In this document: one piece after another, positions 1-64,000 of the stretch | Layout: the number at the start of each line of letters is the position of its first letter | Position numbering within the stretch: position 1 is the stretch's first letter | Source: Burkholderia pyrrocinia | GTDB taxonomy: Bacteria > Pseudomonadota > Gammaproteobacteria > Burkholderiales > Burkholderiaceae | Assembly: GCF_018417535.1 (NCBI RefSeq) | Contig: NZ_CP070979.1 | Coordinates: 310,001-374,000 of the forward strand | Direction of reading: 5' to 3' | Length of the DNA: 64,000 nucleotides | Made by a program: the position numbers and the translations under genes | The notes under the pieces: generated by a model | The model's database searches: none | Told to the model about the DNA's origin: nothing | The model's input: only the letters and a program-made list of their open reading frames with translations

Positions 1-707
1 GCCACGATGCCGATACGGATACCGGTGCCGATCGACATGAACACGAAATTCTCGACGTCGCGCCCGAGCCCGTGCCGCTGCTCGCCCAGTGTCGCCAGGT
101 TGATGTCGTTCTCGATCACGATACCGGCGCCGAGCGCCTCGCGCAGTGACGGGATCAGCCCCGGGCGCTCCCAGTCCGGCAGGTTCGGCGCAAGGCGCAA
201 CCGGTCGCTGGCCCCGTCGAGCACACCGGGTGAACCGATTACGGTCGCCAGTACGTCGTCGCGCGGCACCTTCTGTTCGTCGAGCATGGCGTCCACGATC
301 TCGACGATGCGCGCGACCAGTTGCGTCACGCGCGAGGGCGTGCGCTTTTCCAGCCGTGCGATGACGGTACCCGTCAGATCGGCGACCGCGCCGCGAATCC
401 ATTTTGCGCCGACGTCGATGGCGACCACGAACCCGGCCCGCGCGCGCGGCGCGTACAGCCGCGGCGAACGCCCTGCGTTGCCGGCGCGCACGCCGGTTTG
501 CTCGACCAGCCCCAGCCGTTCGAGATTGCCGAGCGCAGCCGATACCGTCACCTTCGATAGGCCGGTGCTCGCGGCCAACTGCGGACTGGATGCGGGGGCG
601 AGCGACAGCAGATGCTGGTAGATCGCCCATTCATTACCCTGACGGACGAATGCCGGCCCCCGGGTAACAGGGACGGTCTGGATAGCTTTCGGGGTGTGGT
701 GGTTCAT
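1..707 (-). CDS. ROK-family transcriptional repressor (3' part cut by the window edge)
   Basis: Reading the minus strand from the ATG at 707 gives about 235 residues with no stop before the window edge, so the C-terminus is missing. Residues ~20-75 form a MarR-like winged helix (QLAASTGLSKVTVSALGNLE). The ROK sugar-kinase fold follows, with an ATP-site-like start (VVAIDVGAKWIRGAVAD) and the conserved VIGSPGVLD and ENDINLATLGE segments. This order is that of NagC/Mlc/XylR-type repressors, which are released from DNA by a sugar or sugar phosphate. It is divergent from the APC permease, with 241 bp between the starts, so it most likely controls that permease and the ROK kinase downstream of it. 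The effector cannot be read from the sequence. Confidence 0.88.
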   Translation of the reverse strand, partial: MNHHTPKAIQTVPVTRGPAFVRQGNEWAIYQHLLSLAPASSPQLAASTGLSKVTVSAALGNLERLGLVEQTGVRAGNAGRSPRLYAPRARAGFVVAIDVGAKWIRGAVADLTGTVIARLEKRTPSRVTQLVARIVEIVDAMLDEQKVPRDDVLATVIGSPGVLDGASDRLRLAPNLPDWERPGLIPSLREALGAGIVIENDINLATLGEQRHGLGRDVENFVFMSIGTGIRIGIV

Positions 708-948
708 GCGGGGCGTGATTTGCGGGATGGCCGATCCTATCAACGACCCGTCTCGCGGGGCAAGCCAATCCCGTGATCAGGGGGGCGTGAGCGAACGCGG
801 CGGGCGGAGGACAACCGGGTTATTTTGGCGCATTTGAATTCGTAAAGAATCTTTCCTATCATTCGCAACGTGACACCGACAGCGGGAAACGGTGCCGACC
901 GGAGCAGTTCCGAACGATGAGACGCGGTACAAGCCACATGGAGACACG

Positions 949-2394
949 ATGAGCGATTCAACCTGGCAGGACCCCGCCGGCACGCCTGCAAACCCCGCGC
1001 AGGCACCCGGAAACGACGGGCCGCAGTTTCGACGGTCGGTCGGACTGTTTCCGGCGATTGCCGTCAACATGATCCAGATTTGCGGCGTGGGTCCGTTTCT
1101 GACCATCCCGGCGATCGTCGCGGTGATGAATGGACCGCTCGCCGTGATCGGCTGGATTTTCGGTGCGCTGCTCGCGATGAGCGATGGACTGGTATGGGCG
1201 GAACTCGGCGCAGCGATGCCCGGGGCAGGGGGCACGTACCTGTACGTGCGCGAGGCGTTCCAGTACCGCACCGGCAAACTGATGCCGTTCCTGTTCGTCT
1301 GGACCGCGATGCTGTCGATCCCGCTGATCATGAGTACGGGCGTCATCGGCTTTGTCCAGTATCTCGGATTTTTCCTGCCGAACCTCGCGCCCTGGCAGAC
1401 GCATGCCATCAGTATCGCCGTCGTCGCGGTCGTGGTTCTGGCGCTGTATCGCCGTATCGAATCGATCCGCGCGCTGAGCGCGGTGCTGTGGATCATCATG
1501 GTCCTCGCCGTCGGCCTGACGACCGCCGCCGCCTATTCCGATTTCCACCTGAGCCTCGCCATGTCGCTGCCGCCGGATGCGGGCGATATCGGCAAGTTCT
1601 TTACCGGTCTAGGCGCGGGCCTGATCATCGCCATCTACGACTATGCGGGCTATAACACCACCGCGTACATGGGCGACGAGCTGAAGAACCCGGGCCGCGT
1701 GATGCCGCGCTCGATCATCGTCTCGATCGTCGCCATGATGGTGTTCTATCTCGCGATGAACATCGGCGTCATCGGCACGGTGCCGTGGCAGGACGTTGCG
1801 AAGTCGACCTCCGTTGCATCGCTCGTGGTGTCGCGCAATTGGGGGCATGCGGCTGCGGCGTTCGTCACGGTCCTGATCCTGATCGCGGCGTTCGCGTCGG
1901 TGTTCGCCGGCTTGCTCGGAGGTTCGCGAGTGCCGTTCCATGCAGCGCGCGACGGCGTGTTTCTCTCCGCATTCGGCCGGCTGCATCCGAAACACAACTT
2001 CCCCCATGTGGCGTTGCTGGTCATGGGCGTGGTGACGGCGGCCGGAACGTTCTTCGACCTGACGACGGTGATCAATATGCTGGTCGCCGTGGCGGTGTTG
2101 CTCCAGTCGGTCGCCCAGATTGCGGCGCTGACCGTGCTGCGCAGGCGTCAGCCGGCCCTGAACCGCCCGTACCGACAGTGGCTGTATCCGGTACCGAGTC
2201 TCGTGGCGCTGGTTGGATGGCTGTACGTCTTCTACGCGACCGATCACCAGTCGCAGCTCATGTCGACAATCTGGATTGCACTGGGCCTGCTCGCGTTCGT
2301 GATCTGGGCGCGCATCGCACGGCAGTGGCCGTTCGGCCCGAAGCATATTCGCGAAACCTTCCTCGAGCAACAGAAGTCCGCCGCCAGCCACTGA
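949..2394 (+). CDS. APC-superfamily permease
   Basis: A 481-residue inner-membrane protein with about 12 hydrophobic segments. It belongs to the amino acid/polyamine/organocation superfamily: an early FPAIAVNMIQICGVGPFLTIP helix, then GGTYLYVREAFQ and YAGYNTTAYMGDELKNPGR, which match the conserved parts of amino-acid permeases. An in-frame start exists at 892, but the ATG at 949 is preferred because a GGAG lies about 10 bp upstream and the extra N-terminus looks non-coding. The gene ends 9 bp before a ROK kinase and is divergent from a ROK repressor. That is unusual company for an amino-acid carrier and suggests an amino sugar or glycosylated amine as substrate, which is inference only. Confidence 0.88.
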   Translation: MSDSTWQDPAGTPANPAQAPGNDGPQFRRSVGLFPAIAVNMIQICGVGPFLTIPAIVAVMNGPLAVIGWIFGALLAMSDGLVWAELGAAMPGAGGTYLYVREAFQYRTGKLMPFLFVWTAMLSIPLIMSTGVIGFVQYLGFFLPNLAPWQTHAISIAVVAVVVLALYRRIESIRALSAVLWIIMVLAVGLTTAAAYSDFHLSLAMSLPPDAGDIGKFFTGLGAGLIIAIYDYAGYNTTAYMGDELKNPGRVMPRSIIVSIVAMMVFYLAMNIGVIGTVPWQDVAKSTSVASLVVSRNWGHAAAAFVTVLILIAAFASVFAGLLGGSRVPFHAARDGVFLSAFGRLHPKHNFPHVALLVMGVVTAAGTFFDLTTVINMLVAVAVLLQSVAQIAALTVLRRRQPALNRPYRQWLYPVPSLVALVGWLYVFYATDHQSQLMSTIWIALGLLAFVIWARIARQWPFGPKHIRETFLEQQKSAASH

Positions 2395-2403
2395 GTCCCC
2401 CCG

Positions 2404-3414
2404 ATGAACGCAAACAACCTTCCGGCAGACCGGCCTATGAATACCAGCGACGACGGCTTCGCACTGGCTATCGATTTCGGCGGCACAAAGATCGCGATGG
2501 CCACGACCACGCAGTCGGGACACCGTCTGCACGAGACCGAAATCCCGACCCTGGCGCAACAGGGTGCGGATGCGGTGATGCGGCGGATGTTCGAAGCCGC
2601 GTGGGGACTGATCTCCCGGACCGTCGTCACGCTCGGTGTGCCGCTTCGTGCGGTCACCGCCGTGACGCCCGGCATCGTCGAGCGGGACGGCATCCGCCTT
2701 GCACCGAACAACCCCGGCTGGGAGCGGCTCGTGCTCGCGGACCAGCTGCGCGAAGGCTTCGAGGTCGAATGCGTGGGCGTCGAAACTGATGTCAAGGCTG
2801 CGGCGCTCGCCGAGGCACGATGTGGTGCACTCGTCGGTATCGATTGTGGCTTGTATCTGAACCTGGGAACCGGACTGGCAGCCGCTGCGGTCATCGGCGG
2901 AAAGGTGCTGCGCGGGTCGCACGGTGCCGCCGGCGAGATCGGATATCAGTTGCGCGGAGTGCCGGGGGAAGCGCCATTTGCGGAAGGGGGCGCTCCGCTC
3001 GAAGATTTCGTGTCGGGTCGGGCGATCAGCGACCGGGCCAGCAGGATGCTCGGTTGTCCGGTAACGACGCGTGACGTGTTCGACCTGAGCCTTACGGATC
3101 CGCAGATGGCACGCCTGCTCGACGATACGCTCACGGGCCTGAGCGCACATGTGGCGAATATGGTGCTTCTTCTCGATCCATCGCGGGTCGTTATCGGCGG
3201 CGGTATGTCACGGATGCCGCGGGTCGCGGATGAAATCCGGACTTGCCTCGCGCGCGCCGTTCCCTACCCGCCCGAGGTGACGGTTTCGGCCTTCGGGCAT
3301 GGCGCGGCGCTGCGAGGCGCGATCGCGCTCGCACGGGACATCTGGAACTCCCGTCATCCGTCATTGCCGCTGCCTGCTCAACGCGAAGGCCGGTTTCAAG
3401 TACTCCTCTCTTAG
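2404..3414 (+). CDS. ROK-family sugar kinase-like protein lacking the zinc motif
   Basis: A 336-residue ROK protein. Near residue 22 it has the phosphate-binding LAIDFGGTKIAMA. The middle contains GIVERDGIRLAPNNPGWE, ETDVKAAALAEA and the ROK core LNLGTGLAAAAVIGGKVLRG. Family members usually continue GEIGH followed by CxCGxxGCxE, which binds zinc. Here it reads GEIGY and then EAPFAEGGAPLEDFVSG, so both the His and all the Cys ligands are gone. It may be a zinc-free ROK kinase or a non-catalytic sensor. A second start (MNTSDDGFALAIDFGG) lies at 2437; neither start has a good ribosome site. It is probably co-transcribed with the permease 9 bp upstream. Confidence 0.85.
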   Translation: MNANNLPADRPMNTSDDGFALAIDFGGTKIAMATTTQSGHRLHETEIPTLAQQGADAVMRRMFEAAWGLISRTVVTLGVPLRAVTAVTPGIVERDGIRLAPNNPGWERLVLADQLREGFEVECVGVETDVKAAALAEARCGALVGIDCGLYLNLGTGLAAAAVIGGKVLRGSHGAAGEIGYQLRGVPGEAPFAEGGAPLEDFVSGRAISDRASRMLGCPVTTRDVFDLSLTDPQMARLLDDTLTGLSAHVANMVLLLDPSRVVIGGGMSRMPRVADEIRTCLARAVPYPPEVTVSAFGHGAALRGAIALARDIWNSRHPSLPLPAQREGRFQVLLS

Positions 3415-3581
3415 AGAGGGGCCCGACAAGAGCCAATGGGTTGTTGGCTTTTTCAGCATCCTGTTCACCTTGGTCATCGTGACAGACGGGCAGGGGAGAT
3501 GTGCTGACCAGTCTGCTTCGACGTCGCCGCTGCGGCCGTTGGCGTGGTGCGGGCGGCCGCGGCGGCGACGCGTGCCGGTCC

Positions 3582-4730
3582 TCAGAACTTCTGGACGAGC
3601 GCGACGCGACCGACGAACTGGTTCTTGCTCGTTGACGGGCCGTTCGAACCGACGATGGCCGGCTGATCGAGACCGGTGCCGGTGTTCGAGTTCGCGTGCT
3701 GCCACGCGCCCTGGACGTAGACGGACGTGCGCTTGCTGAGGCTGTAGTTCGCCATCAGGGCAAGTTGAATCCAGTTGGCGGTGGAGTCCCCGCCGGCGCC
3801 GTTGAAATGAGCGTTCGTGTACGCGGCCGAACCGGCCAGGTAAAATTCCGGACGCACGAAATACTGCCCGTTTACCTCGAAGTTGTTGAACTTCCACGAA
3901 TTCCAGCCGGTGCCGATGCTGGATACGTACGCGTTTGCGACCGGGTTGTATACGTCGGTGTGCGAATACGCGAACGCGACGTTCGCGTTGTTCGCGAACG
4001 TCCACTTGACGCCAGCGTCGATGTTCTGCTGCGACGGTGCGGTGAAGACGGCGTCGCTGGTCAGCGCGCCGCTCTGGTTCGGGGCCTGCGCGCCGCCGTT
4101 GTTCGTTTTCATGTATGCGGCGGCAGCCGAGAAGGCACCCATCGTATAGCTCAGCGCGGTGCTGTAGTTGCGGTTGTTCGCGGAGCCTGGCGTGTTGCTG
4201 AAACTGTACGTCGCTTCGGCCTGCAGGCCGGCGAACACGGGCGACACGTACTTGATCGTGTTGTTCGGACGAAAGCTGGTGTCGGCGTTGTCGTTGTCGA
4301 ACGGATGCGCAGCGAAGTCGCCGATCGCGCCACCGGCTCCGGTGAACGGGGCCCACAAATCGACAGTCGCGTCGTTCTGGCGACCCAGCGTCAGCGTGCC
4401 CGCCTGCGTCGACGCCAGACCTACGTATGCATTGCGGCCGAACAGGCGGCCACCTTCGTTCGACTGGCCGTTACTACCGTTGAACCCGCTTTCCAACGTG
4501 AACAGTGCGCTCAGGCCGCCGCCGAGATCCTCGGTGCCCTTCATCCCGAACATCGATTCCTGCGTGTTGCCGCTGACCATCGCGAATGCGTGACTCCCCT
4601 GGGCGTTCGACGTGAAGTTCACGCCCATGTCCATTGCGCCGTATAACGTCACGCTACTCTGCGCATGCGCCGTACCGGCCGCGAGCGATGCCGCCAAGGC
4701 GACTTCCGCCGTGAGATATACCTTCTTCAT
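3582..4730 (-). CDS. Gram-negative trimeric porin (OmpC/DcaP-like, Burkholderia type)
   Basis: A 382-residue outer-membrane beta-barrel. It has a cleavable signal peptide ending in GTAHA before QSSVTLYGAMDMGVNF. The eyelet/turn pattern MKGTEDLGGGLSALFTLESGFN and RLFGRNAYVGLAS is characteristic of beta-proteobacterial porins, and the chain ends in Phe (ALVQKF), the usual assembly signal. It is a general diffusion pore for small hydrophilic solutes. It is convergent with the ROK kinase and divergent from the amino-sugar ABC operon, so it may serve either uptake system. Confidence 0.95.
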   Translation of the reverse strand: MKKVYLTAEVALAASLAAGTAHAQSSVTLYGAMDMGVNFTSNAQGSHAFAMVSGNTQESMFGMKGTEDLGGGLSALFTLESGFNGSNGQSNEGGRLFGRNAYVGLASTQAGTLTLGRQNDATVDLWAPFTGAGGAIGDFAAHPFDNDNADTSFRPNNTIKYVSPVFAGLQAEATYSFSNTPGSANNRNYSTALSYTMGAFSAAAAYMKTNNGGAQAPNQSGALTSDAVFTAPSQQNIDAGVKWTFANNANVAFAYSHTDVYNPVANAYVSSIGTGWNSWKFNNFEVNGQYFVRPEFYLAGSAAYTNAHFNGAGGDSTANWIQLALMANYSLSKRTSVYVQGAWQHANSNTGTGLDQPAIVGSNGPSTSKNQFVGRVALVQKF

Positions 4731-5121
4731 GCTTTACTCCTCCTGTTTGACTGACCCCGTTGACGTCCACGGTGGCAACACCGGGAGATCGACTGCTTTG
4801 TTTGAAGCGTCACTGCAAACTTGTTGCCGGATACTTCGGCATCGACGCGCCAGGCCCTCTGCGGGTGAAGCAGAGAGATCGCGGCGGCAACCGGCCATGG
4901 TCGTGCGCCGTCGTTGACTTACAACCCGCCCTAAAAGGCAGAAGCGAGGAACGCTCGTTCTCCGCGGGCAATTTAGTTGAACGAAGTTATTGGCATCGAC
5001 GTACTCCAGTTGGTCGAGGCGGGCCTCAACAATCGAACCCGGGGATACGGAGCGACCTTTTCGAGCCGGCCACCAGGCAAGATCAATAGGCGCCACGCTA
5101 TCAGTCAAAAAAATCCAATGC

Positions 5122-5158
5122 AATCACAATCGTGATGTTTTTTGAAGTGATTGTGGTT
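5122..5158. promoter_or_regulatory. Imperfect inverted repeat, possible operator
   Basis: AATCACAATC (5122-5131) is repeated inverted as GATTGTGGTT (5149-5158), with one mismatch and a 17-bp spacer. The left arm itself extends into the smaller palindrome ATCACAATCGTGAT. It lies in the AT-rich strip of the porin/ABC-operon intergenic region. No known binding motif is claimed. Confidence 0.35.
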
Positions 5159-5390
5159 GAAAGGTGAGTGGTGCCTGCGCTTCGTGCTCGAAAGGCCTCG
5201 GTTCCACGGCGAAGTCGGTCGTCGAAACGCGAAAAACAGCGTCACAAGATCGGTCGATACGTCAGACGTTTCCCGGGCGTCTTTCTCATTGAGGAGCCTG
5301 CCAACCGGCGCTCTCGCATGGGCCCGCGGCCACCTGCGCCGCTTGGCCTCGAGCCTTGCGCGACGAAGCAACCTCTCCGCCGGCTTCATG

Positions 5391-5426
5391 AATCAAAATA
5401 AGTCAAAATAGTGATTGAGTTTGATT
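5391..5426. promoter_or_regulatory. DeoR-type operator candidate upstream of the amino-sugar operon
   Basis: AATCAAA (5391-5397) pairs with TTTGATT (5420-5426) as a perfect 7-bp inverted repeat. Inside it TCAAAATA occurs twice exactly 10 bp apart (5393-5400 and 5403-5410). The element ends 60 bp before the first gene of an operon that encodes its own DeoR-family repressor, and AT-rich direct repeats at one-helical-turn spacing are common in DeoR-family operators. Assignment to the repressor at 12067-12870 is inference. Confidence 0.45.
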
Positions 5427-5486
5427 TTTCTGGGGTGTATCTTTCCGTTCCATCACCCCCCCACAACCAGTACAGGAGGCAGCAAG

Positions 5487-6752
5487 ATGAAAAGAAAAAT
5501 GCATATGGCGGCCATCGCGACCATCGTGCTTTGCGCCGCTCTGCCGGTCGGCGCTCAAGCGGCGGTGCCGCTCACGGGAGAGACGGTTACCGTTTTGCTG
5601 CCGCCGTGGGCGACGTTACCGAAGGGCATGACAGACCGATTTACTGCGCAGACCGGCATCAGGCTGAGTCTGCAAACGCTGGGCTGGGACGAGATCAGAA
5701 CGAAAATCATCACGGCATCGATCGCAGGCAGCCCGCCTGCCGATGTCACGGAAATCGACTGGTCGTGGGTGGGGCAATTCGGTTCGTCGGGTTGGTATGC
5801 CCCCTTGAATGCTTCTGTCGATGCGGCAACGGCCAAGGACTTGCCTGCAACCTCGATCTTTACCTATGACAAGAAACTGATCGGCGTTCCTTATAACAAC
5901 GATTTTCGCCTTCTCATCTTCAATCGCGAGCAGTTGAGCGCGGCCGGTATCGCCCAGCCGCCGAAGACGCTGGCCGAATTGCTTGCCGACGCCAAGACCA
6001 TCAAGGAAAAAGGGATAGCGAAGTTTCCGATTGCTCTACCACTCTCGGCTACGGAAGGCACCGCGACGGCCTGGTACCTGCTGACCAAGGCCTTTGGCGG
6101 GGACCTCTTCGATAACGATCTGAAGCCGTCATTCACGTCGCCGGACTCTGCCGGCTACAAAGCCCTGGCATGGGAAATCGGCGCGCTCAAGGCAGGGCTT
6201 GTCGATCCCGCGTCGACCGGCCTGAAGGACGTCGAGGTTCAGGAGCTCTTCAAAAACGGGCAGGCGAGCTTTGACGTTGCGGGTTGGGCCGGAAATCTCT
6301 CCGTCTACACGGATCCGTCGAAGTCGAAGGTGGCGAAAGCAGCCGAAGGCGCGCTTATGCCGACGGTGTCCGGAAAGACGCGAACGTTCGGGTTGCCGGA
6401 GGCTGTCGGCATTCCTGCGGCATCTACGCACAAGAAAGCGGCTGAAGTCTTCATTCGCTGGTTCGTCGCGCCCGAGAACCAGATGGAAAGCTATACGGCT
6501 CTCGGAAACTTGCCGACCCGGACCAGTGTACTGAAATCGCTCCAGGAAAGCGGCAAGCTCGCCAGCGGAAAGGCACTTCTTGCCCAGGCCGCCGTCGTCG
6601 AACCGCTTTTCAAACAGGGAACGCCCGGATGGTATCCGCAGTTCAGCAGCGCGGTTTCCACCGCGATCAATCAAGCCGCGAAAGGGCAGCTCACTATCGA
6701 TGCCGCCATCAAGCAAATTGCTGCTCAAACGACTGAAGCCCAAAAGCAGTGA
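5487..6752 (+). CDS. ABC sugar transporter, periplasmic solute-binding protein (family 1)
   Basis: A 421-residue secreted binding protein. The ATG at 5487 follows a perfect AGGAGG (5474-5479). An in-frame start at 5415 is rejected because it would bury the signal peptide. The signal sequence KRKMHMAAIATIVLCAALPVGAQA is followed by mature AVPLTGETVTVLLPPWATLPKGMTDRFTAQTGI. That start and the later segments GVPYNNDFRLLIFNREQLSAAGI and WFVAPENQMESYTALGNLPTR are typical of the MalE/UgpB class of carbohydrate-binding proteins. First gene of an operon with two permeases, an ATPase and amino-sugar enzymes, so it sets the substrate of the system. Confidence 0.93.
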   Translation: MKRKMHMAAIATIVLCAALPVGAQAAVPLTGETVTVLLPPWATLPKGMTDRFTAQTGIRLSLQTLGWDEIRTKIITASIAGSPPADVTEIDWSWVGQFGSSGWYAPLNASVDAATAKDLPATSIFTYDKKLIGVPYNNDFRLLIFNREQLSAAGIAQPPKTLAELLADAKTIKEKGIAKFPIALPLSATEGTATAWYLLTKAFGGDLFDNDLKPSFTSPDSAGYKALAWEIGALKAGLVDPASTGLKDVEVQELFKNGQASFDVAGWAGNLSVYTDPSKSKVAKAAEGALMPTVSGKTRTFGLPEAVGIPAASTHKKAAEVFIRWFVAPENQMESYTALGNLPTRTSVLKSLQESGKLASGKALLAQAAVVEPLFKQGTPGWYPQFSSAVSTAINQAAKGQLTIDAAIKQIAAQTTEAQKQ

Positions 6753-6775
6753 GCTGATCGCTTAGGAAAAGAGCC

Positions 6776-7705
6776 ATGACCTCCGAAGTCGCAACCTCCG
6801 AGACCGTCCCATTTCAGGTTGACAAGCGTTCGACCTTCAACGGCGAATGCTGGTTGGGTTTAGCCTTCGCGGCGCCCATCGTCCTCATCATGGGATTACT
6901 GGTCTTCGGTCCCGTTTTAGTCACTCTGTGGGATAGCTTGCACAGGGTCGACCCCATGCGGCCTGGAACGCCGTTCATCGGCTTCGCGAATTACTGGGCA
7001 TTGATGAGCGATCCCCGCGTGCAGCATGCGTGGGTAAATACGATGGAATATGTCGTATTTGCGGTCGTTCTGGAAACGGTCGGAGGTCTGGCTGCAGCTT
7101 TATTGCTGAACAGGATTACCTGGGGCCGACGTTGGCTGCTGGCCGCCGTGGTTCTGCCGTGGGCGTTGCCGCCGGTTGTCAACGCGATCGTGTGGGCGTG
7201 GATCTACAACCCGAGCTATGGCCTCCTCAACGGTGCCCTGCAATCCGCCGGACTGATCGGTTCGTATCACGTCTGGTTCAACGACCGCACTACAGCATTG
7301 CTGCTTGTGGCACTGGTCCACGTCTGGCGCATGCTGCCGCTGACAGCGGTCATCTTGCTCGCGGCATTGCAGAGTATCCCCGCGGAACTTTATCAGGCGG
7401 CTCGTCTCGATGGCGCAGGTCCGATTCGCATGTTTTCCAAAGTGACCCTGCCGCTGATTTCGGGTGGACTCGCTATCGCGCTGAGTCAATCGACGGTTTT
7501 CGCATTCAATCTGTTCGACGAGGCATGGATCCTGAATGGATCAAGCCTGGACACTCGCCCGGTGCTTGTTCAGGTCTACATGTCCGCTTTTCAGGACCTT
7601 CGATTTTCATACGGTATGGCGCTGTCGGTTCTCGTCATGTTTGCCTCCCTGTTGATCTCGCTTGTCTATGTTTTACGCGTCTATCGCGAAACGAGGTACG
7701 ACTGA
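6776..7705 (+). CDS. ABC sugar transporter permease (MalF type)
   Basis: A 309-residue inner-membrane protein with six predicted helices. The first spans about residues 28-50 (GLAFAAPIVLIMGLLVFGPV). The ATPase-contact EAA loop is ELYQAARLDGAGPIRMFSKVTLPLI, close to the MalF-family consensus EAAxxDGA...F..I.LP. It is preceded by AGGAAAAG at a sensible distance. The stop codon overlaps the start of the second permease by one base (TGATG), which implies translational coupling and a heterodimeric membrane channel. Confidence 0.93.
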   Translation: MTSEVATSETVPFQVDKRSTFNGECWLGLAFAAPIVLIMGLLVFGPVLVTLWDSLHRVDPMRPGTPFIGFANYWALMSDPRVQHAWVNTMEYVVFAVVLETVGGLAAALLLNRITWGRRWLLAAVVLPWALPPVVNAIVWAWIYNPSYGLLNGALQSAGLIGSYHVWFNDRTTALLLVALVHVWRMLPLTAVILLAALQSIPAELYQAARLDGAGPIRMFSKVTLPLISGGLAIALSQSTVFAFNLFDEAWILNGSSLDTRPVLVQVYMSAFQDLRFSYGMALSVLVMFASLLISLVYVLRVYRETRYD

Positions 7706-8571
7706 TGCGCGGCTCATTCCTTTCCCGCGTCGGCTTGCTGATTTGCGCGACTGCTTTGTTGATATGGTCGCTGGGGCCGGTGTATTGGGCGCTTGTCACA
7801 AGCTTTACGGCGCCGACGGACCTGATATCGGCGTCGCCGCACTTCTTTCCGCCGCATGTGACGTTCGAGCACTATCGCGAACTTCTTGGAGCAACCAGTT
7901 CGTTTCAGGGAAGCGCGGTGCAATCCGTATGGCCGCAGTTCAGTCGGGCGCTTGTCAATAGTCTGGTTACGTCCCTCCTGGCAACGGTCGTAACCGTCGC
8001 GCTTGCTGCGATTGGGGCTTACGCGTTTGTTCGTCTCAAGTTCCCTGGCCGGAATGTCATTTTCGTCATGGTGGTCGCGTCTCTGGCTATTCCGGCCTAT
8101 ACGGTCATGATTCCGCTTTACAGGCTCATGGTGTCGTTGAAGCTTATCGATACCTACTTCGGCGTCACGATGATTTATGTGTCAGCGTTTCTGCCGCTTG
8201 CGCTATGGCTGATGCGAAGCGTGTACCAGTCGCTGCCGTTGTCGTTGGAGGAGGCAGCGTGGATGGACGGCGCAGGTCGTACCTACACGCTGTTCAAGAT
8301 CGTCCTTCCGCTGGCTGCGCCGGGATTGATAGCCAGTGCGATTCTCACGTTCCTGAGTGCCTGGGGGCAGTTCATGATTCCGCTGGTTTTTTCGCCGACC
8401 CTGGCGACCAAGCCCCTGACCGTCCTCATTCCGGAATTTGTCAGTCGCAACTATGTCGACTACGGGCTGATGAATGCGGCCGGCATGCTCGCCATCATTC
8501 CCCCGATCATCGTTGTGCTTTTTTTGAACCGCTTCCTTGTTCAGGGCCTCATGGCCGGATCAGGCAAGTAG
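7705..8571 (+). CDS. ABC sugar transporter permease (MalG type)
   Basis: A 288-residue inner-membrane protein starting at the ATG that overlaps the upstream stop. Its first helix is GLLICATALLIWSLGPVYWAL. A long periplasmic loop follows, as usual for MalG-type partners (HFFPPHVTFEHYRELL). The EAA motif is SLEEAAWMDGAGRTYTLFKIVLPLAAPG. It pairs with the preceding permease and the ATPase at 9619 to form a CUT1-type carbohydrate importer. Confidence 0.93.
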   Translation: MRGSFLSRVGLLICATALLIWSLGPVYWALVTSFTAPTDLISASPHFFPPHVTFEHYRELLGATSSFQGSAVQSVWPQFSRALVNSLVTSLLATVVTVALAAIGAYAFVRLKFPGRNVIFVMVVASLAIPAYTVMIPLYRLMVSLKLIDTYFGVTMIYVSAFLPLALWLMRSVYQSLPLSLEEAAWMDGAGRTYTLFKIVLPLAAPGLIASAILTFLSAWGQFMIPLVFSPTLATKPLTVLIPEFVSRNYVDYGLMNAAGMLAIIPPIIVVLFLNRFLVQGLMAGSGK

Positions 8572-8598
8572 CGTCTCTTTGCAAAAAGGAATTAACCA

Positions 8599-9549
8599 AT
8601 GAATGTGACCGAACGCGTTATCCAGGAGCAATTTCAGTTCTGGCCGGCGGCACTCGCCACGCCGTCTCTTGAACCGACCGCTTGCAAGTACGTGATCGTC
8701 GGCTGCGGCACTTCGTATCATCTCGCTCAAAGTATCGCCGCCTCGCTCAGTCTTCGCGGGTCGAGTGCGATCGCCGTGCCCGGAGGGGAGTGGGCGCGGC
8801 GCCGGCGCGCCTATGTTGCGAGCGATGCGAATGTTCACGTCATTGCGTTGTCGCGAAGTGGCGAGTCGACCGAGACGGTACAGGCGCTTGAAGTCAGCCG
8901 GGCCGCTGGTCTCGAGACGACCGCGATCACGTGCGAAGCCGACAGCAGCATTACCCGTCATGCAGACTCGGTCGTCTTTGCAAAGACCCATCCGGGCGAA
9001 GGCATCGTGATGACGTCATCGGCGAGCCTGATGTTGATAATGGGCTTGCGTCTGGCGGGCGTGGCGCTCGAAGGCAGCGTCGTGAACGATGCCGTGGCGA
9101 CGATGGGAAAACTTGACAAGGCTCTTCCCGGTGCCTTGGCGGGACGATCCCACTTCGTCTATCTGGGTGCGGGCCCGATGTATGGAATTGCAGGTGAAGG
9201 CGGCATCAAAATACAAGAGATGAGTCTGAGCTATGCCCATACCTATCACACGATGGAGTACCGGCACGGGCCTGTCAGCCTTGTGGACGAGAAAACGCTG
9301 GCCGTTCTGCTTTACAGCCCGGACACTCGTGACGAGGAAGCGAAGCTGGCAGCGGAGTTGATTGAGAAAGGGGCGATGGTCCTGGGTTTCGGCGGACCGG
9401 GAAGTGTAGAAATCGAACTCCCGGGGGCGGACGAAAGCCGGGCAATCATGGTGCTTCCCGCCCTGCAGATTCTGGGTGAGCGAGTCGCCGAACTGCGCGG
9501 CCTCGACACAACCGCTCCGCGTCATTTGAACAAGGTCGTCACGCTATAA
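8599..9549 (+). CDS. SIS-domain sugar-phosphate isomerase/deaminase (AgaS/GlmS-isomerase-like)
   Basis: 316 residues containing two SIS domains and no glutaminase domain. The first has the phospho-sugar loop VGCGTSYHLAQS (from about residue 34) and SRSGESTETVQAL. The second has YLGAGPMYGIAGEGGIKIQEMS, then HTMEYRHGP and the C-terminal LDTTAPRHLNKVVTL, which resembles the end of GlmS. Stand-alone proteins of this kind are ketose/aldose isomerases or deaminases acting on amino-sugar 6-phosphates (AgaS on galactosamine-6-P, FrlB on fructoselysine-6-P). A GatZ-type partner in the same operon favours AgaS-like conversion of galactosamine-6-P to tagatose-6-P and ammonia. Substrate is inferred. Confidence 0.85.
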   Translation: MNVTERVIQEQFQFWPAALATPSLEPTACKYVIVGCGTSYHLAQSIAASLSLRGSSAIAVPGGEWARRRRAYVASDANVHVIALSRSGESTETVQALEVSRAAGLETTAITCEADSSITRHADSVVFAKTHPGEGIVMTSSASLMLIMGLRLAGVALEGSVVNDAVATMGKLDKALPGALAGRSHFVYLGAGPMYGIAGEGGIKIQEMSLSYAHTYHTMEYRHGPVSLVDEKTLAVLLYSPDTRDEEAKLAAELIEKGAMVLGFGGPGSVEIELPGADESRAIMVLPALQILGERVAELRGLDTTAPRHLNKVVTL

Positions 9550-9618
9550 CGCCTGACAAGGGTCGTGTGCTGGTGCGCATCCAAGTCGCCATCGCAAAAT
9601 TTTCAAAGGAGGTGTCTC

Positions 9619-10713
9619 GTGGCCAATGTCGAGATCACCAATGTCAGAAAGAGTTATGGAAGCCAGTCGGTCATCGAAAGTGCCAACATTTCGATTCGGG
9701 ACGGCGAATTTGTGGCGCTTGTCGGCGCATCCGGCAGCGGGAAATCGACGCTGTTGCGCATGATTGCCGGCCTGGAAAGCATCACGGATGGAAAGATCTT
9801 CATTGGAGAACGGTTGATCAACAATCTTCCGGCCAAAGATCGGGACATCGCCATGGTTTTTCAGAACTACGCGCTCTATCCTCATCTGAGCGTAGCGGAA
9901 AACATGGGGTTCAGCCTTCAAATTCGCGGAACGGCGAAGGACGAAATTAAAAAGGCAATCGGTGAAGCCGCGGAAATACTGGGGCTTACCCCATATCTGC
10001 ATCGGCTTCCAAAACAATTGTCGGGCGGCCAACGTCAGCGCGTGGCGATGGGGCGTGCGATCGTCCGCAAACCCCAGGTGTTCCTGTTCGACGAGCCTCT
10101 ATCGAACCTGGACGCGCAGCTACGGGTGCAAATGCGCCGGGAAGTCAAATCCCTCCAGCAGCGGCTCGGGACAACCTCGATCTATGTCACGCACGATCAG
10201 ATTGAAGCGATGACGATGGCCGACCGGATCGTCCTGTTGAACCACGGTCATATTGAACAGGTGGGCGCCCCGCTCGACCTTTACGATCGCCCGGCGAATC
10301 TGTTTGTTGCCCGATTCATCGGCTCTCCCGCAATGAACCTGATGGAAGGATCGATCGTGCAACAGCAGGGGCAAACGTATGTCGACATTGATGATGGAAT
10401 CGTCATCGCGCTCGGAAAGGACGTGCCGGTTGAATCCGGTACGAAAGTCGTTTGCGGCATCAGACCCGAGCATTTCAATATCGCCGAAGGAAAGAGTGCG
10501 CTAGGCATCGACGTTTCCACCGTTGAGGCAACCGGGGCAGAGTCGCATCTGCACGGGACAATCGGCCGGCACCCGGCCACCCTGATTCTTGGGGGGCGGA
10601 ATCGTATCACGCATGGCGGCTCGATCCCGTTGACTGTCGCCGCCGAGGACATTCACGTTTTTGATCTGAAAACAGGTCGACGCTTCGATTTCGCACCGGG
10701 ATGCAGAACATGA
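9619..10713 (+). CDS. ABC sugar transporter ATP-binding protein (MalK/UgpC type)
   Basis: 364 residues. The start is the GTG at 9619, because AAGGAGGTG (9606-9614) sits directly upstream and the protein then begins MANVEITNVRKSYG, as MalK proteins do. Motifs in order: Walker A GASGSGKST, Q-loop MVFQNYALYPHLSV, signature LSGGQRQRVAMG, Walker B VFLFDEPLSNLD, switch HDQ. The last ~120 residues form the MalK-type regulatory TOBE/OB region (VVCGIRPEHFNIAEG). It energises the two permeases. It is separated from them by the SIS gene, so transport and catabolism are interleaved in one transcript. Its end overlaps the GatZ-like gene. Confidence 0.94.
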   Translation: MANVEITNVRKSYGSQSVIESANISIRDGEFVALVGASGSGKSTLLRMIAGLESITDGKIFIGERLINNLPAKDRDIAMVFQNYALYPHLSVAENMGFSLQIRGTAKDEIKKAIGEAAEILGLTPYLHRLPKQLSGGQRQRVAMGRAIVRKPQVFLFDEPLSNLDAQLRVQMRREVKSLQQRLGTTSIYVTHDQIEAMTMADRIVLLNHGHIEQVGAPLDLYDRPANLFVARFIGSPAMNLMEGSIVQQQGQTYVDIDDGIVIALGKDVPVESGTKVVCGIRPEHFNIAEGKSALGIDVSTVEATGAESHLHGTIGRHPATLILGGRNRITHGGSIPLTVAAEDIHVFDLKTGRRFDFAPGCRT

Positions 10714-11987
10714 ACAGTACTCTGGTGCAATCCATGACCGGGCGAGCCGGCAACGTCGGGCGCCTGGGTTTTTTCTCCGTCTGTACGGCTCATCCGGTAG
10801 TGATCGAGGCGGCGCTTCGGCACGCACTCGTTCACGACGTCGATGTGCTGATCGAGGCGACTTGCAATCAGGTAAACCAGGAGGGCGGTTATACGGGAAT
10901 GACCCCCGCCGACTTCCGGCGGTTTGTCGCGCAAATCGCGGTAAGGGTCGGCTTCAATACGGAACGCCTGATCCTGGGCGGCGACCATTTGGGACCGACC
11001 CCGTGGAAGAAACTTTCGTCTGATGATGCGATGGCACGCGCCGAGTCGATGATTGCCGATTATGTGCACGCGGGGTTCCGCAAGTTACACATCGACGCCA
11101 GCATGGGCTGTCACGGAGAGCCTGAGATGCTATCGGACGAGGTCGTTGCTCAGCGTGCAGTGCGGCTTGTTCGCTCCGCAGAAGCCGCCGCTTCTCGGGA
11201 GACCCCGCCGCTATACGTGATTGGTACGGAGGTTCCGGTACCAGGCGGGGCGCTTGAGGTAATCGATCATCTTGAAGTAACGCGACCGTCCGCTGCGCAG
11301 CGGACGATCGACGTCCATCGTGCAGCATTTGAACAAGCGGGGCTCTCCGCGGCTTTCGATCGGGTAATCGGCGTAGTCGTCCAGCCCGGCGTCGAATTTG
11401 GCCACCAGAACGTCATCGTGTATCGCCCGGAGCGAGCACGTGATCTTGGCGCGTTGCTTTCAACGGGACACGGGTACGTCTTCGAGGCGCATTCGACAGA
11501 TTATCAGCCGGCCGGCGCATTGGCCGAACTGGTTCGAGATGGATTCGCCATCCTGAAGGTCGGGCCGGGTCTTACCTTTGCCTACCGCGAAGCGCTCTAT
11601 GGGCTCGACGCGATTGCGCAAGTGCTCGCTCCGGTGCCGGAATCGGAAACTTTGGCGGCGTCGATGGAACGCGTCATGGTAGCCAGGCCGGAACACTGGG
11701 AGAAGTACTATCACGGTACCGAGGATGAAATTCGCGTACAGCGCCACTTCAGTTACAGCGACCGTATCCGTTACTATTGGGCATTGCCGGAAGCGCAGGC
11801 GGCGGTGAACGCGCTGCTGGAACGTCTTGACGGCATGACGGTACCCGAGACGCTGGTCAGCCAATACCTGAGTGCGCTATATCCGGCCGTCCGGTCAGGT
11901 GCTATCCAGGCGACGCCCACGGTTTTGCTGGAATATGCGGTCAGCCAGGTATTCGAAACCTACCACAAAGCGGTGACTGGTCCCTAA
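10701..11987 (+). CDS. GatZ/KbaZ-family protein; possible D-tagatose-6-phosphate 4-epimerase
   Basis: 428 residues matching the GatZ/KbaZ/AgaZ family: GFFSVCTAHPVVIEAALRHA, EATCNQVNQEGGYTGMTPADF, LGGDHLGPTPWK, FEAHSTDYQP and LKVGPGLTFAYREALYGLDAI. In enterics this family is called the non-catalytic subunit of tagatose-1,6-bisphosphate aldolase with KbaY/GatY. No such partner, and no tagatose-6-P kinase, lies in this operon. Work on Agrobacterium galactitol metabolism, as I recall it, showed a related stand-alone protein to be tagatose-6-P 4-epimerase, which would complete the route to fructose-6-P here. Two starts are possible (10701 and 10710); both overlap the ATPase stop at 10711-10713. 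Family call is firm, activity inferred. Confidence 0.85.
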   Translation: MQNMNSTLVQSMTGRAGNVGRLGFFSVCTAHPVVIEAALRHALVHDVDVLIEATCNQVNQEGGYTGMTPADFRRFVAQIAVRVGFNTERLILGGDHLGPTPWKKLSSDDAMARAESMIADYVHAGFRKLHIDASMGCHGEPEMLSDEVVAQRAVRLVRSAEAAASRETPPLYVIGTEVPVPGGALEVIDHLEVTRPSAAQRTIDVHRAAFEQAGLSAAFDRVIGVVVQPGVEFGHQNVIVYRPERARDLGALLSTGHGYVFEAHSTDYQPAGALAELVRDGFAILKVGPGLTFAYREALYGLDAIAQVLAPVPESETLAASMERVMVARPEHWEKYYHGTEDEIRVQRHFSYSDRIRYYWALPEAQAAVNALLERLDGMTVPETLVSQYLSALYPAVRSGAIQATPTVLLEYAVSQVFETYHKAVTGP

Positions 11988-12066
11988 CGCGCGCCGGCAT
12001 CGAATAGCGTGGTGAAGCCAGGGCTTGAAGCTTGCTATTGATGCTGTCTGTATATCGCGATGAGAT

Positions 12067-12870
12067 ATGAAAACGAACCGATTAGAGGCCATTAGGCACC
12101 ATTTGTATTCGAACGGCGAAACCTCGATTCAGGCTCTTGCCGAAGGGGTTGGCGCATCCTTGGCGACTATCCGACGGGATCTTCAGATTCTTGAGGAGCA
12201 AGGCGTCATCGAACGTAGCCATGGAGGCGCGCGTATCTCGAAGGGAGTGGATACCGAGGTCGCATTCGAAGTCCGCGAAAATCAGCATCTGCGCGAAAAA
12301 AGGGCAATCGCGGCGGCGGCATATGACCTCTTGACGCCGAACAGCGCAGTGTTCCTCGATGCCGGAACGACTGTCCTGCAACTGGCTCACCTGCTACGGG
12401 TCAATCCAATCCCGTTGACCGTCGTGACAAACGGTCTGGTCGTTGCACACCGCTTGATGAATGTGCCGAAGGTGCGCGTCTCGCTCATAGGTGGACAACT
12501 GCGTAACGAGAATGCGTCGATGGTTGGTCCGGCGGCCGAGTTGGCGCTTGATCGACTGTGGCTGGATCAGTTGTTCCTGGGAGCCGGTGCAATTGGCGAC
12601 GATCACAAAATCTACAGCATGGATTCCGCCGAAGCCAGCATCAACGAACATATGATCGAAAGAGCGGCGAGTACGATCGTTCTTGCCGATGCGAGCAAAT
12701 TCAGTCGGCGCTCCACATTCCTGGTCGCAGAGCTGAATAGTCGAATGCGCGTGATTTCGGATTCGTCCTTGCCCGCGGAGGAACAGTCGAGGCTGAGGAA
12801 GGCGGGCATCAATTTAATCACCGTCGAGAGCACGGGAACAGATTCCGGCCATCGGGCGAGTGGTTCATGA
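12067..12870 (+). CDS. DeoR/GlpR-family transcriptional regulator
   Basis: 267 residues. The N-terminal helix-turn-helix KTNRLEAIRHHLYSNGETSIQALAEGVGASLATIRRDL is followed by LEEQGVIERSHGGARI, the DeoR signature. The C-terminal sugar-phosphate sensor domain contains VFLDAGTTVLQLA, VTNGLVVAHRL, VSLIGGQLR and IVLADASKF. These proteins usually repress sugar operons and release DNA on binding a phosphorylated intermediate. It lies within the operon it probably controls, 79 bp after the GatZ-like gene, and overlaps the kinase by 4 bp. Candidate operators are at 5122-5158 and 5391-5426. Confidence 0.93.
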   Translation: MKTNRLEAIRHHLYSNGETSIQALAEGVGASLATIRRDLQILEEQGVIERSHGGARISKGVDTEVAFEVRENQHLREKRAIAAAAYDLLTPNSAVFLDAGTTVLQLAHLLRVNPIPLTVVTNGLVVAHRLMNVPKVRVSLIGGQLRNENASMVGPAAELALDRLWLDQLFLGAGAIGDDHKIYSMDSAEASINEHMIERAASTIVLADASKFSRRSTFLVAELNSRMRVISDSSLPAEEQSRLRKAGINLITVESTGTDSGHRASGS

Positions 12871-13811
12871 TGTCGGCCCCGGAGTTCGTGTTGGGGATTG
12901 ATGCCGGGGGCACAAAGACGTTGCTGGCGATTGCCGACCGTTCAGGTGTAGTCCCTTTTGTTACCCAAGGGTCTACGCTTGATCCGAACGGCGGCCCTGT
13001 TTGGACCCGGGAAATCGCGCGTCTCGTCGATTCTGCTGCCCGTTATATGCCCCACGTATGCGCCGCGGCGGTGGGGCTCCCGTTCTTCGGGGAGGTGGAA
13101 ACAATTTCTCAGGCACAACGCGACATGTGTGCCTGCCTGTTTCCCATGAACCACGAGGTCGTCAACGATGTTCAGGTGGCCTTCGACGGGGCCTTTGCGG
13201 GCCGGGGCGGGGTTTTGCTTTTGGCTGGCACAGGCTCGATGGCGTGGGCCGGTGACGGCAGCGGTGCAGACATAAGGATTGGCGGTTGGGGGGACGCATT
13301 TGGCGACGAAGGAAGCGCGTATTGGATTGGTCGCGAGGCGCTGTCGGAAGCCACACGCGCTTTGGATGGGCGTGGACTTGATGTCGACTTTGCGCACTTG
13401 CTGCTTGACGGGCTGCGGCTTGCCGAAGCGGATCTGATTGGCTGGTCGTATGCCGAGGCGGCGCGGAGATCGCGGATTGCAGGCGTGGCAAAACTCGTCA
13501 GCGAGATTGCGCTGGTCAACGAGACAGCGCGCTCAATCCTGGAACGTGCAGGTGATCAGCTTTACGAGCATGCGAAAGCGGGCTTCGAGCGAAGCGGTTT
13601 GCCGAAGTCTGCCGACTGGAGTTACGCCGGAGGTGTGTTCGCCAGTGAAGCAGTGTTAGGTCGCCTGATTTCCCGGATTGGCCGCGCGCCTACGCCACCA
13701 TCGTTGCCGCCAATCGGGGGCGCACTGTTGAGAGCTGCGCGTCTTTGCAAATGGGGCGCGGATGCTGCATGGGTTGACAGTTTGGCGAACTCGCTTGCGA
13801 GCGCGTATTAG
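12867..13811 (+). CDS. BadF/BcrA-type ATPase, probable N-acetylhexosamine/hexosamine kinase
   Basis: 314 residues of the actin-like BadF/BadG/BcrA/BcrD superfamily that includes N-acetylglucosamine kinase. It shows LGIDAGGTKTLLAIAD (phosphate-1 loop), AAAVGLPFFGE, VVNDVQVAFDGAF and LLLAGTGSMAW (phosphate-2 loop), then the GGWGDAFGDEGSAYWIGREAL block typical of hexosamine kinases. It starts at an ATG overlapping the DeoR stop. Expected role: ATP-dependent phosphorylation of the imported amino sugar before the SIS enzyme acts. No N-acetyl-sugar-6-P deacetylase is visible in the window, so either the free amine is imported or the deacetylase is elsewhere. Confidence 0.88.
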   Translation: MMSAPEFVLGIDAGGTKTLLAIADRSGVVPFVTQGSTLDPNGGPVWTREIARLVDSAARYMPHVCAAAVGLPFFGEVETISQAQRDMCACLFPMNHEVVNDVQVAFDGAFAGRGGVLLLAGTGSMAWAGDGSGADIRIGGWGDAFGDEGSAYWIGREALSEATRALDGRGLDVDFAHLLLDGLRLAEADLIGWSYAEAARRSRIAGVAKLVSEIALVNETARSILERAGDQLYEHAKAGFERSGLPKSADWSYAGGVFASEAVLGRLISRIGRAPTPPSLPPIGGALLRAARLCKWGADAAWVDSLANSLASAY

Positions 13812-13879
13812 ATTCCGCGTCCAGTTTCCCTACTCTTACTGTGTCGATAAATCCGCATTGGATGCGGAACAGAACGGAT

Positions 13880-14300
13880 ATCGCCAGAGGCAGTCGTCGA
13901 AGCCGCACAACATGGCGAGTTCGGCAAACTGCTCGTCGGCCAATCGAAGCGAGCGCAGCGTATGCGGGATCGAGCAGACCGCTTCGGCAATGATCGCGGC
14001 ATCGCGGGCGTCGGTCTTGGCTTCACCTGCATGCAGATCGGCGATGCGGCGCATGGCCAGTCCCGGCAGATAGGCGACGAGCATGCCTTCGGCGCGGGCA
14101 CGGCCACTGGAAGCGCGCCGATGGGGAAGGCTGGTCGACGACGAACAGGAGTCGGCCATGAGTCTTGAGTGCGGCGATGAGCGCGCGCAGCTTGGCCTCG
14201 TCGTTGGGTAGCGCCTTGTTGTACAGACGCTTGCTGTTTCGATCGAGTGCGACGGCGTGATGCTGGCCTTTACCGACATCGACGCCGACGAAGACAGCGA
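13880..14300 (-). pseudogene. IS110-family transposase remnant (5' half, frameshifted)
   Basis: Read leftward from about 14298, one frame gives VFVGVDVGKGQHHAVALDRN, then LPNDEAKLRALIAALKTHGRLLFVVDQPS: the DEDD-type N-terminus of IS110-family transposases. A frameshift near 14110-14130 moves the reading into another frame, which gives AEGMLVAYLPGLAMRRIADL, then HAGEAKTDARDAAIIAEA and LADEQFAELAMLCGFDD. It then ends abruptly near 13880. The C-terminal Ser-containing domain and the element ends are missing, so it cannot move. Confidence 0.8.
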
Positions 14301-14565
14301 AGCCGAGCAGCAACTGTGGAACGAGTGTGCCCACCCGATCGCCAACGGCATCATCCACTACAACACGGCCTTGCTCTCGCGTGTCCACGAGCAGAAGCAC
14401 GCCACGGGCGACGAGGTCGCGATGGCGTTTATCGCCACCATGTCGCCGGTTGCCTGGCGGCACGTCAACCTGTTCGGCGCGATGGATATCGGCGCCGCGA
14501 CCATGCCCGTCGACATCGACGCGCTCGCTTCGTATTACGCTGACCAGGAGTACTGGGCCGCTTGC
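14300..14565 (+). pseudogene. Tn3-family transposase C-terminal remnant
   Basis: The plus strand from about 14300 encodes EAEQQLWNECAHPIANGIIH, YNTALLSRV and SPVAWRHVNLFGAMDI, which matches the extreme C-terminus of Tn3-family TnpA (xxANxIIYYNxxLLS...SPVAWxHINLxG). The upstream part is absent and abuts exactly the 5' end of the oppositely oriented IS110 remnant, so the IS110 element or a deletion probably broke the Tn3 gene at 14300. No terminal inverted repeat was recognised. Confidence 0.72.
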
Positions 14566-14711
14566 CCCAGGCAGCAGCCGAAGAGAGCGACGAGGAAATC
14601 CGAGATCCCGCTCACAAGACGTCCGGTTCGCCACTCATTGGACTCGGGAAGCCTTGCCAGGCAAGAGCTTGGGTGAGATTTTCAGTTCGCGGAGGATGGG
14701 AAAAAATAGCC

Positions 14712-15105
14712 AACGTCGCTTACGCCGGCCTATCCGAAGCCCGGTAAAGTTGCTCGACATATCATCACAAAATATTACGTACGCGGTGGTATATGGCTTC
14801 CTACAATCCTTGCAACTGACGGGCGGGCATGCGGCACTGCGGTTTCCGCTCTGTCGTTAAAGGGCTCGCAGCGACGAAGGTGGTCCCCGATAACGCGTAG
14901 TTGCCCGCTTCAGCGTGCCACTGCCGGCATTGAACGCATGTGGTCGGTATTGACGTCGCACGGGCCTTCGAGGGGCAGCATTCGAACGGTACGATGTACT
15001 AATAGGAGTACGAAGTAACGTCGCTGCAAATTACGCGGAGTCTCGATGTGCTCACGAACGCGATCGAAGTCGCGGTCGCCCGGGCCGCGAAAACACGTAA
15101 AAGGA
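14712..15105. repeat. Left copy of a ~400-bp direct repeat flanking the glycosidase/peptidase island
   Basis: This segment is a diverged copy of 22425-22846 in the same orientation. Shared landmarks include GAAGCCCGGTAAAG, GCTCGACATATCAT, ACAAAATATTAC, GCACTGCGGTTTCCGCTCTG and GGAGTCTCGATGTGCTCACG (CTG in the other copy). The left copy lost the ATG of the FliT-like reading frame (GTA instead) and about 27 bp near 15085. It ends just before the ribosome site of the GH16 gene. Nothing else coding is seen between 14566 and 15110. Confidence 0.85.
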
Positions 15106-15110
15106 TACCT

Positions 15111-16415
15111 ATGAGAACCCATGCACTGTTACTTAGCGTGTTTATGTTGTCTGCCTGTGGTATGGATTCCCCCGAGGATGTGAAACCTCTCACGACAAAT
15201 TATACTAATGCGGTACATGCCGACAAGGCAGTAGATACTGACTGGCAGCTTATTTTTTCTGAAGACTTCAAAGATAACAAATATGACGGGGGGTTCAATC
15301 CCAACAAATGGTCGTATTGCAAACGCAACACCAAAAAGCCCGGCTCGGACTGGGACACAACTATCACCAACACTCCTGCCTACGCCTCCCAAACTGGTGG
15401 GCGCCTCGTACTCCGGTTGGACGATGCAGTGATCGCCGACGATCCCATTGCTTACCACTCCGGATGCGTTACAACTGCCGATAAACTCGAATTTACTTAC
15501 GGCAAAGTGGAAGTAAGAGCGAAATTCAATCAGGGCGATGGTTCCTGGCCGGCCATCTGGATGCTGCCGGAAGATGGCGATTGGCCAGATGACGGTGAGA
15601 TCGACATCATGGAACACTTAAAATTCAACCCCGTGGTATACGGGAATGCCATCATGTCCCCGACAGAAAAAGATAAAGAAAATGGAGATGAAAGCTACAC
15701 CAGCAGCGGAAACGGACTCTATGATGTCGACGATTTTAATACCTATGGATTGGAATGGAGTCCCACCGAACTAAAATTCTATGTTAACGGTTCGTTGTAC
15801 CATACCTATTCTAAGCCAGCCAATGCTACTCGGCGCGAATGGCCATTCGACAAGCCTTTCTATATCATCCTCAACCAGTCGGGCGGGAGTGAGGGTGATG
15901 GATATGCGGAGAAGATCAATAATTCCCACTTGCCTTTCCAGATGGAAGTGGATTCTGTAAAGGTATATCAGCGACCCGAATTCGAGTCTGGCGCCACTTA
16001 CAAAATCCTCTCTGCGCTGGACAATACCAGCGTACTCGGCGTGAATGGCGCCGGCAACGACACCTCAGTCGTCCTCCGGCCCGACAACACACCATCCGTC
16101 CTCGACCAGCAATGGAGGCTGACGAGCACCGGCGACGGATATTACCTGCTCCAGCCGATGCACGCCTTATCCAAATCATTCAATGTCACCGGAATTGGTA
16201 ACGAGTCCAAGGTCCAGATTCAAGATGACAATGGTGGTAAGGCACAGCGCTGGCAAATTAAAAATATTGGCAACGGCTACTACGTGCTCGCACCCGCCAG
16301 CGATCCATCCAAACGACTGGAGGTTGCCGGAGGAAGTACGGTGGACGGTACAAGCATTCAGATTAACGACCACACGGCGGGCAACGCTCAAAAATTCAGG
16401 ATTGTTAAACAATAA
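15111..16415 (+). CDS. GH16 glycoside hydrolase lipoprotein with C-terminal ricin-type lectin domain
   Basis: 434 residues. The ATG at 15111 is preceded by AAGGAT and gives a lipoprotein signal MRTHALLLSVFMLSAC, Cys16 being the lipidation site. Residues ~45-290 are a GH16 beta-jelly-roll: WQLIFSEDF, GKVEVRAKFNQGDGSWPAIWMLP and the catalytic E163-I-D165-I-M-E168 (ExDxxE, the bulged form found in laminarinase/agarase-type enzymes). Residues ~300-434 form a beta-trefoil with repeated QQWRL and QRWQI (QxW) motifs, probably sugar binding. The gene is much AT-richer than its neighbours, which points to recent transfer. Substrate could be a beta-glucan, a galactan or a host O-glycan. Confidence 0.9.
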   Translation: MRTHALLLSVFMLSACGMDSPEDVKPLTTNYTNAVHADKAVDTDWQLIFSEDFKDNKYDGGFNPNKWSYCKRNTKKPGSDWDTTITNTPAYASQTGGRLVLRLDDAVIADDPIAYHSGCVTTADKLEFTYGKVEVRAKFNQGDGSWPAIWMLPEDGDWPDDGEIDIMEHLKFNPVVYGNAIMSPTEKDKENGDESYTSSGNGLYDVDDFNTYGLEWSPTELKFYVNGSLYHTYSKPANATRREWPFDKPFYIILNQSGGSEGDGYAEKINNSHLPFQMEVDSVKVYQRPEFESGATYKILSALDNTSVLGVNGAGNDTSVVLRPDNTPSVLDQQWRLTSTGDGYYLLQPMHALSKSFNVTGIGNESKVQIQDDNGGKAQRWQIKNIGNGYYVLAPASDPSKRLEVAGGSTVDGTSIQINDHTAGNAQKFRIVKQ

Positions 16416-16770
16416 ATTACGCTGCACCCGAAATTCTGAATTTTCTTAAAAAGATATGGCACTCGTGAAGGATCAGACTTTCGGATCCTTTCGACGGGGC
16501 TGGCTACAATATTGCTTATTTTTCTCTGGCCCGGGATGGCTTAATAGCGCCATTCCATGTATCCCGGCAGTGAACGAGTTTGGCTACTCGGTCGGTACAA
16601 TTGCCTGAATGACATATTTGAATTCCTTAAATACTTCCAAACTCATCCCGTTTCGTATTGCTCAACGGAGGAACGCCAGCACGAGTTAAACGGTGTAGAG
16701 AGCTTGCGGGAGATTCTGGGCGAACCGGAAGGCAAGGCGCGGTATCGACGAACTCACTGGAGAATTTGAC
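16416..16770. other. 355-bp non-coding spacer after the GH16 gene
   Basis: No gene is supported here. It contains a terminator-like hairpin at 16468-16490 and the GGAGA ribosome site (16759-16763) of the M66 gene. A 70-codon open frame at 16557-16769 has no recognisable features. Confidence 0.5.
16468..16490 (+). terminator. Possible terminator hairpin after the GH16 gene
   Basis: AAGGATC (16468-16474) and GATCCTT (16484-16490) form a perfect 7-bp stem with a 9-base loop, 53 bp after the GH16 stop. The tail is only weakly T-rich, so efficiency is doubtful. Confidence 0.35.
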
Positions 16771-19473
16771 GTGAAATCTTTCACGAAGGCGACGGCCGTA
16801 CGGCGGTGCACGGGGATCTTTTTGCTCGGCATTTCAGCGGCTGTCCTGACTGCGTGTGGTGGCGGAGACGACGCAGCGGTAGGCAGCCCCGCAGCCAAGG
16901 GGAGCATCGGCGGCGCAGCGACGGGGGACAGCGGCGTCGGGGCCGGCGAGCCAAAAGCCGATCCGACTGCGAGCCTGCCGCTATTTCCGAACTTCGCATC
17001 AGCGCTTGGTTTCTTTGATGTGACCCGGGCCAATCAGCCCCGGCCGATGCGGAATGATCTGGCGGGCGCACTGCCTGGCATGGTGCAGTTCGTCCAGAGC
17101 CACTCGATCAATCCCCAAGGCAATACCGAGAATAACCTGCCGACGCTGGTCACTTCTCGCAACGCGTTGCTGCTGTTCACGCCGCAGCGCAGCCCCGCGG
17201 GCAGGGTCCGTGTCGAGGTGCAAGTGGACGGCGTAACGCAGCACACCGTCGTGATGGCTGCCCCGAATCAACTGCCCGCGACCGATGTTACCGGCACCGA
17301 TGGCCGTCCTGACGTTGCGTATACGAAGCGTGCCTGGAGCACCGTTTGCCCTGGACTGTCGTGAAGCCCGGCATGACGCTTGTGTTTCGCGACGAATCCG
17401 GGCAGTCCGGTACGTTGGTCGCAAGCCAGATCGAGATGGCCGCTCCGGCAAAGATGTATATCTGGGGTATCCGTCTCGGCATGCTTACTTCGCCACCGGT
17501 CGACAACGATGGCCAACCCATGCTCACCAAGCCTGCGCTTGCGGCAACAGACTACTTCCAGATACTCCCGGTATCCCAGTTGACCGTGGCAAGTTATGAG
17601 GATGTGAAGCTGGACAAGGTCATGCTCGCGGATGGCACCATTCTGACCGGCGCCAGCAAGTCCAACGGTGACTATCATGGCGGCGACATGCGCGAACAGG
17701 TGGGCAAGTCGCAGTTCAGCATTGGCATCAATCTAGCCAATTACGGCGTCAGCAGTTCGATCAACGGCGATCAGGGTATTGGCGAAACCACGCCGCAGAT
17801 TGTCTATCACCACTTCGCAGGCAACTACGCCAACGGTGTTCAAGTGCATGGCGGTTCCGGCGGCGGCGCCATGGCCACGCTCAGCACGAGCTACGGAAAT
17901 GAATTCAGCCATGAGTTGGGTCACCACTACGGGATGGGCCACTTTCCCGGTCAGGTCGGCAATGACGGCTTCTGGGCAAACCACCATGCCGACAGCGGAT
18001 GGGGCTACATCGACCACCGCAAGCGGATGCGAAGCAACCTGATGTGGTCGGCCAAAGAACGGGATCCCGGTTCCGGCACCGTGAATCCGCAATCCTTCGC
18101 CCACCAGTACATCTATCAGAAAGACCCCATGTCCGGCGCCTGGCTGGAGCCGGATTCGATGCTCTCCAGGTACACGTACTACACCGGTTACACCGCAACG
18201 CGCATTCAAAAGTTCATGGACAAGGCCTGGTTCGACCAGGGCTCGGCCACGGGCTACAGCCGGTGGGATGCCGCGCGCCAGAAAGTGGTACCCGCGACCC
18301 CAGGGGACGACAGGGCGCCGCCAACCCGCTTCGGCGTACCGGTCTTCACGCTCTTGGGTGCTTACGACCGAAGCAACAACACTGCTGTGATGTACCCGCC
18401 CGCCAGAGCCAACTACGGCATGGTGTTCGATAAGCTGCCCGCACCCGATGCCGCGGCAAGTGCAGCATGCTGGATTGACGTGCGCGTTGCCAACGGGAGC
18501 AAATCCATCAATCTGCATGCCGACCGGATCAGGAAGGACAACGCCAACAAGTTCCACGTCAACATCGCCGAGGCAGATCAGCCACAGAGCGCCTCGCTGT
18601 CGTGCCGCAAGGGCGATCGGATCACACGGCTGGCCGAAGTCGTGTTTCCCCAAAATCTGCCGGCCATGGAGGCCGCGGTGGTGGTGGGCGAGTCGGCCGG
18701 CTATGACGCACTGGCTGCGCGGGAGATGCCGCAAATCGAAGCCGCGTTGAAAGCCATCGGCAACGACAAGCCCCCGTTCCCCGACAGCAATCTTCGACTC
18801 TTGTTGGACAGCTGGCGTGACCGGCTCCAACAGTTGAGTGGCCCCGCTGCAGAAACCTGGAAACGGATTGAGCGTACACGTATCAGCGCCGACGCACTGA
18901 ATGATTGGATGACAAACAACGCCGCAGGCCTGGACGCCAAGGCACCGGAAACAGTCAAAGCCTGGCGCGCTCGGCTCGTCAACTCGGGTCTGGTTTCCGG
19001 TACGGGAGGATATGCCGATGCCTTCAGCCAGGTTGTGATGGGCCGGTCAGAGGGTTGCATGGCGGTGTCGAGCGGCGATCCACTCACCGCGAAAGCAGTG
19101 GTGACCCCTTGTGTGCGCAAGCCGGAGCAACTTTGGGTGCAGGACGCGCGCGGGGCGCTGCGCAGCGCTGCCGGATTACTGCATACGGATCGTTGACGAC
19201 TGGAATGCCGGGCTCGCCAAGTGCAACCGAGATTCCGCAGCGCAGATCTTCACGGTCAAGGACGGCAGGATCGTTCCGATCACCCGGCCCTGGATTGGCT
19301 TGAAGAAAGGAGTAGGACCAGACGATGGCAGCCGGCTTGGCCAGCTTGGGGCCTACAACACGAGCTGGGGCGTCCCGCAGTGGCATGGCCTGAAGCAGGA
19401 TCCCAATATGCTTCTGGCGCTTCTAAGCGATGAAAACGCTCGGCGCCTGTTGCAACTCGATCCCGTGAAGTAG
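16771..19473 (+). pseudogene. M66 (StcE/dictomallein-type) zinc metallopeptidase lipoprotein, two frameshifts
   Basis: The GTG start at 16771 follows GGAGA and gives a lipoprotein signal ending GISAAVLTAC. The reading frame breaks at ~17347, where one missing base separates AWSTV from LPWTVVKPGMTLVFRDESGQ. It breaks again at 19176-19177, where one extra T sits inside GGATTAC, and the original frame then resumes as YCIRIVDDWNAGLAKC to the stop at 19473. The repaired protein is about 900 residues. It carries the extended zinc site HELGHHYGMGH (17910-17942), typical of M66 enzymes such as StcE, which cleaves mucin-type glycoproteins. The rest of the protein is well preserved, so the breaks are recent, or sequencing errors, or the gene is a fresh pseudogene. 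Confidence 0.85.
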
Positions 19474-19601
19474 TTCTTGCCGGAGCGAGATAACGATCAT
19501 GGACAGACAAAATTTTCTTGCGTTTTCAGTTTCCCGTGAAGTAGTCCTTACCAAAGTGAGATAACGATCATGGACAGACGAAATTTTCTTGCGTTCTCAG
19601 T
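19462..19601 (+). repeat. 71-bp tandem duplication over the 5' end of the GH35 gene
   Basis: The unit 19462-19532 is repeated at 19533-19601 with a 71-bp period. Each copy begins CCCGTGAAGTAG (the 3' end of the M66 gene), carries GAGATAACGATCATGGACAG and ends in TTTTCTTGCG followed by TTTTCAGT or TTCTCAGT. Both copies therefore have an ATG; the first (19499) opens only a 16-codon frame, MDRQNFLAFSVSREV, and the second (19570) is the real GH35 start. Confidence 0.9.
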
Positions 19602-21663
19602 GGTGACCCCGCTGGTCGTCGCCTGCGGCGGTGGAGATGACAATCCGCTGGGCACCGGAATATCCGCCGGACAAAATCGAGCGAACGCAATGACGGCTGC
19701 CGGCACGAATCCCTCGTTCGAGTCCGGCCGCAAGCGCGTGCTGTCCTGGAACAGTGCGGGCAATTGGATGATGGATGGCGCCAGCTTCCAGTTTTTTGGC
19801 GCGGAGATCCACCCTTCGCGGGTTCCGTCTCAGTATTGGGATCACCGCATCAAAATGATCAAGGCGCTCGGATGCAATACGATTTCCCTCTACGTGATGT
19901 GGAATTTCCACGAGCTGTCGGACGGGACGTTCGATTTCTCGTCGCCCGATAAGGATATCGGCCACTTCATCGACCTTTGCGCAGCCAACAATATGTGGGT
20001 GTTGTTGCGCCCCGGACCGTACGTTAACGCGGAGTGGGATTTCGGCGGACTGCCGCCTCGCATGTTGGCCGATCCGCAGTTCCGCGATTCGGGTGACCTG
20101 CAGGGTGACCTGCAGATTCGCGGCAATTTCCCGGCCTACATGGCGGCCGTGCAGAAATGGAACGCGGCCCTTTACGCCAACGTCATCGAAGGACGGACCC
20201 TGGCCTCGGGTGGTCCGATTATGCTGGTCGCGATGGAAGACGAATATTCAGACTTCTGGGATCCGGTGGACCCCAACCACCCGACTGCCCTGGCCTCGCA
20301 GTGGACCAGTCTTGGCTACGCGGAAAAATTTTGCGTGTGCGAAGGCACGGCGAACGGCTTCAAGGATCAAAACATCCGGCTACCGGCCAATACCGCATAT
20401 GGGATCAGTTTGCAAGGGAAATACGAGTCGAGCCACGTCGAGGCCACGAAGAATTACGGCGTGGCAAGTTTCGGCGCGGAAATCTATCCAGGCTGGCTAT
20501 GTAATTGGGGCGACCCTGCCCAGGATATCCGCGACGACAATTTTGCGAGTAGTGTGGTCGGGGCCCTGACAAAAGCCGGTCGTTCAATTGTCATTTACGT
20601 CGGGCACGGCGGCACCAGCTTCGGTTTCACGGCGGGTTGCGATGGCGAAGCCGCGAAGGAATGTCAGCCGTTGATGACGTCTTATGACTATGGTGCGCCG
20701 GTAGCGGAAAACGGCCTGCCGAACAAGAATTTTCAGCCGATCCAGGCCGCTTATGCTGCAAATACGTCATTCGGCGTTTCAGCCGGCCCGGTCCCCGCAC
20801 CACCTATCGACAGCATTGCCGACGGTGAGGTTGCATCGATTTCGAGCAACCAGTTCGCTTTCAGCGATTTTCTGTCCAATGTCCCTCCGACGATCGAGAA
20901 TAGTCAACCACAGACGATCGAATGGATCGCGCTGACGCTCAACAAGGGACAACCCGCCAACGCAGGCATTTATCCCGCCGGCGTCGCGGTTTACCAGACG
21001 ACACTCCCGTCGGGAGGCAACTTTTCCGTGGAGTTCAGCCGGCCGCCTGATTTCGCGCTGGCCTTCATCAACGGCACCCGCGTGACGAGCAACGTGCTGA
21101 CGACCGTCAAGAAAGAGGCAGAGAACAAGGAAAGCAAGCTACCATCCTCCTCCGTGACTACGTTCGATATCGACAACGCGCAGCCAGGCGCCATGTTGCA
21201 GATCGTCTGCATGCCATTCGGCCGAGCCAATGTCAATAGCAGCGCAATGAAGAAGGACGGGCGCGGCCTTTCCGGAAACGTAACGTTGAGCGGCGGTGCC
21301 TTGACGGACTGGAAGATGGCGCTTTCCCCGTTGTCCGCGGCACAACTTGCCGCGCTGCCATTCGACGCGAGCGCGCCCACGAGCGCGCGTCCCTTCTTTG
21401 CGAAAGCGACCTTCGCTATCGAAACGCAGAAGGACATGTATATCGACATGTCGTCATGGGGGACCGGCTATGTTTTCGTGAACGGACGCAACCTCGGTCG
21501 CTATTGGCCATCGGTAGGCCCCCAGACTCGCCTGTATTGCCCTGGCGTGTGGTTGAACAGTGGCAGCAATACGATTGTCGTTTTCGAATTCACGCAGGCA
21601 AGCGCCGGTTCGCTGAGTTTCTTCGGTTCGAGCAATCTGCCTTACAACATCAAGTCGGATTAA
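19570..21663 (+). CDS. GH35 beta-galactosidase-like Tat lipoprotein
   Basis: 697 residues. The N-terminus MDRRNFLAFSVVTPLVVAC combines a twin-arginine motif (RRNFL) with a lipobox Cys, so a folded lipoprotein is expected. The catalytic barrel has FGAEIHPSRVP, TISLYVMWNFHE and LLRPGPYVNAEWDFGGLP, standard for GH35. The family acid/base signature GGPxxxxQxENEY reads GGPIMLVAMEDEY, so acid/base E225 is kept while Gln and Asn are replaced. The likely nucleophile is E304 in FGAEIYPGW. The C-terminal jelly-roll ends with YVFVNGRNLGRYWPSVGPQ, the usual GH35 closure. It should release terminal beta-galactose outside the cytoplasm, next to the M66 and GH16 genes. Confidence 0.92.
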   Translation: MDRRNFLAFSVVTPLVVACGGGDDNPLGTGISAGQNRANAMTAAGTNPSFESGRKRVLSWNSAGNWMMDGASFQFFGAEIHPSRVPSQYWDHRIKMIKALGCNTISLYVMWNFHELSDGTFDFSSPDKDIGHFIDLCAANNMWVLLRPGPYVNAEWDFGGLPPRMLADPQFRDSGDLQGDLQIRGNFPAYMAAVQKWNAALYANVIEGRTLASGGPIMLVAMEDEYSDFWDPVDPNHPTALASQWTSLGYAEKFCVCEGTANGFKDQNIRLPANTAYGISLQGKYESSHVEATKNYGVASFGAEIYPGWLCNWGDPAQDIRDDNFASSVVGALTKAGRSIVIYVGHGGTSFGFTAGCDGEAAKECQPLMTSYDYGAPVAENGLPNKNFQPIQAAYAANTSFGVSAGPVPAPPIDSIADGEVASISSNQFAFSDFLSNVPPTIENSQPQTIEWIALTLNKGQPANAGIYPAGVAVYQTTLPSGGNFSVEFSRPPDFALAFINGTRVTSNVLTTVKKEAENKESKLPSSSVTTFDIDNAQPGAMLQIVCMPFGRANVNSSAMKKDGRGLSGNVTLSGGALTDWKMALSPLSAAQLAALPFDASAPTSARPFFAKATFAIETQKDMYIDMSSWGTGYVFVNGRNLGRYWPSVGPQTRLYCPGVWLNSGSNTIVVFEFTQASAGSLSFFGSSNLPYNIKSD

Positions 21664-21703
21664 TGGGAGAGGTGATGGATTCACGAATCTCGGCCATACC
21701 TCC

Positions 21704-21963
21704 TTCACGGGCGGGAAATCGACGACCGTGTCGTTGATGCGGTTGAACGTGTTGGTGAAGATCAGCAGCGCGATCGCGAGCGAGATTTCAGCGAGTTGCG
21801 CGTCCGTGTAGCCGGCTTCGCGGATCGACGCGCATTCGTTGTCGGTGATCGTGCCGCTGGTCCGTTCCGTTGCAGGTTCAACATGAAGCGGATCAGCGCG
21901 TCGCGCTTCGCGTCGCCGCTGTTCGGCTGGCCCGAGCGGATCGCGCGCAGCGCGCCGACCGAC
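21704..21963 (-). pseudogene. Decayed duplicate of the 3' end of the CMD-family gene at 30497-31039
   Basis: This stretch is nearly identical to 30501-30755 in the same orientation, so it would encode the C-terminal half of the carboxymuconolactone-decarboxylase-like protein. The stop codon is lost (TCC on the plus strand instead of TTA), and a 5-bp duplication (GGTCCGTTCCGTTGC versus GGTCCGTTGC) shifts the frame. Similarity ends at ~21963. It is a non-functional fragment copied from a gene about 8.8 kb away. Confidence 0.85.
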
Positions 21964-22243
21964 GCCGTCGCCACCTGGTCAACGAGATTTCTTCTGTGAA
22001 ACCGACGAGCTCGCGCAGCCTGCCGATCAATGAATGGCCCTTGGCATCAGGCCTTGCCGCGTCTCAAGCTCCGGCCAGTATCTCGTGTCGGCTTTTCCGC
22101 TGCTATTCGCAGCACTTGATAAAACGATCGAAGACGGCGGGGCGGTTCAGGACTCTGGCGGATTCGTTCTCCAGTTCCTCGGTCTCGTTGTCGTCACTAA
22201 TCGTGACGAACAGCGCGATCTTCTCGCGCTCGGCACTGCGTTG

Positions 22244-22339
22244 GCGCGACTTTCCTAGTGGGTCGATCGTCTCGACCGCCATGCCCTCGCTGTCGTAGCG
22301 TATATGGGTCTTCGTGCCGTCCGCTCGTGTGAAAAGATT
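22244..22339 (-). pseudogene. Possible Rhs/YD-repeat fragment
   Basis: Within a short minus-strand open frame, residues FTRADGTKTHIRYDSEGMAV and ETIDPLG resemble the YD-repeat pattern of Rhs proteins (DGTxTxYxYDxxGxxxxxTDPLG). No neighbouring repeats or Rhs core are present, so it can only be a relic. The rest of 21964-22424 shows nothing recognisable. Confidence 0.35.
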
Positions 22340-22424
22340 CAGCGCGATATCCGGCGAGTAGTCGGCCGGGCACCCTGACGAGGCGTCGTTCGGGCGAAAA
22401 CGCTTGCGGAAAACCGCTTGTGCG

Positions 22425-22846
22425 AACGTCACTTGCGCTGGCCAACCCGAAGCCCGGTAAAGATTGCTCGACATATCATTACAAAATATTACATACGCTG
22501 CGGCGCATGGATCCCTACAATCCTCGCAACTGACGGGCGTGCATGCCGCACTGCGGTTTCCGCTCTGTCGTCAAAGGGCTTGCAGCGACGAAGGCGGTGA
22601 CCGATAACACGCAGTTGCCCGCATTCGGCGCGTCACTGCCGGCATCGAGCGCGTGTGGATCGGTGTTGACATCGCATGGGCCTTCGAGGGGAAAGCATCC
22701 GGACGGTACGATGTACTGATAGGAATACGAAATGACGCCGCTGCAAGTCATCCGGAGTCTCGATCTGCTCACGAACGCGATCGAAGTCGCGGTCGCCGGG
22801 GCCGACTGGAGCGAGGCCGTGCGGGCCGCCGAAACACGTTCAAGGT
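22425..22846. repeat. Right copy of the ~400-bp direct repeat; contains the start of the FliT-like gene
   Basis: Same orientation as 14712-15105 and about 7.7 kb away. This copy is the more complete one: it keeps the ATG at 22732 and the 27 bp lost on the left, and its sequence continues into an intact reading frame. It therefore looks like the parental copy, with the island of lipoprotein genes lying between the two. Confidence 0.85.
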
Positions 22847-23079
22847 TCGTGATTGCGCTTGCGCCCGATCAACCGGACGAGGTTCGCGCGGCGATCGGGA
22901 GAATGCAGGAGACCGATATCCGGATCTTGACCATCGCGCGGGAAACGTTGGCGGCACTCATCGCCGAGGGCTGGATTGCGTTGCACGAAGCCCGGCTGGC
23001 GACGCAGGCGTTGGCGGCGAAGCCGCTGTCGCCAGGGGCGGATGCCACGGCATCCCGATTCCCTTCATTTCCCGCATGA
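22732..23079 (+). CDS. FliT-like small protein
   Basis: 115 residues, mostly helical: LLTNAIEVAVAGADWSEAVRAAETRSRFVIAL, then IGRMQETDIRILTIARETLAALIAE. Length and pattern (a short helix with ADW, then EERS/ETRS-like charged turns) resemble FliT-type flagellar export chaperones of Burkholderia. Similarity is moderate and no other flagellar gene is in the window, so the assignment is tentative. The N-terminal 27 codons and the upstream 300 bp are duplicated in the left island repeat. Confidence 0.55.
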   Translation: MTPLQVIRSLDLLTNAIEVAVAGADWSEAVRAAETRSRFVIALAPDQPDEVRAAIGRMQETDIRILTIARETLAALIAEGWIALHEARLATQALAAKPLSPGADATASRFPSFPA

Positions 23080-23165
23080 GCTTCACTACCCGGGCGATGC
23101 ACATGCTCAATACGCGAACAGATCTTTGGAATTGCCTGTCGCGGGTTTAACGTTTCGGTGGCGGT

Positions 23166-23387
23166 ATGCGATTTCGAAAACGCATCAGTTATGTCGATGC
23201 AACACGGTGGTTCGTTGACGGCGACCATGATCGAGTGGAGAACCGTCAAGGCATGTGGGCGGTCGCCACGCCGGAAGGTTGGCGTTCGGTGAAGTCTGGC
23301 GACTGGATATTGCTCGATGAGCGGGGCAACTGCTGGCCGATGGACGACAGGCTTTTCGCGAGTTTCTACGAACCGGTTGCGGAGTGA
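23166..23387 (+). CDS. Small phage-like hypothetical protein
   Basis: 73 residues: MRFRKRISYVDATRWFVDGD then VKSGDWILLDERGNCWPMDDRLFASFYEPVAE. The layout (basic MxFRK start, central SGDWI, and a final F..FYEPV) is that of small proteins common in prophages and near mobile DNA, whose function is unknown. The ribosome site is weak. Lies between the island repeat and the GNAT gene. Confidence 0.6.
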   Translation: MRFRKRISYVDATRWFVDGDHDRVENRQGMWAVATPEGWRSVKSGDWILLDERGNCWPMDDRLFASFYEPVAE

Positions 23388-23454
23388 GCGCGGCTGAAAC
23401 ACACGCGCCGCGAGCGGATACGGCACGCCCGCGATAGCGGGTGCGCCATCATGC

Positions 23455-23994
23455 CTACGGGCTCGCGCGAGAAAACAGCAACGAATCGGCGTCGTTGAAC
23501 CGAATACGCACCGGCTCGCCATACCCGGCTTTCTCCGCCACGCGGATTGACGCGACGTTGGTCGGCGCGATCAAACACACGCTGCGCTCGAACCGTTGCT
23601 GCGCATCGAGCCACGCAAGCGCGGCCGCGAGCGCCTCGGTCGCGTAGCCCTTGCCGTGCGCCCATGTCGCGAGCGCCCAGCCGGCTTCCGGCACGCCGCG
23701 AATCGGCGGCTCGATGATTCGGTGGAAATCCGCGAAGCCGAGATCGCCGACATAACGGCCGGACGCTTTCTCGCGAATCGCCCAGTAGCCATAGCCGAGC
23801 AGCGGCCACAGCCCGCGATACGCGAGCATGCGCATCCACGAGTCGCGCGGCGCGGACGGCTCGCCGTTGAAGATGTGCGCGACGACGTCCGGCTCGGCCC
23901 ACATCGCGGCAAGGGCGCCGAAGTCGCCGAGCGGATGGCCTTCGAGGACGAGGCGCGGCGTGTCGAGAACGGGCGGGGAAGAGACGGGCGGCAT
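23455..23994 (-). CDS. GNAT-family N-acetyltransferase (RimJ/RimL type)
   Basis: 179 residues from the ATG at 23994. A longer upstream frame is rejected because its sequence is low-complexity and an Shine-Dalgarno-like GGAAA precedes 23994. It begins LDTPRLVLEGHPLGDFGALAAMW, as RimJ/RimL-type enzymes do. It has the acetyl-CoA loop EAGWALATWAHGKGYATEALAAALAWL (Q/RxxGxG/A type) and the late ASIRVAEKAGYGEPVRIRF. It would acetylate an N-terminal or other amino group; the substrate is unknown. Confidence 0.88.
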   Translation of the reverse strand: MPPVSSPPVLDTPRLVLEGHPLGDFGALAAMWAEPDVVAHIFNGEPSAPRDSWMRMLAYRGLWPLLGYGYWAIREKASGRYVGDLGFADFHRIIEPPIRGVPEAGWALATWAHGKGYATEALAAALAWLDAQQRFERSVCLIAPTNVASIRVAEKAGYGEPVRIRFNDADSLLFSRASP

Positions 23995-24029
23995 CGTGAT
24001 TTCCGGAAAGGGGGAGAAGACAGGGCCAG

Positions 24030-24221
24030 CTAGACCGTCAGCACGTCGATGCCGCGTTGCCGAAGGTCGTCGACCCAAACCGGATCGGCGCCCGTATCGA
24101 TGATCGGCATGTCGAGCTGCCCGGCGCTCGCGATCACGGACAGGTCAGGCTTCGTCAGTTTAGACGAATCGGCCACCGCGATCACCTGGCCGGCACGGTC
24201 GAGCGATGGAATGATATCAAA
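24030..24221 (-). pseudogene. DeoR-family regulator C-terminal remnant
   Basis: The last 63 residues of a minus-strand frame read FDIIPSLDRAGQVIAVADSS, KLTKPDLSVIASAGQLDMPI and IDTGADPVWVDDLRQRGIDV, which is the C-terminal end of a DeoR/GlpR sensor domain. The DNA-binding domain and most of the sensor are missing, and the sequence upstream to 24431 is unrecognisable. It is a relic unrelated to the intact DeoR gene at 12067. Confidence 0.7.
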
Positions 24222-24431
24222 GCCCCTCGCCGGAGTGGGCGCGCGCAACGCCGATGGTTCGCGCGGCATGCTCGCCAGCCAATCGGGCCGTACAACATCG
24301 ACGCCGGCACGAATTCGCAACTGCTCGCGATCGTCGGCATTCGACACCGGTTCTCAGCCCTCTGCCGGCCTGCGCGACGGCGAGCGTGCGGATTTCCCGC
24401 ACGTTCGCCCGCGCAAGCGGCAGCCCCGGCA

Positions 24432-25550
24432 TCACGCGGCCGACGCTTCCCGATGAAACGGATAGTCCGTGTACCCGTGCGCACCGCCGCCGTAGAACGT
24501 CGTGCGGTCGTAGCGCGTCAGCGGCGCGCCGGTCCGGAGCCGTTCCGGCAGATCGGGGTTCGAGACGAACATGCGGCCGAACGCGACGAGGTCCGCGTGA
24601 CCGTCCGCGAGGATCTGTTCCGCGTTGTCGCGCGTGAAGCCGCCGGCCGCGACGATCGTGCCGTGGAACACCTGGCGCAGGTCCTTCGCCGACACGTCGT
24701 GTTCGCTCGCGTCCGCGTTTTCCTCATTGCCGCGAATCCGCGGCTCGATCACGTGCAGATACGCGAGGCCGTAGTCGTTCAGGCGCCGCGCGACATAACC
24801 GAACGTCGCGTGCGGATCGCTGTCGGATACCGTGCCGTACGAGCCGCTCGGCGACAGCCGCACCGCGACGCGGCCGGCGCCCCAGACGGACACCGTCGCG
24901 TCGACGACTTCGAACAGGAAGCGCGCGCGATTCTCGATCGGGCCGCCATATGCATCGGTGCGGTCGTTCGCGCCGTCGAGCAGGAACTGGTCGAGCAGAT
25001 AGCCGTTCGCGGCATGCAGTTCGACCCCGTCGAAACCGGCCGCTTTCGCGCGTTGCGCGCCGGCGCGAAACTGCTCGACGATGCCCGGGATCTCGTGCAG
25101 CGCGAGCGGACGAGGCTCGACGAGCTCGGCTTCGGCGATGGCGCCGTGCGCGTCGCGGATCGCCGCGTGCTCGAGCGAGCGCCGCGCGGACGGCGCAATG
25201 GGCGTCACGCCGCCCGTGTTGGCCGGATGCGCCTGACGGCCCGCATGCCAGAGCTGCAGGAAGATGCGCGCGCCTTTCGCATGCACGGCGTCGACCACAC
25301 GCTTCCAGCCGGCGACCTGGGCATCGGTGTAGATTCCCGGCGCGTCCACGTACGCAATCGCGAGCGGCGAGATCGCGGTGGCGTCCGTGATCAGCAGGCC
25401 GCCATCGGTCGCGCGCTGCGTGTAGTACTCGATCATCAGGTCGCCAGGCACGTTGCCCGGTTCGGTGCGCATCCGGGTCACCGGCGCATGCACGACACGG
25501 TGGTTGAGCGTGACGGGACCGAGCTTCAGCGGGTTGAACAGCTTGTTCAT
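24432..25550 (-). CDS. Old-yellow-enzyme family NADH:flavin oxidoreductase / alkene reductase
   Basis: 372 residues. Start chosen at 25550 rather than 25553 because GGAGAAC then sits at the right distance. N-terminus MNKLFNPLKLGPVTLNHRVVHAPVTRMR is the usual OYE opening. FMN and substrate contacts include LQLWHAGRQAHP, GFDGVELHAANGYLLDQFL, then DAYGGPIENRARF and AAGGFTRDNAEQIL, FGRMFVSNPDLPERL. Such enzymes reduce activated C=C bonds, N-ethylmaleimide-like electrophiles or nitro esters with NAD(P)H in the cytoplasm. Divergent from an AraC regulator with 226 bp between them. Confidence 0.94.
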   Translation of the reverse strand: MNKLFNPLKLGPVTLNHRVVHAPVTRMRTEPGNVPGDLMIEYYTQRATDGGLLITDATAISPLAIAYVDAPGIYTDAQVAGWKRVVDAVHAKGARIFLQLWHAGRQAHPANTGGVTPIAPSARRSLEHAAIRDAHGAIAEAELVEPRPLALHEIPGIVEQFRAGAQRAKAAGFDGVELHAANGYLLDQFLLDGANDRTDAYGGPIENRARFLFEVVDATVSVWGAGRVAVRLSPSGSYGTVSDSDPHATFGYVARRLNDYGLAYLHVIEPRIRGNEENADASEHDVSAKDLRQVFHGTIVAAGGFTRDNAEQILADGHADLVAFGRMFVSNPDLPERLRTGAPLTRYDRTTFYGGGAHGYTDYPFHREASAA

Positions 25551-25776
25551 CATGTTCTCCTTCGAACGGGTGTTGGACGGCTTGATGTTCGTCCCGAACG
25601 CCGCGCGCCAGAAGACCGGCCGCGGCGATAAAACCCATTCCGCGGCGGAATGGCCGGCGCAGCCGCTGCCCGCAACGCGGCCGCGCGCGACGACGTCGGC
25701 TTCCCGCGCGATAATCGGAATTTCACGCGGCGCCCGTCGTGCGCGCCGCATTTCCGCTCCGCCTCCACCACTCGAC

Positions 25777-26778
25777 ATGACGCTCGAATCCGACTGGCTC
25801 AGCCGCTTCATCGCGCTCGTCACGATCACGGGGAAGCTCGAAATCCGTTGCGCGTTCGGCGCGCCGTGGGCGGTCACGTATGAGCGCTCGCCCGCGCGCG
25901 AGATCCCGTATCACGTCGTGCTGCGCGGCCGCGCGATCCTCGAGAATCCCGACGACGGCACGGTGCGCGAACTCGGCGGCGGCGATCTCGTGCTGTTGCC
26001 GCACGGCTCCCCGCACGTGCTGCACGACGGCAGCGGGCTGCCGCCGGTGGCGGCGACCAAGCGGCCCGGCGGTCATGTTTTCATCGGCGAGAACGCGGGT
26101 ACCGGCGAGCGGCTGGACATGCTGTGCGGGCGCTTCGTGGTTGCGCCGCCGCACGACCGGCTGATCCGGCGCCACCTGCCGCCGGATCTCGTCTTGCGCG
26201 CGGCGACGGACAGCCGGGCGCCCGATGCGCTGGCCGCCACCGCGCGGCTGACCGCCCTCGTGGAACTGATGCGCGCGGAATCGCTCGAGCAGCAACTCGG
26301 CGGCCTCGCGATCCTGAATGCGCTGTCGGCGGCGCTGTTCGCGCTCGCGCTGCGCGCGATCAGCGAATCGGGGCAGGCGCCGACCGGCCTGCTGGCGCTG
26401 GCCGGCCATCCGCGTCTCGCGCCCGCGATCGTCGCGATGCTCGACGATCCGGCGCGGCCGTGGACGCTGCGCGAGCTGGCCGCGCTGTGCAGCATGTCGC
26501 GCGCGACCTTCATGCGCCACTTCCAGTCGAAGCTCGGGCACTCGGCCGCCGAGTTGCTGACGGACATCCGGATGAGCGTCGCCGCGAATGCGCTGCGCCA
26601 GCCGTCGGCCAGCGCCGAGGCCGTGTCGGCCGACGTCGGCTACCAGTCGGTGGCCGCGTTTCGGCGCGTGTTCACGCGCTGGGCGGGGATGACGCCCGGC
26701 GAGTGGCGGCGCCAGTCGCTCGGCGACCGGCGCGATGCAGCGGCACCGGACGACGGCGCCGCCGGCGACGCGGAGTAG
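25777..26778 (+). CDS. AraC-family regulator with N-terminal cupin domain
   Basis: 333 residues from the ATG at 25777. An upstream in-frame extension to 25453 overlaps the oxidoreductase gene and is rejected. Residues ~10-190 form a cupin-type sensor (EIPYHVVLRGRAIL, GGGDLVLLPHGSPHVLHDG). The C-terminal ~100 residues hold two helix-turn-helices: WTLRELAALCSMSRATFMRHF and VSADVGYQSVAAFRRVFTRWAGMTPGEWR. Members of this group typically activate a divergent oxidoreductase in response to an electrophile, which fits its position opposite the old-yellow-enzyme gene. Confidence 0.92.
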   Translation: MTLESDWLSRFIALVTITGKLEIRCAFGAPWAVTYERSPAREIPYHVVLRGRAILENPDDGTVRELGGGDLVLLPHGSPHVLHDGSGLPPVAATKRPGGHVFIGENAGTGERLDMLCGRFVVAPPHDRLIRRHLPPDLVLRAATDSRAPDALAATARLTALVELMRAESLEQQLGGLAILNALSAALFALALRAISESGQAPTGLLALAGHPRLAPAIVAMLDDPARPWTLRELAALCSMSRATFMRHFQSKLGHSAAELLTDIRMSVAANALRQPSASAEAVSADVGYQSVAAFRRVFTRWAGMTPGEWRRQSLGDRRDAAAPDDGAAGDAE

Positions 26779-26814
26779 GCCCGCAGCGGGCGGCGCGCGC
26801 TCCGGTTGCGGTCG

Positions 26815-27564
26815 TCACACCTGGGCCAGCCCGCCGTCGACGAACAGCTCGATGCCGGCCACGTAGCTGCTGTCGTCCGACGCGAGGAACAGCGCGGCGG
26901 CGGCCAGCTCCTCGGGCCGCCCGACCCGGCCGAGCGGCGTCGCGGCCGCGAACCTGTCGCGCAGCGCGGCGGCTTCCTCGGGCGTCGTCACCTGGCTTTC
27001 GATGATCGGCGTATCGATTGCCCCCGGGCTGATCGCATTGACGCGAATCCCGCGCCCCTTCAGCTCGACGGTCCAGGTTCGCGCGAGCGAGCGGACGGCC
27101 GCTTTCGCGGCGCTGTACGTGTCGTGCGCGGGCAGGCCCATCACGCCCGCGACCGAGCTCGTAAGAATGACGCTGCTGCCGTCGCGCAACAGCGGCAGCG
27201 CCTTCTGCACCGTGAAGATCAGCCCGCGCACGTTGACGTCGAAGGTCTTGTCGTAATGCTCGGGCGTGATTTGCTCGAGCGTGCGGTGCTCGATCGCGCC
27301 CGAGTTCGCGAACAGCACGTCGATCTGCCCGCGCGTGTCGCGGACGAGCGAATACAGGCGGTCGAGGTCGTCCGGTTGCGTGACGTCCACGCGAACGGCC
27401 GTCACGTTGCGGCCGATGTCGGCCGCCGCGCGGTCGAGCTCGGCCTGGCGCCGGCCGACGATGAACACGTGTGCGCCTTCGGCGACGAAGCGCCGCGCGG
27501 TGGCGAGGCCGATGCCGCTGTTGCCGCCGGTGATGACGGCGGTCCTGTCGAGCAGTCTGTCCAT
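26815..27564 (-). CDS. Short-chain dehydrogenase/reductase
   Basis: 249 residues. Rossmann cofactor motif TGGNSGIGLA near residue 12, then NSG in place of NAG (LFANSGAIEH), catalytic Ser in SSVAGVMG and YSAAKAAV with Tyr and Lys, and PGAIDTPI. It ends in the classical FVDGGLAQV. It is a soluble NAD(P)H-dependent oxidoreductase with unknown substrate. Divergent from the LysR regulator at 27819, which probably controls it. Confidence 0.94.
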   Translation of the reverse strand: MDRLLDRTAVITGGNSGIGLATARRFVAEGAHVFIVGRRQAELDRAAADIGRNVTAVRVDVTQPDDLDRLYSLVRDTRGQIDVLFANSGAIEHRTLEQITPEHYDKTFDVNVRGLIFTVQKALPLLRDGSSVILTSSVAGVMGLPAHDTYSAAKAAVRSLARTWTVELKGRGIRVNAISPGAIDTPIIESQVTTPEEAAALRDRFAAATPLGRVGRPEELAAAALFLASDDSSYVAGIELFVDGGLAQV

Positions 27565-27818
27565 GATGAAGTCCTCGAAGAGAAGCGGATTGAAGGTGGC
27601 ACGGCCGCCGCGTTTGCCGCCGCGGCGCGTGACGCCTTCAATGTGCGTGCAGGCGGCGCGATGCAGAAGCCGGCTCGTGGCGATAGGTGCTATTCCGGCG
27701 CGGCATGCGGGCGGAGCGCGAGCGTCGTACTACAATTTGCGCGGATGGCATGCCGACTGCCGGAAGAGTCATGCAGGACGGCGATGCCGCACGGAACCAG
27801 GACACGGAGAAGCAGCGC

Positions 27819-28724
27819 ATGGATCGACTCGCGGCAATGGAGACCTACGTCAGCGTCGTGGAAGCGGGTTCGTTCTCGGCGGCCGCGAAGCGGATGAACC
27901 TCGGCCAGCCGGCGATCTCGAAGTCGATCGCGCAGCTCGAGGAGCGGCTCGGCGTGCGTCTGCTGCTGCGCTCGACGCGCGGGCTGACGACGACCGACGC
28001 CGGGCAGCGTTTCTACGAACACGCGAAGCTGGCGATCCGCGAGGCCGATCAGGCCGAGCATGTCGTGCGCGATGCGTCCGCGAGCCTGTCGGGCAAGCTG
28101 CGCGTGAGCGCCGCCGTGAGCTTCACGTGCCTGCATGTGCTGCCGCTGCTCGACACGTTCCTGAGCCGTCATCCCGATCTGGAGATCGACCTCGCACTCG
28201 ACGACCGCAACATCGATCTGCTGGAAGAGGGTACCGACGTCGCGCTGCGGATGGGCGAGCTGATCGACTCGTCGATGATCGCGCGCCGCATTGCGCGCAG
28301 CCCGCGGCTCGTCGTCGGCACGCCTGCATATTTCGCGCGGGCGGGCATTCCGAAATCGCCGGCCGATCTCGCCCGTCACCAGGCGATCGTGTATTCGCGG
28401 CGGGGCGGCGGCGAATCCTGGTCGTTCAGCCGCAACGGTGCCGAAGTCGCGGTGGCGGTGTCCGGGCGCCTGCGCGTGAGCGCGGCCGAAGGGATGCGGG
28501 CCGCCGTGATCGCTGGTATGGGGCTGGCGGTCGCGTCGCGCTGGATGTTCTCGCCCGAGCTCGCGTCCGGCGCGGTGCAGGCGGTGCTGACCGACTGGGA
28601 ACTGCCGCCGATCGACCTGTGGGCCGTGTTTCCGGCCGGCCGGCTCGTGACGGCCCGCGCCCGCGCGTTCGTCGAATTCGTCGAACAGGCGCTGGCGGAA
28701 GGCGAACCCGCGCCGGCGCGATGA
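27819..28724 (+). CDS. LysR-family transcriptional regulator
   Basis: 301 residues. Start at 27819 is chosen because GGAGAAG lies at 27806-27812 and the protein then begins MDRLAAMETYVSVVEAGSFSAAAKRMN; in-frame codons further upstream are weaker. Winged helix LGQPAISKSIAQLEERLGVRLLLRSTRGLTTTDAG is followed by the two-lobe effector domain (SGKLRVSAAVSFTCLHVLPLLDTFLSRHPDLEIDL). Divergent from one SDR gene and close to a second SDR and the peroxiredoxin/CMD genes, its likely targets. Confidence 0.95.
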   Translation: MDRLAAMETYVSVVEAGSFSAAAKRMNLGQPAISKSIAQLEERLGVRLLLRSTRGLTTTDAGQRFYEHAKLAIREADQAEHVVRDASASLSGKLRVSAAVSFTCLHVLPLLDTFLSRHPDLEIDLALDDRNIDLLEEGTDVALRMGELIDSSMIARRIARSPRLVVGTPAYFARAGIPKSPADLARHQAIVYSRRGGGESWSFSRNGAEVAVAVSGRLRVSAAEGMRAAVIAGMGLAVASRWMFSPELASGAVQAVLTDWELPPIDLWAVFPAGRLVTARARAFVEFVEQALAEGEPAPAR

Positions 28725-28770
28725 AGGCGGCCGGGCGGGGCCGCCGGTTACCCCGCGCCGCGGCCGCCGC

Positions 28771-29487
28771 TCAGAACGGTGCCTTGCCGATCGACGCGCC
28801 GCCGTCGACGTAGAGCGTCTGCCCTGTCATGAAGCCGGCGTCGTCCGACAGCAGGAATGCGATCGTCGCCGCGATTTCGTCGGGCTTGCCGAAGCGCCCC
28901 ATCGGCACGGCGGCGAGATAGCGCCGCTCGCCTTCGCTGCCCGGCGCATTGTTCGCGCGGAACAGTTCCGTTTCGGTCGGCCCGGGCGCCACCGCGTTGA
29001 CCGTGACGCCCGTGCCCGCGAGTTCCAGTGCCCACGATCGCGAAAAGCTCACGAGCGCGGCTTTCGCCGCCGCATACGCGGTGCGCTGCACGATGCCGAG
29101 CACGGTCAGGCTGGAAAGGTTGACGACGCGCCCCCAGCCGCGCTCGCGCATGCCGGGCAGCAGTGCCTGCACGGTCTGGATGGCCGGATGCAGGTTCAGC
29201 GCGAGTACGTCGTCGAGATCGCCGAGCGTCACGTCGCCGACGGACTGCGGGCGCACGAGGCCGACATTGTTCACGACGCCGTCGATCGCGTGCCGCTGCA
29301 CGAGTGTTTGCAGCACGGCGGCGGTCGCCCGGCTGTCGGCGAGATCGACGCGAACGAGTTCGCCCGGGAAATCCGCGTCGTCGCGCGCGAGGCCGATGAC
29401 GCGATGCCCGGTGCGCACGAGCCGTTCGGCAAGCGCGCGTCCGATTCCCTTGGTGGCGCCGGTGACGAGAAAAGTGCGTGCAGTCAT
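28771..29487 (-). CDS. Short-chain dehydrogenase/reductase
   Basis: 238 residues. Cofactor loop TGATKGIGRALA, NNVGLVRP in place of NAG, catalytic Ser in LSSLTVLG and YAAAKAALVSFSR, and PGPTETELFR. C-terminal GQTLYVDGGASIG. The protein differs clearly from the SDR at 26815, so this is not a recent duplicate. It lies downstream of the peroxiredoxin gene on the same strand, but a strong hairpin separates the two, so it may have its own promoter. Confidence 0.93.
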   Translation of the reverse strand: MTARTFLVTGATKGIGRALAERLVRTGHRVIGLARDDADFPGELVRVDLADSRATAAVLQTLVQRHAIDGVVNNVGLVRPQSVGDVTLGDLDDVLALNLHPAIQTVQALLPGMRERGWGRVVNLSSLTVLGIVQRTAYAAAKAALVSFSRSWALELAGTGVTVNAVAPGPTETELFRANNAPGSEGERRYLAAVPMGRFGKPDEIAATIAFLLSDDAGFMTGQTLYVDGGASIGKAPF

Positions 29488-29506
29488 GAAGGACTCCAGA
29501 TTAAAT

Positions 29507-29551
29507 GGGAAAACAGGAAGAACCGCCGCGCCACGTGCAGTGGCGCGGCGG
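29507..29551 (-). terminator. Intrinsic terminator after the peroxiredoxin gene
   Basis: CCGCCGCGCCAC (29523-29534) and GTGGCGCGGCGG (29540-29551) form a perfect 12-bp stem with a 5-base loop. Reading the minus strand, the hairpin comes 7 bp after the peroxiredoxin stop and is followed by TTCTTCCTGTTTTCCC. This is a convincing rho-independent terminator for leftward transcription. Confidence 0.75.
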
Positions 29552-29558
29552 CACACGC

Positions 29559-30227
29559 TCACGCGTGCACGGCCTTTTCGATGACCGGGAACATGTCCGA
29601 CGGATCGGGGCGATGCGTATAGTCGGGATTGACTTCCGAATACAGCACGATGCCGTCCTGGCCGATCACGTAGCGTGCCGGCATCGGCAGCGTCCAGCCC
29701 GGATCGTTGTTGATTGCGGGCAGGTCGTTCTTCAGCATCTTGTACAGGTCGACCAGATAGTCGGGCAGGGTGAAGCGCAGGCCGAACGCCGCGCCCGTCT
29801 CGCCGTTCACGTCGCCGAGCACCGGGAAATCGAGGTGGTTCGTGCGGACCGACTTGCGGCTGTTGACGGCCGTCTGCGGCGAAATCGCGACCATGTTCGC
29901 GCCGAGCGCCGTGAGCTGCGGCAGCGCTTCGTTCAGCGCCTGCAGTTCGAGGTTGCAATACGGGCACCAGACACCGCGATAGAACGTGACGACGAGCGGC
30001 CCCTTTGCGAGCAGGTCGACCGACGACACGTCGTTGCCGTCCTGGTCTTTCAGGCGGAACGTCGGCGCGCGATCGCCGGCCTTGATCGCGCGGGCGGCCT
30101 GGCCGCTCGCGATCAGTTCGGCCGTCGCGCGTTCCATGATCGGATGGATTCCGGGCGGCGCGTTGTACGGCGGCTTGCCGGCCTTGAAGTCGGCCTTGAA
30201 TGCGTCGAGTTTGTCCTGGAGCGACAT
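29559..30227 (-). CDS. AhpC/TSA-type peroxiredoxin-like protein
   Basis: 222 residues from the ATG at 30227, preceded by AGGAG. The thioredoxin fold starts with GDRAPTFRLKDQDGNDVSSVDLLAKGPLVVTFYRGVWCPYC. The active region is WCPYC, a CxxC arrangement rather than the plain PxxxTxxC of typical peroxiredoxins, and the long N-terminal helix PPYNAPPGIHPIMERATAEL is characteristic of this AhpC/TSA subgroup. It would reduce peroxides or act as a thiol oxidoreductase. Flanked by an AhpD-like CMD protein and an SDR, consistent with a redox-defence set. Confidence 0.88.
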   Translation of the reverse strand: MSLQDKLDAFKADFKAGKPPYNAPPGIHPIMERATAELIASGQAARAIKAGDRAPTFRLKDQDGNDVSSVDLLAKGPLVVTFYRGVWCPYCNLELQALNEALPQLTALGANMVAISPQTAVNSRKSVRTNHLDFPVLGDVNGETGAAFGLRFTLPDYLVDLYKMLKNDLPAINNDPGWTLPMPARYVIGQDGIVLYSEVNPDYTHRPDPSDMFPVIEKAVHA

Positions 30228-30403
30228 GGCGAATCTCCTGTGCGTGGATGGAAGTCGGGTTGCGTGGCGGGCGAGCGTTCGGCTCGTCGTGGAACCCATC
30301 TTCGGCGAAGCGCTGTCGTGTCGGTAGCGGGCTCGGGCGCATAACTTCCATTCTCGGCGGGAATGGGCACGGCGTGACGGCGTGACGGCAGTCGTCAACG
30401 CAA

Positions 30404-30440
30404 CGCGCCCGTCGCGGCAACAGGGCCGGCGACGGGCGCG
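30404..30440 (-). terminator. Hairpin between CMD and peroxiredoxin genes, possible terminator
   Basis: CGCGCCCGTCGC (30404-30415) and GCGACGGGCGCG (30429-30440) form a perfect 12-bp stem with a 13-base loop, 57 bp after the CMD-gene stop on the minus strand. No T-tract follows, so it may slow polymerase or stabilise the 3' end rather than terminate fully. Confidence 0.45.
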
Positions 30441-30496
30441 GTCGAAACGGACGCGGGCGCCGGCATCGGGACCGCATGCCGGCGATGCCGCCGTGC

Positions 30497-31039
30497 TTAC
30501 TTCACGGGCGGAAAATCGACGACCGTGTCGTTGATGCGGTTGAACGTGTTGGTGAAGATCGTCAGCGCGATCGCGAGCGAGATTTCAGCGAGTTGCGCGT
30601 CCGTGTAGCCGGCTTCGCGGATCGACGCGAATTCGTCGTCGGTGATCGTGCCGCTGGTCCGTTGCAGGTTCAGCACGAAGCGGATCAGCGCGTCGCGCTT
30701 CGCGTCGCCGGTGTTCGGCTGGGCCGAGCGGATCGCGCGCAGCGCGTCGGCCGACAGGCCGGTCATCTTGCCGAGCAGGTTGTGCGCGGCGACGCAGTAG
30801 TCGCACCCGGTGTCGGCGCTGACGAGCAGCTTGATCGTTTCGAGATCCTGCTTGCTCAGCGTGCCGCCGGCGAGCGCGCCTTCGGCGTTGAGCACGGCCG
30901 CGAGCGCGTTCGGCGCGAGATGGCCGACGGCGGCGAACAGGTTGGGGACGGTGCCGCCGGCGATCTTGCGGACTTGTGCGTACACGTCGGCGGTCGCGCC
31001 GGTGGCGGATTCGATGGCGGGGATGGCGATGCGGCTCAT
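30497..31039 (-). CDS. Carboxymuconolactone decarboxylase (AhpD-like) family protein
   Basis: 180 residues from the ATG at 31039, with AGGAGC upstream. Helical CMD fold with the redox pair in SADTGCDYCVAAHNLLGKMTGL (CxxC plus His, as in AhpD-like alkylhydroperoxidases), then ALIRFVLNLQRTSGTITDDE and LAEISLAIALTIFTNTFNRI. Such proteins often recycle a peroxiredoxin, and one is encoded 270 bp downstream. The 3' half of this gene is also present as a broken copy at 21704-21963. Confidence 0.92.
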   Translation of the reverse strand: MSRIAIPAIESATGATADVYAQVRKIAGGTVPNLFAAVGHLAPNALAAVLNAEGALAGGTLSKQDLETIKLLVSADTGCDYCVAAHNLLGKMTGLSADALRAIRSAQPNTGDAKRDALIRFVLNLQRTSGTITDDEFASIREAGYTDAQLAEISLAIALTIFTNTFNRINDTVVDFPPVK

Positions 31040-31193
31040 GACTGGCTCCTTGATCGGAAAGTTGGCGCCCGTTCGTTCGGGGTGACTCAACTTTAGAAGC
31101 GCAGGCCGATCCTCGTAAGACGCAAAATCGCCAAATTGATGCTCAAAAGTATCAAACGGATTAGCGGCGGCTCGCGATCGCCGGTACCTGAAA

Positions 31194-31217
31194 CCGGCTC
31201 CGGCTCCGGCTCCGGCT
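31194..31217. repeat. (CCGGCT)4 simple sequence repeat
   Basis: Four perfect copies of CCGGCT run from 31194 to 31217 in the spacer between the CMD promoter and the small gene ending at 31243. Hexamer repeats can vary in number by slippage; no consequence is evident here. Confidence 0.8.
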
Positions 31218-31242
31218 CCGAGCCCGGCGGTTCCCCGGCGCT

Positions 31243-31464
31243 CTACTTCCGGCTTTTCAGGAAGGTTCGCCCTTCGACCGTGATCGACGCGCCGGAGCGG
31301 CCGTGCACGGGATGGCTGACGAAACCCGCGCTGACGAGTTCCCGCGCGATCGACCAGCCGAGCGCCGGCGCATCGCGTCCGTAGCGAACGTCGGCGAGGC
31401 GTTCGAGCGCCCAGATTGCGGAGGCTGACAGGTTGGGGGTGTTGGACGTGTCGTTGTCGCTCAT
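31243..31464 (-). CDS. Small conserved-looking hypothetical protein
   Basis: 73 residues from the ATG at 31464, which has GAGGAAG upstream; an in-frame start at 31536 is less likely. Sequence SASAIWALERLADVRYGRDAPALGWSIARELVSAGFVSHPVHGRSGASITVEGRTFLKSRK looks like a compact helical/winged domain, with a basic C-terminus. No family is recognised. Good codon use and ribosome site support it as real. Confidence 0.6.
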   Translation of the reverse strand: MSDNDTSNTPNLSASAIWALERLADVRYGRDAPALGWSIARELVSAGFVSHPVHGRSGASITVEGRTFLKSRK

Positions 31465-31529
31465 CGCTTCCTCGGGGAATGGAGATTCGGGGTGGGCGGC
31501 GCAATGCCGCAAGATTGGCGAGGCACGCG

Positions 31530-31793
31530 TCAGCACGCCTGCAGCAAGGGCAGCAGCGCGTGAAGCGCCGCTTCCTCGTCGGGGCCGGTGGCCAGCACCT
31601 GGGCCGACATGCCGCCGTGTACCTGTAGCGACGCGATGGCGACGCCGTCCTTCGCGTTCTCGCTATGCCCGTTCGCGATCAGCAGGATGTCGCTTTCGAA
31701 GCGGCGTGCCGCGTCGACGGCCGCGTCTCGCGCGGCACAGCCGCGGTTGCGGTTCCACGCGGGACCGATTTGAACGTACACAACGGTTGCCAC
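31530..31793 (-). CDS. Degenerate HPr-like protein lacking the phospho-histidine
   Basis: 87 residues from a GTG at 31793, with GGAGG a little far upstream. The region AARDAAVDAARRFESDILLIANGHSENAKDGVAIASL then VHGGMSAQVLATGPDEEAALHALLPLL follows the HPr fold closely: FxSDIxL, G.SxNAK, GxxxxVxAxGPDExxAL. HPr proteins have LHARPAA around the phosphorylated His; here the same place reads CAARDAA, so the His is absent. It cannot carry phosphate on that residue and is more likely a regulatory relative. A longer N-terminus reaching 31982 is proline/arginine-rich and is rejected. Confidence 0.6.
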   Translation of the reverse strand: MATVVYVQIGPAWNRNRGCAARDAAVDAARRFESDILLIANGHSENAKDGVAIASLQVHGGMSAQVLATGPDEEAALHALLPLLQAC

Positions 31794-32037
31794 GATGCTG
31801 GAAAACCTCCGGACGGGTGGTCGGGATCGGTACGCGGCGCCGGGCCGGCAACGCACCGGGGGCGCGCGAAACGCGGTTTCACGACGCGTGTCGCGTACAT
31901 CGTATGGCCGGCCTTTCACGATTTCCCGCGGGGTCGCGGGGCGTCGATCGGGTGGCCGAGGTGCGCCATCCGGTGCGAACATGCCGGCATCCTCACTGAA
32001 GCCGCCTTCAAGTTCGTCGAATGTTGCGAAGTGGGGG

Positions 32038-32078
32038 ATTATAATGCATAGGTCAGATCATGTGTATTGCATTATAAT
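32038..32078. promoter_or_regulatory. Perfect 11-bp AT-rich inverted repeat upstream of phnA
   Basis: ATTATAATGCA (32038-32048) and TGCATTATAAT (32068-32078) are exact reverse complements with a 19-bp spacer, set in a GC-rich background. It lies 132 bp before the phnA start in the 416-bp spacer shared with the divergent HPr-like gene. The arms contain TATAAT, so they may be back-to-back promoter -10 elements as well as an operator. Nothing else is seen in 31794-32209. Confidence 0.5.
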
Positions 32079-32209
32079 GTCGTGTGCGCCGATACCGGTC
32101 CGCCGCTTCGTTGGCGGGCATGTCCCGGCCACACTCGCCCGGGCGCGCGGCCTGCTCGCCCGGCATTTCTTTATCGACCGACCCGAACTCCTCCCGAATG
32201 GAAGCTGCA

Positions 32210-32554
32210 ATGAACGCCGCCCCCGCCTGCCCGCAATGCGCGATGGAAAACACCTACCCGGACGGCACGCTGACCGTGTGCGCGGACTGCGGCCATGAAT
32301 GGTCGGCCGGCGCCGGCGCCGAAGCGGGCGACGAACCGGCAGGCGACGTCGTCAAGGACGCGAACGGCAACGTGTTGTCGGACGGCGATTCGGTCGTGCT
32401 GATCAAGGACTTGCGCGTGAAGGGCTCGTCGATCACGCTGAAGATGGGCACCAAGGTGAAGAGCATCCGGCTCGTCGGCGGCGATCACGAAGTCGACTGC
32501 AAGACCGACATGGGCGGCTTCATGCTGAAGGCCTGCTATCTGAAGAAGGTCTGA
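32210..32554 (+). CDS. phnA: PhnA/YjdM-family zinc-ribbon protein
   Basis: 114 residues, a full-length match to the PhnA/YjdM family: N-terminal zinc ribbon PACPQCAMENTYPDGTLTVCADCGHEW (two CxxC pairs), a short acidic linker, then the SH3-like DANGNVLSDGDSVVLIKDLRVKGSSITLKMGTKVKSIRLV and final GGFMLKACYLKKV. Despite the historic name it is not part of phosphonate breakdown proper; the exact role is unclear. Start at 32210 preferred, and ATG 32198 is also in frame. Confidence 0.95.
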   Translation: MNAAPACPQCAMENTYPDGTLTVCADCGHEWSAGAGAEAGDEPAGDVVKDANGNVLSDGDSVVLIKDLRVKGSSITLKMGTKVKSIRLVGGDHEVDCKTDMGGFMLKACYLKKV

Positions 32555-32595
32555 GCGCATACTGCGATCGACCGTTCCCATCCGGCTAGCCGAGT

Positions 32596-33432
32596 ATGAT
32601 CGAGGATCGCACTTCCTACGAAGCATTTGTCAGATTCCTGGCGACGCCGCTGAACGACGGCCGGCCTTTCGTGCTGGAGACGCGGCACGCGCTCTCGCTG
32701 CACTTCGATCATTTCGGCACGCAGAGCTTCATGTCGCTCAGGGATCCGGCCCGGCTCGAGCTCGGCTATACGCGCGTGATGATGGGCTTTCTGCTGCTGC
32801 AGCCCGAGCCTGCACATATCTGCATGCTCGGGCTCGGCGGCGGTTCGCTCGCGAAGTACTGCTACCGGCATCTGCCCGGCGCGGCGATCGATGCGGTCGA
32901 GATCAACCCGGACGTGATCGCGCTGCGCGACGTGTTCAGGATTCCTGCCGATGACGCGCGGTTCGCGGTGGTGTGCGCCGACGGCGCGGATCACGTGGCG
33001 AGGGCGGACATCCGGACGGACGTGATCCTGCACGACGTGTTTGTCGCCGACGGCACGCCGGGCCGGTGTGCCGGCGCCGCATTCCTCGACGCGTGCCGCG
33101 CGCGCCTGAGCGAAACGGGTGTGCTGGCGATCAACCTGATGGACGACGATCCGGCGCTGCCGCAGCATCTCGAGCTACTGCGATCGGTGTTCGGGTCGTC
33201 GTATGCGCTGGTGCCGTGCGGCGACGACAACAACTTCGTCGTGTTCGCGTGGAAGGACGATCGCCGGCTGCCGTCGCTGCGCATCCTGCTAGAACGCGCG
33301 CTCGCGTGTGCGCAGGCGGGCGAGCTCAAGCTGGCGGCCACCGCAAGGCGGATGAAGGCCGGGGAAGGCGTCGATCCGCAGCGGCTGGTCTGGCGTGCGC
33401 AATCGCACGGGCGATGGGAAATCGGCGCGTAA
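32596..33432 (+). CDS. Spermidine synthase-like methyltransferase-fold protein
   Basis: 278 residues with the Rossmann nucleotide site ICMLGLGGGSLAKYCYRHLPGAAIDAVEINPDVIALRDVF and a DGADHVA turn, the arrangement of polyamine synthases of the SpeE fold. The aminopropyl-transfer loop is HDVFVADGTPGRC rather than the D(S/T)xDP seen in true SpeE, so the reaction is uncertain. Many such stand-alone bacterial proteins are annotated as fused or putative spermidine synthases. It starts 41 bp after phnA and may be co-transcribed with it. Confidence 0.82.
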   Translation: MIEDRTSYEAFVRFLATPLNDGRPFVLETRHALSLHFDHFGTQSFMSLRDPARLELGYTRVMMGFLLLQPEPAHICMLGLGGGSLAKYCYRHLPGAAIDAVEINPDVIALRDVFRIPADDARFAVVCADGADHVARADIRTDVILHDVFVADGTPGRCAGAAFLDACRARLSETGVLAINLMDDDPALPQHLELLRSVFGSSYALVPCGDDNNFVVFAWKDDRRLPSLRILLERALACAQAGELKLAATARRMKAGEGVDPQRLVWRAQSHGRWEIGA

Positions 33433-33476
33433 CCGGTGCGTAACCGGCGCCGCGGGCGCGGCCTGTGCGGCCGCGC

Positions 33477-33662
33477 TTACTTCACGCGCTTGCCGAGCGC
33501 ACTCTTGGTCTTGTACGTCACGCCGTGCCGGTCGAGATACTCGCGGATCAACTGCCGTACGACTTGCGACGGCGTGAGATCCTGCTCCGCGCAGAGCATC
33601 TCGAAGGCTTCTTTCTTCGCGGGGTCGATCAGGACGGTCAGGCGGGCGGTTTTCGTTTCCAT
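33477..33662 (-). CDS. Ribbon-helix-helix (CopG-like) protein
   Basis: 61 residues: a beta strand TARLTVLIDPAKKEAFEMLCAEQ, then LTPSQVVRQLIREYLDRHGV, the CopG/Arc pattern in which a short strand binds the DNA groove and two helices dimerise. The basic tail is TKSALGKRVK. No toxin gene sits beside it, so it is more likely a small autoregulator than an antitoxin. AT-rich ATTATAATCGATC lies just upstream of its start. Confidence 0.8.
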   Translation of the reverse strand: METKTARLTVLIDPAKKEAFEMLCAEQDLTPSQVVRQLIREYLDRHGVTYKTKSALGKRVK

Positions 33663-33749
33663 TGCGAGGCGAGGGTGGTCGGTATGTTAATCAAATTATA
33701 ATCGATCCGCTTTCGGCGCCACCGCCGGAAATAGCATCGTCGCGTCCGA

Positions 33750-34511
33750 TCAGCGCCTGCTGCTGCGGAGCAACGCGAGCAGGTCGTCGATCACGGGCAC
33801 GATCGCGAGCGTGACGAGCACGGCGGCGAGCGGCACGGTCGACACATAGCCGACATGCTTGAAGCCGATCGCGCCGGCCAGGCCGCCGACGAAGAACGAC
33901 GCGAGCATCGTCGCGTGAATCCTCAGTTTCGAGCGGTTCGCGATCACCGCATGCGCGTCGACGTCGACGGCCGACCGGTTCCAGTAGAACAGCTTGCCGA
34001 GCTCGATGCCGAGGTCGGTCACGATGCCGGTCATGTGCGTCGTGCGGATCTCCGCACCCGACAGCTTCGTGATCGTCGCGTTCTGCAGCCCCATGATGAA
34101 ACACAGCAGCGTCACGGTCACCGGCACGAAGAACGTTTCCCACAGCGCGAGGTGGCTGCCGAGCAGCCCGAACAGAAGCAGCAGCGCGGCCTCGACGAGC
34201 AGCGGCAGCATGAACTGGCTGTGCAGGCCGCGGCGGCGGCCCCAGTTGACGAGGATCGCCGAGCAGCTCGCGCCGACCAGGAACGACCCCAGCGAGCTGA
34301 TGCCGGCCAGCGCGAGCCGCACGTCGCCGAGCGCCGTCTGGTCGGCGATCGCCGACACGATGCCGCTCATGTGCGACGTGTATTGCTTGACCGCGAGGAA
34401 GCCGCCGGCATTGGCCGCGCCGGCGACGAACGCGAGCGAAAACCCGAGCTGACGGTTCGCGGTCGCGCTGCGGTGTTTTCCCGTCAGGTTTCGAAAGTAC
34501 TGCGCTGGCAT
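33750..34511 (-). CDS. YoaK/DUF1275 family membrane protein
   Basis: 253 residues from the ATG at 34511. The opening LGFSLAFVAGAANAGGFLAVKQYTSHMSG is the DUF1275 hallmark, followed by six or so hydrophobic segments and a repeat of the motif in the second half (IMGLQNATITKLSGAEIRTTHMTGIVTDLGIELG). This repeat suggests two related halves. It is an inner-membrane protein of unknown function, probably a transporter. A perfect palindrome sits upstream at 34628. Confidence 0.93.
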   Translation of the reverse strand: MPAQYFRNLTGKHRSATANRQLGFSLAFVAGAANAGGFLAVKQYTSHMSGIVSAIADQTALGDVRLALAGISSLGSFLVGASCSAILVNWGRRRGLHSQFMLPLLVEAALLLLFGLLGSHLALWETFFVPVTVTLLCFIMGLQNATITKLSGAEIRTTHMTGIVTDLGIELGKLFYWNRSAVDVDAHAVIANRSKLRIHATMLASFFVGGLAGAIGFKHVGYVSTVPLAAVLVTLAIVPVIDDLLALLRSSRR

Positions 34512-34627
34512 AGGGGCTTCGCTCAATCGCCGCGGATCGCGGGCAAGGACGGCAAGACCGGCGCCGGACGGCCGCGCGGGCAGGTCGCCTGCGCCGGGCA
34601 CCGGGTTTCTCGAATCATGTGATGAAC

Positions 34628-34646
34628 ATGATAATGCCATTATCAT
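34628..34646. promoter_or_regulatory. 19-bp perfect palindrome between yoaK-like and small membrane-protein genes
   Basis: ATGATAATG (34628-34636), a central C, and CATTATCAT (34638-34646) are exact inverted arms. It lies 117 bp upstream of the leftward YoaK-like start and 108 bp upstream of the rightward small gene at 34754, a position suited to a shared operator. It resembles the arms of a Fur box but the spacing is 3 instead of 1, so no regulator is assigned. Confidence 0.5.
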
Positions 34647-34753
34647 ACTCTGTTAGCCGGATGGCGCTTTCAGTACAATGGTACGAGGCGCAGTCGGCCT
34701 GCGGTTTCGCTGCCGCGCGGCCCGCGTTCGCGATCACTTCTGCCCACCGCTTC

Positions 34754-35104
34754 ATGACCCCGACCAAGTTCATTCTTCGCTACACGGCGATCCCCTTCAC
34801 GGCCATCGTGGCCGTGGTGATCTGGACTGTCATACCATCGTCGAAAGAGATCGATGCGAGACAATATGCGGCGCTGTCGCGTGCGTACACGAGCTTCCCG
34901 CTGCCGTTTCGGCACGAGATCTCGGAAGCGATGGAGCAGGGCCGGATCAACGACCGGCGCTACCAGACACTCGTGCGCGATTCGCTGGGCAATGGCGTCG
35001 CGCTGGACTGGCCGGCGTCAGGTGTCGGCGACATCGCGGACGAACGACAAAAACTGGCCGAACTGATTCAGGCCGATTCGAATCTTCAAAGGCAACACCC
35101 ATGA
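34754..35104 (+). CDS. Small hypothetical protein with one membrane anchor
   Basis: 116 residues from the ATG at 34754. An N-terminal hydrophobic stretch (FILRYTAIPFTAIVAVVIWTVI) is followed by a soluble, charged domain (EIDARQYAALSRAYTSFPLPFRHEISEAMEQGRINDRRYQTLVRDS), so it is probably membrane-anchored with the rest outside. No family is recognised. An in-frame start at 34619 is rejected because it would run through the palindrome. It overlaps the next gene by 4 bp (ATGA). Confidence 0.65.
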   Translation: MTPTKFILRYTAIPFTAIVAVVIWTVIPSSKEIDARQYAALSRAYTSFPLPFRHEISEAMEQGRINDRRYQTLVRDSLGNGVALDWPASGVGDIADERQKLAELIQADSNLQRQHP

Positions 35105-35313
35105 AAACTCTGCTGGTTGCTGTGGCATTCGCGCTGATCATCGCGAGCCTGATCTTCGCGCTGTATTTCATGAATCACGATCGCGGCAAGTCCAAGCGGA
35201 TGGCGTGGTCGCTCGCGGCACGCGTCGGGCTGTCGGTCACGCTGTTTCTGTCGCTGCTCATTGCGTACAAGCTCGGCTGGATCGAACCGACCGGGTTGCC
35301 GATCGGGCGTTGA
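35101..35313 (+). CDS. Twin-transmembrane protein (DUF2909-like)
   Basis: 70 residues with two hydrophobic helices, LLVAVAFALIIASLIFALYFM and LSVTLFLSLLIAYKLGWI, joined by the short basic loop NHDRGKSKRMAWSLAARVG. This matches the small twin-transmembrane DUF2909 family usually found near cytochrome oxidase genes, though no such genes are here. The ATG overlaps the upstream stop, so it is co-translated with the 116-residue protein, and a terminator follows. Confidence 0.8.
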   Translation: MKTLLVAVAFALIIASLIFALYFMNHDRGKSKRMAWSLAARVGLSVTLFLSLLIAYKLGWIEPTGLPIGR

Positions 35314-35320
35314 GCGGGGC

Positions 35321-35347
35321 ACGCCCCGTTGCATGCGGGGCGTTCTT
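35321..35347 (+). terminator. Rho-independent terminator candidate
   Basis: ACGCCCCG (35321-35328), loop TTGCATG, CGGGGCGT (35336-35343) form a perfect 8-bp stem 7 bp after the stop of the twin-transmembrane gene, followed by TCTTG. The T-run is short. Confidence 0.6.
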
Positions 35348-35558
35348 GCAAATGCAAGTTTGATTCTGTAATAGCAGTGTTGTGATAAGAATACTTATCC
35401 TGACGGCGCTGGTCCGTAACGGATGAACGTGCTGCGAGTCGGGTAGATCCCCCGTCTATCGGGCGATCGCGTGCCGTCGGATCGCGCTTGAGGACGCTGG
35501 GCTTGCATGGCGGTATTCGCGGCCGGCGCGAAGCACGTCACTTTCGGCCGACGGACCT

Positions 35559-36218
35559 TCAGCGCAGCAATGCTTCGTCGCGAAGGGTGCCGGGCAGCGG
35601 CAATTCGGCGAGGCCGTCGCGTATCGCATACGCGGTCACTTCGGCCACGTTATGCAACGACAGTTTCGTCATCAGATTCTGACGATGCTTGCGTACCGTC
35701 AGCACGCTCAGATTCAGCCGGGTGGCAATCTCCTTGCTGGAGTGGCCGTTGGCGATCAGCACGAGGATTTCCTTCTCCCGTGCGGTGACCGGCGGCGCGG
35801 CATCGCCGCGCGCGTTCTCCAGCACATGGGCGAGCGCGTCGCTGATATAGCGGATACCCGACAGCACCAGGGAAATCGCATGCAGCAGTTCGTCGCCGTC
35901 TTCGTGCTTGAGCATGTACCCGTCGACGCCGATCGCCACAGCCGCGCGGACCGTGACGGGGTTCTGATTGCCCGTGACCACCAGGATCCGGGTCTGCGGC
36001 GATTGCGTCTTGATTTGCTTCGCCAGTTCGATGCCGGGATAGCCGGGCAGATCCAGATCCAGCAGCAGTAGATCCGCCTGCGTATCGCGCACCAGTCGAG
36101 CGGCGATCTGCCCGTCTCCGGTTTCCCCCACGACCTGCCAGTTGGCGCGCGTTTTCAGCAACAACTTCAACCCGTCGCGAATAATGGCGTGGTCTTCGGC
36201 AAGCACGATTTTTTTCAT
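35559..36218 (-). CDS. LuxR/NarL-family response regulator
   Basis: 219 residues from the ATG at 36218. Receiver domain MKKIVLAEDHAIIRDGLKLLL has the acidic pair E8-D9 and phospho-acceptor D54 in LLLLDLDLPGYPG. The output domain (from ~150) is a LuxR helix-turn-helix: VTAREKEILVLIANGHSSKEIATRLNLSVLTVRKHRQNLMTKL. Divergent from the hybrid kinase at 36360 with 141 bp between them; the two probably form a signalling pair. The 245-bp spacer at 35314-35558 holds the upstream terminator and nothing else identified. Confidence 0.95.
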   Translation of the reverse strand: MKKIVLAEDHAIIRDGLKLLLKTRANWQVVGETGDGQIAARLVRDTQADLLLLDLDLPGYPGIELAKQIKTQSPQTRILVVTGNQNPVTVRAAVAIGVDGYMLKHEDGDELLHAISLVLSGIRYISDALAHVLENARGDAAPPVTAREKEILVLIANGHSSKEIATRLNLSVLTVRKHRQNLMTKLSLHNVAEVTAYAIRDGLAELPLPGTLRDEALLR

Positions 36219-36359
36219 TTTTCTTTCGCCTTCTCTTGGATCACCCGGAAGTGCATTCCTTTGCGACAATACGACGCGATCGCCGTTGCTGGCGCGTCTC
36301 GCGGCGGACCAGATCGACACCAGACCAGTTTAACGCCGGATCCGCTACGCGACTTTGAA

Positions 36360-38129
36360 ATGGCAAAAAGGATAGCGCAAGAATATCGTGCCAACGTGCG
36401 CCTCGAACTGGTCAATACGCTGTACCGCCAGTCGCCGCCCATCCTGTTCGGCAACCTCGCCGTGGTCAGCCTGACGACCTTTCTGCTGTGGAACGAGGTG
36501 TCGCGACGCACGCTGCTCGGATGGGCCGCGGCGATCTGCGTGCTGACCGCGATCCGCGCCGTGATGGTATGGCGCGATCGTTGCGCTGGCGAGCATCCCG
36601 TCGAGACGGCCACCGGCCGCGCCCGCCGATACGTGTTGTTCGCGGGTTTGTCCGGCTGCCTGTGGGGCGCCATGGGCGTCCTGTTTTTCTCGCCGCACAA
36701 CACGATCGTGACGGCCTTGATCTGCATCGTGCTGGCCGGCATGACCGGCGGCTCGGTGGCGTCGCTCTCGTCGTGGTGGCCGACCTACGTTGCTTACGCA
36801 TTGCCGACCGTGCTGCCGTTCGCGATTCGCTCTTTCGAGTATGGCAATGCGCTGTTTTCGGTGCTCGGATTGCTGTCGCTGTTCCTGCTCGCGGTCAATC
36901 TCGCGTTTAGCCGGACGCTGCAGCGTACCGTGCGGGACGCGGTCTCGCTGCGCTTCGAGAACGTCGACCTGATCCGCCAGCTGACCGCGGAGAAGGAGCG
37001 CGCCGAACTCGCCAATCGAAGCAAGTCGCAATTCCTGGCCGCCGCCAGCCATGACCTGCGTCAGCCGACGCATGCGCTGGGCCTCTACATCGCGACGCTG
37101 CGCGCGATGGCCCGGGCGCCGACCGTCGAGGGAAGCGCGCTCGACGATATTGCCGAACGGCTTCGGACCGCGTTGAAAGGCATGTCGCAATTGCTGAACG
37201 TATTGCTGGACATTTCCCGGCTCGACGCGGGCGTGATCGATGCCGAGCCGCGCCGCTTTCCGTTGCAGCAGGAACTCGATGCACTGGACAATCAGTTTCG
37301 TCAGGCCGCGTTGGCGAAAGGATTGACGCTCAGGATCCGGCCGACCCCGATCTGGCTGGAAACCGACGCGGTGCTGCTGCACACCATCCTGTCGAACGTG
37401 TTGTCGAACGCGGTGCGCTATACGTTGAGCGGCGGGATCCTGGTGGCTTGCCGCCCGCGCGGCACCGACGTCGAAATCCAGGTCTTCGACACCGGCATCG
37501 GCATCGAAGCCGATCAGTTGCCGAACATTTTTCGGGAGTTCTACCAGATCGGCAATGCGGCGCGCGACCGGGAACAGGGGCTGGGCCTCGGGCTGGCCAT
37601 CGTGCAGCGCACGGCGGTGCTGATCGGGGCCAGCGTGCAGGTGCGCTCCGTAGCGGGGCGCGGCTCGCTGTTCTCCGTGCGGCTCGCTGCGATCCGGCAT
37701 GCGCAGTCGCGCGACGCCGCGATGAATCAGCGGAGCAGGGGCCCGGAATCCGGGCACGGGCGAACGCGGAAAACCTTTCTTGTCGTCGACGACGATCGTG
37801 ACGTGCTGGCCGGCATGCAGACCCTGCTTCAAACCTGGGGGCACACCGTGGTCGCCGCGCAATCGCTGGAGCGCGCAATCGAGCTGGCCGCATCCCGTCG
37901 CGCCGAGCTGGACATGATCGTGACCGATTTCAGGCTGGCGGGTCACGTGACCGGCGCGGATGTGGTCCACGCGGTGTTTCGGGTCATCGAACGCGAGATT
38001 CCGGCCATCATCATTACCGGCGATACGTCGCCCGAGGGCATCCATGCTGCTTCGGCGAGCGGCTTCAGCGTGATGCACAAGCCGCTCGATCCGCAGGAAA
38101 TGCAGGCGTTGATCGACGCATCGGCCTGA
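36360..38129 (+). CDS. Hybrid sensor histidine kinase with C-terminal receiver
   Basis: 589 residues from the ATG at 36360. About five to six hydrophobic segments cover residues 25-190. Then come a coiled linker, a HisKA dimerisation domain with H231 in AAASHDLRQPTHAL, and an HATPase_c domain (N box HTILSNVLSNAVRYT, G1 DTGIGIEADQL, G2 EQGLGLGLAIVQR). A C-terminal receiver (~470-589) has D523 in DMIVTDFRLAG. The membrane-sensor architecture without a large periplasmic domain suggests sensing within or near the membrane. Partner: the divergent LuxR response regulator. Confidence 0.95.
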   Translation: MAKRIAQEYRANVRLELVNTLYRQSPPILFGNLAVVSLTTFLLWNEVSRRTLLGWAAAICVLTAIRAVMVWRDRCAGEHPVETATGRARRYVLFAGLSGCLWGAMGVLFFSPHNTIVTALICIVLAGMTGGSVASLSSWWPTYVAYALPTVLPFAIRSFEYGNALFSVLGLLSLFLLAVNLAFSRTLQRTVRDAVSLRFENVDLIRQLTAEKERAELANRSKSQFLAAASHDLRQPTHALGLYIATLRAMARAPTVEGSALDDIAERLRTALKGMSQLLNVLLDISRLDAGVIDAEPRRFPLQQELDALDNQFRQAALAKGLTLRIRPTPIWLETDAVLLHTILSNVLSNAVRYTLSGGILVACRPRGTDVEIQVFDTGIGIEADQLPNIFREFYQIGNAARDREQGLGLGLAIVQRTAVLIGASVQVRSVAGRGSLFSVRLAAIRHAQSRDAAMNQRSRGPESGHGRTRKTFLVVDDDRDVLAGMQTLLQTWGHTVVAAQSLERAIELAASRRAELDMIVTDFRLAGHVTGADVVHAVFRVIEREIPAIIITGDTSPEGIHAASASGFSVMHKPLDPQEMQALIDASA

Positions 38130-38609
38130 CGGCCTCGTTCCCGCTCGCGCCGGTACATCGGCGTGAAGCATTCGACGCGTCAGCCTGCGCGGCGAATACT
38201 GCATATGCGGTATTTACCCAAACGAATCGCGTGCAGTACCTTCGCACCTGCTGGCAATCGTAAAAAAACAGTAGCGCGGGGTATCGAAGAAAGCCTGGAT
38301 AGCCGGGGAGACCAACCCGTCGTTCGGGCCGGCGTGCAGTTGGCCGGCCCGATCGCGGCGGCGGCAGTGCCGCATGTCCGATCGAATCGGCACGTCGCCG
38401 GCGCGGCCCGATGCGGCGGAAGAGCCGGGCAGACCGGACGCGGCCGATTTTTCCAGGCGCCGTACTTTCGGAAAGCATCGCGACAGGGTGCCGTGCCTGC
38501 ACCCTGGATCGCGTTCACCTTGCGCATGAGCCGACCGGCGGATCGCGGTCGAATCCTTGAACGGCAATGACTTTGGCGTCATCGCCCGCCCGCCTGGAGC
38601 GCAACGGTT
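38130..38609. other. 480-bp spacer without a supported gene
   Basis: Open frames on both strands here look like random high-GC frames with no motifs. The one clear element is the palindrome at 38195-38214. GGAG of the next gene's ribosome site lies near the right end. Confidence 0.45.
38195..38214. promoter_or_regulatory. 20-bp near-perfect palindrome
   Basis: AATACTGCAT (38195-38204) followed directly by ATGCGGTATT (38205-38214) is symmetric apart from one mismatched pair. It lies 66 bp after the kinase stop and 395 bp before the fatty-acid hydroxylase gene. It could be an operator or a small hairpin; no regulator is assigned. Confidence 0.35.
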
Positions 38610-39491
38610 ATGCAAAATCTGCCCAATATCATGGTGGCCGCGTTGCCGGCCTTCGCGGTGCTGATCGCGGTGGAAGTCGTGCTCGCCGCGGTGCTCGGAA
38701 GGCGGCTGTACCGGACCCGCGATACGCTGGCGAATATCGCGCTTGCAGCAGGCGCGTTCGTCGCCAGCGTCCTGACCGGCGGGCTGGTGCTGACGGTGCT
38801 GAGCTGGGTGTACGCGCACCGGCTTTTCACGATCCCGATGAACGTATGGTGGGCGTGGGTGCTGTGCTTCTTCGCGGACGATTTCAGCTACTACTGGTTC
38901 CATCGACTGAGTCACGAGGTGCGCTGGTTCTGGGCGTCGCATTCGGTTCACCATTCGTCGGAACAATACAACCTGTCGGTGTCGCTGCGCCAGACATGGA
39001 CGGGCACGATCAGCGGATCGTTCCTGTTCTGGGCGTGGATGCCGTTGCTCGGGTTCCATCCGAAGATGATCCTGTTCATGCAGTCGGTGAGCCTGATCTA
39101 TCAGTTCTGGATTCACACGGAAGCGATCGGCAAGATGCCGCGCTGGTTCGAGGCGCTGCTGAACACGCCGTCGCAGCATCGCGTCCATCACGGCAGCGAT
39201 TTCGACTATCTGGATACGAACTACGCCGGCACCACGATGATCTGGGACCGGCTGTTCGGGTCGTACACGCCGGAGCGCTTCACGCCGCACTACGGCTTGA
39301 CGTCGAGCATCGGCACCGACAATCCGTTCAGGATCGCGTTCTACGAGTGGGGCAACATTGCGCGCGATCTCGCGAAGGCCGGGAACCTGCACACCGCGAT
39401 CCAGTACCTGATCCGGCCGCCGGGCTGGAGCCCGGACGGCAGTTCCCTGACGACGCGTGACGCGCGGCGCGCGACGCAGCAGGTTTCCTGA
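38610..39491 (+). CDS. Sterol desaturase / fatty acid hydroxylase superfamily membrane protein
   Basis: 293 residues. N-terminal helices (PNIMVAALPAFAVLIAVEVVLAAV and ALAAGAFVASVLTGGLVLTVLSW) are followed by the three di-iron histidine boxes in order: HRLSH, HSVHH and HRVHHGSDF. This is the layout of C-5 sterol desaturase and carotenoid/fatty-acid hydroxylases. It would oxygenate or desaturate a membrane lipid with O2; the substrate is not predictable. GGAG precedes the ATG. Ends 123 bp before the serine hydrolase gene. Confidence 0.93.
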   Translation: MQNLPNIMVAALPAFAVLIAVEVVLAAVLGRRLYRTRDTLANIALAAGAFVASVLTGGLVLTVLSWVYAHRLFTIPMNVWWAWVLCFFADDFSYYWFHRLSHEVRWFWASHSVHHSSEQYNLSVSLRQTWTGTISGSFLFWAWMPLLGFHPKMILFMQSVSLIYQFWIHTEAIGKMPRWFEALLNTPSQHRVHHGSDFDYLDTNYAGTTMIWDRLFGSYTPERFTPHYGLTSSIGTDNPFRIAFYEWGNIARDLAKAGNLHTAIQYLIRPPGWSPDGSSLTTRDARRATQQVS

Positions 39492-39614
39492 GCAACGGAT
39501 ACGCCGGCGCACTGCGCTGCGCTGCCCGGCGCCATGTCGTGCTCGCGCGGGAATTGCCGGGAATGGCGGTTCGGGATACCGGATGACATCGGAGTGACAA
39601 CAAGGAAAACACCT

Positions 39615-41534
39615 ATGGCGAACCCACGCGACCCGCATGATCCGCATTCAGGCGCCGTCCCGGCCAGCGCCGGCCGCCGGCAATTTCTCGGGTATGCCGG
39701 TGCGGGATTGTTATCCGCGGTGCTGCCGGGTTGCGGCGGTGCGGACAGCATTCAGCAGCAGCCGACGTATGGCGCAACCATCGCCGCGGGGCGACACACT
39801 ATTCAGGCCGCGCTCGACGCGGACCGACAGAACCTCGCCAGCATCTCGGTTGCATTGCTGAAGGGCAACCAGGTGGTGTGGGCAGAGGCGTTCGGGAATG
39901 CGGTGGTCAGCCCGGCCGCCGCCGCGACGCAGGCGACGCGCTACAACATCGGCTCGGTCACCAAGGTCATCGCGGCACTGGCCGGCGTGATCCTGCAGGA
40001 TCGCGGGCTGATCGACCTGGACGCGCCGATCGTGCGCTACGTGCCGTCGTTCTCGATGCTGTCGCCGCAGTACGCGCAGATCACCTCGCGTCATCTGCTG
40101 TCGCATTCGTCGGGGCTGCCCGGTCAGAATGTCAGCAACATGTTTGCGTATGTCCCGATTCCGGGCTATGCGGAGGTGGCGCAGCAGGTGCTCGCCAACG
40201 AACACCTGAATCATCCGCCGGGCCAGTTCGCGGTCTACTGCAACGACGGCTTCACGATATTCGAACGGGTGGTCGCGGCCGTCACCGGTCAAAGCTTTAC
40301 GGAATTCGTTCAGCGCAATATCCTCGCGCCGCTGAACATGACGAATTCCGGCTTTCTGACCAGCGTGCCGACCCGCGGCGAATTCGCGCTGGCATACGCG
40401 AACGGGATCCAGTACGGGCAGGAATTCTCGAATCCTTACGCGACGGGTGGCCTGTCGACGACGCCGCTCGACATGATGAACCTCGCGCAGCTGTTCATCG
40501 GCAACGGCATGTTCCAGGGGCAGCGAATTGCGTCGGCGGCGGGGATTGCCGACATGCTGACGGACCAGACCGACCGGTGGCAGATCAAGTCGACCCGGCT
40601 CGGCTATTCGTACGCATTCGGTCTCGGCTGGGACGACGTCGACGATCCGGTGCTGCGCGCCGCCGGCGCCGCGGCGGCGTACAAGAGCGGCGGCACGCAG
40701 TTCTTTTCCAGCCATTTCTACGTGCTGCCGGCCGCGCGGATGGCGTTGATGATCACGGGCAGCATGGGCTACGACGCGGGCAGCATCGCGCCGTCGATCC
40801 TGCTGCAGGCGTTGCAGGAAGACGGCGGCATCGCCGCCGCGCCCGCGCGGGTGAATACCGTTGCGCCGCCGGCGGCGGCGTCGCCGGACGTTTCCGCGGT
40901 CAACGGCATTTACGGCAACGAGTCGACGCCGGTGCAAGTCGCCGTGAACGCGGACGGCAGTCTGGCGTTGACGAAATGGAGCGGCACGGCGTGGGCGGCG
41001 CTCAGCCCCGGCGGCGCGCCATACCGGTATCGCAGCGACGGCTGGTGGTGGAGCGACGGCGATACCTCGTCGTACCGGTTCGATATCCTGCCGGGTACGG
41101 ACGACGCGGGCAATGCGGTGAGCAATCGGTATCTGACCAAGCGTGTCGTCGACAGCTCGGGCTACGTGTTCCGCGTCGCGCCGTATGCGCAGCAGTTGCC
41201 GGAACGGTCGGCGCTCGATGCCGCGTGGCAGGCGCGCGTGAATTCGTCGTGGAACGTGATCAACGAGTCGGTGCAGTCGGTATCGCCGGCCAGCACGCTG
41301 CGCGTCTCGCTGGGCAACCTGGACGCATTGCCGGGCTATGTGCTGTTCGGTTACAGCACCAATGGCGGGGCCCACACGAGCTACCAGTTGTTGAAGCCGC
41401 TGGCCGACGATCGCTGCGGCATGTCCGTCACGGTGCCGGTCATGCTTGGTCGCGATCTGTTCGAAATCAGCATGACGACCGTGAACGGCGTCGAGACGAT
41501 GGCGGCTTCCGGATGGCTGTGCCAGCGGGCGTGA
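39615..41534 (+). CDS. Serine hydrolase (class C beta-lactamase-like) Tat lipoprotein
   Basis: 639 residues from the ATG at 39615. Twin-arginine signal GRRQFLGYAGAGLLSAVLPGC ends in lipobox Cys40. The beta-lactamase/DD-peptidase domain has S104-V-T-K107 (SxxK), the second catalytic block YCND (YxN type) and HPPGQFAVYCNDGFTIFERV, then LNMTNSGFL. A C-terminal region of ~250 residues (from ~430) with YRYRSDGWWWSDGDTSSYRF and LADDRCGMSVTVPVMLGRDL is probably a substrate-binding or wall-binding extension. Acts outside the inner membrane, perhaps as an esterase or D-peptidase. Followed by a broken paralogue. Confidence 0.92.
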   Translation: MANPRDPHDPHSGAVPASAGRRQFLGYAGAGLLSAVLPGCGGADSIQQQPTYGATIAAGRHTIQAALDADRQNLASISVALLKGNQVVWAEAFGNAVVSPAAAATQATRYNIGSVTKVIAALAGVILQDRGLIDLDAPIVRYVPSFSMLSPQYAQITSRHLLSHSSGLPGQNVSNMFAYVPIPGYAEVAQQVLANEHLNHPPGQFAVYCNDGFTIFERVVAAVTGQSFTEFVQRNILAPLNMTNSGFLTSVPTRGEFALAYANGIQYGQEFSNPYATGGLSTTPLDMMNLAQLFIGNGMFQGQRIASAAGIADMLTDQTDRWQIKSTRLGYSYAFGLGWDDVDDPVLRAAGAAAAYKSGGTQFFSSHFYVLPAARMALMITGSMGYDAGSIAPSILLQALQEDGGIAAAPARVNTVAPPAAASPDVSAVNGIYGNESTPVQVAVNADGSLALTKWSGTAWAALSPGGAPYRYRSDGWWWSDGDTSSYRFDILPGTDDAGNAVSNRYLTKRVVDSSGYVFRVAPYAQQLPERSALDAAWQARVNSSWNVINESVQSVSPASTLRVSLGNLDALPGYVLFGYSTNGGAHTSYQLLKPLADDRCGMSVTVPVMLGRDLFEISMTTVNGVETMAASGWLCQRA

Positions 41535-41618
41535 GCATCAAGGCGAAGGGTTCGAGGATTGACAAGCATCGCAGCGTCGGCGATGCGGGGCCGGCGGGGC
41601 GCCGGTTCCGCGGCACGC

Positions 41619-42880
41619 CGACTGGTGCGACCCGAGGCCCGGCAGCTATCGTCGCCGCAGTCCGCGTCTGCAGCCGGACTCGATGCGGTGTGGCGCGCGC
41701 GTCTGGGCACGCAATGGGTTGCCACGAGCGAAGCGGCCAATAACGAGTTACTGGTACTCAAGGATGGAATCTTGAAAATGTCATTTGGATAACTGAGTGA
41801 ACTGCCGGGCTACGTTTTATCCTCCGCCGACGGGGATTTTCAGTTGCTGGTGCCGCTCGCGGACGATCGCGGCGGAATGTCGGTGAAGGTGCCGGTTTTT
41901 GCCGGCATGGCTCTCGACCAGACGCAGATCGTCGGCGTGAAGATCAATCCGCCGTCCGACTATACGTGGGGGCGCGGGTGGGATACCGGCGCGGAAAGGG
42001 CGCTTCACGGCGTGGGCGTCGCCGCGTGGCAGAAGAACGGCGACACCTCCTCCTCGAGCACGCTGTTCGTATTGCCCGACGCACGGATGGCGCTGATGAT
42101 CTCGGGCTACGCTGGATTCACGCCGGCGGCGCTCGCCGAGGACATCCTGCTGCGCGCGCTGGTCGAAGACGGCACGATTGCCGCACTGCCCGCGCAGGTC
42201 GGCACCACGCAGGCCGTACCGGCCGCGGCGCCTGCAATGGCTGGGGCGGCCGGCTCTACGCCAGTTGCGATACGGTCTTGCAGGTGGGCCTCGACGCGAA
42301 CACGCTCACGCTGGACGTCTGGACGGACACCGGCCGGGTGCCGCATGCCAACAGCCCGTTCCGGTACGGCAGCGACGGCTGGTGGTGGAGCGTGAGCGGC
42401 AGCGGGCCAAACTTCGGTTTCGCCGTCGTGGCTGACCCGGATGTTGCGGGTAACAGCTACCGCTACCTGATGGTGCGTATGACCGAAAATGCCGGTTATG
42501 ACTATCTGACGGCGCCTGTCTTTCAGCAGCTCGCCACCAACCTGCCCGCACTCGATGCGACCTGGAAGGCGCGCATGAGCAAGCCATGGCAGGTGAGCAA
42601 CGAGTCGCCCGCCACGATTCGCTATTTGACGCATGCGGGTGTGCTGCAGGCCAGCCTGGGTGAGTTGACGAACGCGTCGGGCTACATCCTGATGCGCAAC
42701 TGCGACGATAGCGGCAAGCCCACCTGGCAGATGCTGCTGCCGCTGGCCGACGACCGGGCCGGGATGGCCGTCAAGATTCCGGGCGTGAATGGTCGCGATC
42801 TGTGGGAGGCCGTCTTTACGACCGTGAACAATACGCCCACGATGACGATCGGCGGCGTGACCTACACGCCGGCAAGTTGA
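41619..42880 (+). pseudogene. Recombined remnant of two more serine-hydrolase paralogues
   Basis: The 5' part (41619-~41940) encodes the extreme C-terminus of a paralogue (AAGLDAVWRARLGTQW...LLVPLADDRGGMSVKVPVF). It is then joined in frame to the middle of another one (YTWGRGWDTG, corresponding to YAFGLGWDDV of the intact enzyme) and runs on to its full C-terminus (YRYLMVRMTENAGYDYLTAP, TPTMTIGGVTYTPAS). It also has an in-frame TAA at 41790-41792 and a one-base frameshift near 42245. The catalytic SxxK half is missing from both, so the locus once had at least three tandem copies. Confidence 0.85.
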
Positions 42881-43229
42881 TCGACCCGAATGCGAACGCG
42901 TGATCGGCGAACAGCGTCGGTGTCGACGCGAAATGTTCGACGAACACGAGCGCGCCCCGGCGAACCGTTGCCGCAGGGATCCCCGCCCCTGAACTACCGC
43001 ATTCGCAGTATTTTCGCCCCCTGACCCGGCAGGTAAGATAAGACGAAGCGTGCCGGTGTGCCGACCGGTTCGTCAACGATGCGTTCGGCCGGGGAAAGGT
43101 ATCCGGCATCGTTCCGCGGGAGCCGGGCGTTCGACAACTCGCCAGGTGCCGAACGCCCCGCCGATGACGAGAGTCAGGGATGGCCGTGCCTGTTGCGCGC
43201 GACGCAGCCGCAGCATACGGGGTAGTTCG

Positions 43230-43838
43230 ATGGCATCGGAAGCGAAGAAGAACGAGCCTGCAATCGACATGCAATCCACTTTCGCGCGACTTTCGATGGA
43301 CGACCTGCCTGCATCGCCGCGCAAGGATTGTTCGATGACCCATGCGTTCAAGGCGGTCGACGCGCGCGTCCCGTCGGACGATCGCTACCGGCGCCGCGCC
43401 GTCTTCTCCTGTCCGCGGGCCGAGTTCGTGTGTAGCCAGCACGCTGCTGTCGGGGCTGCAACCACGCGGAGCCGTTTGCGCATGGGTCCGCTGACCGATG
43501 CGCGGCTCGCCGTCGCCCGGCACTATATCGAGAACAACCTGCACCGGCACGACCTGACGCCCGTCGAGATCGCCAGGGCACTCAACTGCTCGCGCGCGCA
43601 GCTCTACCGTCTGTTCGGCGAACACTCGATGAGTGTCGGGGAAACCATCAAGGAAGCGCGGCTCGCGCGAAGCCTGCGATATCTTCAAGCGGGCAATCCG
43701 TAGCTCGGCATCGGGGAGATCGCGGACATGTGCGGCTTCTCCGACCAGTGGGCATTCGGCACGCAGTTCAGGCAACGCTTCGCGTTCACACCGAGCGAGG
43801 CGCGTCACGCATCGGCCGGCGATGCAGTGGCGGCATAG
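43230..43838 (+). pseudogene. AraC-family regulator broken by an amber codon
   Basis: The C-terminal part reads LTDARLAVARHYIENNLHRHDLTPVEIARALNCSRAQLYRLFGEHS, then EARLARSLRYLQAGNP, an in-frame TAG (43701-43703), and LGIGEIADMCGFSDQWAFGTQFRQRFAFTPSEARHA to the stop at 43838. These are the two halves of an AraC DNA-binding domain with the stop between the two helix-turn-helices, where TCG (Ser) is normal. The N-terminal 85 residues from 43230 are poorly conserved. The stop removes the second DNA-binding motif, so the product should be inactive. Confidence 0.8.
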
Positions 43839-43887
43839 CGCAAACGACGCGAAACAGGGAGCCTGCGCACTCCCCACCCGCAGCCGC

Positions 43888-45192
43888 TTATCCGCGCGCC
43901 TGGCGAAGCGCGCGGCCCATCTCCGCGATCGGCATCGACGCAATCGAGTTCAGCAGGCGCATTTCCCCGGCATCAGGGCGGGCGATCTCGCGCACTTCAT
44001 CGAGCGTCTGAACGACGTTGCGATCGAGCGGTTCGAGAAAGCGCCGAAGTTCGTTTTCGGCCGCCTTGTCCTTGAGCCCGAGCGCGTTGCCGAACGCGAT
44101 CAGCGCGCCCAAGTCGATGTCGGAGAATCGCGTCGCGGTGCCGAGCGGCATCGTCAGTTCGCAGTGCGGCCAGTGATCGCCGCGATGGTCGGGCCGGTGC
44201 GTGGGCGTGTGATAGACGACCGTGCTGACGATGTCGTAGAACGGCGCAAGCCGGTAGCCGCGCGCGTCGACGAAGAACGACAGGTTTTTCAGGTGCGCGT
44301 CGCCATTGCCGACCACCACGTTGAAGATCGTCCAGCGGAACACCGACAGGCGCGCGAGTGCGCGCGTGCTGGTCTGCCCGATCGCGCGGCCGAGCGCCTC
44401 CGCGTTCGCGCGCTGGTACTTGAAGCCGCGATCGTAGTTCAGCAACTGCATCGCATCGATCGTGTGCAGGCGTCCGGCCGGCTCCGACGCGGTGTCGCGG
44501 TCGAAGCGGTCGATCACGTAGCATGCGGACGGCGCGCGAAGAAAATGCACATCCGGAACGTCGAGGCCCATCCGCTTCGCGAGCTTCATGCAGAAGAATT
44601 CGTTGATCGCCGAATGCGGGTAGCCGGCGGCGCGCATGTCCGGCTTCAGCAGATGCATCGACGGCTCGCTGCCGACCGGTTCGAACAGCGCGTAGTTCGG
44701 CGCGTCGCCGCGCAGGATCAGCAGCAGCTTCTGCTGCGCGCCGGCGGCCGACATGCGCTTGGGCGCGGTGGCCGTCAGCGCGCGCTCGGGCATCGCCTGG
44801 ATGCGGCGCTCGAGTTCGTCGAGCCCAAGCGGCTGCATGCTGCCGGCCGCCTCCTGCTCGCCTTCGGCCAGCAGCGTGAGCGCACCGGCCGATTCGCGCC
44901 CGAAGTACGCGAGCAGGCCCCACGCGTCGGCGGCATCGACCTTCGCCTCGCGCGCGAGCGACGTGCGCATGCCTTCTTCGGGCAGCAGGTTGTCGAAGAA
45001 CCACTGGACCGGGCGATCGGTGGAGCTGTCGGTGAAGGTGTCGGCGCGCAGCGCGAATGCGGGCGACAGCGGGTACGCGCGTGGTGAGGCGAGCCACGCC
45101 GCGTCGTACGTGAACGACCAGACGCCTTTGTCGTCGGTCAGCCTGCCCATGCGCAGCCCGTTCGCGGACGCGATCAGCGTTCTAGCGGCCAT
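43888..45192 (-). CDS. hipA: HipA-family toxin kinase
   Basis: 434 residues. HipA N-terminal domain (GRLTDDKGVWSFTYDAAWLASPRAYPLSPAF, FFDNLLPEEG) is followed by the Ser/Thr-kinase-like lobe: MSAAGAQQKLLLI where family members have S(I/A)xGxQxK, the catalytic VVGNGDAHLKNLSFF (NxDxHxKN) and metal-binding YRLAPFYDIVS. In E. coli HipA phosphorylates glutamyl-tRNA synthetase and drives persistence; targets of other homologues differ. It overlaps hipB by 11 bp and is translated after it. Confidence 0.95.
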   Translation of the reverse strand: MAARTLIASANGLRMGRLTDDKGVWSFTYDAAWLASPRAYPLSPAFALRADTFTDSSTDRPVQWFFDNLLPEEGMRTSLAREAKVDAADAWGLLAYFGRESAGALTLLAEGEQEAAGSMQPLGLDELERRIQAMPERALTATAPKRMSAAGAQQKLLLILRGDAPNYALFEPVGSEPSMHLLKPDMRAAGYPHSAINEFFCMKLAKRMGLDVPDVHFLRAPSACYVIDRFDRDTASEPAGRLHTIDAMQLLNYDRGFKYQRANAEALGRAIGQTSTRALARLSVFRWTIFNVVVGNGDAHLKNLSFFVDARGYRLAPFYDIVSTVVYHTPTHRPDHRGDHWPHCELTMPLGTATRFSDIDLGALIAFGNALGLKDKAAENELRRFLEPLDRNVVQTLDEVREIARPDAGEMRLLNSIASMPIAEMGRALRQARG

Positions 45193-45466
45193 GGCTGCTC
45201 CTGCGGCGTTGAGCGGCCTTGAGCGCGTTTTCCGCCGAAATCTCGATCGACGTCTGCGCGAGCAGGCTCACGCCCAGTTCGCCGAGCAGCAGCAGCACCT
45301 TGCCGATTTGCGCGGTCGGCTTCCCGGCTTCCACCTGGCTGATGAATTTCGGCGAGAGCCCCGTGGCGTTCGCGAGTTCGTCCCGCGTGAACCCCTGCTG
45401 GAGCCGCGCTGCGCGAATGAGGTTGGCAAGTGCGCCGATCGTGTTGACGGACCGGGTCTCCGGCAT
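45182..45466 (-). CDS. hipB: HipB-family XRE antitoxin
   Basis: 94 residues from the ATG at 45466, with GGAGAAC upstream. One XRE helix-turn-helix: ALANLIRAARLQQGFTRDELANATGLSPKFISQVEAGKPTAQIGKVLLLLGELGVSL, then a short basic tail (AAQRRRSSHGR). HipB homologues dimerise, bind operators upstream of their own gene and block HipA. The four regularly spaced palindromes at 45484-45650 are the likely operators; the nearest ends 18 bp before the start codon. Confidence 0.94.
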   Translation of the reverse strand: MPETRSVNTIGALANLIRAARLQQGFTRDELANATGLSPKFISQVEAGKPTAQIGKVLLLLGELGVSLLAQTSIEISAENALKAAQRRRSSHGR

Positions 45467-45483
45467 GACGTTCTCCGTGCTTC

Positions 45484-45650
45484 GTATCTGAGCGGGAACA
45501 GTATTGCACAATTCGTGGGTTGGGGCACTAGTTCGTATCCGTTCGGAAACGGAAATGCCCCGCAGGTGGTTGGGCAATCGTTTCGTTCCCGATCGGGAAC
45601 CGGGCGGAATGGGACCGTGGGCAACGGCATTTCCGTATCCGGGCGGATAC
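45484..45650 (-). promoter_or_regulatory. Array of four 16-bp palindromes, probable HipB operators
   Basis: Four elements of the form GTWYCY-N4-GGRWAC: GTATCTGAGCGGGAAC (45484-45499), GTATCCGTTCGGAAAC (45535-45550), GTTCCCGATCGGGAAC (45585-45600) and GTATCCGGGCGGATAC (45635-45650). Start-to-start distances are 51, 50 and 50 bp. The E. coli HipB operators are TATCC-N8-GGATA, also present as four copies, so both the half-sites and the copy number echo a known system, with a shorter spacer here. Confidence 0.8.
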
Positions 45651-45789
45651 GTGATCGGTGCACGGGACGAAGCCGGCCGGCCGCGCGTCAACGCCGCTGT
45701 GCCGCGGGCGGCGGCGCGCGTCGACATCGTTAGAATGACCGCGGTACATCCGTCCATTCCGTGATCCGTCGCCCGCCCGACATGAACCC

Positions 45790-47025
45790 ATGACCGTACA
45801 AGAACTCGAAAAACTGATGCGAAGCCTGTTCGACGACGACAGTCTCGAAATCTTCGTCGACACCGGCTACAGCCTCTCTTTCGTCGTGCCCGGCAAGGTC
45901 AGGGACGTCAAGGCCGCGCTGCTGGCCCGCACGGATCCGGCCGGATGGGACGGCGAAGCGGTGCACTGGTTCTACCGGTGCGACGACGAGGATTGGGCGC
46001 TGTATCTGCGCTCGATCCCGCATGCGGTGTTGTGCATCGCGATCGTGCAGTCGTTGCATTCGCTCCACATTCAGCAGCATCTGGACGCATCGGCGGTCAC
46101 GCCGGAGCAGCAGGCGATCTACGACGCCGACGAAGCGCAGCGCCGGCAGGAGGCCGACGCGCGGCAGCGGCGCGACACGCGGACCGAGCCGCTTGCGCCG
46201 CTCGGCGGGCCGTTCCATAGCGATGGCGAACGCGTATGGGCCCGCATCGGCAGCGGGCATCGGTATCGTGCGCTCAACAATTTCGATCTCGCCAGCTTTC
46301 GGCATCTGGTCGACAACTTTGCCGTCGATGCGTCGGGGCTGCGCTACTACGCGACCGGCGCCGCATTGAGCTACGACTACGAAGGCGAAGGGCTGATCGC
46401 CGATGGCGACGCCGCGACGCTGGAAGCCCTCGGCGGCGACTGGTATCGCGATGCGCGGCAGGCCTACTATTTCGGCCCCGATATCTACGACCGCGGCGAA
46501 TGGCACCTGACCGTGGTCAAGGCCGACGTCGCCAGCCTGACGCATATCGGCGGCGCGTATGCGCGGGATGCGAAGCACCTGTTCTGCGCCGGCGTGCGCA
46601 AGCGCGGCATCGACGATCCGGCCGGCGTGGTCAGCCTCGGTTACCGGTATGCGCGGCTCGGCGCGCAGATTCTTCACGACGGCAAGATCGTGACCAAGCC
46701 GGGGCGCATCGACGTCGAGACCGCGCGTGCGGTCTTCCACGACGTGCTGGTCGACGGTGACGGCCACGTGCTGTGGGGGCAGAACTACCGCAAGCCGTTG
46801 CCGGGGATCGACGCGAAAAGCCTGCGTTTCCTGACGCGCTTTTTTGCGGTCGACGACCATCGCGTCTACTACCGGACCAACACGAACCTGGCTGTTTGCG
46901 AAGGCGTCGACCGCGCGAGCGTGGAGGTCGTGTCGTCGATGAGCATTCGCGATCGGGACGGCTTGATCGACATCCGGTATCCGGAAGGCGTCGTGCGCGT
47001 ACCCGCCCCGTCGACGGCTTCGTGA
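45790..47025 (+). CDS. DKNYY-domain protein
   Basis: 411 residues. The N-terminal ~110 residues (TVQELEKLMRSLFDDDSLEIFVDTGYSLSFVVPG) are soluble, then a Gln/Arg-rich linker, then repeats of the DKNYY type, in which a short strand motif recurs: WYRDARQAYYFGPDIYDRG, YARDAKHLFCAGVRKRG, FAVDDHRVYYRTN. DKNYY proteins occur in many Gram-negatives and their function is unknown. No signal peptide. Divergent from hipBA, so the palindrome array may also influence this promoter. Confidence 0.8.
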   Translation: MTVQELEKLMRSLFDDDSLEIFVDTGYSLSFVVPGKVRDVKAALLARTDPAGWDGEAVHWFYRCDDEDWALYLRSIPHAVLCIAIVQSLHSLHIQQHLDASAVTPEQQAIYDADEAQRRQEADARQRRDTRTEPLAPLGGPFHSDGERVWARIGSGHRYRALNNFDLASFRHLVDNFAVDASGLRYYATGAALSYDYEGEGLIADGDAATLEALGGDWYRDARQAYYFGPDIYDRGEWHLTVVKADVASLTHIGGAYARDAKHLFCAGVRKRGIDDPAGVVSLGYRYARLGAQILHDGKIVTKPGRIDVETARAVFHDVLVDGDGHVLWGQNYRKPLPGIDAKSLRFLTRFFAVDDHRVYYRTNTNLAVCEGVDRASVEVVSSMSIRDRDGLIDIRYPEGVVRVPAPSTAS

Positions 47026-47192
47026 TGGTCACGATCGGCCGGTTTCGCGCGCGACGCAACCGCCCGTTGCCGCGCGTATGCCCGAGCAGCGATCTTTATG
47101 ACCGCAGCAGATAAACGTATCCGAATCGCTTCGTTGACGCAGTCCGGCACGCACTCGTAGATTCGCGTTTTGACCGAATCAGGGGCCGTGCC

Positions 47193-48122
47193 GTGACGAC
47201 TACCGCCATCCGCGACGCTGCATCGCTTTCCGCCGGGCAGCCGCCCGCATCGCGGCCGGGCAGTGCGGTGCAACGCTTCGACATCGTTCCGTTCGACGCA
47301 CCGCTCGGCGCGGAAGTCGTCGGCATCGACCTGTCGAAACCGCTGGACGCCAGCGACTTCGCGCGCATCCATCGCGCGCATCTCGACCATCACGTGCTGG
47401 TGTTTCGCGACCAGCGCATCACGCCGGACGAGCACATCGCATTCAGCCGCCGCTTCGGCCCGCTGCAGATCCACGTGCTGCACCAGTTCGCACTCGCCGG
47501 GCATCCGGAGGTGCTGATCGTGTCGAACATCGTCGAGGACGGCAAGCCGATCGGGCTCGGCGACGCGGGCCATTTCTGGCACTCGGACCTGTCGTACAAG
47601 GAGAAGCCGAGCCTCGGTTCGCTGCTGCACGCGCAGGAATTGCCGGCGGAGGGCGGCGACACGCTGTTCGCGAACATGCATCTCGCGTGGGACACGCTGC
47701 CGGCGCACCTGCGCCGCGCGGTCGACGGGCGGCGCGCCGAGCATACGTATCTCGCGCGCTATGCGGAGCTGCAGGCGCGCAGCCCGTGGCGGCCCAACCT
47801 GTCGCCCGAGCAGATCGCGCAGGTCGATGCGGTCGTCCAGCCGGTCGTGCGCACGCATCCGGAGACGGGCCGCAAGGCGCTGTTCGTCAGCGAGCATTTC
47901 ACGACACGCATCGTCGGCTTGCCCGACGACGAAAGCCGCGCACTGCTCGACGAACTGTTCGCGCACAGCGTGCGCGCCGAACACCTGTACCGGCACGTGT
48001 GGCGCGAACACGATCTCGTGTTCTGGGACAACCGTTCGCTGATGCATCTCGCCGCCGGCACGCCCGACCATCTGCGCCGCAAGCTGTACCGCACGACGAT
48101 CGAGGGCGACGCGCCTTTCTGA
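47193..48122 (+). CDS. TauD/TfdA-family Fe(II)/2-oxoglutarate dioxygenase
   Basis: 309 residues from a GTG at 47193 with AGGGG upstream. Iron ligands appear as GHFWHSDLSY (HxD) and the distal His in NRSLMHLAAG. 2-Oxoglutarate is probably held by the conserved Arg near RRKLYRTTIEG. The N-terminal PLGAEVVGIDLSKPLDA and VFRDQRITPDEHIAFSRRFGPL are standard for the family. It would oxidise and cleave a sulfonate (or a related compound), releasing sulfite. Followed 46 bp later by an importer for such compounds. Confidence 0.93.
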   Translation: MTTTAIRDAASLSAGQPPASRPGSAVQRFDIVPFDAPLGAEVVGIDLSKPLDASDFARIHRAHLDHHVLVFRDQRITPDEHIAFSRRFGPLQIHVLHQFALAGHPEVLIVSNIVEDGKPIGLGDAGHFWHSDLSYKEKPSLGSLLHAQELPAEGGDTLFANMHLAWDTLPAHLRRAVDGRRAEHTYLARYAELQARSPWRPNLSPEQIAQVDAVVQPVVRTHPETGRKALFVSEHFTTRIVGLPDDESRALLDELFAHSVRAEHLYRHVWREHDLVFWDNRSLMHLAAGTPDHLRRKLYRTTIEGDAPF

Positions 48123-48168
48123 GCCGCGTGCCGCGTCATTCTTCCACCCCGTCCTGACCGGAGTTCCG

Positions 48169-49200
48169 ATGTCGTTTTCGTTTTTGCCGGCGCGCCGCGC
48201 GCTGGCGGCCACGCTCACCGCCGCGCTCGCGTTCGCGGGCGCGCTCGCACCGCATGCCGCGCACGCGGAAGGCCGCATCCGCATCGCCGAGCAGTTCGGC
48301 GTCGTCTACCTGATGCTGAACGTCGCGCGCGACCAGCAACTGATCGAAAAGGAAGGGCGCAAGGCCGGCATCGACATCAAGGTCGACTGGGTGCGGCTGT
48401 CGGGCGGCGCGGCCGTGAACGACGCGCTGCTGTCCGGCGCGGTCGATATCGCGGGCGCGGGCGTCGGGCCGCTGCTGACCGTCTGGGACCGCACGCGCGG
48501 CCGGCAGAACGTGAAGGGTGTCGCGTCGCTCGGCAATTTCCCGTACTACCTCGTCAGCAGCAATCCGAACGTGAAGACGATCGCCGACCTCGGCGCGAAG
48601 GACCGCATCGCGGTGCCGGCGGTCGGCGTGTCGGTGCAGTCGCGCGTGCTGCAGTACGCGGCCGCGAAGCAGTGGGGCGACAAGCAGTTCGACAAGCTCG
48701 ACGCGCTCACGCAGGCGATTCCGCACCCCGATGCGACGGCCGCGATCCTGGCGAACAGCAGCGTGATCACCGGCCACTTCGGCAATCCGCCGTTCCAGGA
48801 GCAGGAACTCGCCGGCAACCCGAACGCGCATATCGTGCTGAATTCGTACGACGTGCTCGGCGGCCCGAGCTCGGCGACCGTGCTGTACGCAACCGAGAAA
48901 TTCCGCAACGACAACCCGAAGACCTATCGCGCGTTCGTCGCCGCACTGGCCGACGCCGCGCGGCAGATTGCGGCCGACCCCGAGCGCGCGGCCGATACCT
49001 ATATCCGCGTGAACGCATCGAAGATCGATCGTGCGCTGCTGTTGAAGATCCTCCGCAATCCGCAGGTGCAGTTCAAGACCGCGCCGCAGAACACGCTTCC
49101 GCTCGCGCAGTTCATGCACCGCACCGGCGCGATCCGCAACGAGCCGACGTCGTGGCGCGACTACTTCTTCGACGACCCGGCGACCGCCGGCGGCAGTTGA
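48169..49200 (+). CDS. ABC transporter binding protein, sulfonate/nitrate/taurine type
   Basis: 343 residues with a signal peptide ending GALAPHAAHA before EGRIRIAEQFGVVYLMLNVARDQQLIEKEG. Later LSGGAAVNDALLSGAVDIAGAGVGPLLTVWDRT and VSSNPNVKTIADLGAKDRIAVPAVGVSVQSRVLQ are typical of SsuA/TauA-type periplasmic proteins. It sits between the dioxygenase and the matching ATPase and permease, so it probably delivers the sulfonate used by the dioxygenase. Confidence 0.92.
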   Translation: MSFSFLPARRALAATLTAALAFAGALAPHAAHAEGRIRIAEQFGVVYLMLNVARDQQLIEKEGRKAGIDIKVDWVRLSGGAAVNDALLSGAVDIAGAGVGPLLTVWDRTRGRQNVKGVASLGNFPYYLVSSNPNVKTIADLGAKDRIAVPAVGVSVQSRVLQYAAAKQWGDKQFDKLDALTQAIPHPDATAAILANSSVITGHFGNPPFQEQELAGNPNAHIVLNSYDVLGGPSSATVLYATEKFRNDNPKTYRAFVAALADAARQIAADPERAADTYIRVNASKIDRALLLKILRNPQVQFKTAPQNTLPLAQFMHRTGAIRNEPTSWRDYFFDDPATAGGS

Positions 49201-49327
49201 GCAGCGCTGCCGCTTCGACGCCGCGATCGACGCTTATGCGTCGGCGCGGTTTCGATATGCGCAATCGTTGGTTGGTCCGCGCGAGGCCCGGCCGTATGTT
49301 GACGCTTTACCCGCAAGAGATTCGATC

Positions 49328-50245
49328 GTGAACGCCACCTCCCCCCGAACCTGGCTGCCGCCGTTTGCGGCGCGCGGCGATGCGACGCCCGCCGCCCAGG
49401 CCGCGCCCGACGCGCGCGCCGCGATCCGGCCCGCGCAGGCCGGCGCGCACAGCGAACGCCTGCTCGCCATCGACCGCGTGAATCTCGAATACCGGAGCGG
49501 CGCGCGGATCGTTCGCGCGACGCATCAGGTGAGCTTCGACGTGTACGGCAGCGACCGCTTCGTGCTGCTCGGCCCGTCGGGTTGCGGGAAGTCGACGCTG
49601 CTGAAGGCGATTGCCGGCTTCATCGAGCCCGTGTCGGGTTCGATCGCGCTCGACGGCCAGCCCGTGCGCGGGCCGGGGCCCGACCGCATCGTGGTGTTCC
49701 AGGAATTCGACCAGTTGCCGCCGTGGCAGACGGTCGTCGAGAACGTCGCGTTTCCATTGCGAGCCGCTGCGAAGCTGTCGCGTGCCGATGCACGCGAACG
49801 CGCGCTGCACTATCTCGACAAGGTCGGGCTTGGCGCGTTCGCGGACGCGTATCCGCACACGCTGTCGGGCGGCATGAAGCAGCGCGTCGCGATCGCGCGT
49901 GCACTCGCGATGCAGCCGCGCGTGCTGCTGATGGACGAACCGTTCGCCGCGCTCGACGCGCTCACGCGCCGCAAGATGCAGGAGGAACTGCTGCGGCTGT
50001 GGGACGAGTTTCGCTTCACGCTGCTGTTCGTCACGCATTCGATCGAGGAAGCGCTCGTCGTCGGCAACCGGATCCTGCTGCTGTCGCCGCATCCGGGCCG
50101 CGTGCGCGCGGAACTCAACAGTCACGAGCATTCGCTCGACAGCGTCGACACCGGCGACTTCCGCGACAACGTCGCGCGGATCCATCGCCTGCTGTTCGAT
50201 ACCGATGTCACGAACGCGCCGACGACGGAGGAAGCCGCATCATGA
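49328..50245 (+). CDS. ABC transporter ATP-binding protein (SsuB/TauB type)
   Basis: 305 residues from the GTG at 49328; an in-frame start at 49268 adds 20 residues and cannot be excluded. After a ~55-residue low-complexity N-terminus: Walker A GPSGCGKST, FQEFDQLPPWQTVVENVAFPLR, signature LSGGMKQRVAIARAL, Walker B VLLMDEPFAALD, switch THS. The Q-loop and LPPWQTV are those of the taurine/sulfonate/nitrate subfamily. Its end overlaps the permease start by 4 bp. Confidence 0.92.
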   Translation: MNATSPRTWLPPFAARGDATPAAQAAPDARAAIRPAQAGAHSERLLAIDRVNLEYRSGARIVRATHQVSFDVYGSDRFVLLGPSGCGKSTLLKAIAGFIEPVSGSIALDGQPVRGPGPDRIVVFQEFDQLPPWQTVVENVAFPLRAAAKLSRADARERALHYLDKVGLGAFADAYPHTLSGGMKQRVAIARALAMQPRVLLMDEPFAALDALTRRKMQEELLRLWDEFRFTLLFVTHSIEEALVVGNRILLLSPHPGRVRAELNSHEHSLDSVDTGDFRDNVARIHRLLFDTDVTNAPTTEEAAS

Positions 50246-51129
50246 GCACGATCGATCCGGCCCTGCCGCCGCTGCCGCCCGTGCGTGCCGAATACGAACG
50301 CGCGCTCGACACGCTGCCCGACGCCGAACGCGCGGCGCCGGTCCCGCTGTTGCGCCGCATCGTCGGCGCCGGCTGGTTTCGTCGCGGCGTCATCGCGCTC
50401 GTGCTGATCGCCGCGTGGGAGATCGTCGCGCGCATCGTCGCGAACGACCTGCTCGTGCCGACCTTCGGCGCGACGCTGGCCGCGTTCGTGCAGGGTATCG
50501 AATCGGGCGAACTGCTCGTGAAGACGGGCATCTCGATGTCGGTGCTGCTGCGCGGCTACGCGCTGGGCGTGTTCTTCGCGTTCGTGCTGACGTCGCTCGC
50601 GGTATCGACGCGCATCGGCCGCGACCTGCTGACGATGCTCACGTCGATGTTCAATCCGCTGCCGTCGATCGCGTTGCTGCCGATTGCGCTGCTGTGGTTC
50701 GGGCTCGGCACCGGCAGCCTGCTGTTCGTGCTCGTGCACGCGGTGTTGTGGCCGCTCGCGCTCAGCATGTACACGGGTTTCGCCGGCGTGCCGGCCACGC
50801 TGAAGATGGCCGGACGCAACTACGGCCTCACGGGCCTGCGCCAGATCGCGCTGATCCTCGTGCCGGCCGCGCTGCCGTCGATCCTGGCGGGCCTGCGTGT
50901 CGGCTGGGCGTTTGCGTGGCGCACGCTGATCGCGGCCGAACTCGTGTTCGGCGCGAGCGCGGGGCAGGGCGGGCTCGGCTGGTACATCTTCCAGAACCGC
51001 AACGAGTTGTATACCGACCGCGTGTTCGCGGGCCTCGCGGCCGTCATCGTGATCGGCCTGCTCGTCGAGAACCTCGTATTCGACTCACTCGAACGCGCGA
51101 CCGTGCGGCGCTGGGGTATCCCGCACTGA
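50242..51129 (+). CDS. ABC transporter permease (SsuC/TauC type)
   Basis: 295 residues with six helices (first RRGVIALVLIAAWEIVARIV). The EAA loop reads YTGFAGVPATLKMAGRNYGLTGLRQIALILVPAALPSILAGLRVGWAFAWRTLIAAELVFG, the standard taurine/sulfonate permease pattern. Completes the importer with the genes at 48169 and 49328. Confidence 0.93.
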   Translation: MSTIDPALPPLPPVRAEYERALDTLPDAERAAPVPLLRRIVGAGWFRRGVIALVLIAAWEIVARIVANDLLVPTFGATLAAFVQGIESGELLVKTGISMSVLLRGYALGVFFAFVLTSLAVSTRIGRDLLTMLTSMFNPLPSIALLPIALLWFGLGTGSLLFVLVHAVLWPLALSMYTGFAGVPATLKMAGRNYGLTGLRQIALILVPAALPSILAGLRVGWAFAWRTLIAAELVFGASAGQGGLGWYIFQNRNELYTDRVFAGLAAVIVIGLLVENLVFDSLERATVRRWGIPH

Positions 51130-51184
51130 CGCGATGGCGCGCGGCCATTCCCGGCGCTCGCATAACAAAAGCTGAAATCGGTTT

Positions 51185-51213
51185 TTCGCGCGCGGCGGGT
51201 GCGTCCCTATACT
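51185..51213 (+). promoter_or_regulatory. Possible sigma-70 promoter of the acyl-CoA-dehydrogenase-like gene
   Basis: TATACT at 51208-51213 with TTCGCG 17 bp upstream. The -10 is good and the -35 poor, which suits activation by a LysR-type (CysB/SsuR-like) protein. An AT-rich ATAACAAAAGCTGAAATCGG lies just upstream. Direct evidence is limited to the hexamers. Confidence 0.4.
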
Positions 51214-51301
51214 TTGCGGTGCCGTACGTGCGCCGTGTCGCGAATGCCGCGATCGCGCCACGCAGCGACGCTCCCGATCTTCTCGTATAAGGAACCGCCG
51301 A

Positions 51302-52519
51302 ATGACCGCCCGTGATGCCGTCGATCCGCGCGACGCGTTGCGCGACGCGCTCGCCGCGCTGCCCGATCTCGCGAACGCGATCGGGCAGGATGCCGCGCAA
51401 CGCGAGGCGCGTCGCGAGCTGCCGTTCGAGGGCTTCGCGATCTTCCGGCGTTCGGCGCTGGGTGTGCTGCGGATTCCGGTCGCGTGCGGCGGCCTGGGCG
51501 GCACGCTGGTCGATCTGTTCGACACGATCGCGACGCTGGCCGCCGCCGATTCGAATCTCGCGCACGCGCTGCGCATCCACTACGACATGACCGAGACGCT
51601 GCGGCTGTCGCCGCGCACGCCGTTCAACGACGTGCAGCTCGAACGCGCGCTGGCCGGCGCGATCTTCGGCGGCGCGTCGACCGAGCGCGGCACGTCGCGG
51701 CCGGGCGAAAACACGACCGTGTTGCGCCGGGATGGCGATCATCATCGCGTGACGGGCCGCAAATACTATTCGACGGGCACCGCGTTTGCCGATTTCGCGC
51801 GCATCAACGTGGAGAACGAGCAGGGCGATGCGCTCGCCGTGATCATTCCGGTCGCACGCGACGGCATGCAGGTGCTCGACGACTGGGACGGGATGGGACA
51901 GCGCATGACCGCAAGCGGAAGCCTGCTGCTCGACGACGTGCAGGTGTTCGCGGACGAAGTGGCCGCGCGCGACGGCTCGTCGCTCGTCGGCCGCCATTGC
52001 GGCGCGCTGCGGCAGCTGCATCTCGTCGCGACGGGGGCGGGCATCGTGCGCAACGTGGTCGCCGATGCGCGCCGCTACGTGCTCGCGCATAGCCGCCCCG
52101 CGCTGCACAGCCCGGCACCGACCGCGCGCGACGATCATTTCATCCAGCAGATCGTCGGCGAACTGTCCGCACACAGTCACGCGATCGACGCGCTCGTGCG
52201 CGAAAACGCGCGGGCGCTCGACCGCTCCGCCGACGCGATCGAGACCGGCGACGCCGATGCGCACGCGCTCGTGCTCGACAGCGCGCTCGCGACCGCGCGC
52301 ACGCAGTTGATCGTCAGCAAGCTCGCGCTGCATGCGGCCGAGCGGCTGTTCGAAGTCGGCGGCGCGTCGGCGACGGCGCGCGAACACAACCTCGACCGGC
52401 ACTGGCGCAACCTGCGCACGATCTTCAGTCACAACCCGTTGCTGCACAAGACGCGCGTGATCGGCGACTACGAGTTGAACGGCGTGACGACGCACCTGAC
52501 CGAAGGGCGTGTGTTCTGA
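51302..52519 (+). CDS. Acyl-CoA dehydrogenase-like flavoprotein (SfnB/DszC-related)
   Basis: 405 residues. Acyl-CoA dehydrogenase fold: FRRSALGVLRIPVACGGLGGTLVDLFDTIATLAAADSNLAHALRIHY, GRKYYSTGTAFADF, and VGGASATAREHNLDRHWRNLRTIFSHNPLLHKTRVIGDY near the end. The catalytic Glu of true acyl-CoA dehydrogenases is not apparent. The HWRNxRTxxxHNP ending is that of the SfnB/DszC/sulfur-monooxygenase group, which uses reduced flavin to oxidise organosulfur compounds. It follows the sulfonate importer by 172 bp. Confidence 0.88.
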   Translation: MTARDAVDPRDALRDALAALPDLANAIGQDAAQREARRELPFEGFAIFRRSALGVLRIPVACGGLGGTLVDLFDTIATLAAADSNLAHALRIHYDMTETLRLSPRTPFNDVQLERALAGAIFGGASTERGTSRPGENTTVLRRDGDHHRVTGRKYYSTGTAFADFARINVENEQGDALAVIIPVARDGMQVLDDWDGMGQRMTASGSLLLDDVQVFADEVAARDGSSLVGRHCGALRQLHLVATGAGIVRNVVADARRYVLAHSRPALHSPAPTARDDHFIQQIVGELSAHSHAIDALVRENARALDRSADAIETGDADAHALVLDSALATARTQLIVSKLALHAAERLFEVGGASATAREHNLDRHWRNLRTIFSHNPLLHKTRVIGDYELNGVTTHLTEGRVF

Positions 52520-52683
52520 CTACGGTAGCCAACGACTGCAACGTGACGGCACCGCCGTTGCCCGAGCTGCGCCGCCGCGGGCTGTTTCGCAGCGACTATG
52601 CGGGCCGCACGCTGCGCGATCATCTCGGGTTGCAGCGGCCGGTGCGTCGCGCCGCCGCGGCGCATGAGGCATCGGCCGCCTGA
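52519..52683 (+). pseudogene. C-terminal remnant of an LLM monooxygenase
   Basis: A short open frame ending at the TGA at 52681 reads PPLPELRRRGLFRSDYAGRT then LRDHLGLQRPVRR. This is the conserved C-terminus of NtaA/SnaA/DszA-type flavin monooxygenases (VPxLQxRGLFRxEYxGxTLRExLGLxRP). No start codon or upstream domain is present. It lies between the SfnB-like gene and a complete LLM monooxygenase on the other strand, so a second monooxygenase gene was probably lost here. Confidence 0.7.
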
Positions 52684-52685
52684 CG

Positions 52686-53873
52686 TCAGCGCCGCAAGCC
52701 GGCGTCGCGCAGCAGCGGCAGTACGCGCTCGCCGAAGAAGTCGAGGTCGGGCTTGAAATCGTAGAAGCTCAACTGGATGCCGTCGATACCCGCGCGGTGC
52801 AGTCGCACGATGGTGTCGGCGACTTCGTCTGGCGAGCCCGTGATCGAGATATTGCCGCCGATCGCGCGCGCTGCGGCCTGCGAACGCTGCTCGAAGCCGC
52901 CGCGCCACGCATGGGCGTCGCTGTCGAAGCGGTGGAAGCTGCCTTCGTCCGCGTGTGCGACGATCGCGTCGCGGTAGGCACGCGCTTCTGCGCTGGTCTC
53001 ACGGCAGATCACGAGCGGATTGAGCAGCGTTCGGATCGTCCGGCCGCGTGCCGCGGCGGCCGCCTTCACGCGTGCGGTATGTGCGGGCAGTGCGTCGAGC
53101 GCGAGGTCGACGTCGGGGCCGGCCGGGCTCGTGACGAACACGATGTCCGAATAGCGCGCCGCGAAATCGATGCCCGCGTCGGAGCCGGTCGCATTGATCA
53201 GCAGCGGGCGGCCGTAGTGCGGCTTCGGCGTCACGAATGCGCCGCCCAGGCGCCAGCTCGACAGCGCGGGCGCGTAGCTGAAGTTATCCGGTTGCGCCCA
53301 CAACTGCTGGACCGCATCGAGGAATTCGGCGGCCATCTCGTAGCGCCGGTCGTGTTCGATCCGGTTCCAGCCGAACATCTCGTGCTCGATCGCGCGGTGG
53401 CCGGTGACGACGTTGATGCCCCAGCGCCCGCGCGAGATGTGATCGAGCGTCGCGGTGAATTTCGCGAAATGCAGCGGATGCCATGGCCCGTAGAGCACAT
53501 GGCTCGTCGCGACGAGGATGATTCGCTCGGTGCGCGCGGTCAACGCGGCCAGCGTCATGAACGAGTCGAGCGCCTGGCCGTCGAACACACCGCCGTAGCC
53601 GCCCTTCGGCAGCCACTGCGACAGCGCGAACACGAGATCGAAACCGAGCGCTTCGGCGCGCGCGACCAGGTCGGCGTTGTAGTCGAACGTCCAGTCGGTC
53701 GAGCGCGGCAGTGTCGACGCGCTCCATCCGCCGGCCTGGATCGGCAGGAACAGCCCGAGCATCAGCGGCTGCGCGAGCGCGCGCGACACGGGGCTGTCGG
53801 GGAAATCCGCCGGCGAGCGGACGTCGACGAACGGCGACGGCGCGACCGGGGCGGCGAGGGAAGTGGCGCTCAT
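52686..53873 (-). CDS. LLM-class FMN-dependent monooxygenase (SfnG/SsuD-like)
   Basis: 395 residues from the ATG at 53873, with GGAAC upstream. TIM-barrel luciferase-like fold: LMLGLFLPIQAGGWSASTLPRSTDWTFDYNADLVARAEALGFDLVFALSQWL, then FMTLAALTARTERIILVATSHVLYGPWHPLHFAKFTATLDHISRGRWGINVVTGH. The RSTDWTFDYN and GPWHP elements are those of dimethylsulfone and alkanesulfonate monooxygenases. It uses FMNH2 to cleave C-S bonds and release sulfite; the exact substrate is uncertain. The reductase partner is not in the window. Confidence 0.9.
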   Translation of the reverse strand: MSATSLAAPVAPSPFVDVRSPADFPDSPVSRALAQPLMLGLFLPIQAGGWSASTLPRSTDWTFDYNADLVARAEALGFDLVFALSQWLPKGGYGGVFDGQALDSFMTLAALTARTERIILVATSHVLYGPWHPLHFAKFTATLDHISRGRWGINVVTGHRAIEHEMFGWNRIEHDRRYEMAAEFLDAVQQLWAQPDNFSYAPALSSWRLGGAFVTPKPHYGRPLLINATGSDAGIDFAARYSDIVFVTSPAGPDVDLALDALPAHTARVKAAAAARGRTIRTLLNPLVICRETSAEARAYRDAIVAHADEGSFHRFDSDAHAWRGGFEQRSQAAARAIGGNISITGSPDEVADTIVRLHRAGIDGIQLSFYDFKPDLDFFGERVLPLLRDAGLRR

Positions 53874-53982
53874 GACGGGTTCCTTGCGGTGTGTGCGTGA
53901 GCCGAACAAAAACGTCGAGCACGCGCTGCGGTAGTTCGCGCGGGAACGATTGCGGATTCTCCGGCGAGCGGATCGCGTCGCG

Positions 53983-54507
53983 TCATAGCCTGCCCGGCCT
54001 CGGATCGGGCACGAAACCGTCGCGGTTCGGCATCTTCACGCGCGGCAGCGTGTGCGCGTCGAGCCGCGCGTCATCGGGCACGATGCCGTTCAGGTGCAGG
54101 ACGTAGGCCGTGACCGCATAGACATCGTCCGCGCTCAGCGATTGCGGCGCGTTGTAAGGCATCGCACGGCGGATGTAGTCGAACAGCGTCGTCGCGTAGG
54201 GCCAATAGCTGCCGACCGTCTTTTTCGGCTTCGCACCCGCGAGCGAGCCGATGCCGCCGACCAGCGGATCGCCGACGCCGCCTTCGCCGCCGGCGCCGTG
54301 GCACATCGCGCATTTGTCCGCGAACACATGACTGCCGCGCGCGACCGTGCCCGCACCGGGCGGCAGGCCGCTGCCGTCGGGTGCGACGTCGATATCCCAT
54401 GCGGCGAGCGCCGCGCGGTCGACCGGCTGCCCGAGGCCGAAGCCAGCGCCGAATGCGCTCGACACGACCGCGGACGTGGCGAGCAGGCAGGCGAGCGGCT
54501 TACGCAT
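53983..54507 (-). CDS. c-type cytochrome, SoxD-like partner of the sulfite dehydrogenase
   Basis: 174 residues from the ATG at 54507, overlapping the SoxC-like gene by 8 bp. Signal peptide MRKPLACLLATSAVVSSAFG. One haem site C66-A-M-C69-H70 in GSHVFADKCAMCHGAGGEGG and a likely axial Met in RRAMPYNAP. It is a periplasmic monohaem cytochrome that would take electrons from the molybdoenzyme encoded upstream. Confidence 0.9.
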   Translation of the reverse strand: MRKPLACLLATSAVVSSAFGAGFGLGQPVDRAALAAWDIDVAPDGSGLPPGAGTVARGSHVFADKCAMCHGAGGEGGVGDPLVGGIGSLAGAKPKKTVGSYWPYATTLFDYIRRAMPYNAPQSLSADDVYAVTAYVLHLNGIVPDDARLDAHTLPRVKMPNRDGFVPDPRPGRL

Positions 54508-55765
54508 TGCGCACCTCGCCGTCCGCGCCCACACGCCAGTTCTGGATGCCGTTGTAGTGGTACTGTGAATTGAGCCCGCGCGCGGCGACGAGCGCGGCGC
54601 GGGTCGGCTGCACGTAGCCCGTGTCGTCGGTCGCGCGGCTTTGCAGGTCGGCCGGCTCGCCATTCCAGATCCAGTCGGCCTCGAAGCGCGTCAAAGCACG
54701 ATCGCGCACGTCGCCCGCGAGCCGCGCGGGCCGCCAGGTGCGGCCGCCGTCGGTCGATACGTCGACCGCGCGAATCCGGCCGCGGCCCGACCATGCGTAG
54801 CCGCCGATCGGGTGATAACCGTGCGCGGCGAGACGGTGGCCGGCCGACGGCCGCGTGATGACTGATTTCGCGTCCATCTCGAATACGAACTGGCGCGCAC
54901 AGCCGTCGGGCAGCAGGTTCGTGTATTTCGACGTTTCCTCGCGCGTCATCTCCGGCGCGCGAACCAGTTTCAGCCGCCGCAGCCACTTGATGTTCGTGTT
55001 GCCCTCGAAACCCGGCACGATCAGCCGCACCGGGTAGCCGTTCTCGGGACGCAGCCGTTCGCCGTTCTGCGCATAGACGACGAGCGCGCGCTCGAGGATC
55101 CGGTCGAGCGGCAGGCTGCGCGTCATCGCCGCGCCATCGGCGCCTTCGGCGAGCAGCCAGCGCGCGGACGGGTCGATGCCGGTTTCGTCGAGCAGCGTCG
55201 ACAGCCTGACGCCGGTCCATTCGCAGCACGACAGCAGCCCGTGCGTGAACTGGATGGGCAGCCCGCTCGGGCCGTTCCATTCGCTGCCGGTGTTGCCCGA
55301 GCATTCGAGGAAGTGGATTCGCGATTCGGACGGGAAGTGCAGCAGGTCGTCGATCGTGAACACGCGCGGCTCGCGCACGAGGCCGTGCACGACGACGCGA
55401 TGGCGCTCCGCGTCGATGTCGGGCACCCCGGCGTGATGACGCTCGTACACGAGGCCGTTCGGCGTGAGGTCGCCGAACAGGTCGGCGAGCGGCGTCATCG
55501 ACGAGCCGGAGCCGGGCAGCGCAGGCGTGCGGGCGCCGCGGCGGATGACGTCGCGTTCGTGCGGGCCCGGCACGCCGTACGGCGGCGACAGCAGCGGCGC
55601 GCCCGGCGCGCGCGTCCACGGCGGTACATCGAGCGGCGAGAGCGGCTGGCTCGCGAGCGCGCCGCCGGCAGGCAGCAGCGCGGCAGCCCATCCGCCGGCG
55701 AGCTGGCGCAGCGCCGCGCGCCGGCCGGTGCGCGGCGGGCGGGAAGGGAAACGGGAGTCGGTCAT
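54500..55765 (-). CDS. Sulfite oxidase-family molybdoenzyme (SoxC/sulfite dehydrogenase type)
   Basis: 421 residues from the ATG at 55765. Twin-arginine signal region PRTGRRAALRQLAGGWAAALLPAGGALA. The molybdopterin domain has HRVVVHGLVREPRVFTIDDLL and the Mo-ligand C155 in FLECSGNTGSEWNGP, as in SoxC. It also has GEFxx-like binding loops and YPVRLIVPGFEGNTNIKWLRRLKLV. The dimerisation domain follows (GRGRIRAVDVSTDGGRTW, ...QYHYNGIQNWRV). It would oxidise sulfite, or sulfane sulfur, in the periplasm and pass electrons to the cytochrome encoded just after it. Confidence 0.92.
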   Translation of the reverse strand: MTDSRFPSRPPRTGRRAALRQLAGGWAAALLPAGGALASQPLSPLDVPPWTRAPGAPLLSPPYGVPGPHERDVIRRGARTPALPGSGSSMTPLADLFGDLTPNGLVYERHHAGVPDIDAERHRVVVHGLVREPRVFTIDDLLHFPSESRIHFLECSGNTGSEWNGPSGLPIQFTHGLLSCCEWTGVRLSTLLDETGIDPSARWLLAEGADGAAMTRSLPLDRILERALVVYAQNGERLRPENGYPVRLIVPGFEGNTNIKWLRRLKLVRAPEMTREETSKYTNLLPDGCARQFVFEMDAKSVITRPSAGHRLAAHGYHPIGGYAWSGRGRIRAVDVSTDGGRTWRPARLAGDVRDRALTRFEADWIWNGEPADLQSRATDDTGYVQPTRAALVAARGLNSQYHYNGIQNWRVGADGEVRNA

Positions 55766-55897
55766 GGTCGAACGCGTATCGCGTGCGGCGGCCGCACGCG
55801 GGGAAACGGACATTCTCGGCAACCGCGCGCGACGCGGCAAACAACGATTCCCGCTTTGCTTATCGTGCTTATCGCGCCGCGTCCGTTGCGCGTGCCG

Positions 55898-57082
55898 TCA
55901 GAACTTCACGCGCAGCCCGCTGACGAGCGCGACCTGACGGTTCGTCGACGACGCGCTGCCGATGTTCGAGATCGCCGCGATCTTGCGATAGCCGCCCGAT
56001 GTCGCCGTGCTCGGATCGCCGGCCGCGAGCTGGTAGATGCCGGACAGGTAGATATCGGTGCGCTTCGACAACGCGTAGTCGAACCCGAGCGTGAACTGGT
56101 GCCAGCGCGGCTTCAGCGTCTGGCCGCCGGTGCCCGGCAGGCCGCTCGCGCGCCCGTCGGTGAACGTATAGACGCCGATCAGCGTGGCCGCCGGCGTGAT
56201 CTGGTAACGCGCGTTCGCGTCGTAGTTGTTGAACTTGCGCGACGAGCCGTCGACATAGTCGAGCTGCGTGTGGCTCCATGCGAAGCCGAGCGTCGCGCGG
56301 CCGAGCGCGTAGTTCGCGCCCACGGCGCCGATCTGCTGCTTGAGCACGCCGCCGTTCAGCCCGTAGAAGAACGCGCCGCTGTAGTCGTTGCCGGTGGTCG
56401 AGGTCGCGCCGCCCACCGCGCCGCTCGTGTTCGACGTCGCATTCGGATGATTGAGCCGTACGTAACCGCCGCCGACCGACAGCGGGCCGTTCACGTAGTT
56501 CGCCGACACGCCCCATGCGTTGTTGTTCGAGAAGCCGGTGCCCGCGCCGCCGTTCGCCTGGTTGCTGAACGCATAGAGCAGGTCGGCCGTGAAGCCGGCG
56601 ATCGTGTCGCTGCGGAACTTCACCGCGTTGTTCAGCCGGAAGCTCTGGTTCAGGTTGTCGTTGTCGCCGACGTGCGTGGCCGGCGACCAGAAGCCGGACC
56701 CCGAGTATTGCGCGACGAGATCGGTGATCGGCTCGTACTGGCGGCCGAACGTCAGCGTCCCGAGGCCCTTCTTGGCCAGGCCCACGTACGCGGAGCGGCC
56801 GAACAGGCGGCCGCCCTGGCCGAGCCCGCCATCGCTTGGCCGGAACCCGCTCTCGAGCGTGAAGACCGCCTGCAGGCCGCCGCCGAGATCCTCCGCGCCT
56901 TTCAGGCCCCAGCGGCTGCCGCTCAGCTTGCCGCTCGTCTGCTGGATGTTGCTCCCGCCGCCCTGATTGTTCGTATAGGCGATACCGGCATCGACGACGC
57001 CGTACAACGTGACCGAACTCTGCGCTTGCGCGCTGACCGAACCGATCGAAACCAAACCCAGGACTACCGATTTTTTGATCAT
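55898..57082 (-). CDS. Gram-negative trimeric porin (OmpC-like, Burkholderia type)
   Basis: 394 residues. The ATG at 57082 is chosen over 57088 because AGAGGATGG then stands at normal distance. Signal MIKKSVVLGLVSIGSVSAQA precedes QSSVTLYGVVDAGIAYTNNQ. Barrel landmarks WGLKGAEDLGGGLQAVFTLESGF and RLFGRSAYVGLAKKGLGTLTFGRQ; the chain ends in Phe (GLRVKF). It lies next to the sulfonate genes, so it may help sulfonates cross the outer membrane. It is only a moderate match to the porin at 3582, so not a recent copy. Confidence 0.95.
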   Translation of the reverse strand: MIKKSVVLGLVSIGSVSAQAQSSVTLYGVVDAGIAYTNNQGGGSNIQQTSGKLSGSRWGLKGAEDLGGGLQAVFTLESGFRPSDGGLGQGGRLFGRSAYVGLAKKGLGTLTFGRQYEPITDLVAQYSGSGFWSPATHVGDNDNLNQSFRLNNAVKFRSDTIAGFTADLLYAFSNQANGGAGTGFSNNNAWGVSANYVNGPLSVGGGYVRLNHPNATSNTSGAVGGATSTTGNDYSGAFFYGLNGGVLKQQIGAVGANYALGRATLGFAWSHTQLDYVDGSSRKFNNYDANARYQITPAATLIGVYTFTDGRASGLPGTGGQTLKPRWHQFTLGFDYALSKRTDIYLSGIYQLAAGDPSTATSGGYRKIAAISNIGSASSTNRQVALVSGLRVKF

Positions 57083-57569
57083 GACCATCCTCTGTTTTTA
57101 TGAGTACGTCTGCGAGGATCACGATGCTATTGACGACCGGTGCCGCGATGAACGGTCGATCCGTGGTTTGTAAATCGCTGCGCGGCCGATTTGTAATGTG
57201 CATTGCCGCAAGCCCGACATGTGCGTCGCGATCGCGTCCGGTACACATGCTGCGGCGAACGCATCGCACCGACGGCGAACGTCGAGCGCCGGAAACACGC
57301 GGCCGTCGTCATATCGATCGATGAAATGGTTCGATGTCCGCAACGCATGCGGCTCGCCTCGCGATGCTTTTATGCAACGGCCCTCTGTGCGGCGAACGGC
57401 CGATGCGCTACGCGCGGCCGCATATCGATTTCGCAAAACGTTGGTAGGGCAGTGCGATGCGTGACGGTAGAGTCGGGCATCCGGTCGCAGGCCGGCATGC
57501 TCCGGGAGCACGAGGGCGCTGAAGCGCGTATCCGTCCCGGCTGAACCACGAACACGGGAGCCGTTTGAA
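57083..57569. other. 487-bp spacer, porin promoter region
   Basis: No gene is supported here. The rightward gene at 57570 is preceded by a GGGAG ribosome site, and the leftward porin promoter must lie in this region. No clear palindrome or terminator was found. Confidence 0.4.
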
Positions 57570-57914
57570 ATGAGTCGCGATGTGCTGTTTTTGCTGGAAC
57601 CGGGCTTTGCCGATCCGAAGCATCCGGGCCAACGCTTCGTCTGTCCGCACGGACTGTCGATCGAAGGGCTGCTGGCGAGCGCGCCCGACCGCGCCGGTCG
57701 CATCGACGTGCAGCGCATCGGTTTCGAGCGGCCGCGGCACGCCGTGATCGATGCGCTGGACGACGCGCACCAGGGCCTGCCGGTGCTCGTGCTCGGTCGC
57801 GACCAGCCGGCGCCGGACGATGCGCAGACACTCGGCGACGTGCGATTCGTCACCGACGCGCGCCGCATCCTCGAACTGCTGGCTGAGCGCCACGGGTTTC
57901 CGGTACTTCATTGA
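57570..57914 (+). CDS. DUF3088-family thioredoxin-fold protein
   Basis: 114 residues: SRDVLFLLEPGFADPKHPGQRFVCPHGLSIEGLLASAPDRAGRIDVQRIGFERPRHAVIDALDDAHQGLPVLVLGRD. This is a full-length match to DUF3088, a thioredoxin-like family. FVCPHG replaces the FxCxHC seen in many members, so only one Cys remains. Function unknown. It is followed 42 bp later by a sulfonate-type binding protein and may share its transcript. Confidence 0.82.
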   Translation: MSRDVLFLLEPGFADPKHPGQRFVCPHGLSIEGLLASAPDRAGRIDVQRIGFERPRHAVIDALDDAHQGLPVLVLGRDQPAPDDAQTLGDVRFVTDARRILELLAERHGFPVLH

Positions 57915-57956
57915 CGCGACGGTTTTCACTTCTTATTCGATTGACAGGAGCATCCG

Positions 57957-58955
57957 ATGTCGTCAATTTCGGCGGCACGCCGCCGCCTGCTGCTCGCCGG
58001 TGCCGCGATCGTGTCGGTCCCGCTGGCCGCAAGGGCCGCGTTCGCCGCGCCGGCCATCAACACTGATCTCGCGGGCACGACGTTGCGCGTCGCGACCTAC
58101 AAGGGCGGCTGGCGCGCGTTGCTGCAGGCGGCCGGCCTTGGCGACACGCCGTACCGGATCGAATGGCGCGAGCTGAACAACGGCGTGCTGCACATCGAGG
58201 CGCTCAATGCGGATGCGCTCGATATCGGTTCGGGCAGCGAAATTCCGGCGGTGTTCGCCGCGCGACAGAAGGCCAATGTGCGGTTCATCTCCCGCGCACG
58301 CGAAGACCTGAACAACCAGGTCACGCTCGCGCGCAAGGACACGCCGATCCGCAGCATTGCGGACCTGAAGGGCAAGCGCGTCGGCTACGTGCGCGCGACG
58401 ACGTCGCACTATTTCCTGTATCGCCAGCTTGCCGAGGCCGGCTTGAGCTTCGACGACATCCAGCCGATCAACCTGTCGCCGACCGACGGGTTGTCCGCTT
58501 ACGATCGCGGCGACATCGACGCGTGGGCGATCTACGGCTACAACGGCCAGCTTGCGCGCAATCGCTACGGCGCGCGCGTGCTGAAGACGGGGAAGGGTTA
58601 TCTGTCGGGCAATTTTCCGGTCTACGCGAACCCCCGCGCGCTCGACGATGCGCACCGTCGTGCCGCGACGGGCGATCTGCTGCTGCGGTTCCGGCACGCG
58701 TATGCGTGGGCGAACGGGCATTTCCGCGACTATGCGCTCGTGCAGAACCGCGAGACGCGTGTGCCGGTTGCCGATCTCGTCGCGATGTTCGAGCAGCGCA
58801 GCGACGACTATGCGCTGCTGCCGGTGACGCCCGACGTGGTGGCGCAGCATCAGCAGGTCGCGGATGTGTTCGCGCGTATCGGCGTGCTGGACGGGCCGGC
58901 GCATGTCGCGCCGTTCTGGGATACGTCGTTTAATTCGGTGGTTGCGTCGGTTTGA
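57957..58955 (+). CDS. Orphan ABC binding protein, aliphatic sulfonate (SsuA-like) type
   Basis: 332 residues with CAGGAG upstream. N-terminus AARRRLLLAGAAIVSVPLAARAAFA (Arg-rich, Tat-like or Sec) is cleaved before APAINTDLAGTTLRVATYKGGWRALLQAAGLG. Ligand-domain landmarks are ALNADALDIGSGSEIPAVFA, IADLKGKRVGYVRATTSHYFLYRQLAEAGL and GDIDAWAIYGYN. Typical SsuA/TauA family. No permease or ATPase is adjacent, so it may use the importer at 49328-51129 with a different ligand, or a system elsewhere. Confidence 0.9.
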   Translation: MSSISAARRRLLLAGAAIVSVPLAARAAFAAPAINTDLAGTTLRVATYKGGWRALLQAAGLGDTPYRIEWRELNNGVLHIEALNADALDIGSGSEIPAVFAARQKANVRFISRAREDLNNQVTLARKDTPIRSIADLKGKRVGYVRATTSHYFLYRQLAEAGLSFDDIQPINLSPTDGLSAYDRGDIDAWAIYGYNGQLARNRYGARVLKTGKGYLSGNFPVYANPRALDDAHRRAATGDLLLRFRHAYAWANGHFRDYALVQNRETRVPVADLVAMFEQRSDDYALLPVTPDVVAQHQQVADVFARIGVLDGPAHVAPFWDTSFNSVVASV

Positions 58956-59038
58956 GGCGGTGCGGCGGGAAGACGCCTGTGTGACCTGACGGCTTCAAGC
59001 TCGACGTAGACCTCGTCGAGAGGCCCGGCTCGACCGGA

Positions 59039-59359
59039 TCAGGAGAAGGTCGTCGCGACCATGATGCCGAATACCACCCCGAGAGCGATCCCGCAGAGGC
59101 GGCCGTAGATCGATGCGCGGACATTGTCGTCGAGCACGAAAGGCGAGCGTTTGTGCTTCCATACCGTGCTGAATGCCACCGGGCGGGTCAGCAGCGCAAT
59201 GCATGCGATCAGCACCGGCGTGGCGACGAGCATCGCGACGCGCTGCCCATTCCAGTCGACGCCGTGCATGGCCAGCGAAACCAGCGCGGCGAGCGGAACC
59301 TCGACGCACAGGCCCAGCAACGAACCGTTGACGAATGAATCTCCCGGGGACTGGAACAT
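59039..59359 (-). CDS. Small hypothetical membrane protein
   Basis: 106 residues from the ATG at 59359. At least three hydrophobic segments (NGSLLGLCVEVPLAALVSLAM, VAMLVATPVLIACIALLTRPV, IYGRLCGIALGVVFGIMVATTF) with a basic loop WKHKRSPFVLDDNVRAS, so inner-membrane. No family is recognised. Isolated between the sulfonate-binding gene and a repeat. An in-frame extension to 59512 is rejected because its N-terminus is non-hydrophobic and overlaps the repeat at 59504. Confidence 0.55.
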   Translation of the reverse strand: MFQSPGDSFVNGSLLGLCVEVPLAALVSLAMHGVDWNGQRVAMLVATPVLIACIALLTRPVAFSTVWKHKRSPFVLDDNVRASIYGRLCGIALGVVFGIMVATTFS

Positions 59360-59503
59360 GATCGGTCCTGGCGCTCGAATGAAATCGGTGCCCGGTTCGG
59401 GCACCTGAAAAATAAAAGCCACGGCCGATGTCCAAGTTCGGTCGACCGGGTTCGACATTAGTCGGAATGACGGCCGGATGGTAAGGCAAATTGCCGGCCC
59501 GTT

Positions 59504-59596
59504 GTCGGTCATTCAAGCTATTTAACAAATGGCCTGAGTCGCGGCGTATTTTTAAGTCGAACCGGAATATCGCGCCGTGGTAATAATCGGGTAATC
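59504..59596. repeat. Duplicated promoter-like element, copy A
   Basis: Roughly 85% identical to 61300-61391 in the same orientation, 1796 bp away. Shared landmarks: GTCGGTCATTCAAGCTATTT, ACAAATG, CCGGAATATCG, CCGTGGTAATAATCGGG. It keeps TTAACA-N19-TATTTT, the same spacing as the better promoter in copy B, but no rightward gene follows it. Confidence 0.85.
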
Positions 59597-60127
59597 GGCT
59601 TGCGTACGATTCAGCCCCGGTACGCCTAACAGGGATTCTTCGATATTCATTACAATCGAACGTCCCTTTCTCGACGAACGGGTAAGCCCTTGAATGGATG
59701 CCGCTTGCTATCGTATGACGATAACGGGTGTTCGACTGCCTCCCGATAATCGGCTCCGCGCGTAAAAACCTGCGGCCGGTCCTATTCGAAACGCGGACTT
59801 CGAATTGATCGACACACGCCGGCCAGCCTTCGGCGCCCAGTGCCAACCGGAGCACAACGGCGAAAGGGTGTCGTTGCAGGCGCCTCGGAAACTCGGCCTC
59901 GCGACGCAACAGGGCGATCGAGTCGCGCTGCCGGGGCAGGCGTGTCATACCGAGTGGGATATTGTCGTGCGGTACGCGTGACGTCGCGATAAATCCGGTT
60001 CGCCGCGGCCCCCGTGCCGGTCGGAACCCGGACAGTGGACGGGCGTCATCGAGCGTGTTGCGTGAGCGCTCGAATGTTGTGCGACGGTCGGGCGCGTAGC
60101 CGCCTGCTGCGGGCCGGCGCGGGTTCG
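59597..60127. other. 531-bp spacer without a supported gene
   Basis: Long open frames exist on the minus strand through this region but lack any recognisable motif or ribosome site. It follows promoter-like copy A and may be the decayed site of a lost gene. Confidence 0.4.
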
Positions 60128-60970
60128 TCAGGCGGCGAAGATCCGGCGCTGGTAGTCGAGGATCAGGCGATCGATGTCCTGATCGGAGCGCCGCGGCTGG
60201 CTTTTCGGTTCGAGCCAGAGCCATCGCATCATCCGGTAACGGGCCTCGACGCACATCAGCCACGCGTCCCAGTCCGACCAGTGGCGAAGCAGCGGGATGT
60301 TGCGAATGTCCCGCAGCCCGTCGCGAATCTCGTACACGTGGAAATGCTTGCCGGCGCGCTGACTCAACTCGTCGAACGCGCGTGCGGCTCGCTCCGGGTC
60401 GGACAGCAGAAAATCGTGGATTTCGATGATGACGTGGCTGCCGGAGAGCTGTTCCAGCAGCGCGTCGTCGAACAGGTCGAACTCCGCTCCCTCGATATCG
60501 CACAGGACGACCCGCTCGGCCGGATCCCCGCCGTGCTCCGACAGGACTGCCGGCAGGTTGCGATCGGCCTGGCCGTGCACGGCGACCCGGTCCGCCAGCC
60601 CCATCTCCGCGGCGCGGTGCTGGATGGCCTGGCGGCGCTGCTCGTCCATTTCGAAACACAGGCTGCGGCCGAAGACGTTGTTACTGACCAGACCGATGCC
60701 GAAAATCCCGTCGGCGGCCCCCAGATCGACCAGCACCTTCCGGGGCGACCCGAGTGCTTCGAGAATTGCGCAAACGGCGATCTCGTAGGTGCCGAGCAGG
60801 TAGCCGCCGACGGCGACCTCCGCCCAGTGACTGACGCCGATGGGAAACCCGCGAAGGATGCCGTACTGGACGATCGAGCCCGTCTGCTCGCGCAGCAACT
60901 GCGACAGATAGTGCAGACGAAGATTCGCGGCCTGAAGCGAGCTTTGGCTGAAATACTGCGCGTGGTCCAT
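60128..60970 (-). CDS. FkbM-family-like methyltransferase
   Basis: 280 residues from the ATG at 60970, preceded by GGAGAGA. SAM-binding fold: VLVDLGAADGIFGIGLVSNNVFGRSLCFEMDEQRRQAIQHRAAEMG, then VVLCDIEGAEFDLFDDALLEQLSGSHVIIEIHDF, as in FkbM-type enzymes (motif DIEGxE). Such enzymes often methylate glycans or lipid-linked sugars. Beside a TPR glycosyltransferase it may modify the same glycan. The ~100-residue N-terminal region before the SAM site is unrecognised. Confidence 0.82.
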   Translation of the reverse strand: MDHAQYFSQSSLQAANLRLHYLSQLLREQTGSIVQYGILRGFPIGVSHWAEVAVGGYLLGTYEIAVCAILEALGSPRKVLVDLGAADGIFGIGLVSNNVFGRSLCFEMDEQRRQAIQHRAAEMGLADRVAVHGQADRNLPAVLSEHGGDPAERVVLCDIEGAEFDLFDDALLEQLSGSHVIIEIHDFLLSDPERAARAFDELSQRAGKHFHVYEIRDGLRDIRNIPLLRHWSDWDAWLMCVEARYRMMRWLWLEPKSQPRRSDQDIDRLILDYQRRIFAA

Positions 60971-61559
60971 TTTTATCGTTCTCTCCGGGTGAAGAAGCGC
61001 GTCGGGAAATGCGGCGGCGGGACGTCTTCCGCGAATGCGACGCGCGTTGCGCTGCCTGGGACGAGAATATAACGCCTTGTCGACGTCATGGTGTACGTGG
61101 GCCGTGCCGGCATCGATTTCGTGGGCGCCGACCGGGGCAATCGGAGGCGTCAACCGGGCGGTGCACTTCGGCGATGCGCTCGCGGAGCAGGCGCATTTCG
61201 GCCTGCACCCGTCTGCGCTCCGGGCTGCACCGGGGTTGATTGCCGCGCTCGTCCTCGTCACCATGCTCGGCGATGTTCAAAGCGGGGAAGCGGACGGCCG
61301 TCGGTCATTCAAGCTATTTGACAAATGTTCCGGGTAGCGGCGTACTTTTATGTCGCACCGGAATATCGTGCCGTGGTAATAATCGGGCATCTTGTCGTCG
61401 TTACTCGAGGCAGTGTGCCCGACATGGCAGCAGCATTGCTGTTCTGGGACAAAAACACGATCGCAATCGGGGTGCCGTTTATACCGGACTTGTTCCGGAG
61501 CGGGTCACCGGGTTGCATGAACCGATGGCGATTGCGAAGCGTCGCCAATCAAGTCGAAC
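60971..61559. other. 589-bp divergent spacer
   Basis: Between the methyltransferase and the TPR glycosyltransferase. Contains promoter-like copy B (61300-61391). No coding sequence is supported in it. Confidence 0.4.
61300..61391 (+). repeat. Duplicated promoter-like element, copy B, with TTGACA -35
   Basis: Copy B carries TTGACA at 61318-61323 and TACTTT at 61343-61348 with a 19-bp spacer, which fits a sigma-70 promoter reading right toward the TPR glycosyltransferase at 61560. Copy A at 59504-59596 is the second member of the pair. The methyltransferase gene lies between the two copies. Confidence 0.6.
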
Positions 61560-63482
61560 ATGAGCGAACACAACGTTACGGGCAGTGACGCACAACGCGT
61601 CGGCGCGGCACACGCGGAATTTTCAGCCGGTGTCGCCGCGCACCACGCCGGACAGGCGACTGATGCCGCACGGCATTACCGGTCAGCGATTTCGCTGTAC
61701 CCGGATCACGCAGAGGCGTTGAACAATCTCGGTATCCTTCTCGAAGCCGAAGGTAACGCAGGCGAGGCGGAGCATTGCTACCGACGGGCCGTCGGGATTC
61801 ACCCCGACTACGTGGACGCCTGGTGCAATCTCGGTCTGTTGCTTCACGATGAAAAACGCTTCGATGAAGCAGAGGCCTGCTACCGCCGCGTATTGGCGTC
61901 GAATCCCGGCCATGGTCCGGTACTACGCAGGCTCGGCTTGCTGCTGCAGTTCATGGGCCGTCGCGCCGAAGCCGAACGCACTTTTCGGGACGCCGTCGTC
62001 GCTCGACCGTGCGATGCCACCGCTCATGCCGATCTGGCGATGCTGCTTCAAGAGATTGGGCGACTCGACGAAGCGGAGCAGCATTATCGGGAATCGCTCG
62101 CGCACGAGCCGAACGATGCAGCGGCGCTCAACAATTTCGGGGCCTTGCTTCACAAGCTCGCGCGGTTGCCGGAGGCCGAGACTTGCTTCCGGCGTGCGCT
62201 TTCGCTGAAACCCGACTATCGCGACGCGCGCGGCAATCTCGGTAACGTGCTGTTTGCACAGCAGCGATACGGTGAAGCCGAAGCGTGTTACCGCGATGTG
62301 CTCGCGGACGATCCGTCGTTCGCGGAGGGATGGAACAACCTGGGCCGCCTGCTGCATGACGCCGGCCGCCTGGACGAGGCAGCCGATGCGTTGAGGCACG
62401 CGCTAACGCTCGATCACGATCGCGTGCCGACCACGTTCAACCTGAGCCTGGTGCTGCTGGCGATGGGGCAGTACGAAGAAGGATGGCGGCTCTACGAAGC
62501 GCGCTATCGGCCGTCGTCGTACTGGGGCGACGATGCGCCACATCACGTTTTACCGAAGCTGCCGGCGCCGCTCTGGCAGGGCGAGTCGCTCGACGGAAAA
62601 TCGCTTGTCGTGTGGCCCGAGCAGGGGCTTGGCGATGTCGTGCAATTCGCGCGCTATTTGCCGCTGCTCAAGCGGAGAGGATTGTCGATGCTGACGGTGG
62701 TGTGTCCGGCTGCGTTGACGAACCTGATCGCGACGGTCGACGGCGTGGATCGTTGTGTCGGGCTTGACGACGCGTCGGCGCTTCCGACGCACGATTACGC
62801 ATGCCCGATCATGAGTCTTCCGTTGCGTTGCGGGACGACGATCGACACGATACCTGCGACGGTTCCCTATCTGCGCGTGCCCGCGCCGCTCGTCGAGCGC
62901 TGGCGGAGCAGCGTTCCGGCAGGCGGCTTCAAGGTCGGGCTGGTCTGGGCGGGCGATCCGCGGCCCGATCAGGCGCAGGCACACGCGACGGACCGCCGGC
63001 GCTCGCTTTCGGCGAGTGCGTATCTGCCCCTGCTGCAAATTCCGGGCGTGAGTTTCGTGAGCTTGCAGAAGGGCGAAACGACACGCCGGCAGATCGACAC
63101 GATTCCGTCGTCAATCCGTCCTGTCGATCCGATGGAACATGTGCGCGACTTCGCGGACACGGCGGCGATCATCTCCCATCTGGATCTCGTGATTACGGTC
63201 GATACGTCGGTTGCACATGTGGCAGGCGCATTGAACAAGCCGGTATGGATCCTGTCGCGCTTCGACGGCTGCTGGCGCTGGTTCGCGGATCGGGACGATT
63301 CGCCGTGGTATCCGGGAGCACGGTTGTTTCGACAATCGGAACCGGGGCAGTGGGCCGATGTGGTCGAGCGGGTTGTGTCTGCGCTCGAGCACCATCGTGT
63401 CGAATCGACTTCATTGCCGATATCCGCGGCGCAACAGGAAGAATCGGATCACTTTGGGTTGCCGACGTCGTATTTCGAGTGA
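61560..63482 (+). CDS. TPR-domain glycosyltransferase
   Basis: 640 residues. The N-terminal ~320 residues are at least eight tetratricopeptide repeats (HYRSAISLYPDHAEALNNLGILLEAEGNAGEAEHCYRRAV, AEACYRRVLASNPGH, ...). A glycosyltransferase domain follows: LVVWPEQGLGDVVQFARYLPLLKRRG and FKVGLVWAGDPRPDQAQAHATDRRRSLSASAYLPLLQIPG, then ISHLDLVITVDTSVAHVAGALNKPVWILS, the GT-B nucleotide-sugar site. In Burkholderia such TPR-fused enzymes can glycosylate surface proteins such as flagellin; that role is inferred here. Divergent from the methyltransferase. Confidence 0.93.
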   Translation: MSEHNVTGSDAQRVGAAHAEFSAGVAAHHAGQATDAARHYRSAISLYPDHAEALNNLGILLEAEGNAGEAEHCYRRAVGIHPDYVDAWCNLGLLLHDEKRFDEAEACYRRVLASNPGHGPVLRRLGLLLQFMGRRAEAERTFRDAVVARPCDATAHADLAMLLQEIGRLDEAEQHYRESLAHEPNDAAALNNFGALLHKLARLPEAETCFRRALSLKPDYRDARGNLGNVLFAQQRYGEAEACYRDVLADDPSFAEGWNNLGRLLHDAGRLDEAADALRHALTLDHDRVPTTFNLSLVLLAMGQYEEGWRLYEARYRPSSYWGDDAPHHVLPKLPAPLWQGESLDGKSLVVWPEQGLGDVVQFARYLPLLKRRGLSMLTVVCPAALTNLIATVDGVDRCVGLDDASALPTHDYACPIMSLPLRCGTTIDTIPATVPYLRVPAPLVERWRSSVPAGGFKVGLVWAGDPRPDQAQAHATDRRRSLSASAYLPLLQIPGVSFVSLQKGETTRRQIDTIPSSIRPVDPMEHVRDFADTAAIISHLDLVITVDTSVAHVAGALNKPVWILSRFDGCWRWFADRDDSPWYPGARLFRQSEPGQWADVVERVVSALEHHRVESTSLPISAAQQEESDHFGLPTSYFE

Positions 63483-63631
63483 TTCAAGAAACGGGCAAAA
63501 ATGGACGATAGGACGGAGTTGCTTCGAATTGAGCACAACAACAGCCTCGATCTGATGCCGTCGAATCCGTGGGTGCGTGATGTCGATCTTGGGCCTGCAG
63601 CTCCCATGTCCATGCAACGACTCATGAGGTC

Positions 63632-63982
63632 ATGCATGTCATCGCGGAGCACTCGCCTGAACGCAGGCCATCGGATGACGAGTGGCGAGCAATGCTGCCA
63701 ACTTGGCTAAAGGGGGAGAACCGCGAGTTGTCGAAGGATGAGACGGGCAGGTTGCTTTCGGTGACACCCAAGGAAAAGCGGGATCGCCTGCCTTGGGAGT
63801 TTCTCTCGTGGCTTGACGCAATTCGAGACCGCGGTTGGCACTGGTGGGGATACAAGCGGAAAGGCACGGAGGCGACACTTGTTTTGCATATTGCCATTTT
63901 TCCGGAGTGGATTGATGCATTTAGGGAACGAATGCGAGCGGCTGGCATTCGATTAATTCAGGAGCGTTACGCAGCTCTGTAG
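63632..63982 (+). CDS. Hypothetical protein
   Basis: 116 residues from the ATG at 63632, preceded by GAGG. Sequence RRPSDDEWRAMLPTWLKGENRELSKDETGRLLSVTPKEKRDRLPWEFLSWLDAIRDRGWHWWGYKRKG is Trp- and Arg-rich, soluble and unrecognised. A separate open frame at 63501-63710 with a plausible ATG overlaps it in another phase and is an alternative. Composition is somewhat AT-richer than the preceding genes. It ends 18 bp before the window edge. Confidence 0.5.
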   Translation: MHVIAEHSPERRPSDDEWRAMLPTWLKGENRELSKDETGRLLSVTPKEKRDRLPWEFLSWLDAIRDRGWHWWGYKRKGTEATLVLHIAIFPEWIDAFRERMRAAGIRLIQERYAAL

Positions 63983-64000
63983 GTTGGTTATCTGCTTAGC

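What the first reader, a model, noticed from the sequence alone, without database searches (positions are those of the whole stretch)
5487..21663. Possible mucin/O-glycan utilisation locus: secreted M66, GH16 and GH35 lipoproteins beside an amino-sugar import operon
Seen in sequence: three lipoprotein genes for an StcE-type M66 peptidase, a GH16 glycosidase and a GH35 beta-galactosidase lie next to an ABC importer operon with hexosamine kinase, AgaS-like SIS enzyme and GatZ-like protein. Family knowledge: M66 enzymes cleave mucin-type glycoproteins; GH35 removes beta-galactose; some GH16 enzymes attack host O-glycans; AgaS/AgaZ serve galactosamine, the core sugar of O-glycans. Inference: surface enzymes release GalNAc-containing glycans whose sugars feed the operon. 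I know of no Burkholderia locus described this way.
Basis: partly seen in the sequence, partly recalled or inferred. Interest (0 to 1): 0.78.

Follow-up and report, generated by a model that had tools for sequence, protein, structure and literature searches.

The report
Two unrelated acquired sugar gene blocks
Two sets of sugar-related genes that sit side by side in a Burkholderia bacterium seem to have arrived separately and probably do not form one mucin-eating pathway: one looks like a self-contained galactosamine-eating operon, the other a small, partly decayed set of surface enzymes.

Summary
The genes are real, but the locus is probably not one pathway. Block A (porin plus importer operon, 3525-13811) is 84-89% identical in DNA to Paraburkholderia phenazinium, and the match stops at the end of the kinase gene. 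The operon recurs in 14 other fetched loci; GH16, M66 and GH35 are in 0 of those 14. Block B (GH16, M66, GH35) has its best hits in Burkholderia sp. BKH01 on contigs of one same length. An IS110 remnant and a partial repeat copy separate the blocks. Both sit in a ~26-kb insertion flanked by 987-bp repeats; two relatives show the empty site. The M66 gene is broken across three frames; the GH35 has an unusual Asn-to-Asp change beside its catalytic acid. The operon reads best as a route for free galactosamine: kinase, SIS deaminase, then a GatZ-type 4-epimerase giving fructose-6-phosphate. GatZ is over cut-off in 14 of 15 operon genomes, its supposed aldolase partner GatY in 0 of 15, the deacetylase NagA in 12 of 15. 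No mucin link is shown; the target of Block B is open.

The parts
3582..4730 (-). porin of Block A
   Evidence: Porin_4 172 bits; 88% aa to the porin beside the P. phenazinium operon; only 31% in L012 and no match in the other 12 loci
5487..6752 (+). ABC importer sugar-binding protein
   Evidence: SBP_bac_1 137 bits; best solved relative by profile 5ci5, 108.9 bits
6776..7705 (+). ABC importer permease 1
   Evidence: BPD_transp_1
7705..8571 (+). ABC importer permease 2, probable ATG at 7705 inside the longer mechanical ORF 7030-8571
   Evidence: BPD_transp_1; homologues in 14 of 14 loci, 27% in L023
8599..9549 (+). SIS-domain protein, proposed amino-sugar-phosphate deaminase/isomerase
   Evidence: SIS 86.8 bits; GlmD 124, AgaS 72, NagB-II 53 bits, all below cut-off
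9565..10713 (+). ABC importer ATPase, MalK/UgpC-like
   Evidence: ABC_tran, OB_MalK, TOBE_2
10701..11987 (+). GatZ/KbaZ-like protein, proposed tagatose-6-P 4-epimerase
   Evidence: TIGR02810 605.2 bits, cut-off 568.8; the seven residues named for E. coli GatZ in PMC11907403 are kept in the alignment to 2fiq
12067..12870 (+). DeoR-type regulator
   Evidence: DeoRC 150.7 bits; AgaR model 177 bits, cut-off 260
12867..13811 (+). BadF-type kinase, proposed hexosamine kinase
   Evidence: BcrAD_BadFG 80 bits; best PDB match a MurNAc/GlcNAc kinase, 6e-23
13836..14354 (-). IS110 transposase remnant between the blocks
   Evidence: DEDD_Tnp_IS110 partial match; similar to ISBma3-family elements in Burkholderia plasmids
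14709..15087 (.). partial copy of the site repeat, left edge of Block B
   Evidence: 86-87% to the other two copies
15048..16415 (+). GH16 lipoprotein with ricin-type lectin domain; lipoprotein start probably ATG 15111
   Evidence: GH16 and RicinB_lectin_2; EIDIME at 184, lipobox LSAC
16771..17364 (+). M66 piece 1 (lipobox, N-terminal part)
   Evidence: 94% to P0121 residues 1-194
17346..19196 (+). M66 piece 2 (M66 domain with HELGHHYGMGH, TagA domain)
   Evidence: 97% to P0121 residues 193-801
19111..19473 (+). M66 piece 3 (C-terminal end)
   Evidence: 99% to P0121 residues 798-902
19461..19601 (.). 70-bp tandem duplication around the GH35 start
   Evidence: D3, 90%
19570..21663 (+). GH35 lipoprotein, Asp in place of the Asn before the acid/base Glu
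   Evidence: Glyco_hydro_35 223 bits; D224 in 3 of 16 aligned rows
21703..21963 (.). 261-bp copy of window 30500-30755, near the right end of the insertion
   Evidence: 94%
22326..23312 (.). right copy of the 987-bp site repeat (left copy 4.7 kb before the window, C3:305264-306246)
   Evidence: 92% between copies; single copy in G049 and G019

Best explanation
Two separately acquired modules lie next to each other in one ~26-kb insertion on a 1.32-Mb replicon of a Burkholderia (flanks like B. pyrrocinia). Module A is a Paraburkholderia-type porin plus ABC operon that takes up free galactosamine. The BadF kinase makes galactosamine-6-P, the SIS enzyme deaminates and isomerises it to tagatose-6-P, and the GatZ-like protein acts alone as a 4-epimerase to give fructose-6-P, so no deacetylase, tagatose kinase or aldolase is needed. 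Module B is a repeat-edged cassette of three exported lipoproteins (GH16-lectin, M66, GH35) in which M66 is broken here. Shown: gene content, absence of Module B genes from the other operon loci examined, insertion, repeats, frame breaks. Inferred: galactosamine as substrate, each enzyme step, separate arrival, and the lack of functional coupling.
For: Operon without island genes in 14 of 14 other loci; M66 genome-wide in 1 of those 14 genomes, weak. Island proteins: three best hits in BKH01, 95/97/97%, contig length 674,782 in all three rows. Block A DNA identity to P. phenazinium stops 13 bases before the kinase end. Nested repeats; empty site in G049 and G019. GC 58% operon, 50/62/58% GH16/M66/GH35, 66% right flank. 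GatZ over cut-off in 14 of 15, GatY in 0 of 15, NagA in 12 of 15 operon genomes. GatZ and KbaZ convert Fru6P to Tag6P in E. coli (PMC11907403, passages); all seven named residues kept. Absence of AgaA beside AgaS is used in print as the mark of GalN rather than GalNAc use (PMC5583593, passages).
Against: The SIS protein is nearest GlmD/GlmS types, so glucosamine-6-P is a real alternative. Kinase and binding protein are too far from characterised relatives to fix a sugar. GatZ lies inside only 9 of 14 loci, and one operon genome (Meiothermus, with an unlike importer) has none. How common GatZ is in near relatives without the operon was not tested; the own genome has a second GatZ gene. 13 of 15 genomes do have matches to the GatY model below its cut-off, so some class II aldolase is there. 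The own genome has NagA, so GalNAc use is not excluded. Whether BKH01 has the operon is unknown.
Confidence: 0.62

Rival explanations
1. One reading: one mucin/O-glycan locus in which the surface enzymes free GalNAc-containing glycans whose sugars feed the operon.
Against: 0 of 14 operon loci carry any island gene; M66 frame-broken; no deacetylase in the operon; GH16 nearer laminarinases by sequence (120.7 against 99.7 bits); repeat copy and IS110 remnant between the blocks.
Confidence: 0.08
2. The operon serves glucosamine: the SIS enzyme is a GlmD-type glucosamine-6-P deaminase giving fructose-6-P directly, and GatZ belongs to another route.
For: NCBIfam GlmD 124 bits against AgaS 72; best PDB match 1j5x, named glucosamine-6-phosphate deaminase; kinase best match a MurNAc/GlcNAc kinase.
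Against: GatZ inside 9 of 14 loci and over cut-off in 14 of 15 genomes, but in 1 of 14 control genomes; a glucosamine route would not need it. The SIS scores are below the cut-off of every NCBIfam family listed.
Confidence: 0.22
3. Block B is a cassette against fungal or other environmental cell-wall glycans and glycoproteins: GH16 as a beta-1,3-glucanase, GH35 and M66 on decorated proteins or side chains.
Against: GH16 structural ranking puts O-glycanases level or slightly ahead; the best-named GH35 relative outside Burkholderia is from Xenorhabdus stockiae, 69%, an insect-associated genus (recalled); no activity known; GH35 motif changed. Not exclusive with the best explanation.
Confidence: 0.4
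4. The M66 frame breaks are sequencing or assembly errors and the gene is intact in the living strain.
For: The pieces are 94, 97 and 99% identical to a 902-aa relative; the metalloprotease motif is intact.
Against: Two breaks in 2.7 kb of M66 and none seen in about 11.6 kb of operon, GH16 and GH35 coding DNA, whose frames match relatives over full or nearly full length; a 70-bp tandem duplication beside it also suggests decay.
Confidence: 0.3

Closest known systems
aga/gam (GalNAc/galactosamine) catabolic clusters, e.g. E. coli and Shewanella
   Same: SIS deaminase, GatZ/AgaZ-type protein, route through tagatose-6-P, separate kinase in Shewanella (PMC12118421, passages); DeoR-type regulator AgaR (recalled; model score)
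   Different: ABC importer instead of PTS or AgaP permease; SIS nearer GlmD than AgaS; no deacetylase in the cluster; GatY over cut-off in 0 of 15 operon genomes, so GatZ is read as an epimerase
GatZ-type tagatose-6-P 4-epimerases linked to Agrobacterium and Sinorhizobium (cited inside PMC11907403, passages)
   Same: GatZ-type protein interconverting tagatose-6-P and fructose-6-P
   Different: Here tagatose-6-P would come from galactosamine-6-P by a SIS deaminase
B. thetaiotaomicron PUL BT4240-50, mucin O-glycoprotein and GalNAc locus (PMC11992087, abstract and outline)
   Different: M60-like not M66, SusD-type binding, inducible and tested; here the two halves are not found together elsewhere
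StcE (M66)
   Same: M66 and TagA-like regions align, HExxHxxGxxH here, 221 bits
   Different: Lipoprotein signal and C-terminal ricin-like region in relatives; gene broken in three frames here
GH16 subfamily 3 laminarinases and gut O-glycanases (PMC7419316, passages and section 14)
   Same: Fold; five of nine gut mucin-associated GH16 enzymes are predicted lipoproteins
   Different: C-terminal ricin lectin domain; specificity undetermined; subfamily not formally assigned here

Membership tests
StcE-type M66 mucinase | M66 domain with HExxHxxGxxH zinc motif | tested here: met
   143.6 bits; motif at residue 189 of piece 2
StcE-type M66 mucinase | single open gene with export signal | tested here: not met
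   three frames
StcE-type M66 mucinase | cleaves mucin-type glycoproteins | not testable with these tools
   no assay
GH16 endo-O-glycanase | GH16 domain with ExDxxE catalytic motif | tested here: met
GH16 endo-O-glycanase | closer to O-glycanases than to laminarinases | tested here: inconclusive
   sequence favours laminarinase; structure ties, O-glycanases first by under 1 Z; model mean pLDDT 61.7
GH35 beta-galactosidase | GH35 domain with two catalytic Glu | tested here: met
   223 bits; E225 and E304 invariant in 16 rows; their roles are recalled
GH35 beta-galactosidase | Asn before the acid/base Glu (clan GH-A, recalled) | tested here: not met
   Asp in window, P0001 and P0002; Asn in the other 13 of 16
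AgaS | reaches AgaS family cut-off (TIGR02815) | tested here: not met
   71.9 against 529.2 bits
GlmD glucosamine-6-P deaminase | reaches GlmD cut-off (NF041128) | tested here: not met
   123.9 against 580 bits
GatZ/KbaZ | reaches TIGR02810 cut-off | tested here: met
   605.2 against 568.8 bits
GatZ/KbaZ as aldolase subunit | GatY/KbaY/AgaY partner over cut-off in the genome | tested here: not met
   0 of 15 operon genomes over cut-off, 13 of 15 with lower matches; 1 of 14 control genomes over cut-off, not named in the answer
GatZ/KbaZ as C4 epimerase | residues C20 E44 D87 H88 E171 H257 K279 (E. coli GatZ numbering) | tested here: met
   all seven identical in the alignment to 2fiq, whose residue numbers fit; activity itself not tested
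GalNAc (aga) pathway | GalNAc-6-P deacetylase in the cluster | tested here: not met
   none among the eight operon genes; NagA elsewhere on C1
mucin glycan utilisation locus | enzymes and importer travel together | tested here: not met
   0 of 14 operon loci; weak M66 match in 1 of 14 genomes; BKH01 could not be examined

The most novel reading that the evidence does not exclude
A galactosamine-only catabolic operon, found in Burkholderiales, Pseudomonas and Rhizobiales, in which GatZ works alone as a tagatose-6-phosphate 4-epimerase. Free galactosamine would thus reach fructose-6-phosphate in three steps without deacetylase, tagatose kinase or aldolase. Its natural source may be deacetylated alpha-1,4-galactosamine polymers of fungi or bacterial biofilms (galactosaminogalactan; Pel, recalled) rather than mucin; a GH4 glycosidase lies beside the operon in 5 of 14 loci.
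Probability: 0.45. Interest if true: 0.5.

Novelty: new variant of a known kind. Interest (0 to 1): 0.3.

Why it matters
It separates a tempting but unsupported mucin story from what the genomes show, and replaces it with a testable three-step galactosamine route. If right, it would explain why bacteria such as these carry GatZ without its supposed aldolase partner, and give a marker operon for bacteria that feed on galactosamine polymers. It also documents stacking of foreign cassettes at one repeat-flanked site on a Burkholderia replicon.
Full report
Place and host. The window is C3:310001-374000 of an 8.54-Mb, three-contig Burkholderia genome; C3 is 1,319,567 bases. Flanking DNA is 92.6-93.9% identical over 7.4 and 10.3 kb (and 88% over a further 0.9 kb) to an 848-kb replicon of B. 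pyrrocinia, so this is probably the third replicon of a cepacia-complex strain (inference). No call names the species.

Observation. Pfam and ORF calls confirm the eight operon genes at 5487-13811 and the GH16, M66 and GH35 domains at 15048-21663. Lipoboxes are present in all three exported proteins. The residue after the lipid Cys is Gly in each, which fits outer-membrane sorting (rule recalled). The M66 gene is not intact: 16771-17364, 17346-19196 and 19111-19473 lie in three frames. Compared apart, they align to residues 1-194, 193-801 and 798-902 of the 902-aa M66 protein of Burkholderia sp. BKH01 at 94, 97 and 99% identity. A 70-bp tandem duplication sits at the start of GH35.

Are operon and enzymes one locus? 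The SIS gene was found in 1 of 65 genus genomes at E<=1e-30 and in 1 of 299 family genomes at the stricter E<=1e-60, the own genome each time. A pattern-based scan of the genome collection gave 14 other loci: two Paraburkholderia (90 and 85% aa), six Pseudomonas, three Labrys, and one each of Mesorhizobium, Lichenifustis and Meiothermus. In them the regulator, kinase, SIS enzyme and two permeases are found in 14 of 14 (Meiothermus permeases only 27-29% identical), the binding protein in 13, the ATPase at 54% or more in 9, and GatZ in 9. GH16, any M66 piece and GH35 are found in 0 of 14 (E<=1e-5, 19-21 kb held per locus). Genome-wide, 13 of the 14 genomes have no M66 match and one has a weak match just over the cut-off (20.8 against 20.6 bits). 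DNA identity between the window and P. phenazinium covers 3525-4821, 5057-5150 and 5299-13798 (84-89%; porin plus operon) and stops 13 bases before the end of the kinase gene. GH35 matches elsewhere in the genus are 33-37% identical (6 further genomes of 65), and no other family genome reached E<=1e-130 (1 of 398). M66 was found in 3 of 65 genus genomes, the own included.

Insertion structure. A 987-bp stretch at 22326-23312 has a 92% copy 4.7 kb before the window and an 86-87% partial copy at 14709-15087. In two other Burkholderia genomes (G049, G019) the flanks on both sides of our insertion meet at a single copy of this stretch, so the ~26 kb between the full copies is an insertion with an empty site in relatives. 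In a third genome (G032) the single copy is followed by a deacetylase-like gene that also follows our left copy (function judged by eye), which suggests layered events. The GH16 protein of BKH01 begins with nearly the same stretch that in our right copy starts the 115-aa ORF 22732-23079, so the left junction of Block B seems shared with BKH01. An IS110 remnant lies between the blocks. GC is 58% for the operon, 50, 62 and 58% for GH16, M66 and GH35, and 66% for the right flank.

How the operon probably works. NCBIfam scores put the SIS protein nearest GlmD (124 bits), then GlmS (103), with AgaS at 72; all are far below cut-off. The kinase is of the BadF type, best PDB match a MurNAc/GlcNAc kinase. 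GatZ passes its family cut-off. GatZ and KbaZ of E. coli, annotated as aldolase chaperones, convert fructose-6-P to tagatose-6-P (PMC11907403, passages), and the seven residues that paper names are all kept here in the alignment to 2fiq. Of the 15 genomes with the operon, the own included, 14 have GatZ over cut-off (E. coli is the only one of 14 control genomes to match). None has GatY/KbaY over cut-off; 13 have lower matches, as 11 of 14 control genomes have any match and one is over the cut-off, not named in the answer. This fits GatZ as a lone epimerase. NagA is over cut-off in 12 of 15; three Pseudomonas genomes are not, so the route there seems not to depend on this deacetylase, which suggests free galactosamine. 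Proposed steps: GalN to GalN-6-P, to tagatose-6-P plus ammonia, to fructose-6-P. Against: the SIS scores leave glucosamine open, no binding-protein ligand could be assigned, and how common GatZ is in near relatives without the operon was not tested. A GH4 glycosidase lies beside the operon in 5 of 14 loci.

Verdict. The genes are real and the amino-sugar reading of the operon is good, but the joint mucin pathway is not supported. The more interesting residue is the operon, a galactosamine route of a variant for which nine paper searches showed me no description (listings, and the passages named above). The galactosamine-polymer idea rests on search-listing abstracts for galactosaminogalactan (PMC3213105, PMC7229062) and on recall for Pel.

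Noticed in passing
window -4736..23312 (C3:305264-333312): ~26-kb insertion flanked by 987-bp 92% direct repeats, with a third partial copy inside; single copy (empty site) in G049 and G019.
   Followed up: yes
window 22732-23079: 115-aa ORF without Pfam match whose 5' part and upstream DNA form part of the repeat; a copy of its start precedes GH16.
   Followed up: partly
window 21703-21963 and 30500-30755: 261-bp duplicate (94%) matching part of a carboxymuconolactone decarboxylase gene in B. pyrrocinia.
   Followed up: partly
L040:15579-16373: Polysaccharide-deacetylase-like ORF right of the left repeat copy, also in G032 at the same place (function judged by eye from the translation).
   Followed up: partly
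L016, L019, L021, L022, L023: GH4 glycosidase next to the SIS operon in 5 of 14 loci; the two other Labrys copies are 95% identical to the one in L019.
   Followed up: partly
G000:C1:3786786-3788060: A second GatZ-family gene on contig C1, 638.6 bits.
   Followed up: no
window 19570-21663: Asn-to-Asp change before the GH35 acid/base Glu, in the window protein and its two nearest relatives, 3 of 16 aligned rows.
   Followed up: partly
G017:C3:1243224-1244147, G035:C2:538734-539657: M66 genes in two other Burkholderia genomes score far higher with the family model (406 and 397 bits) than the window's (149).
   Followed up: no
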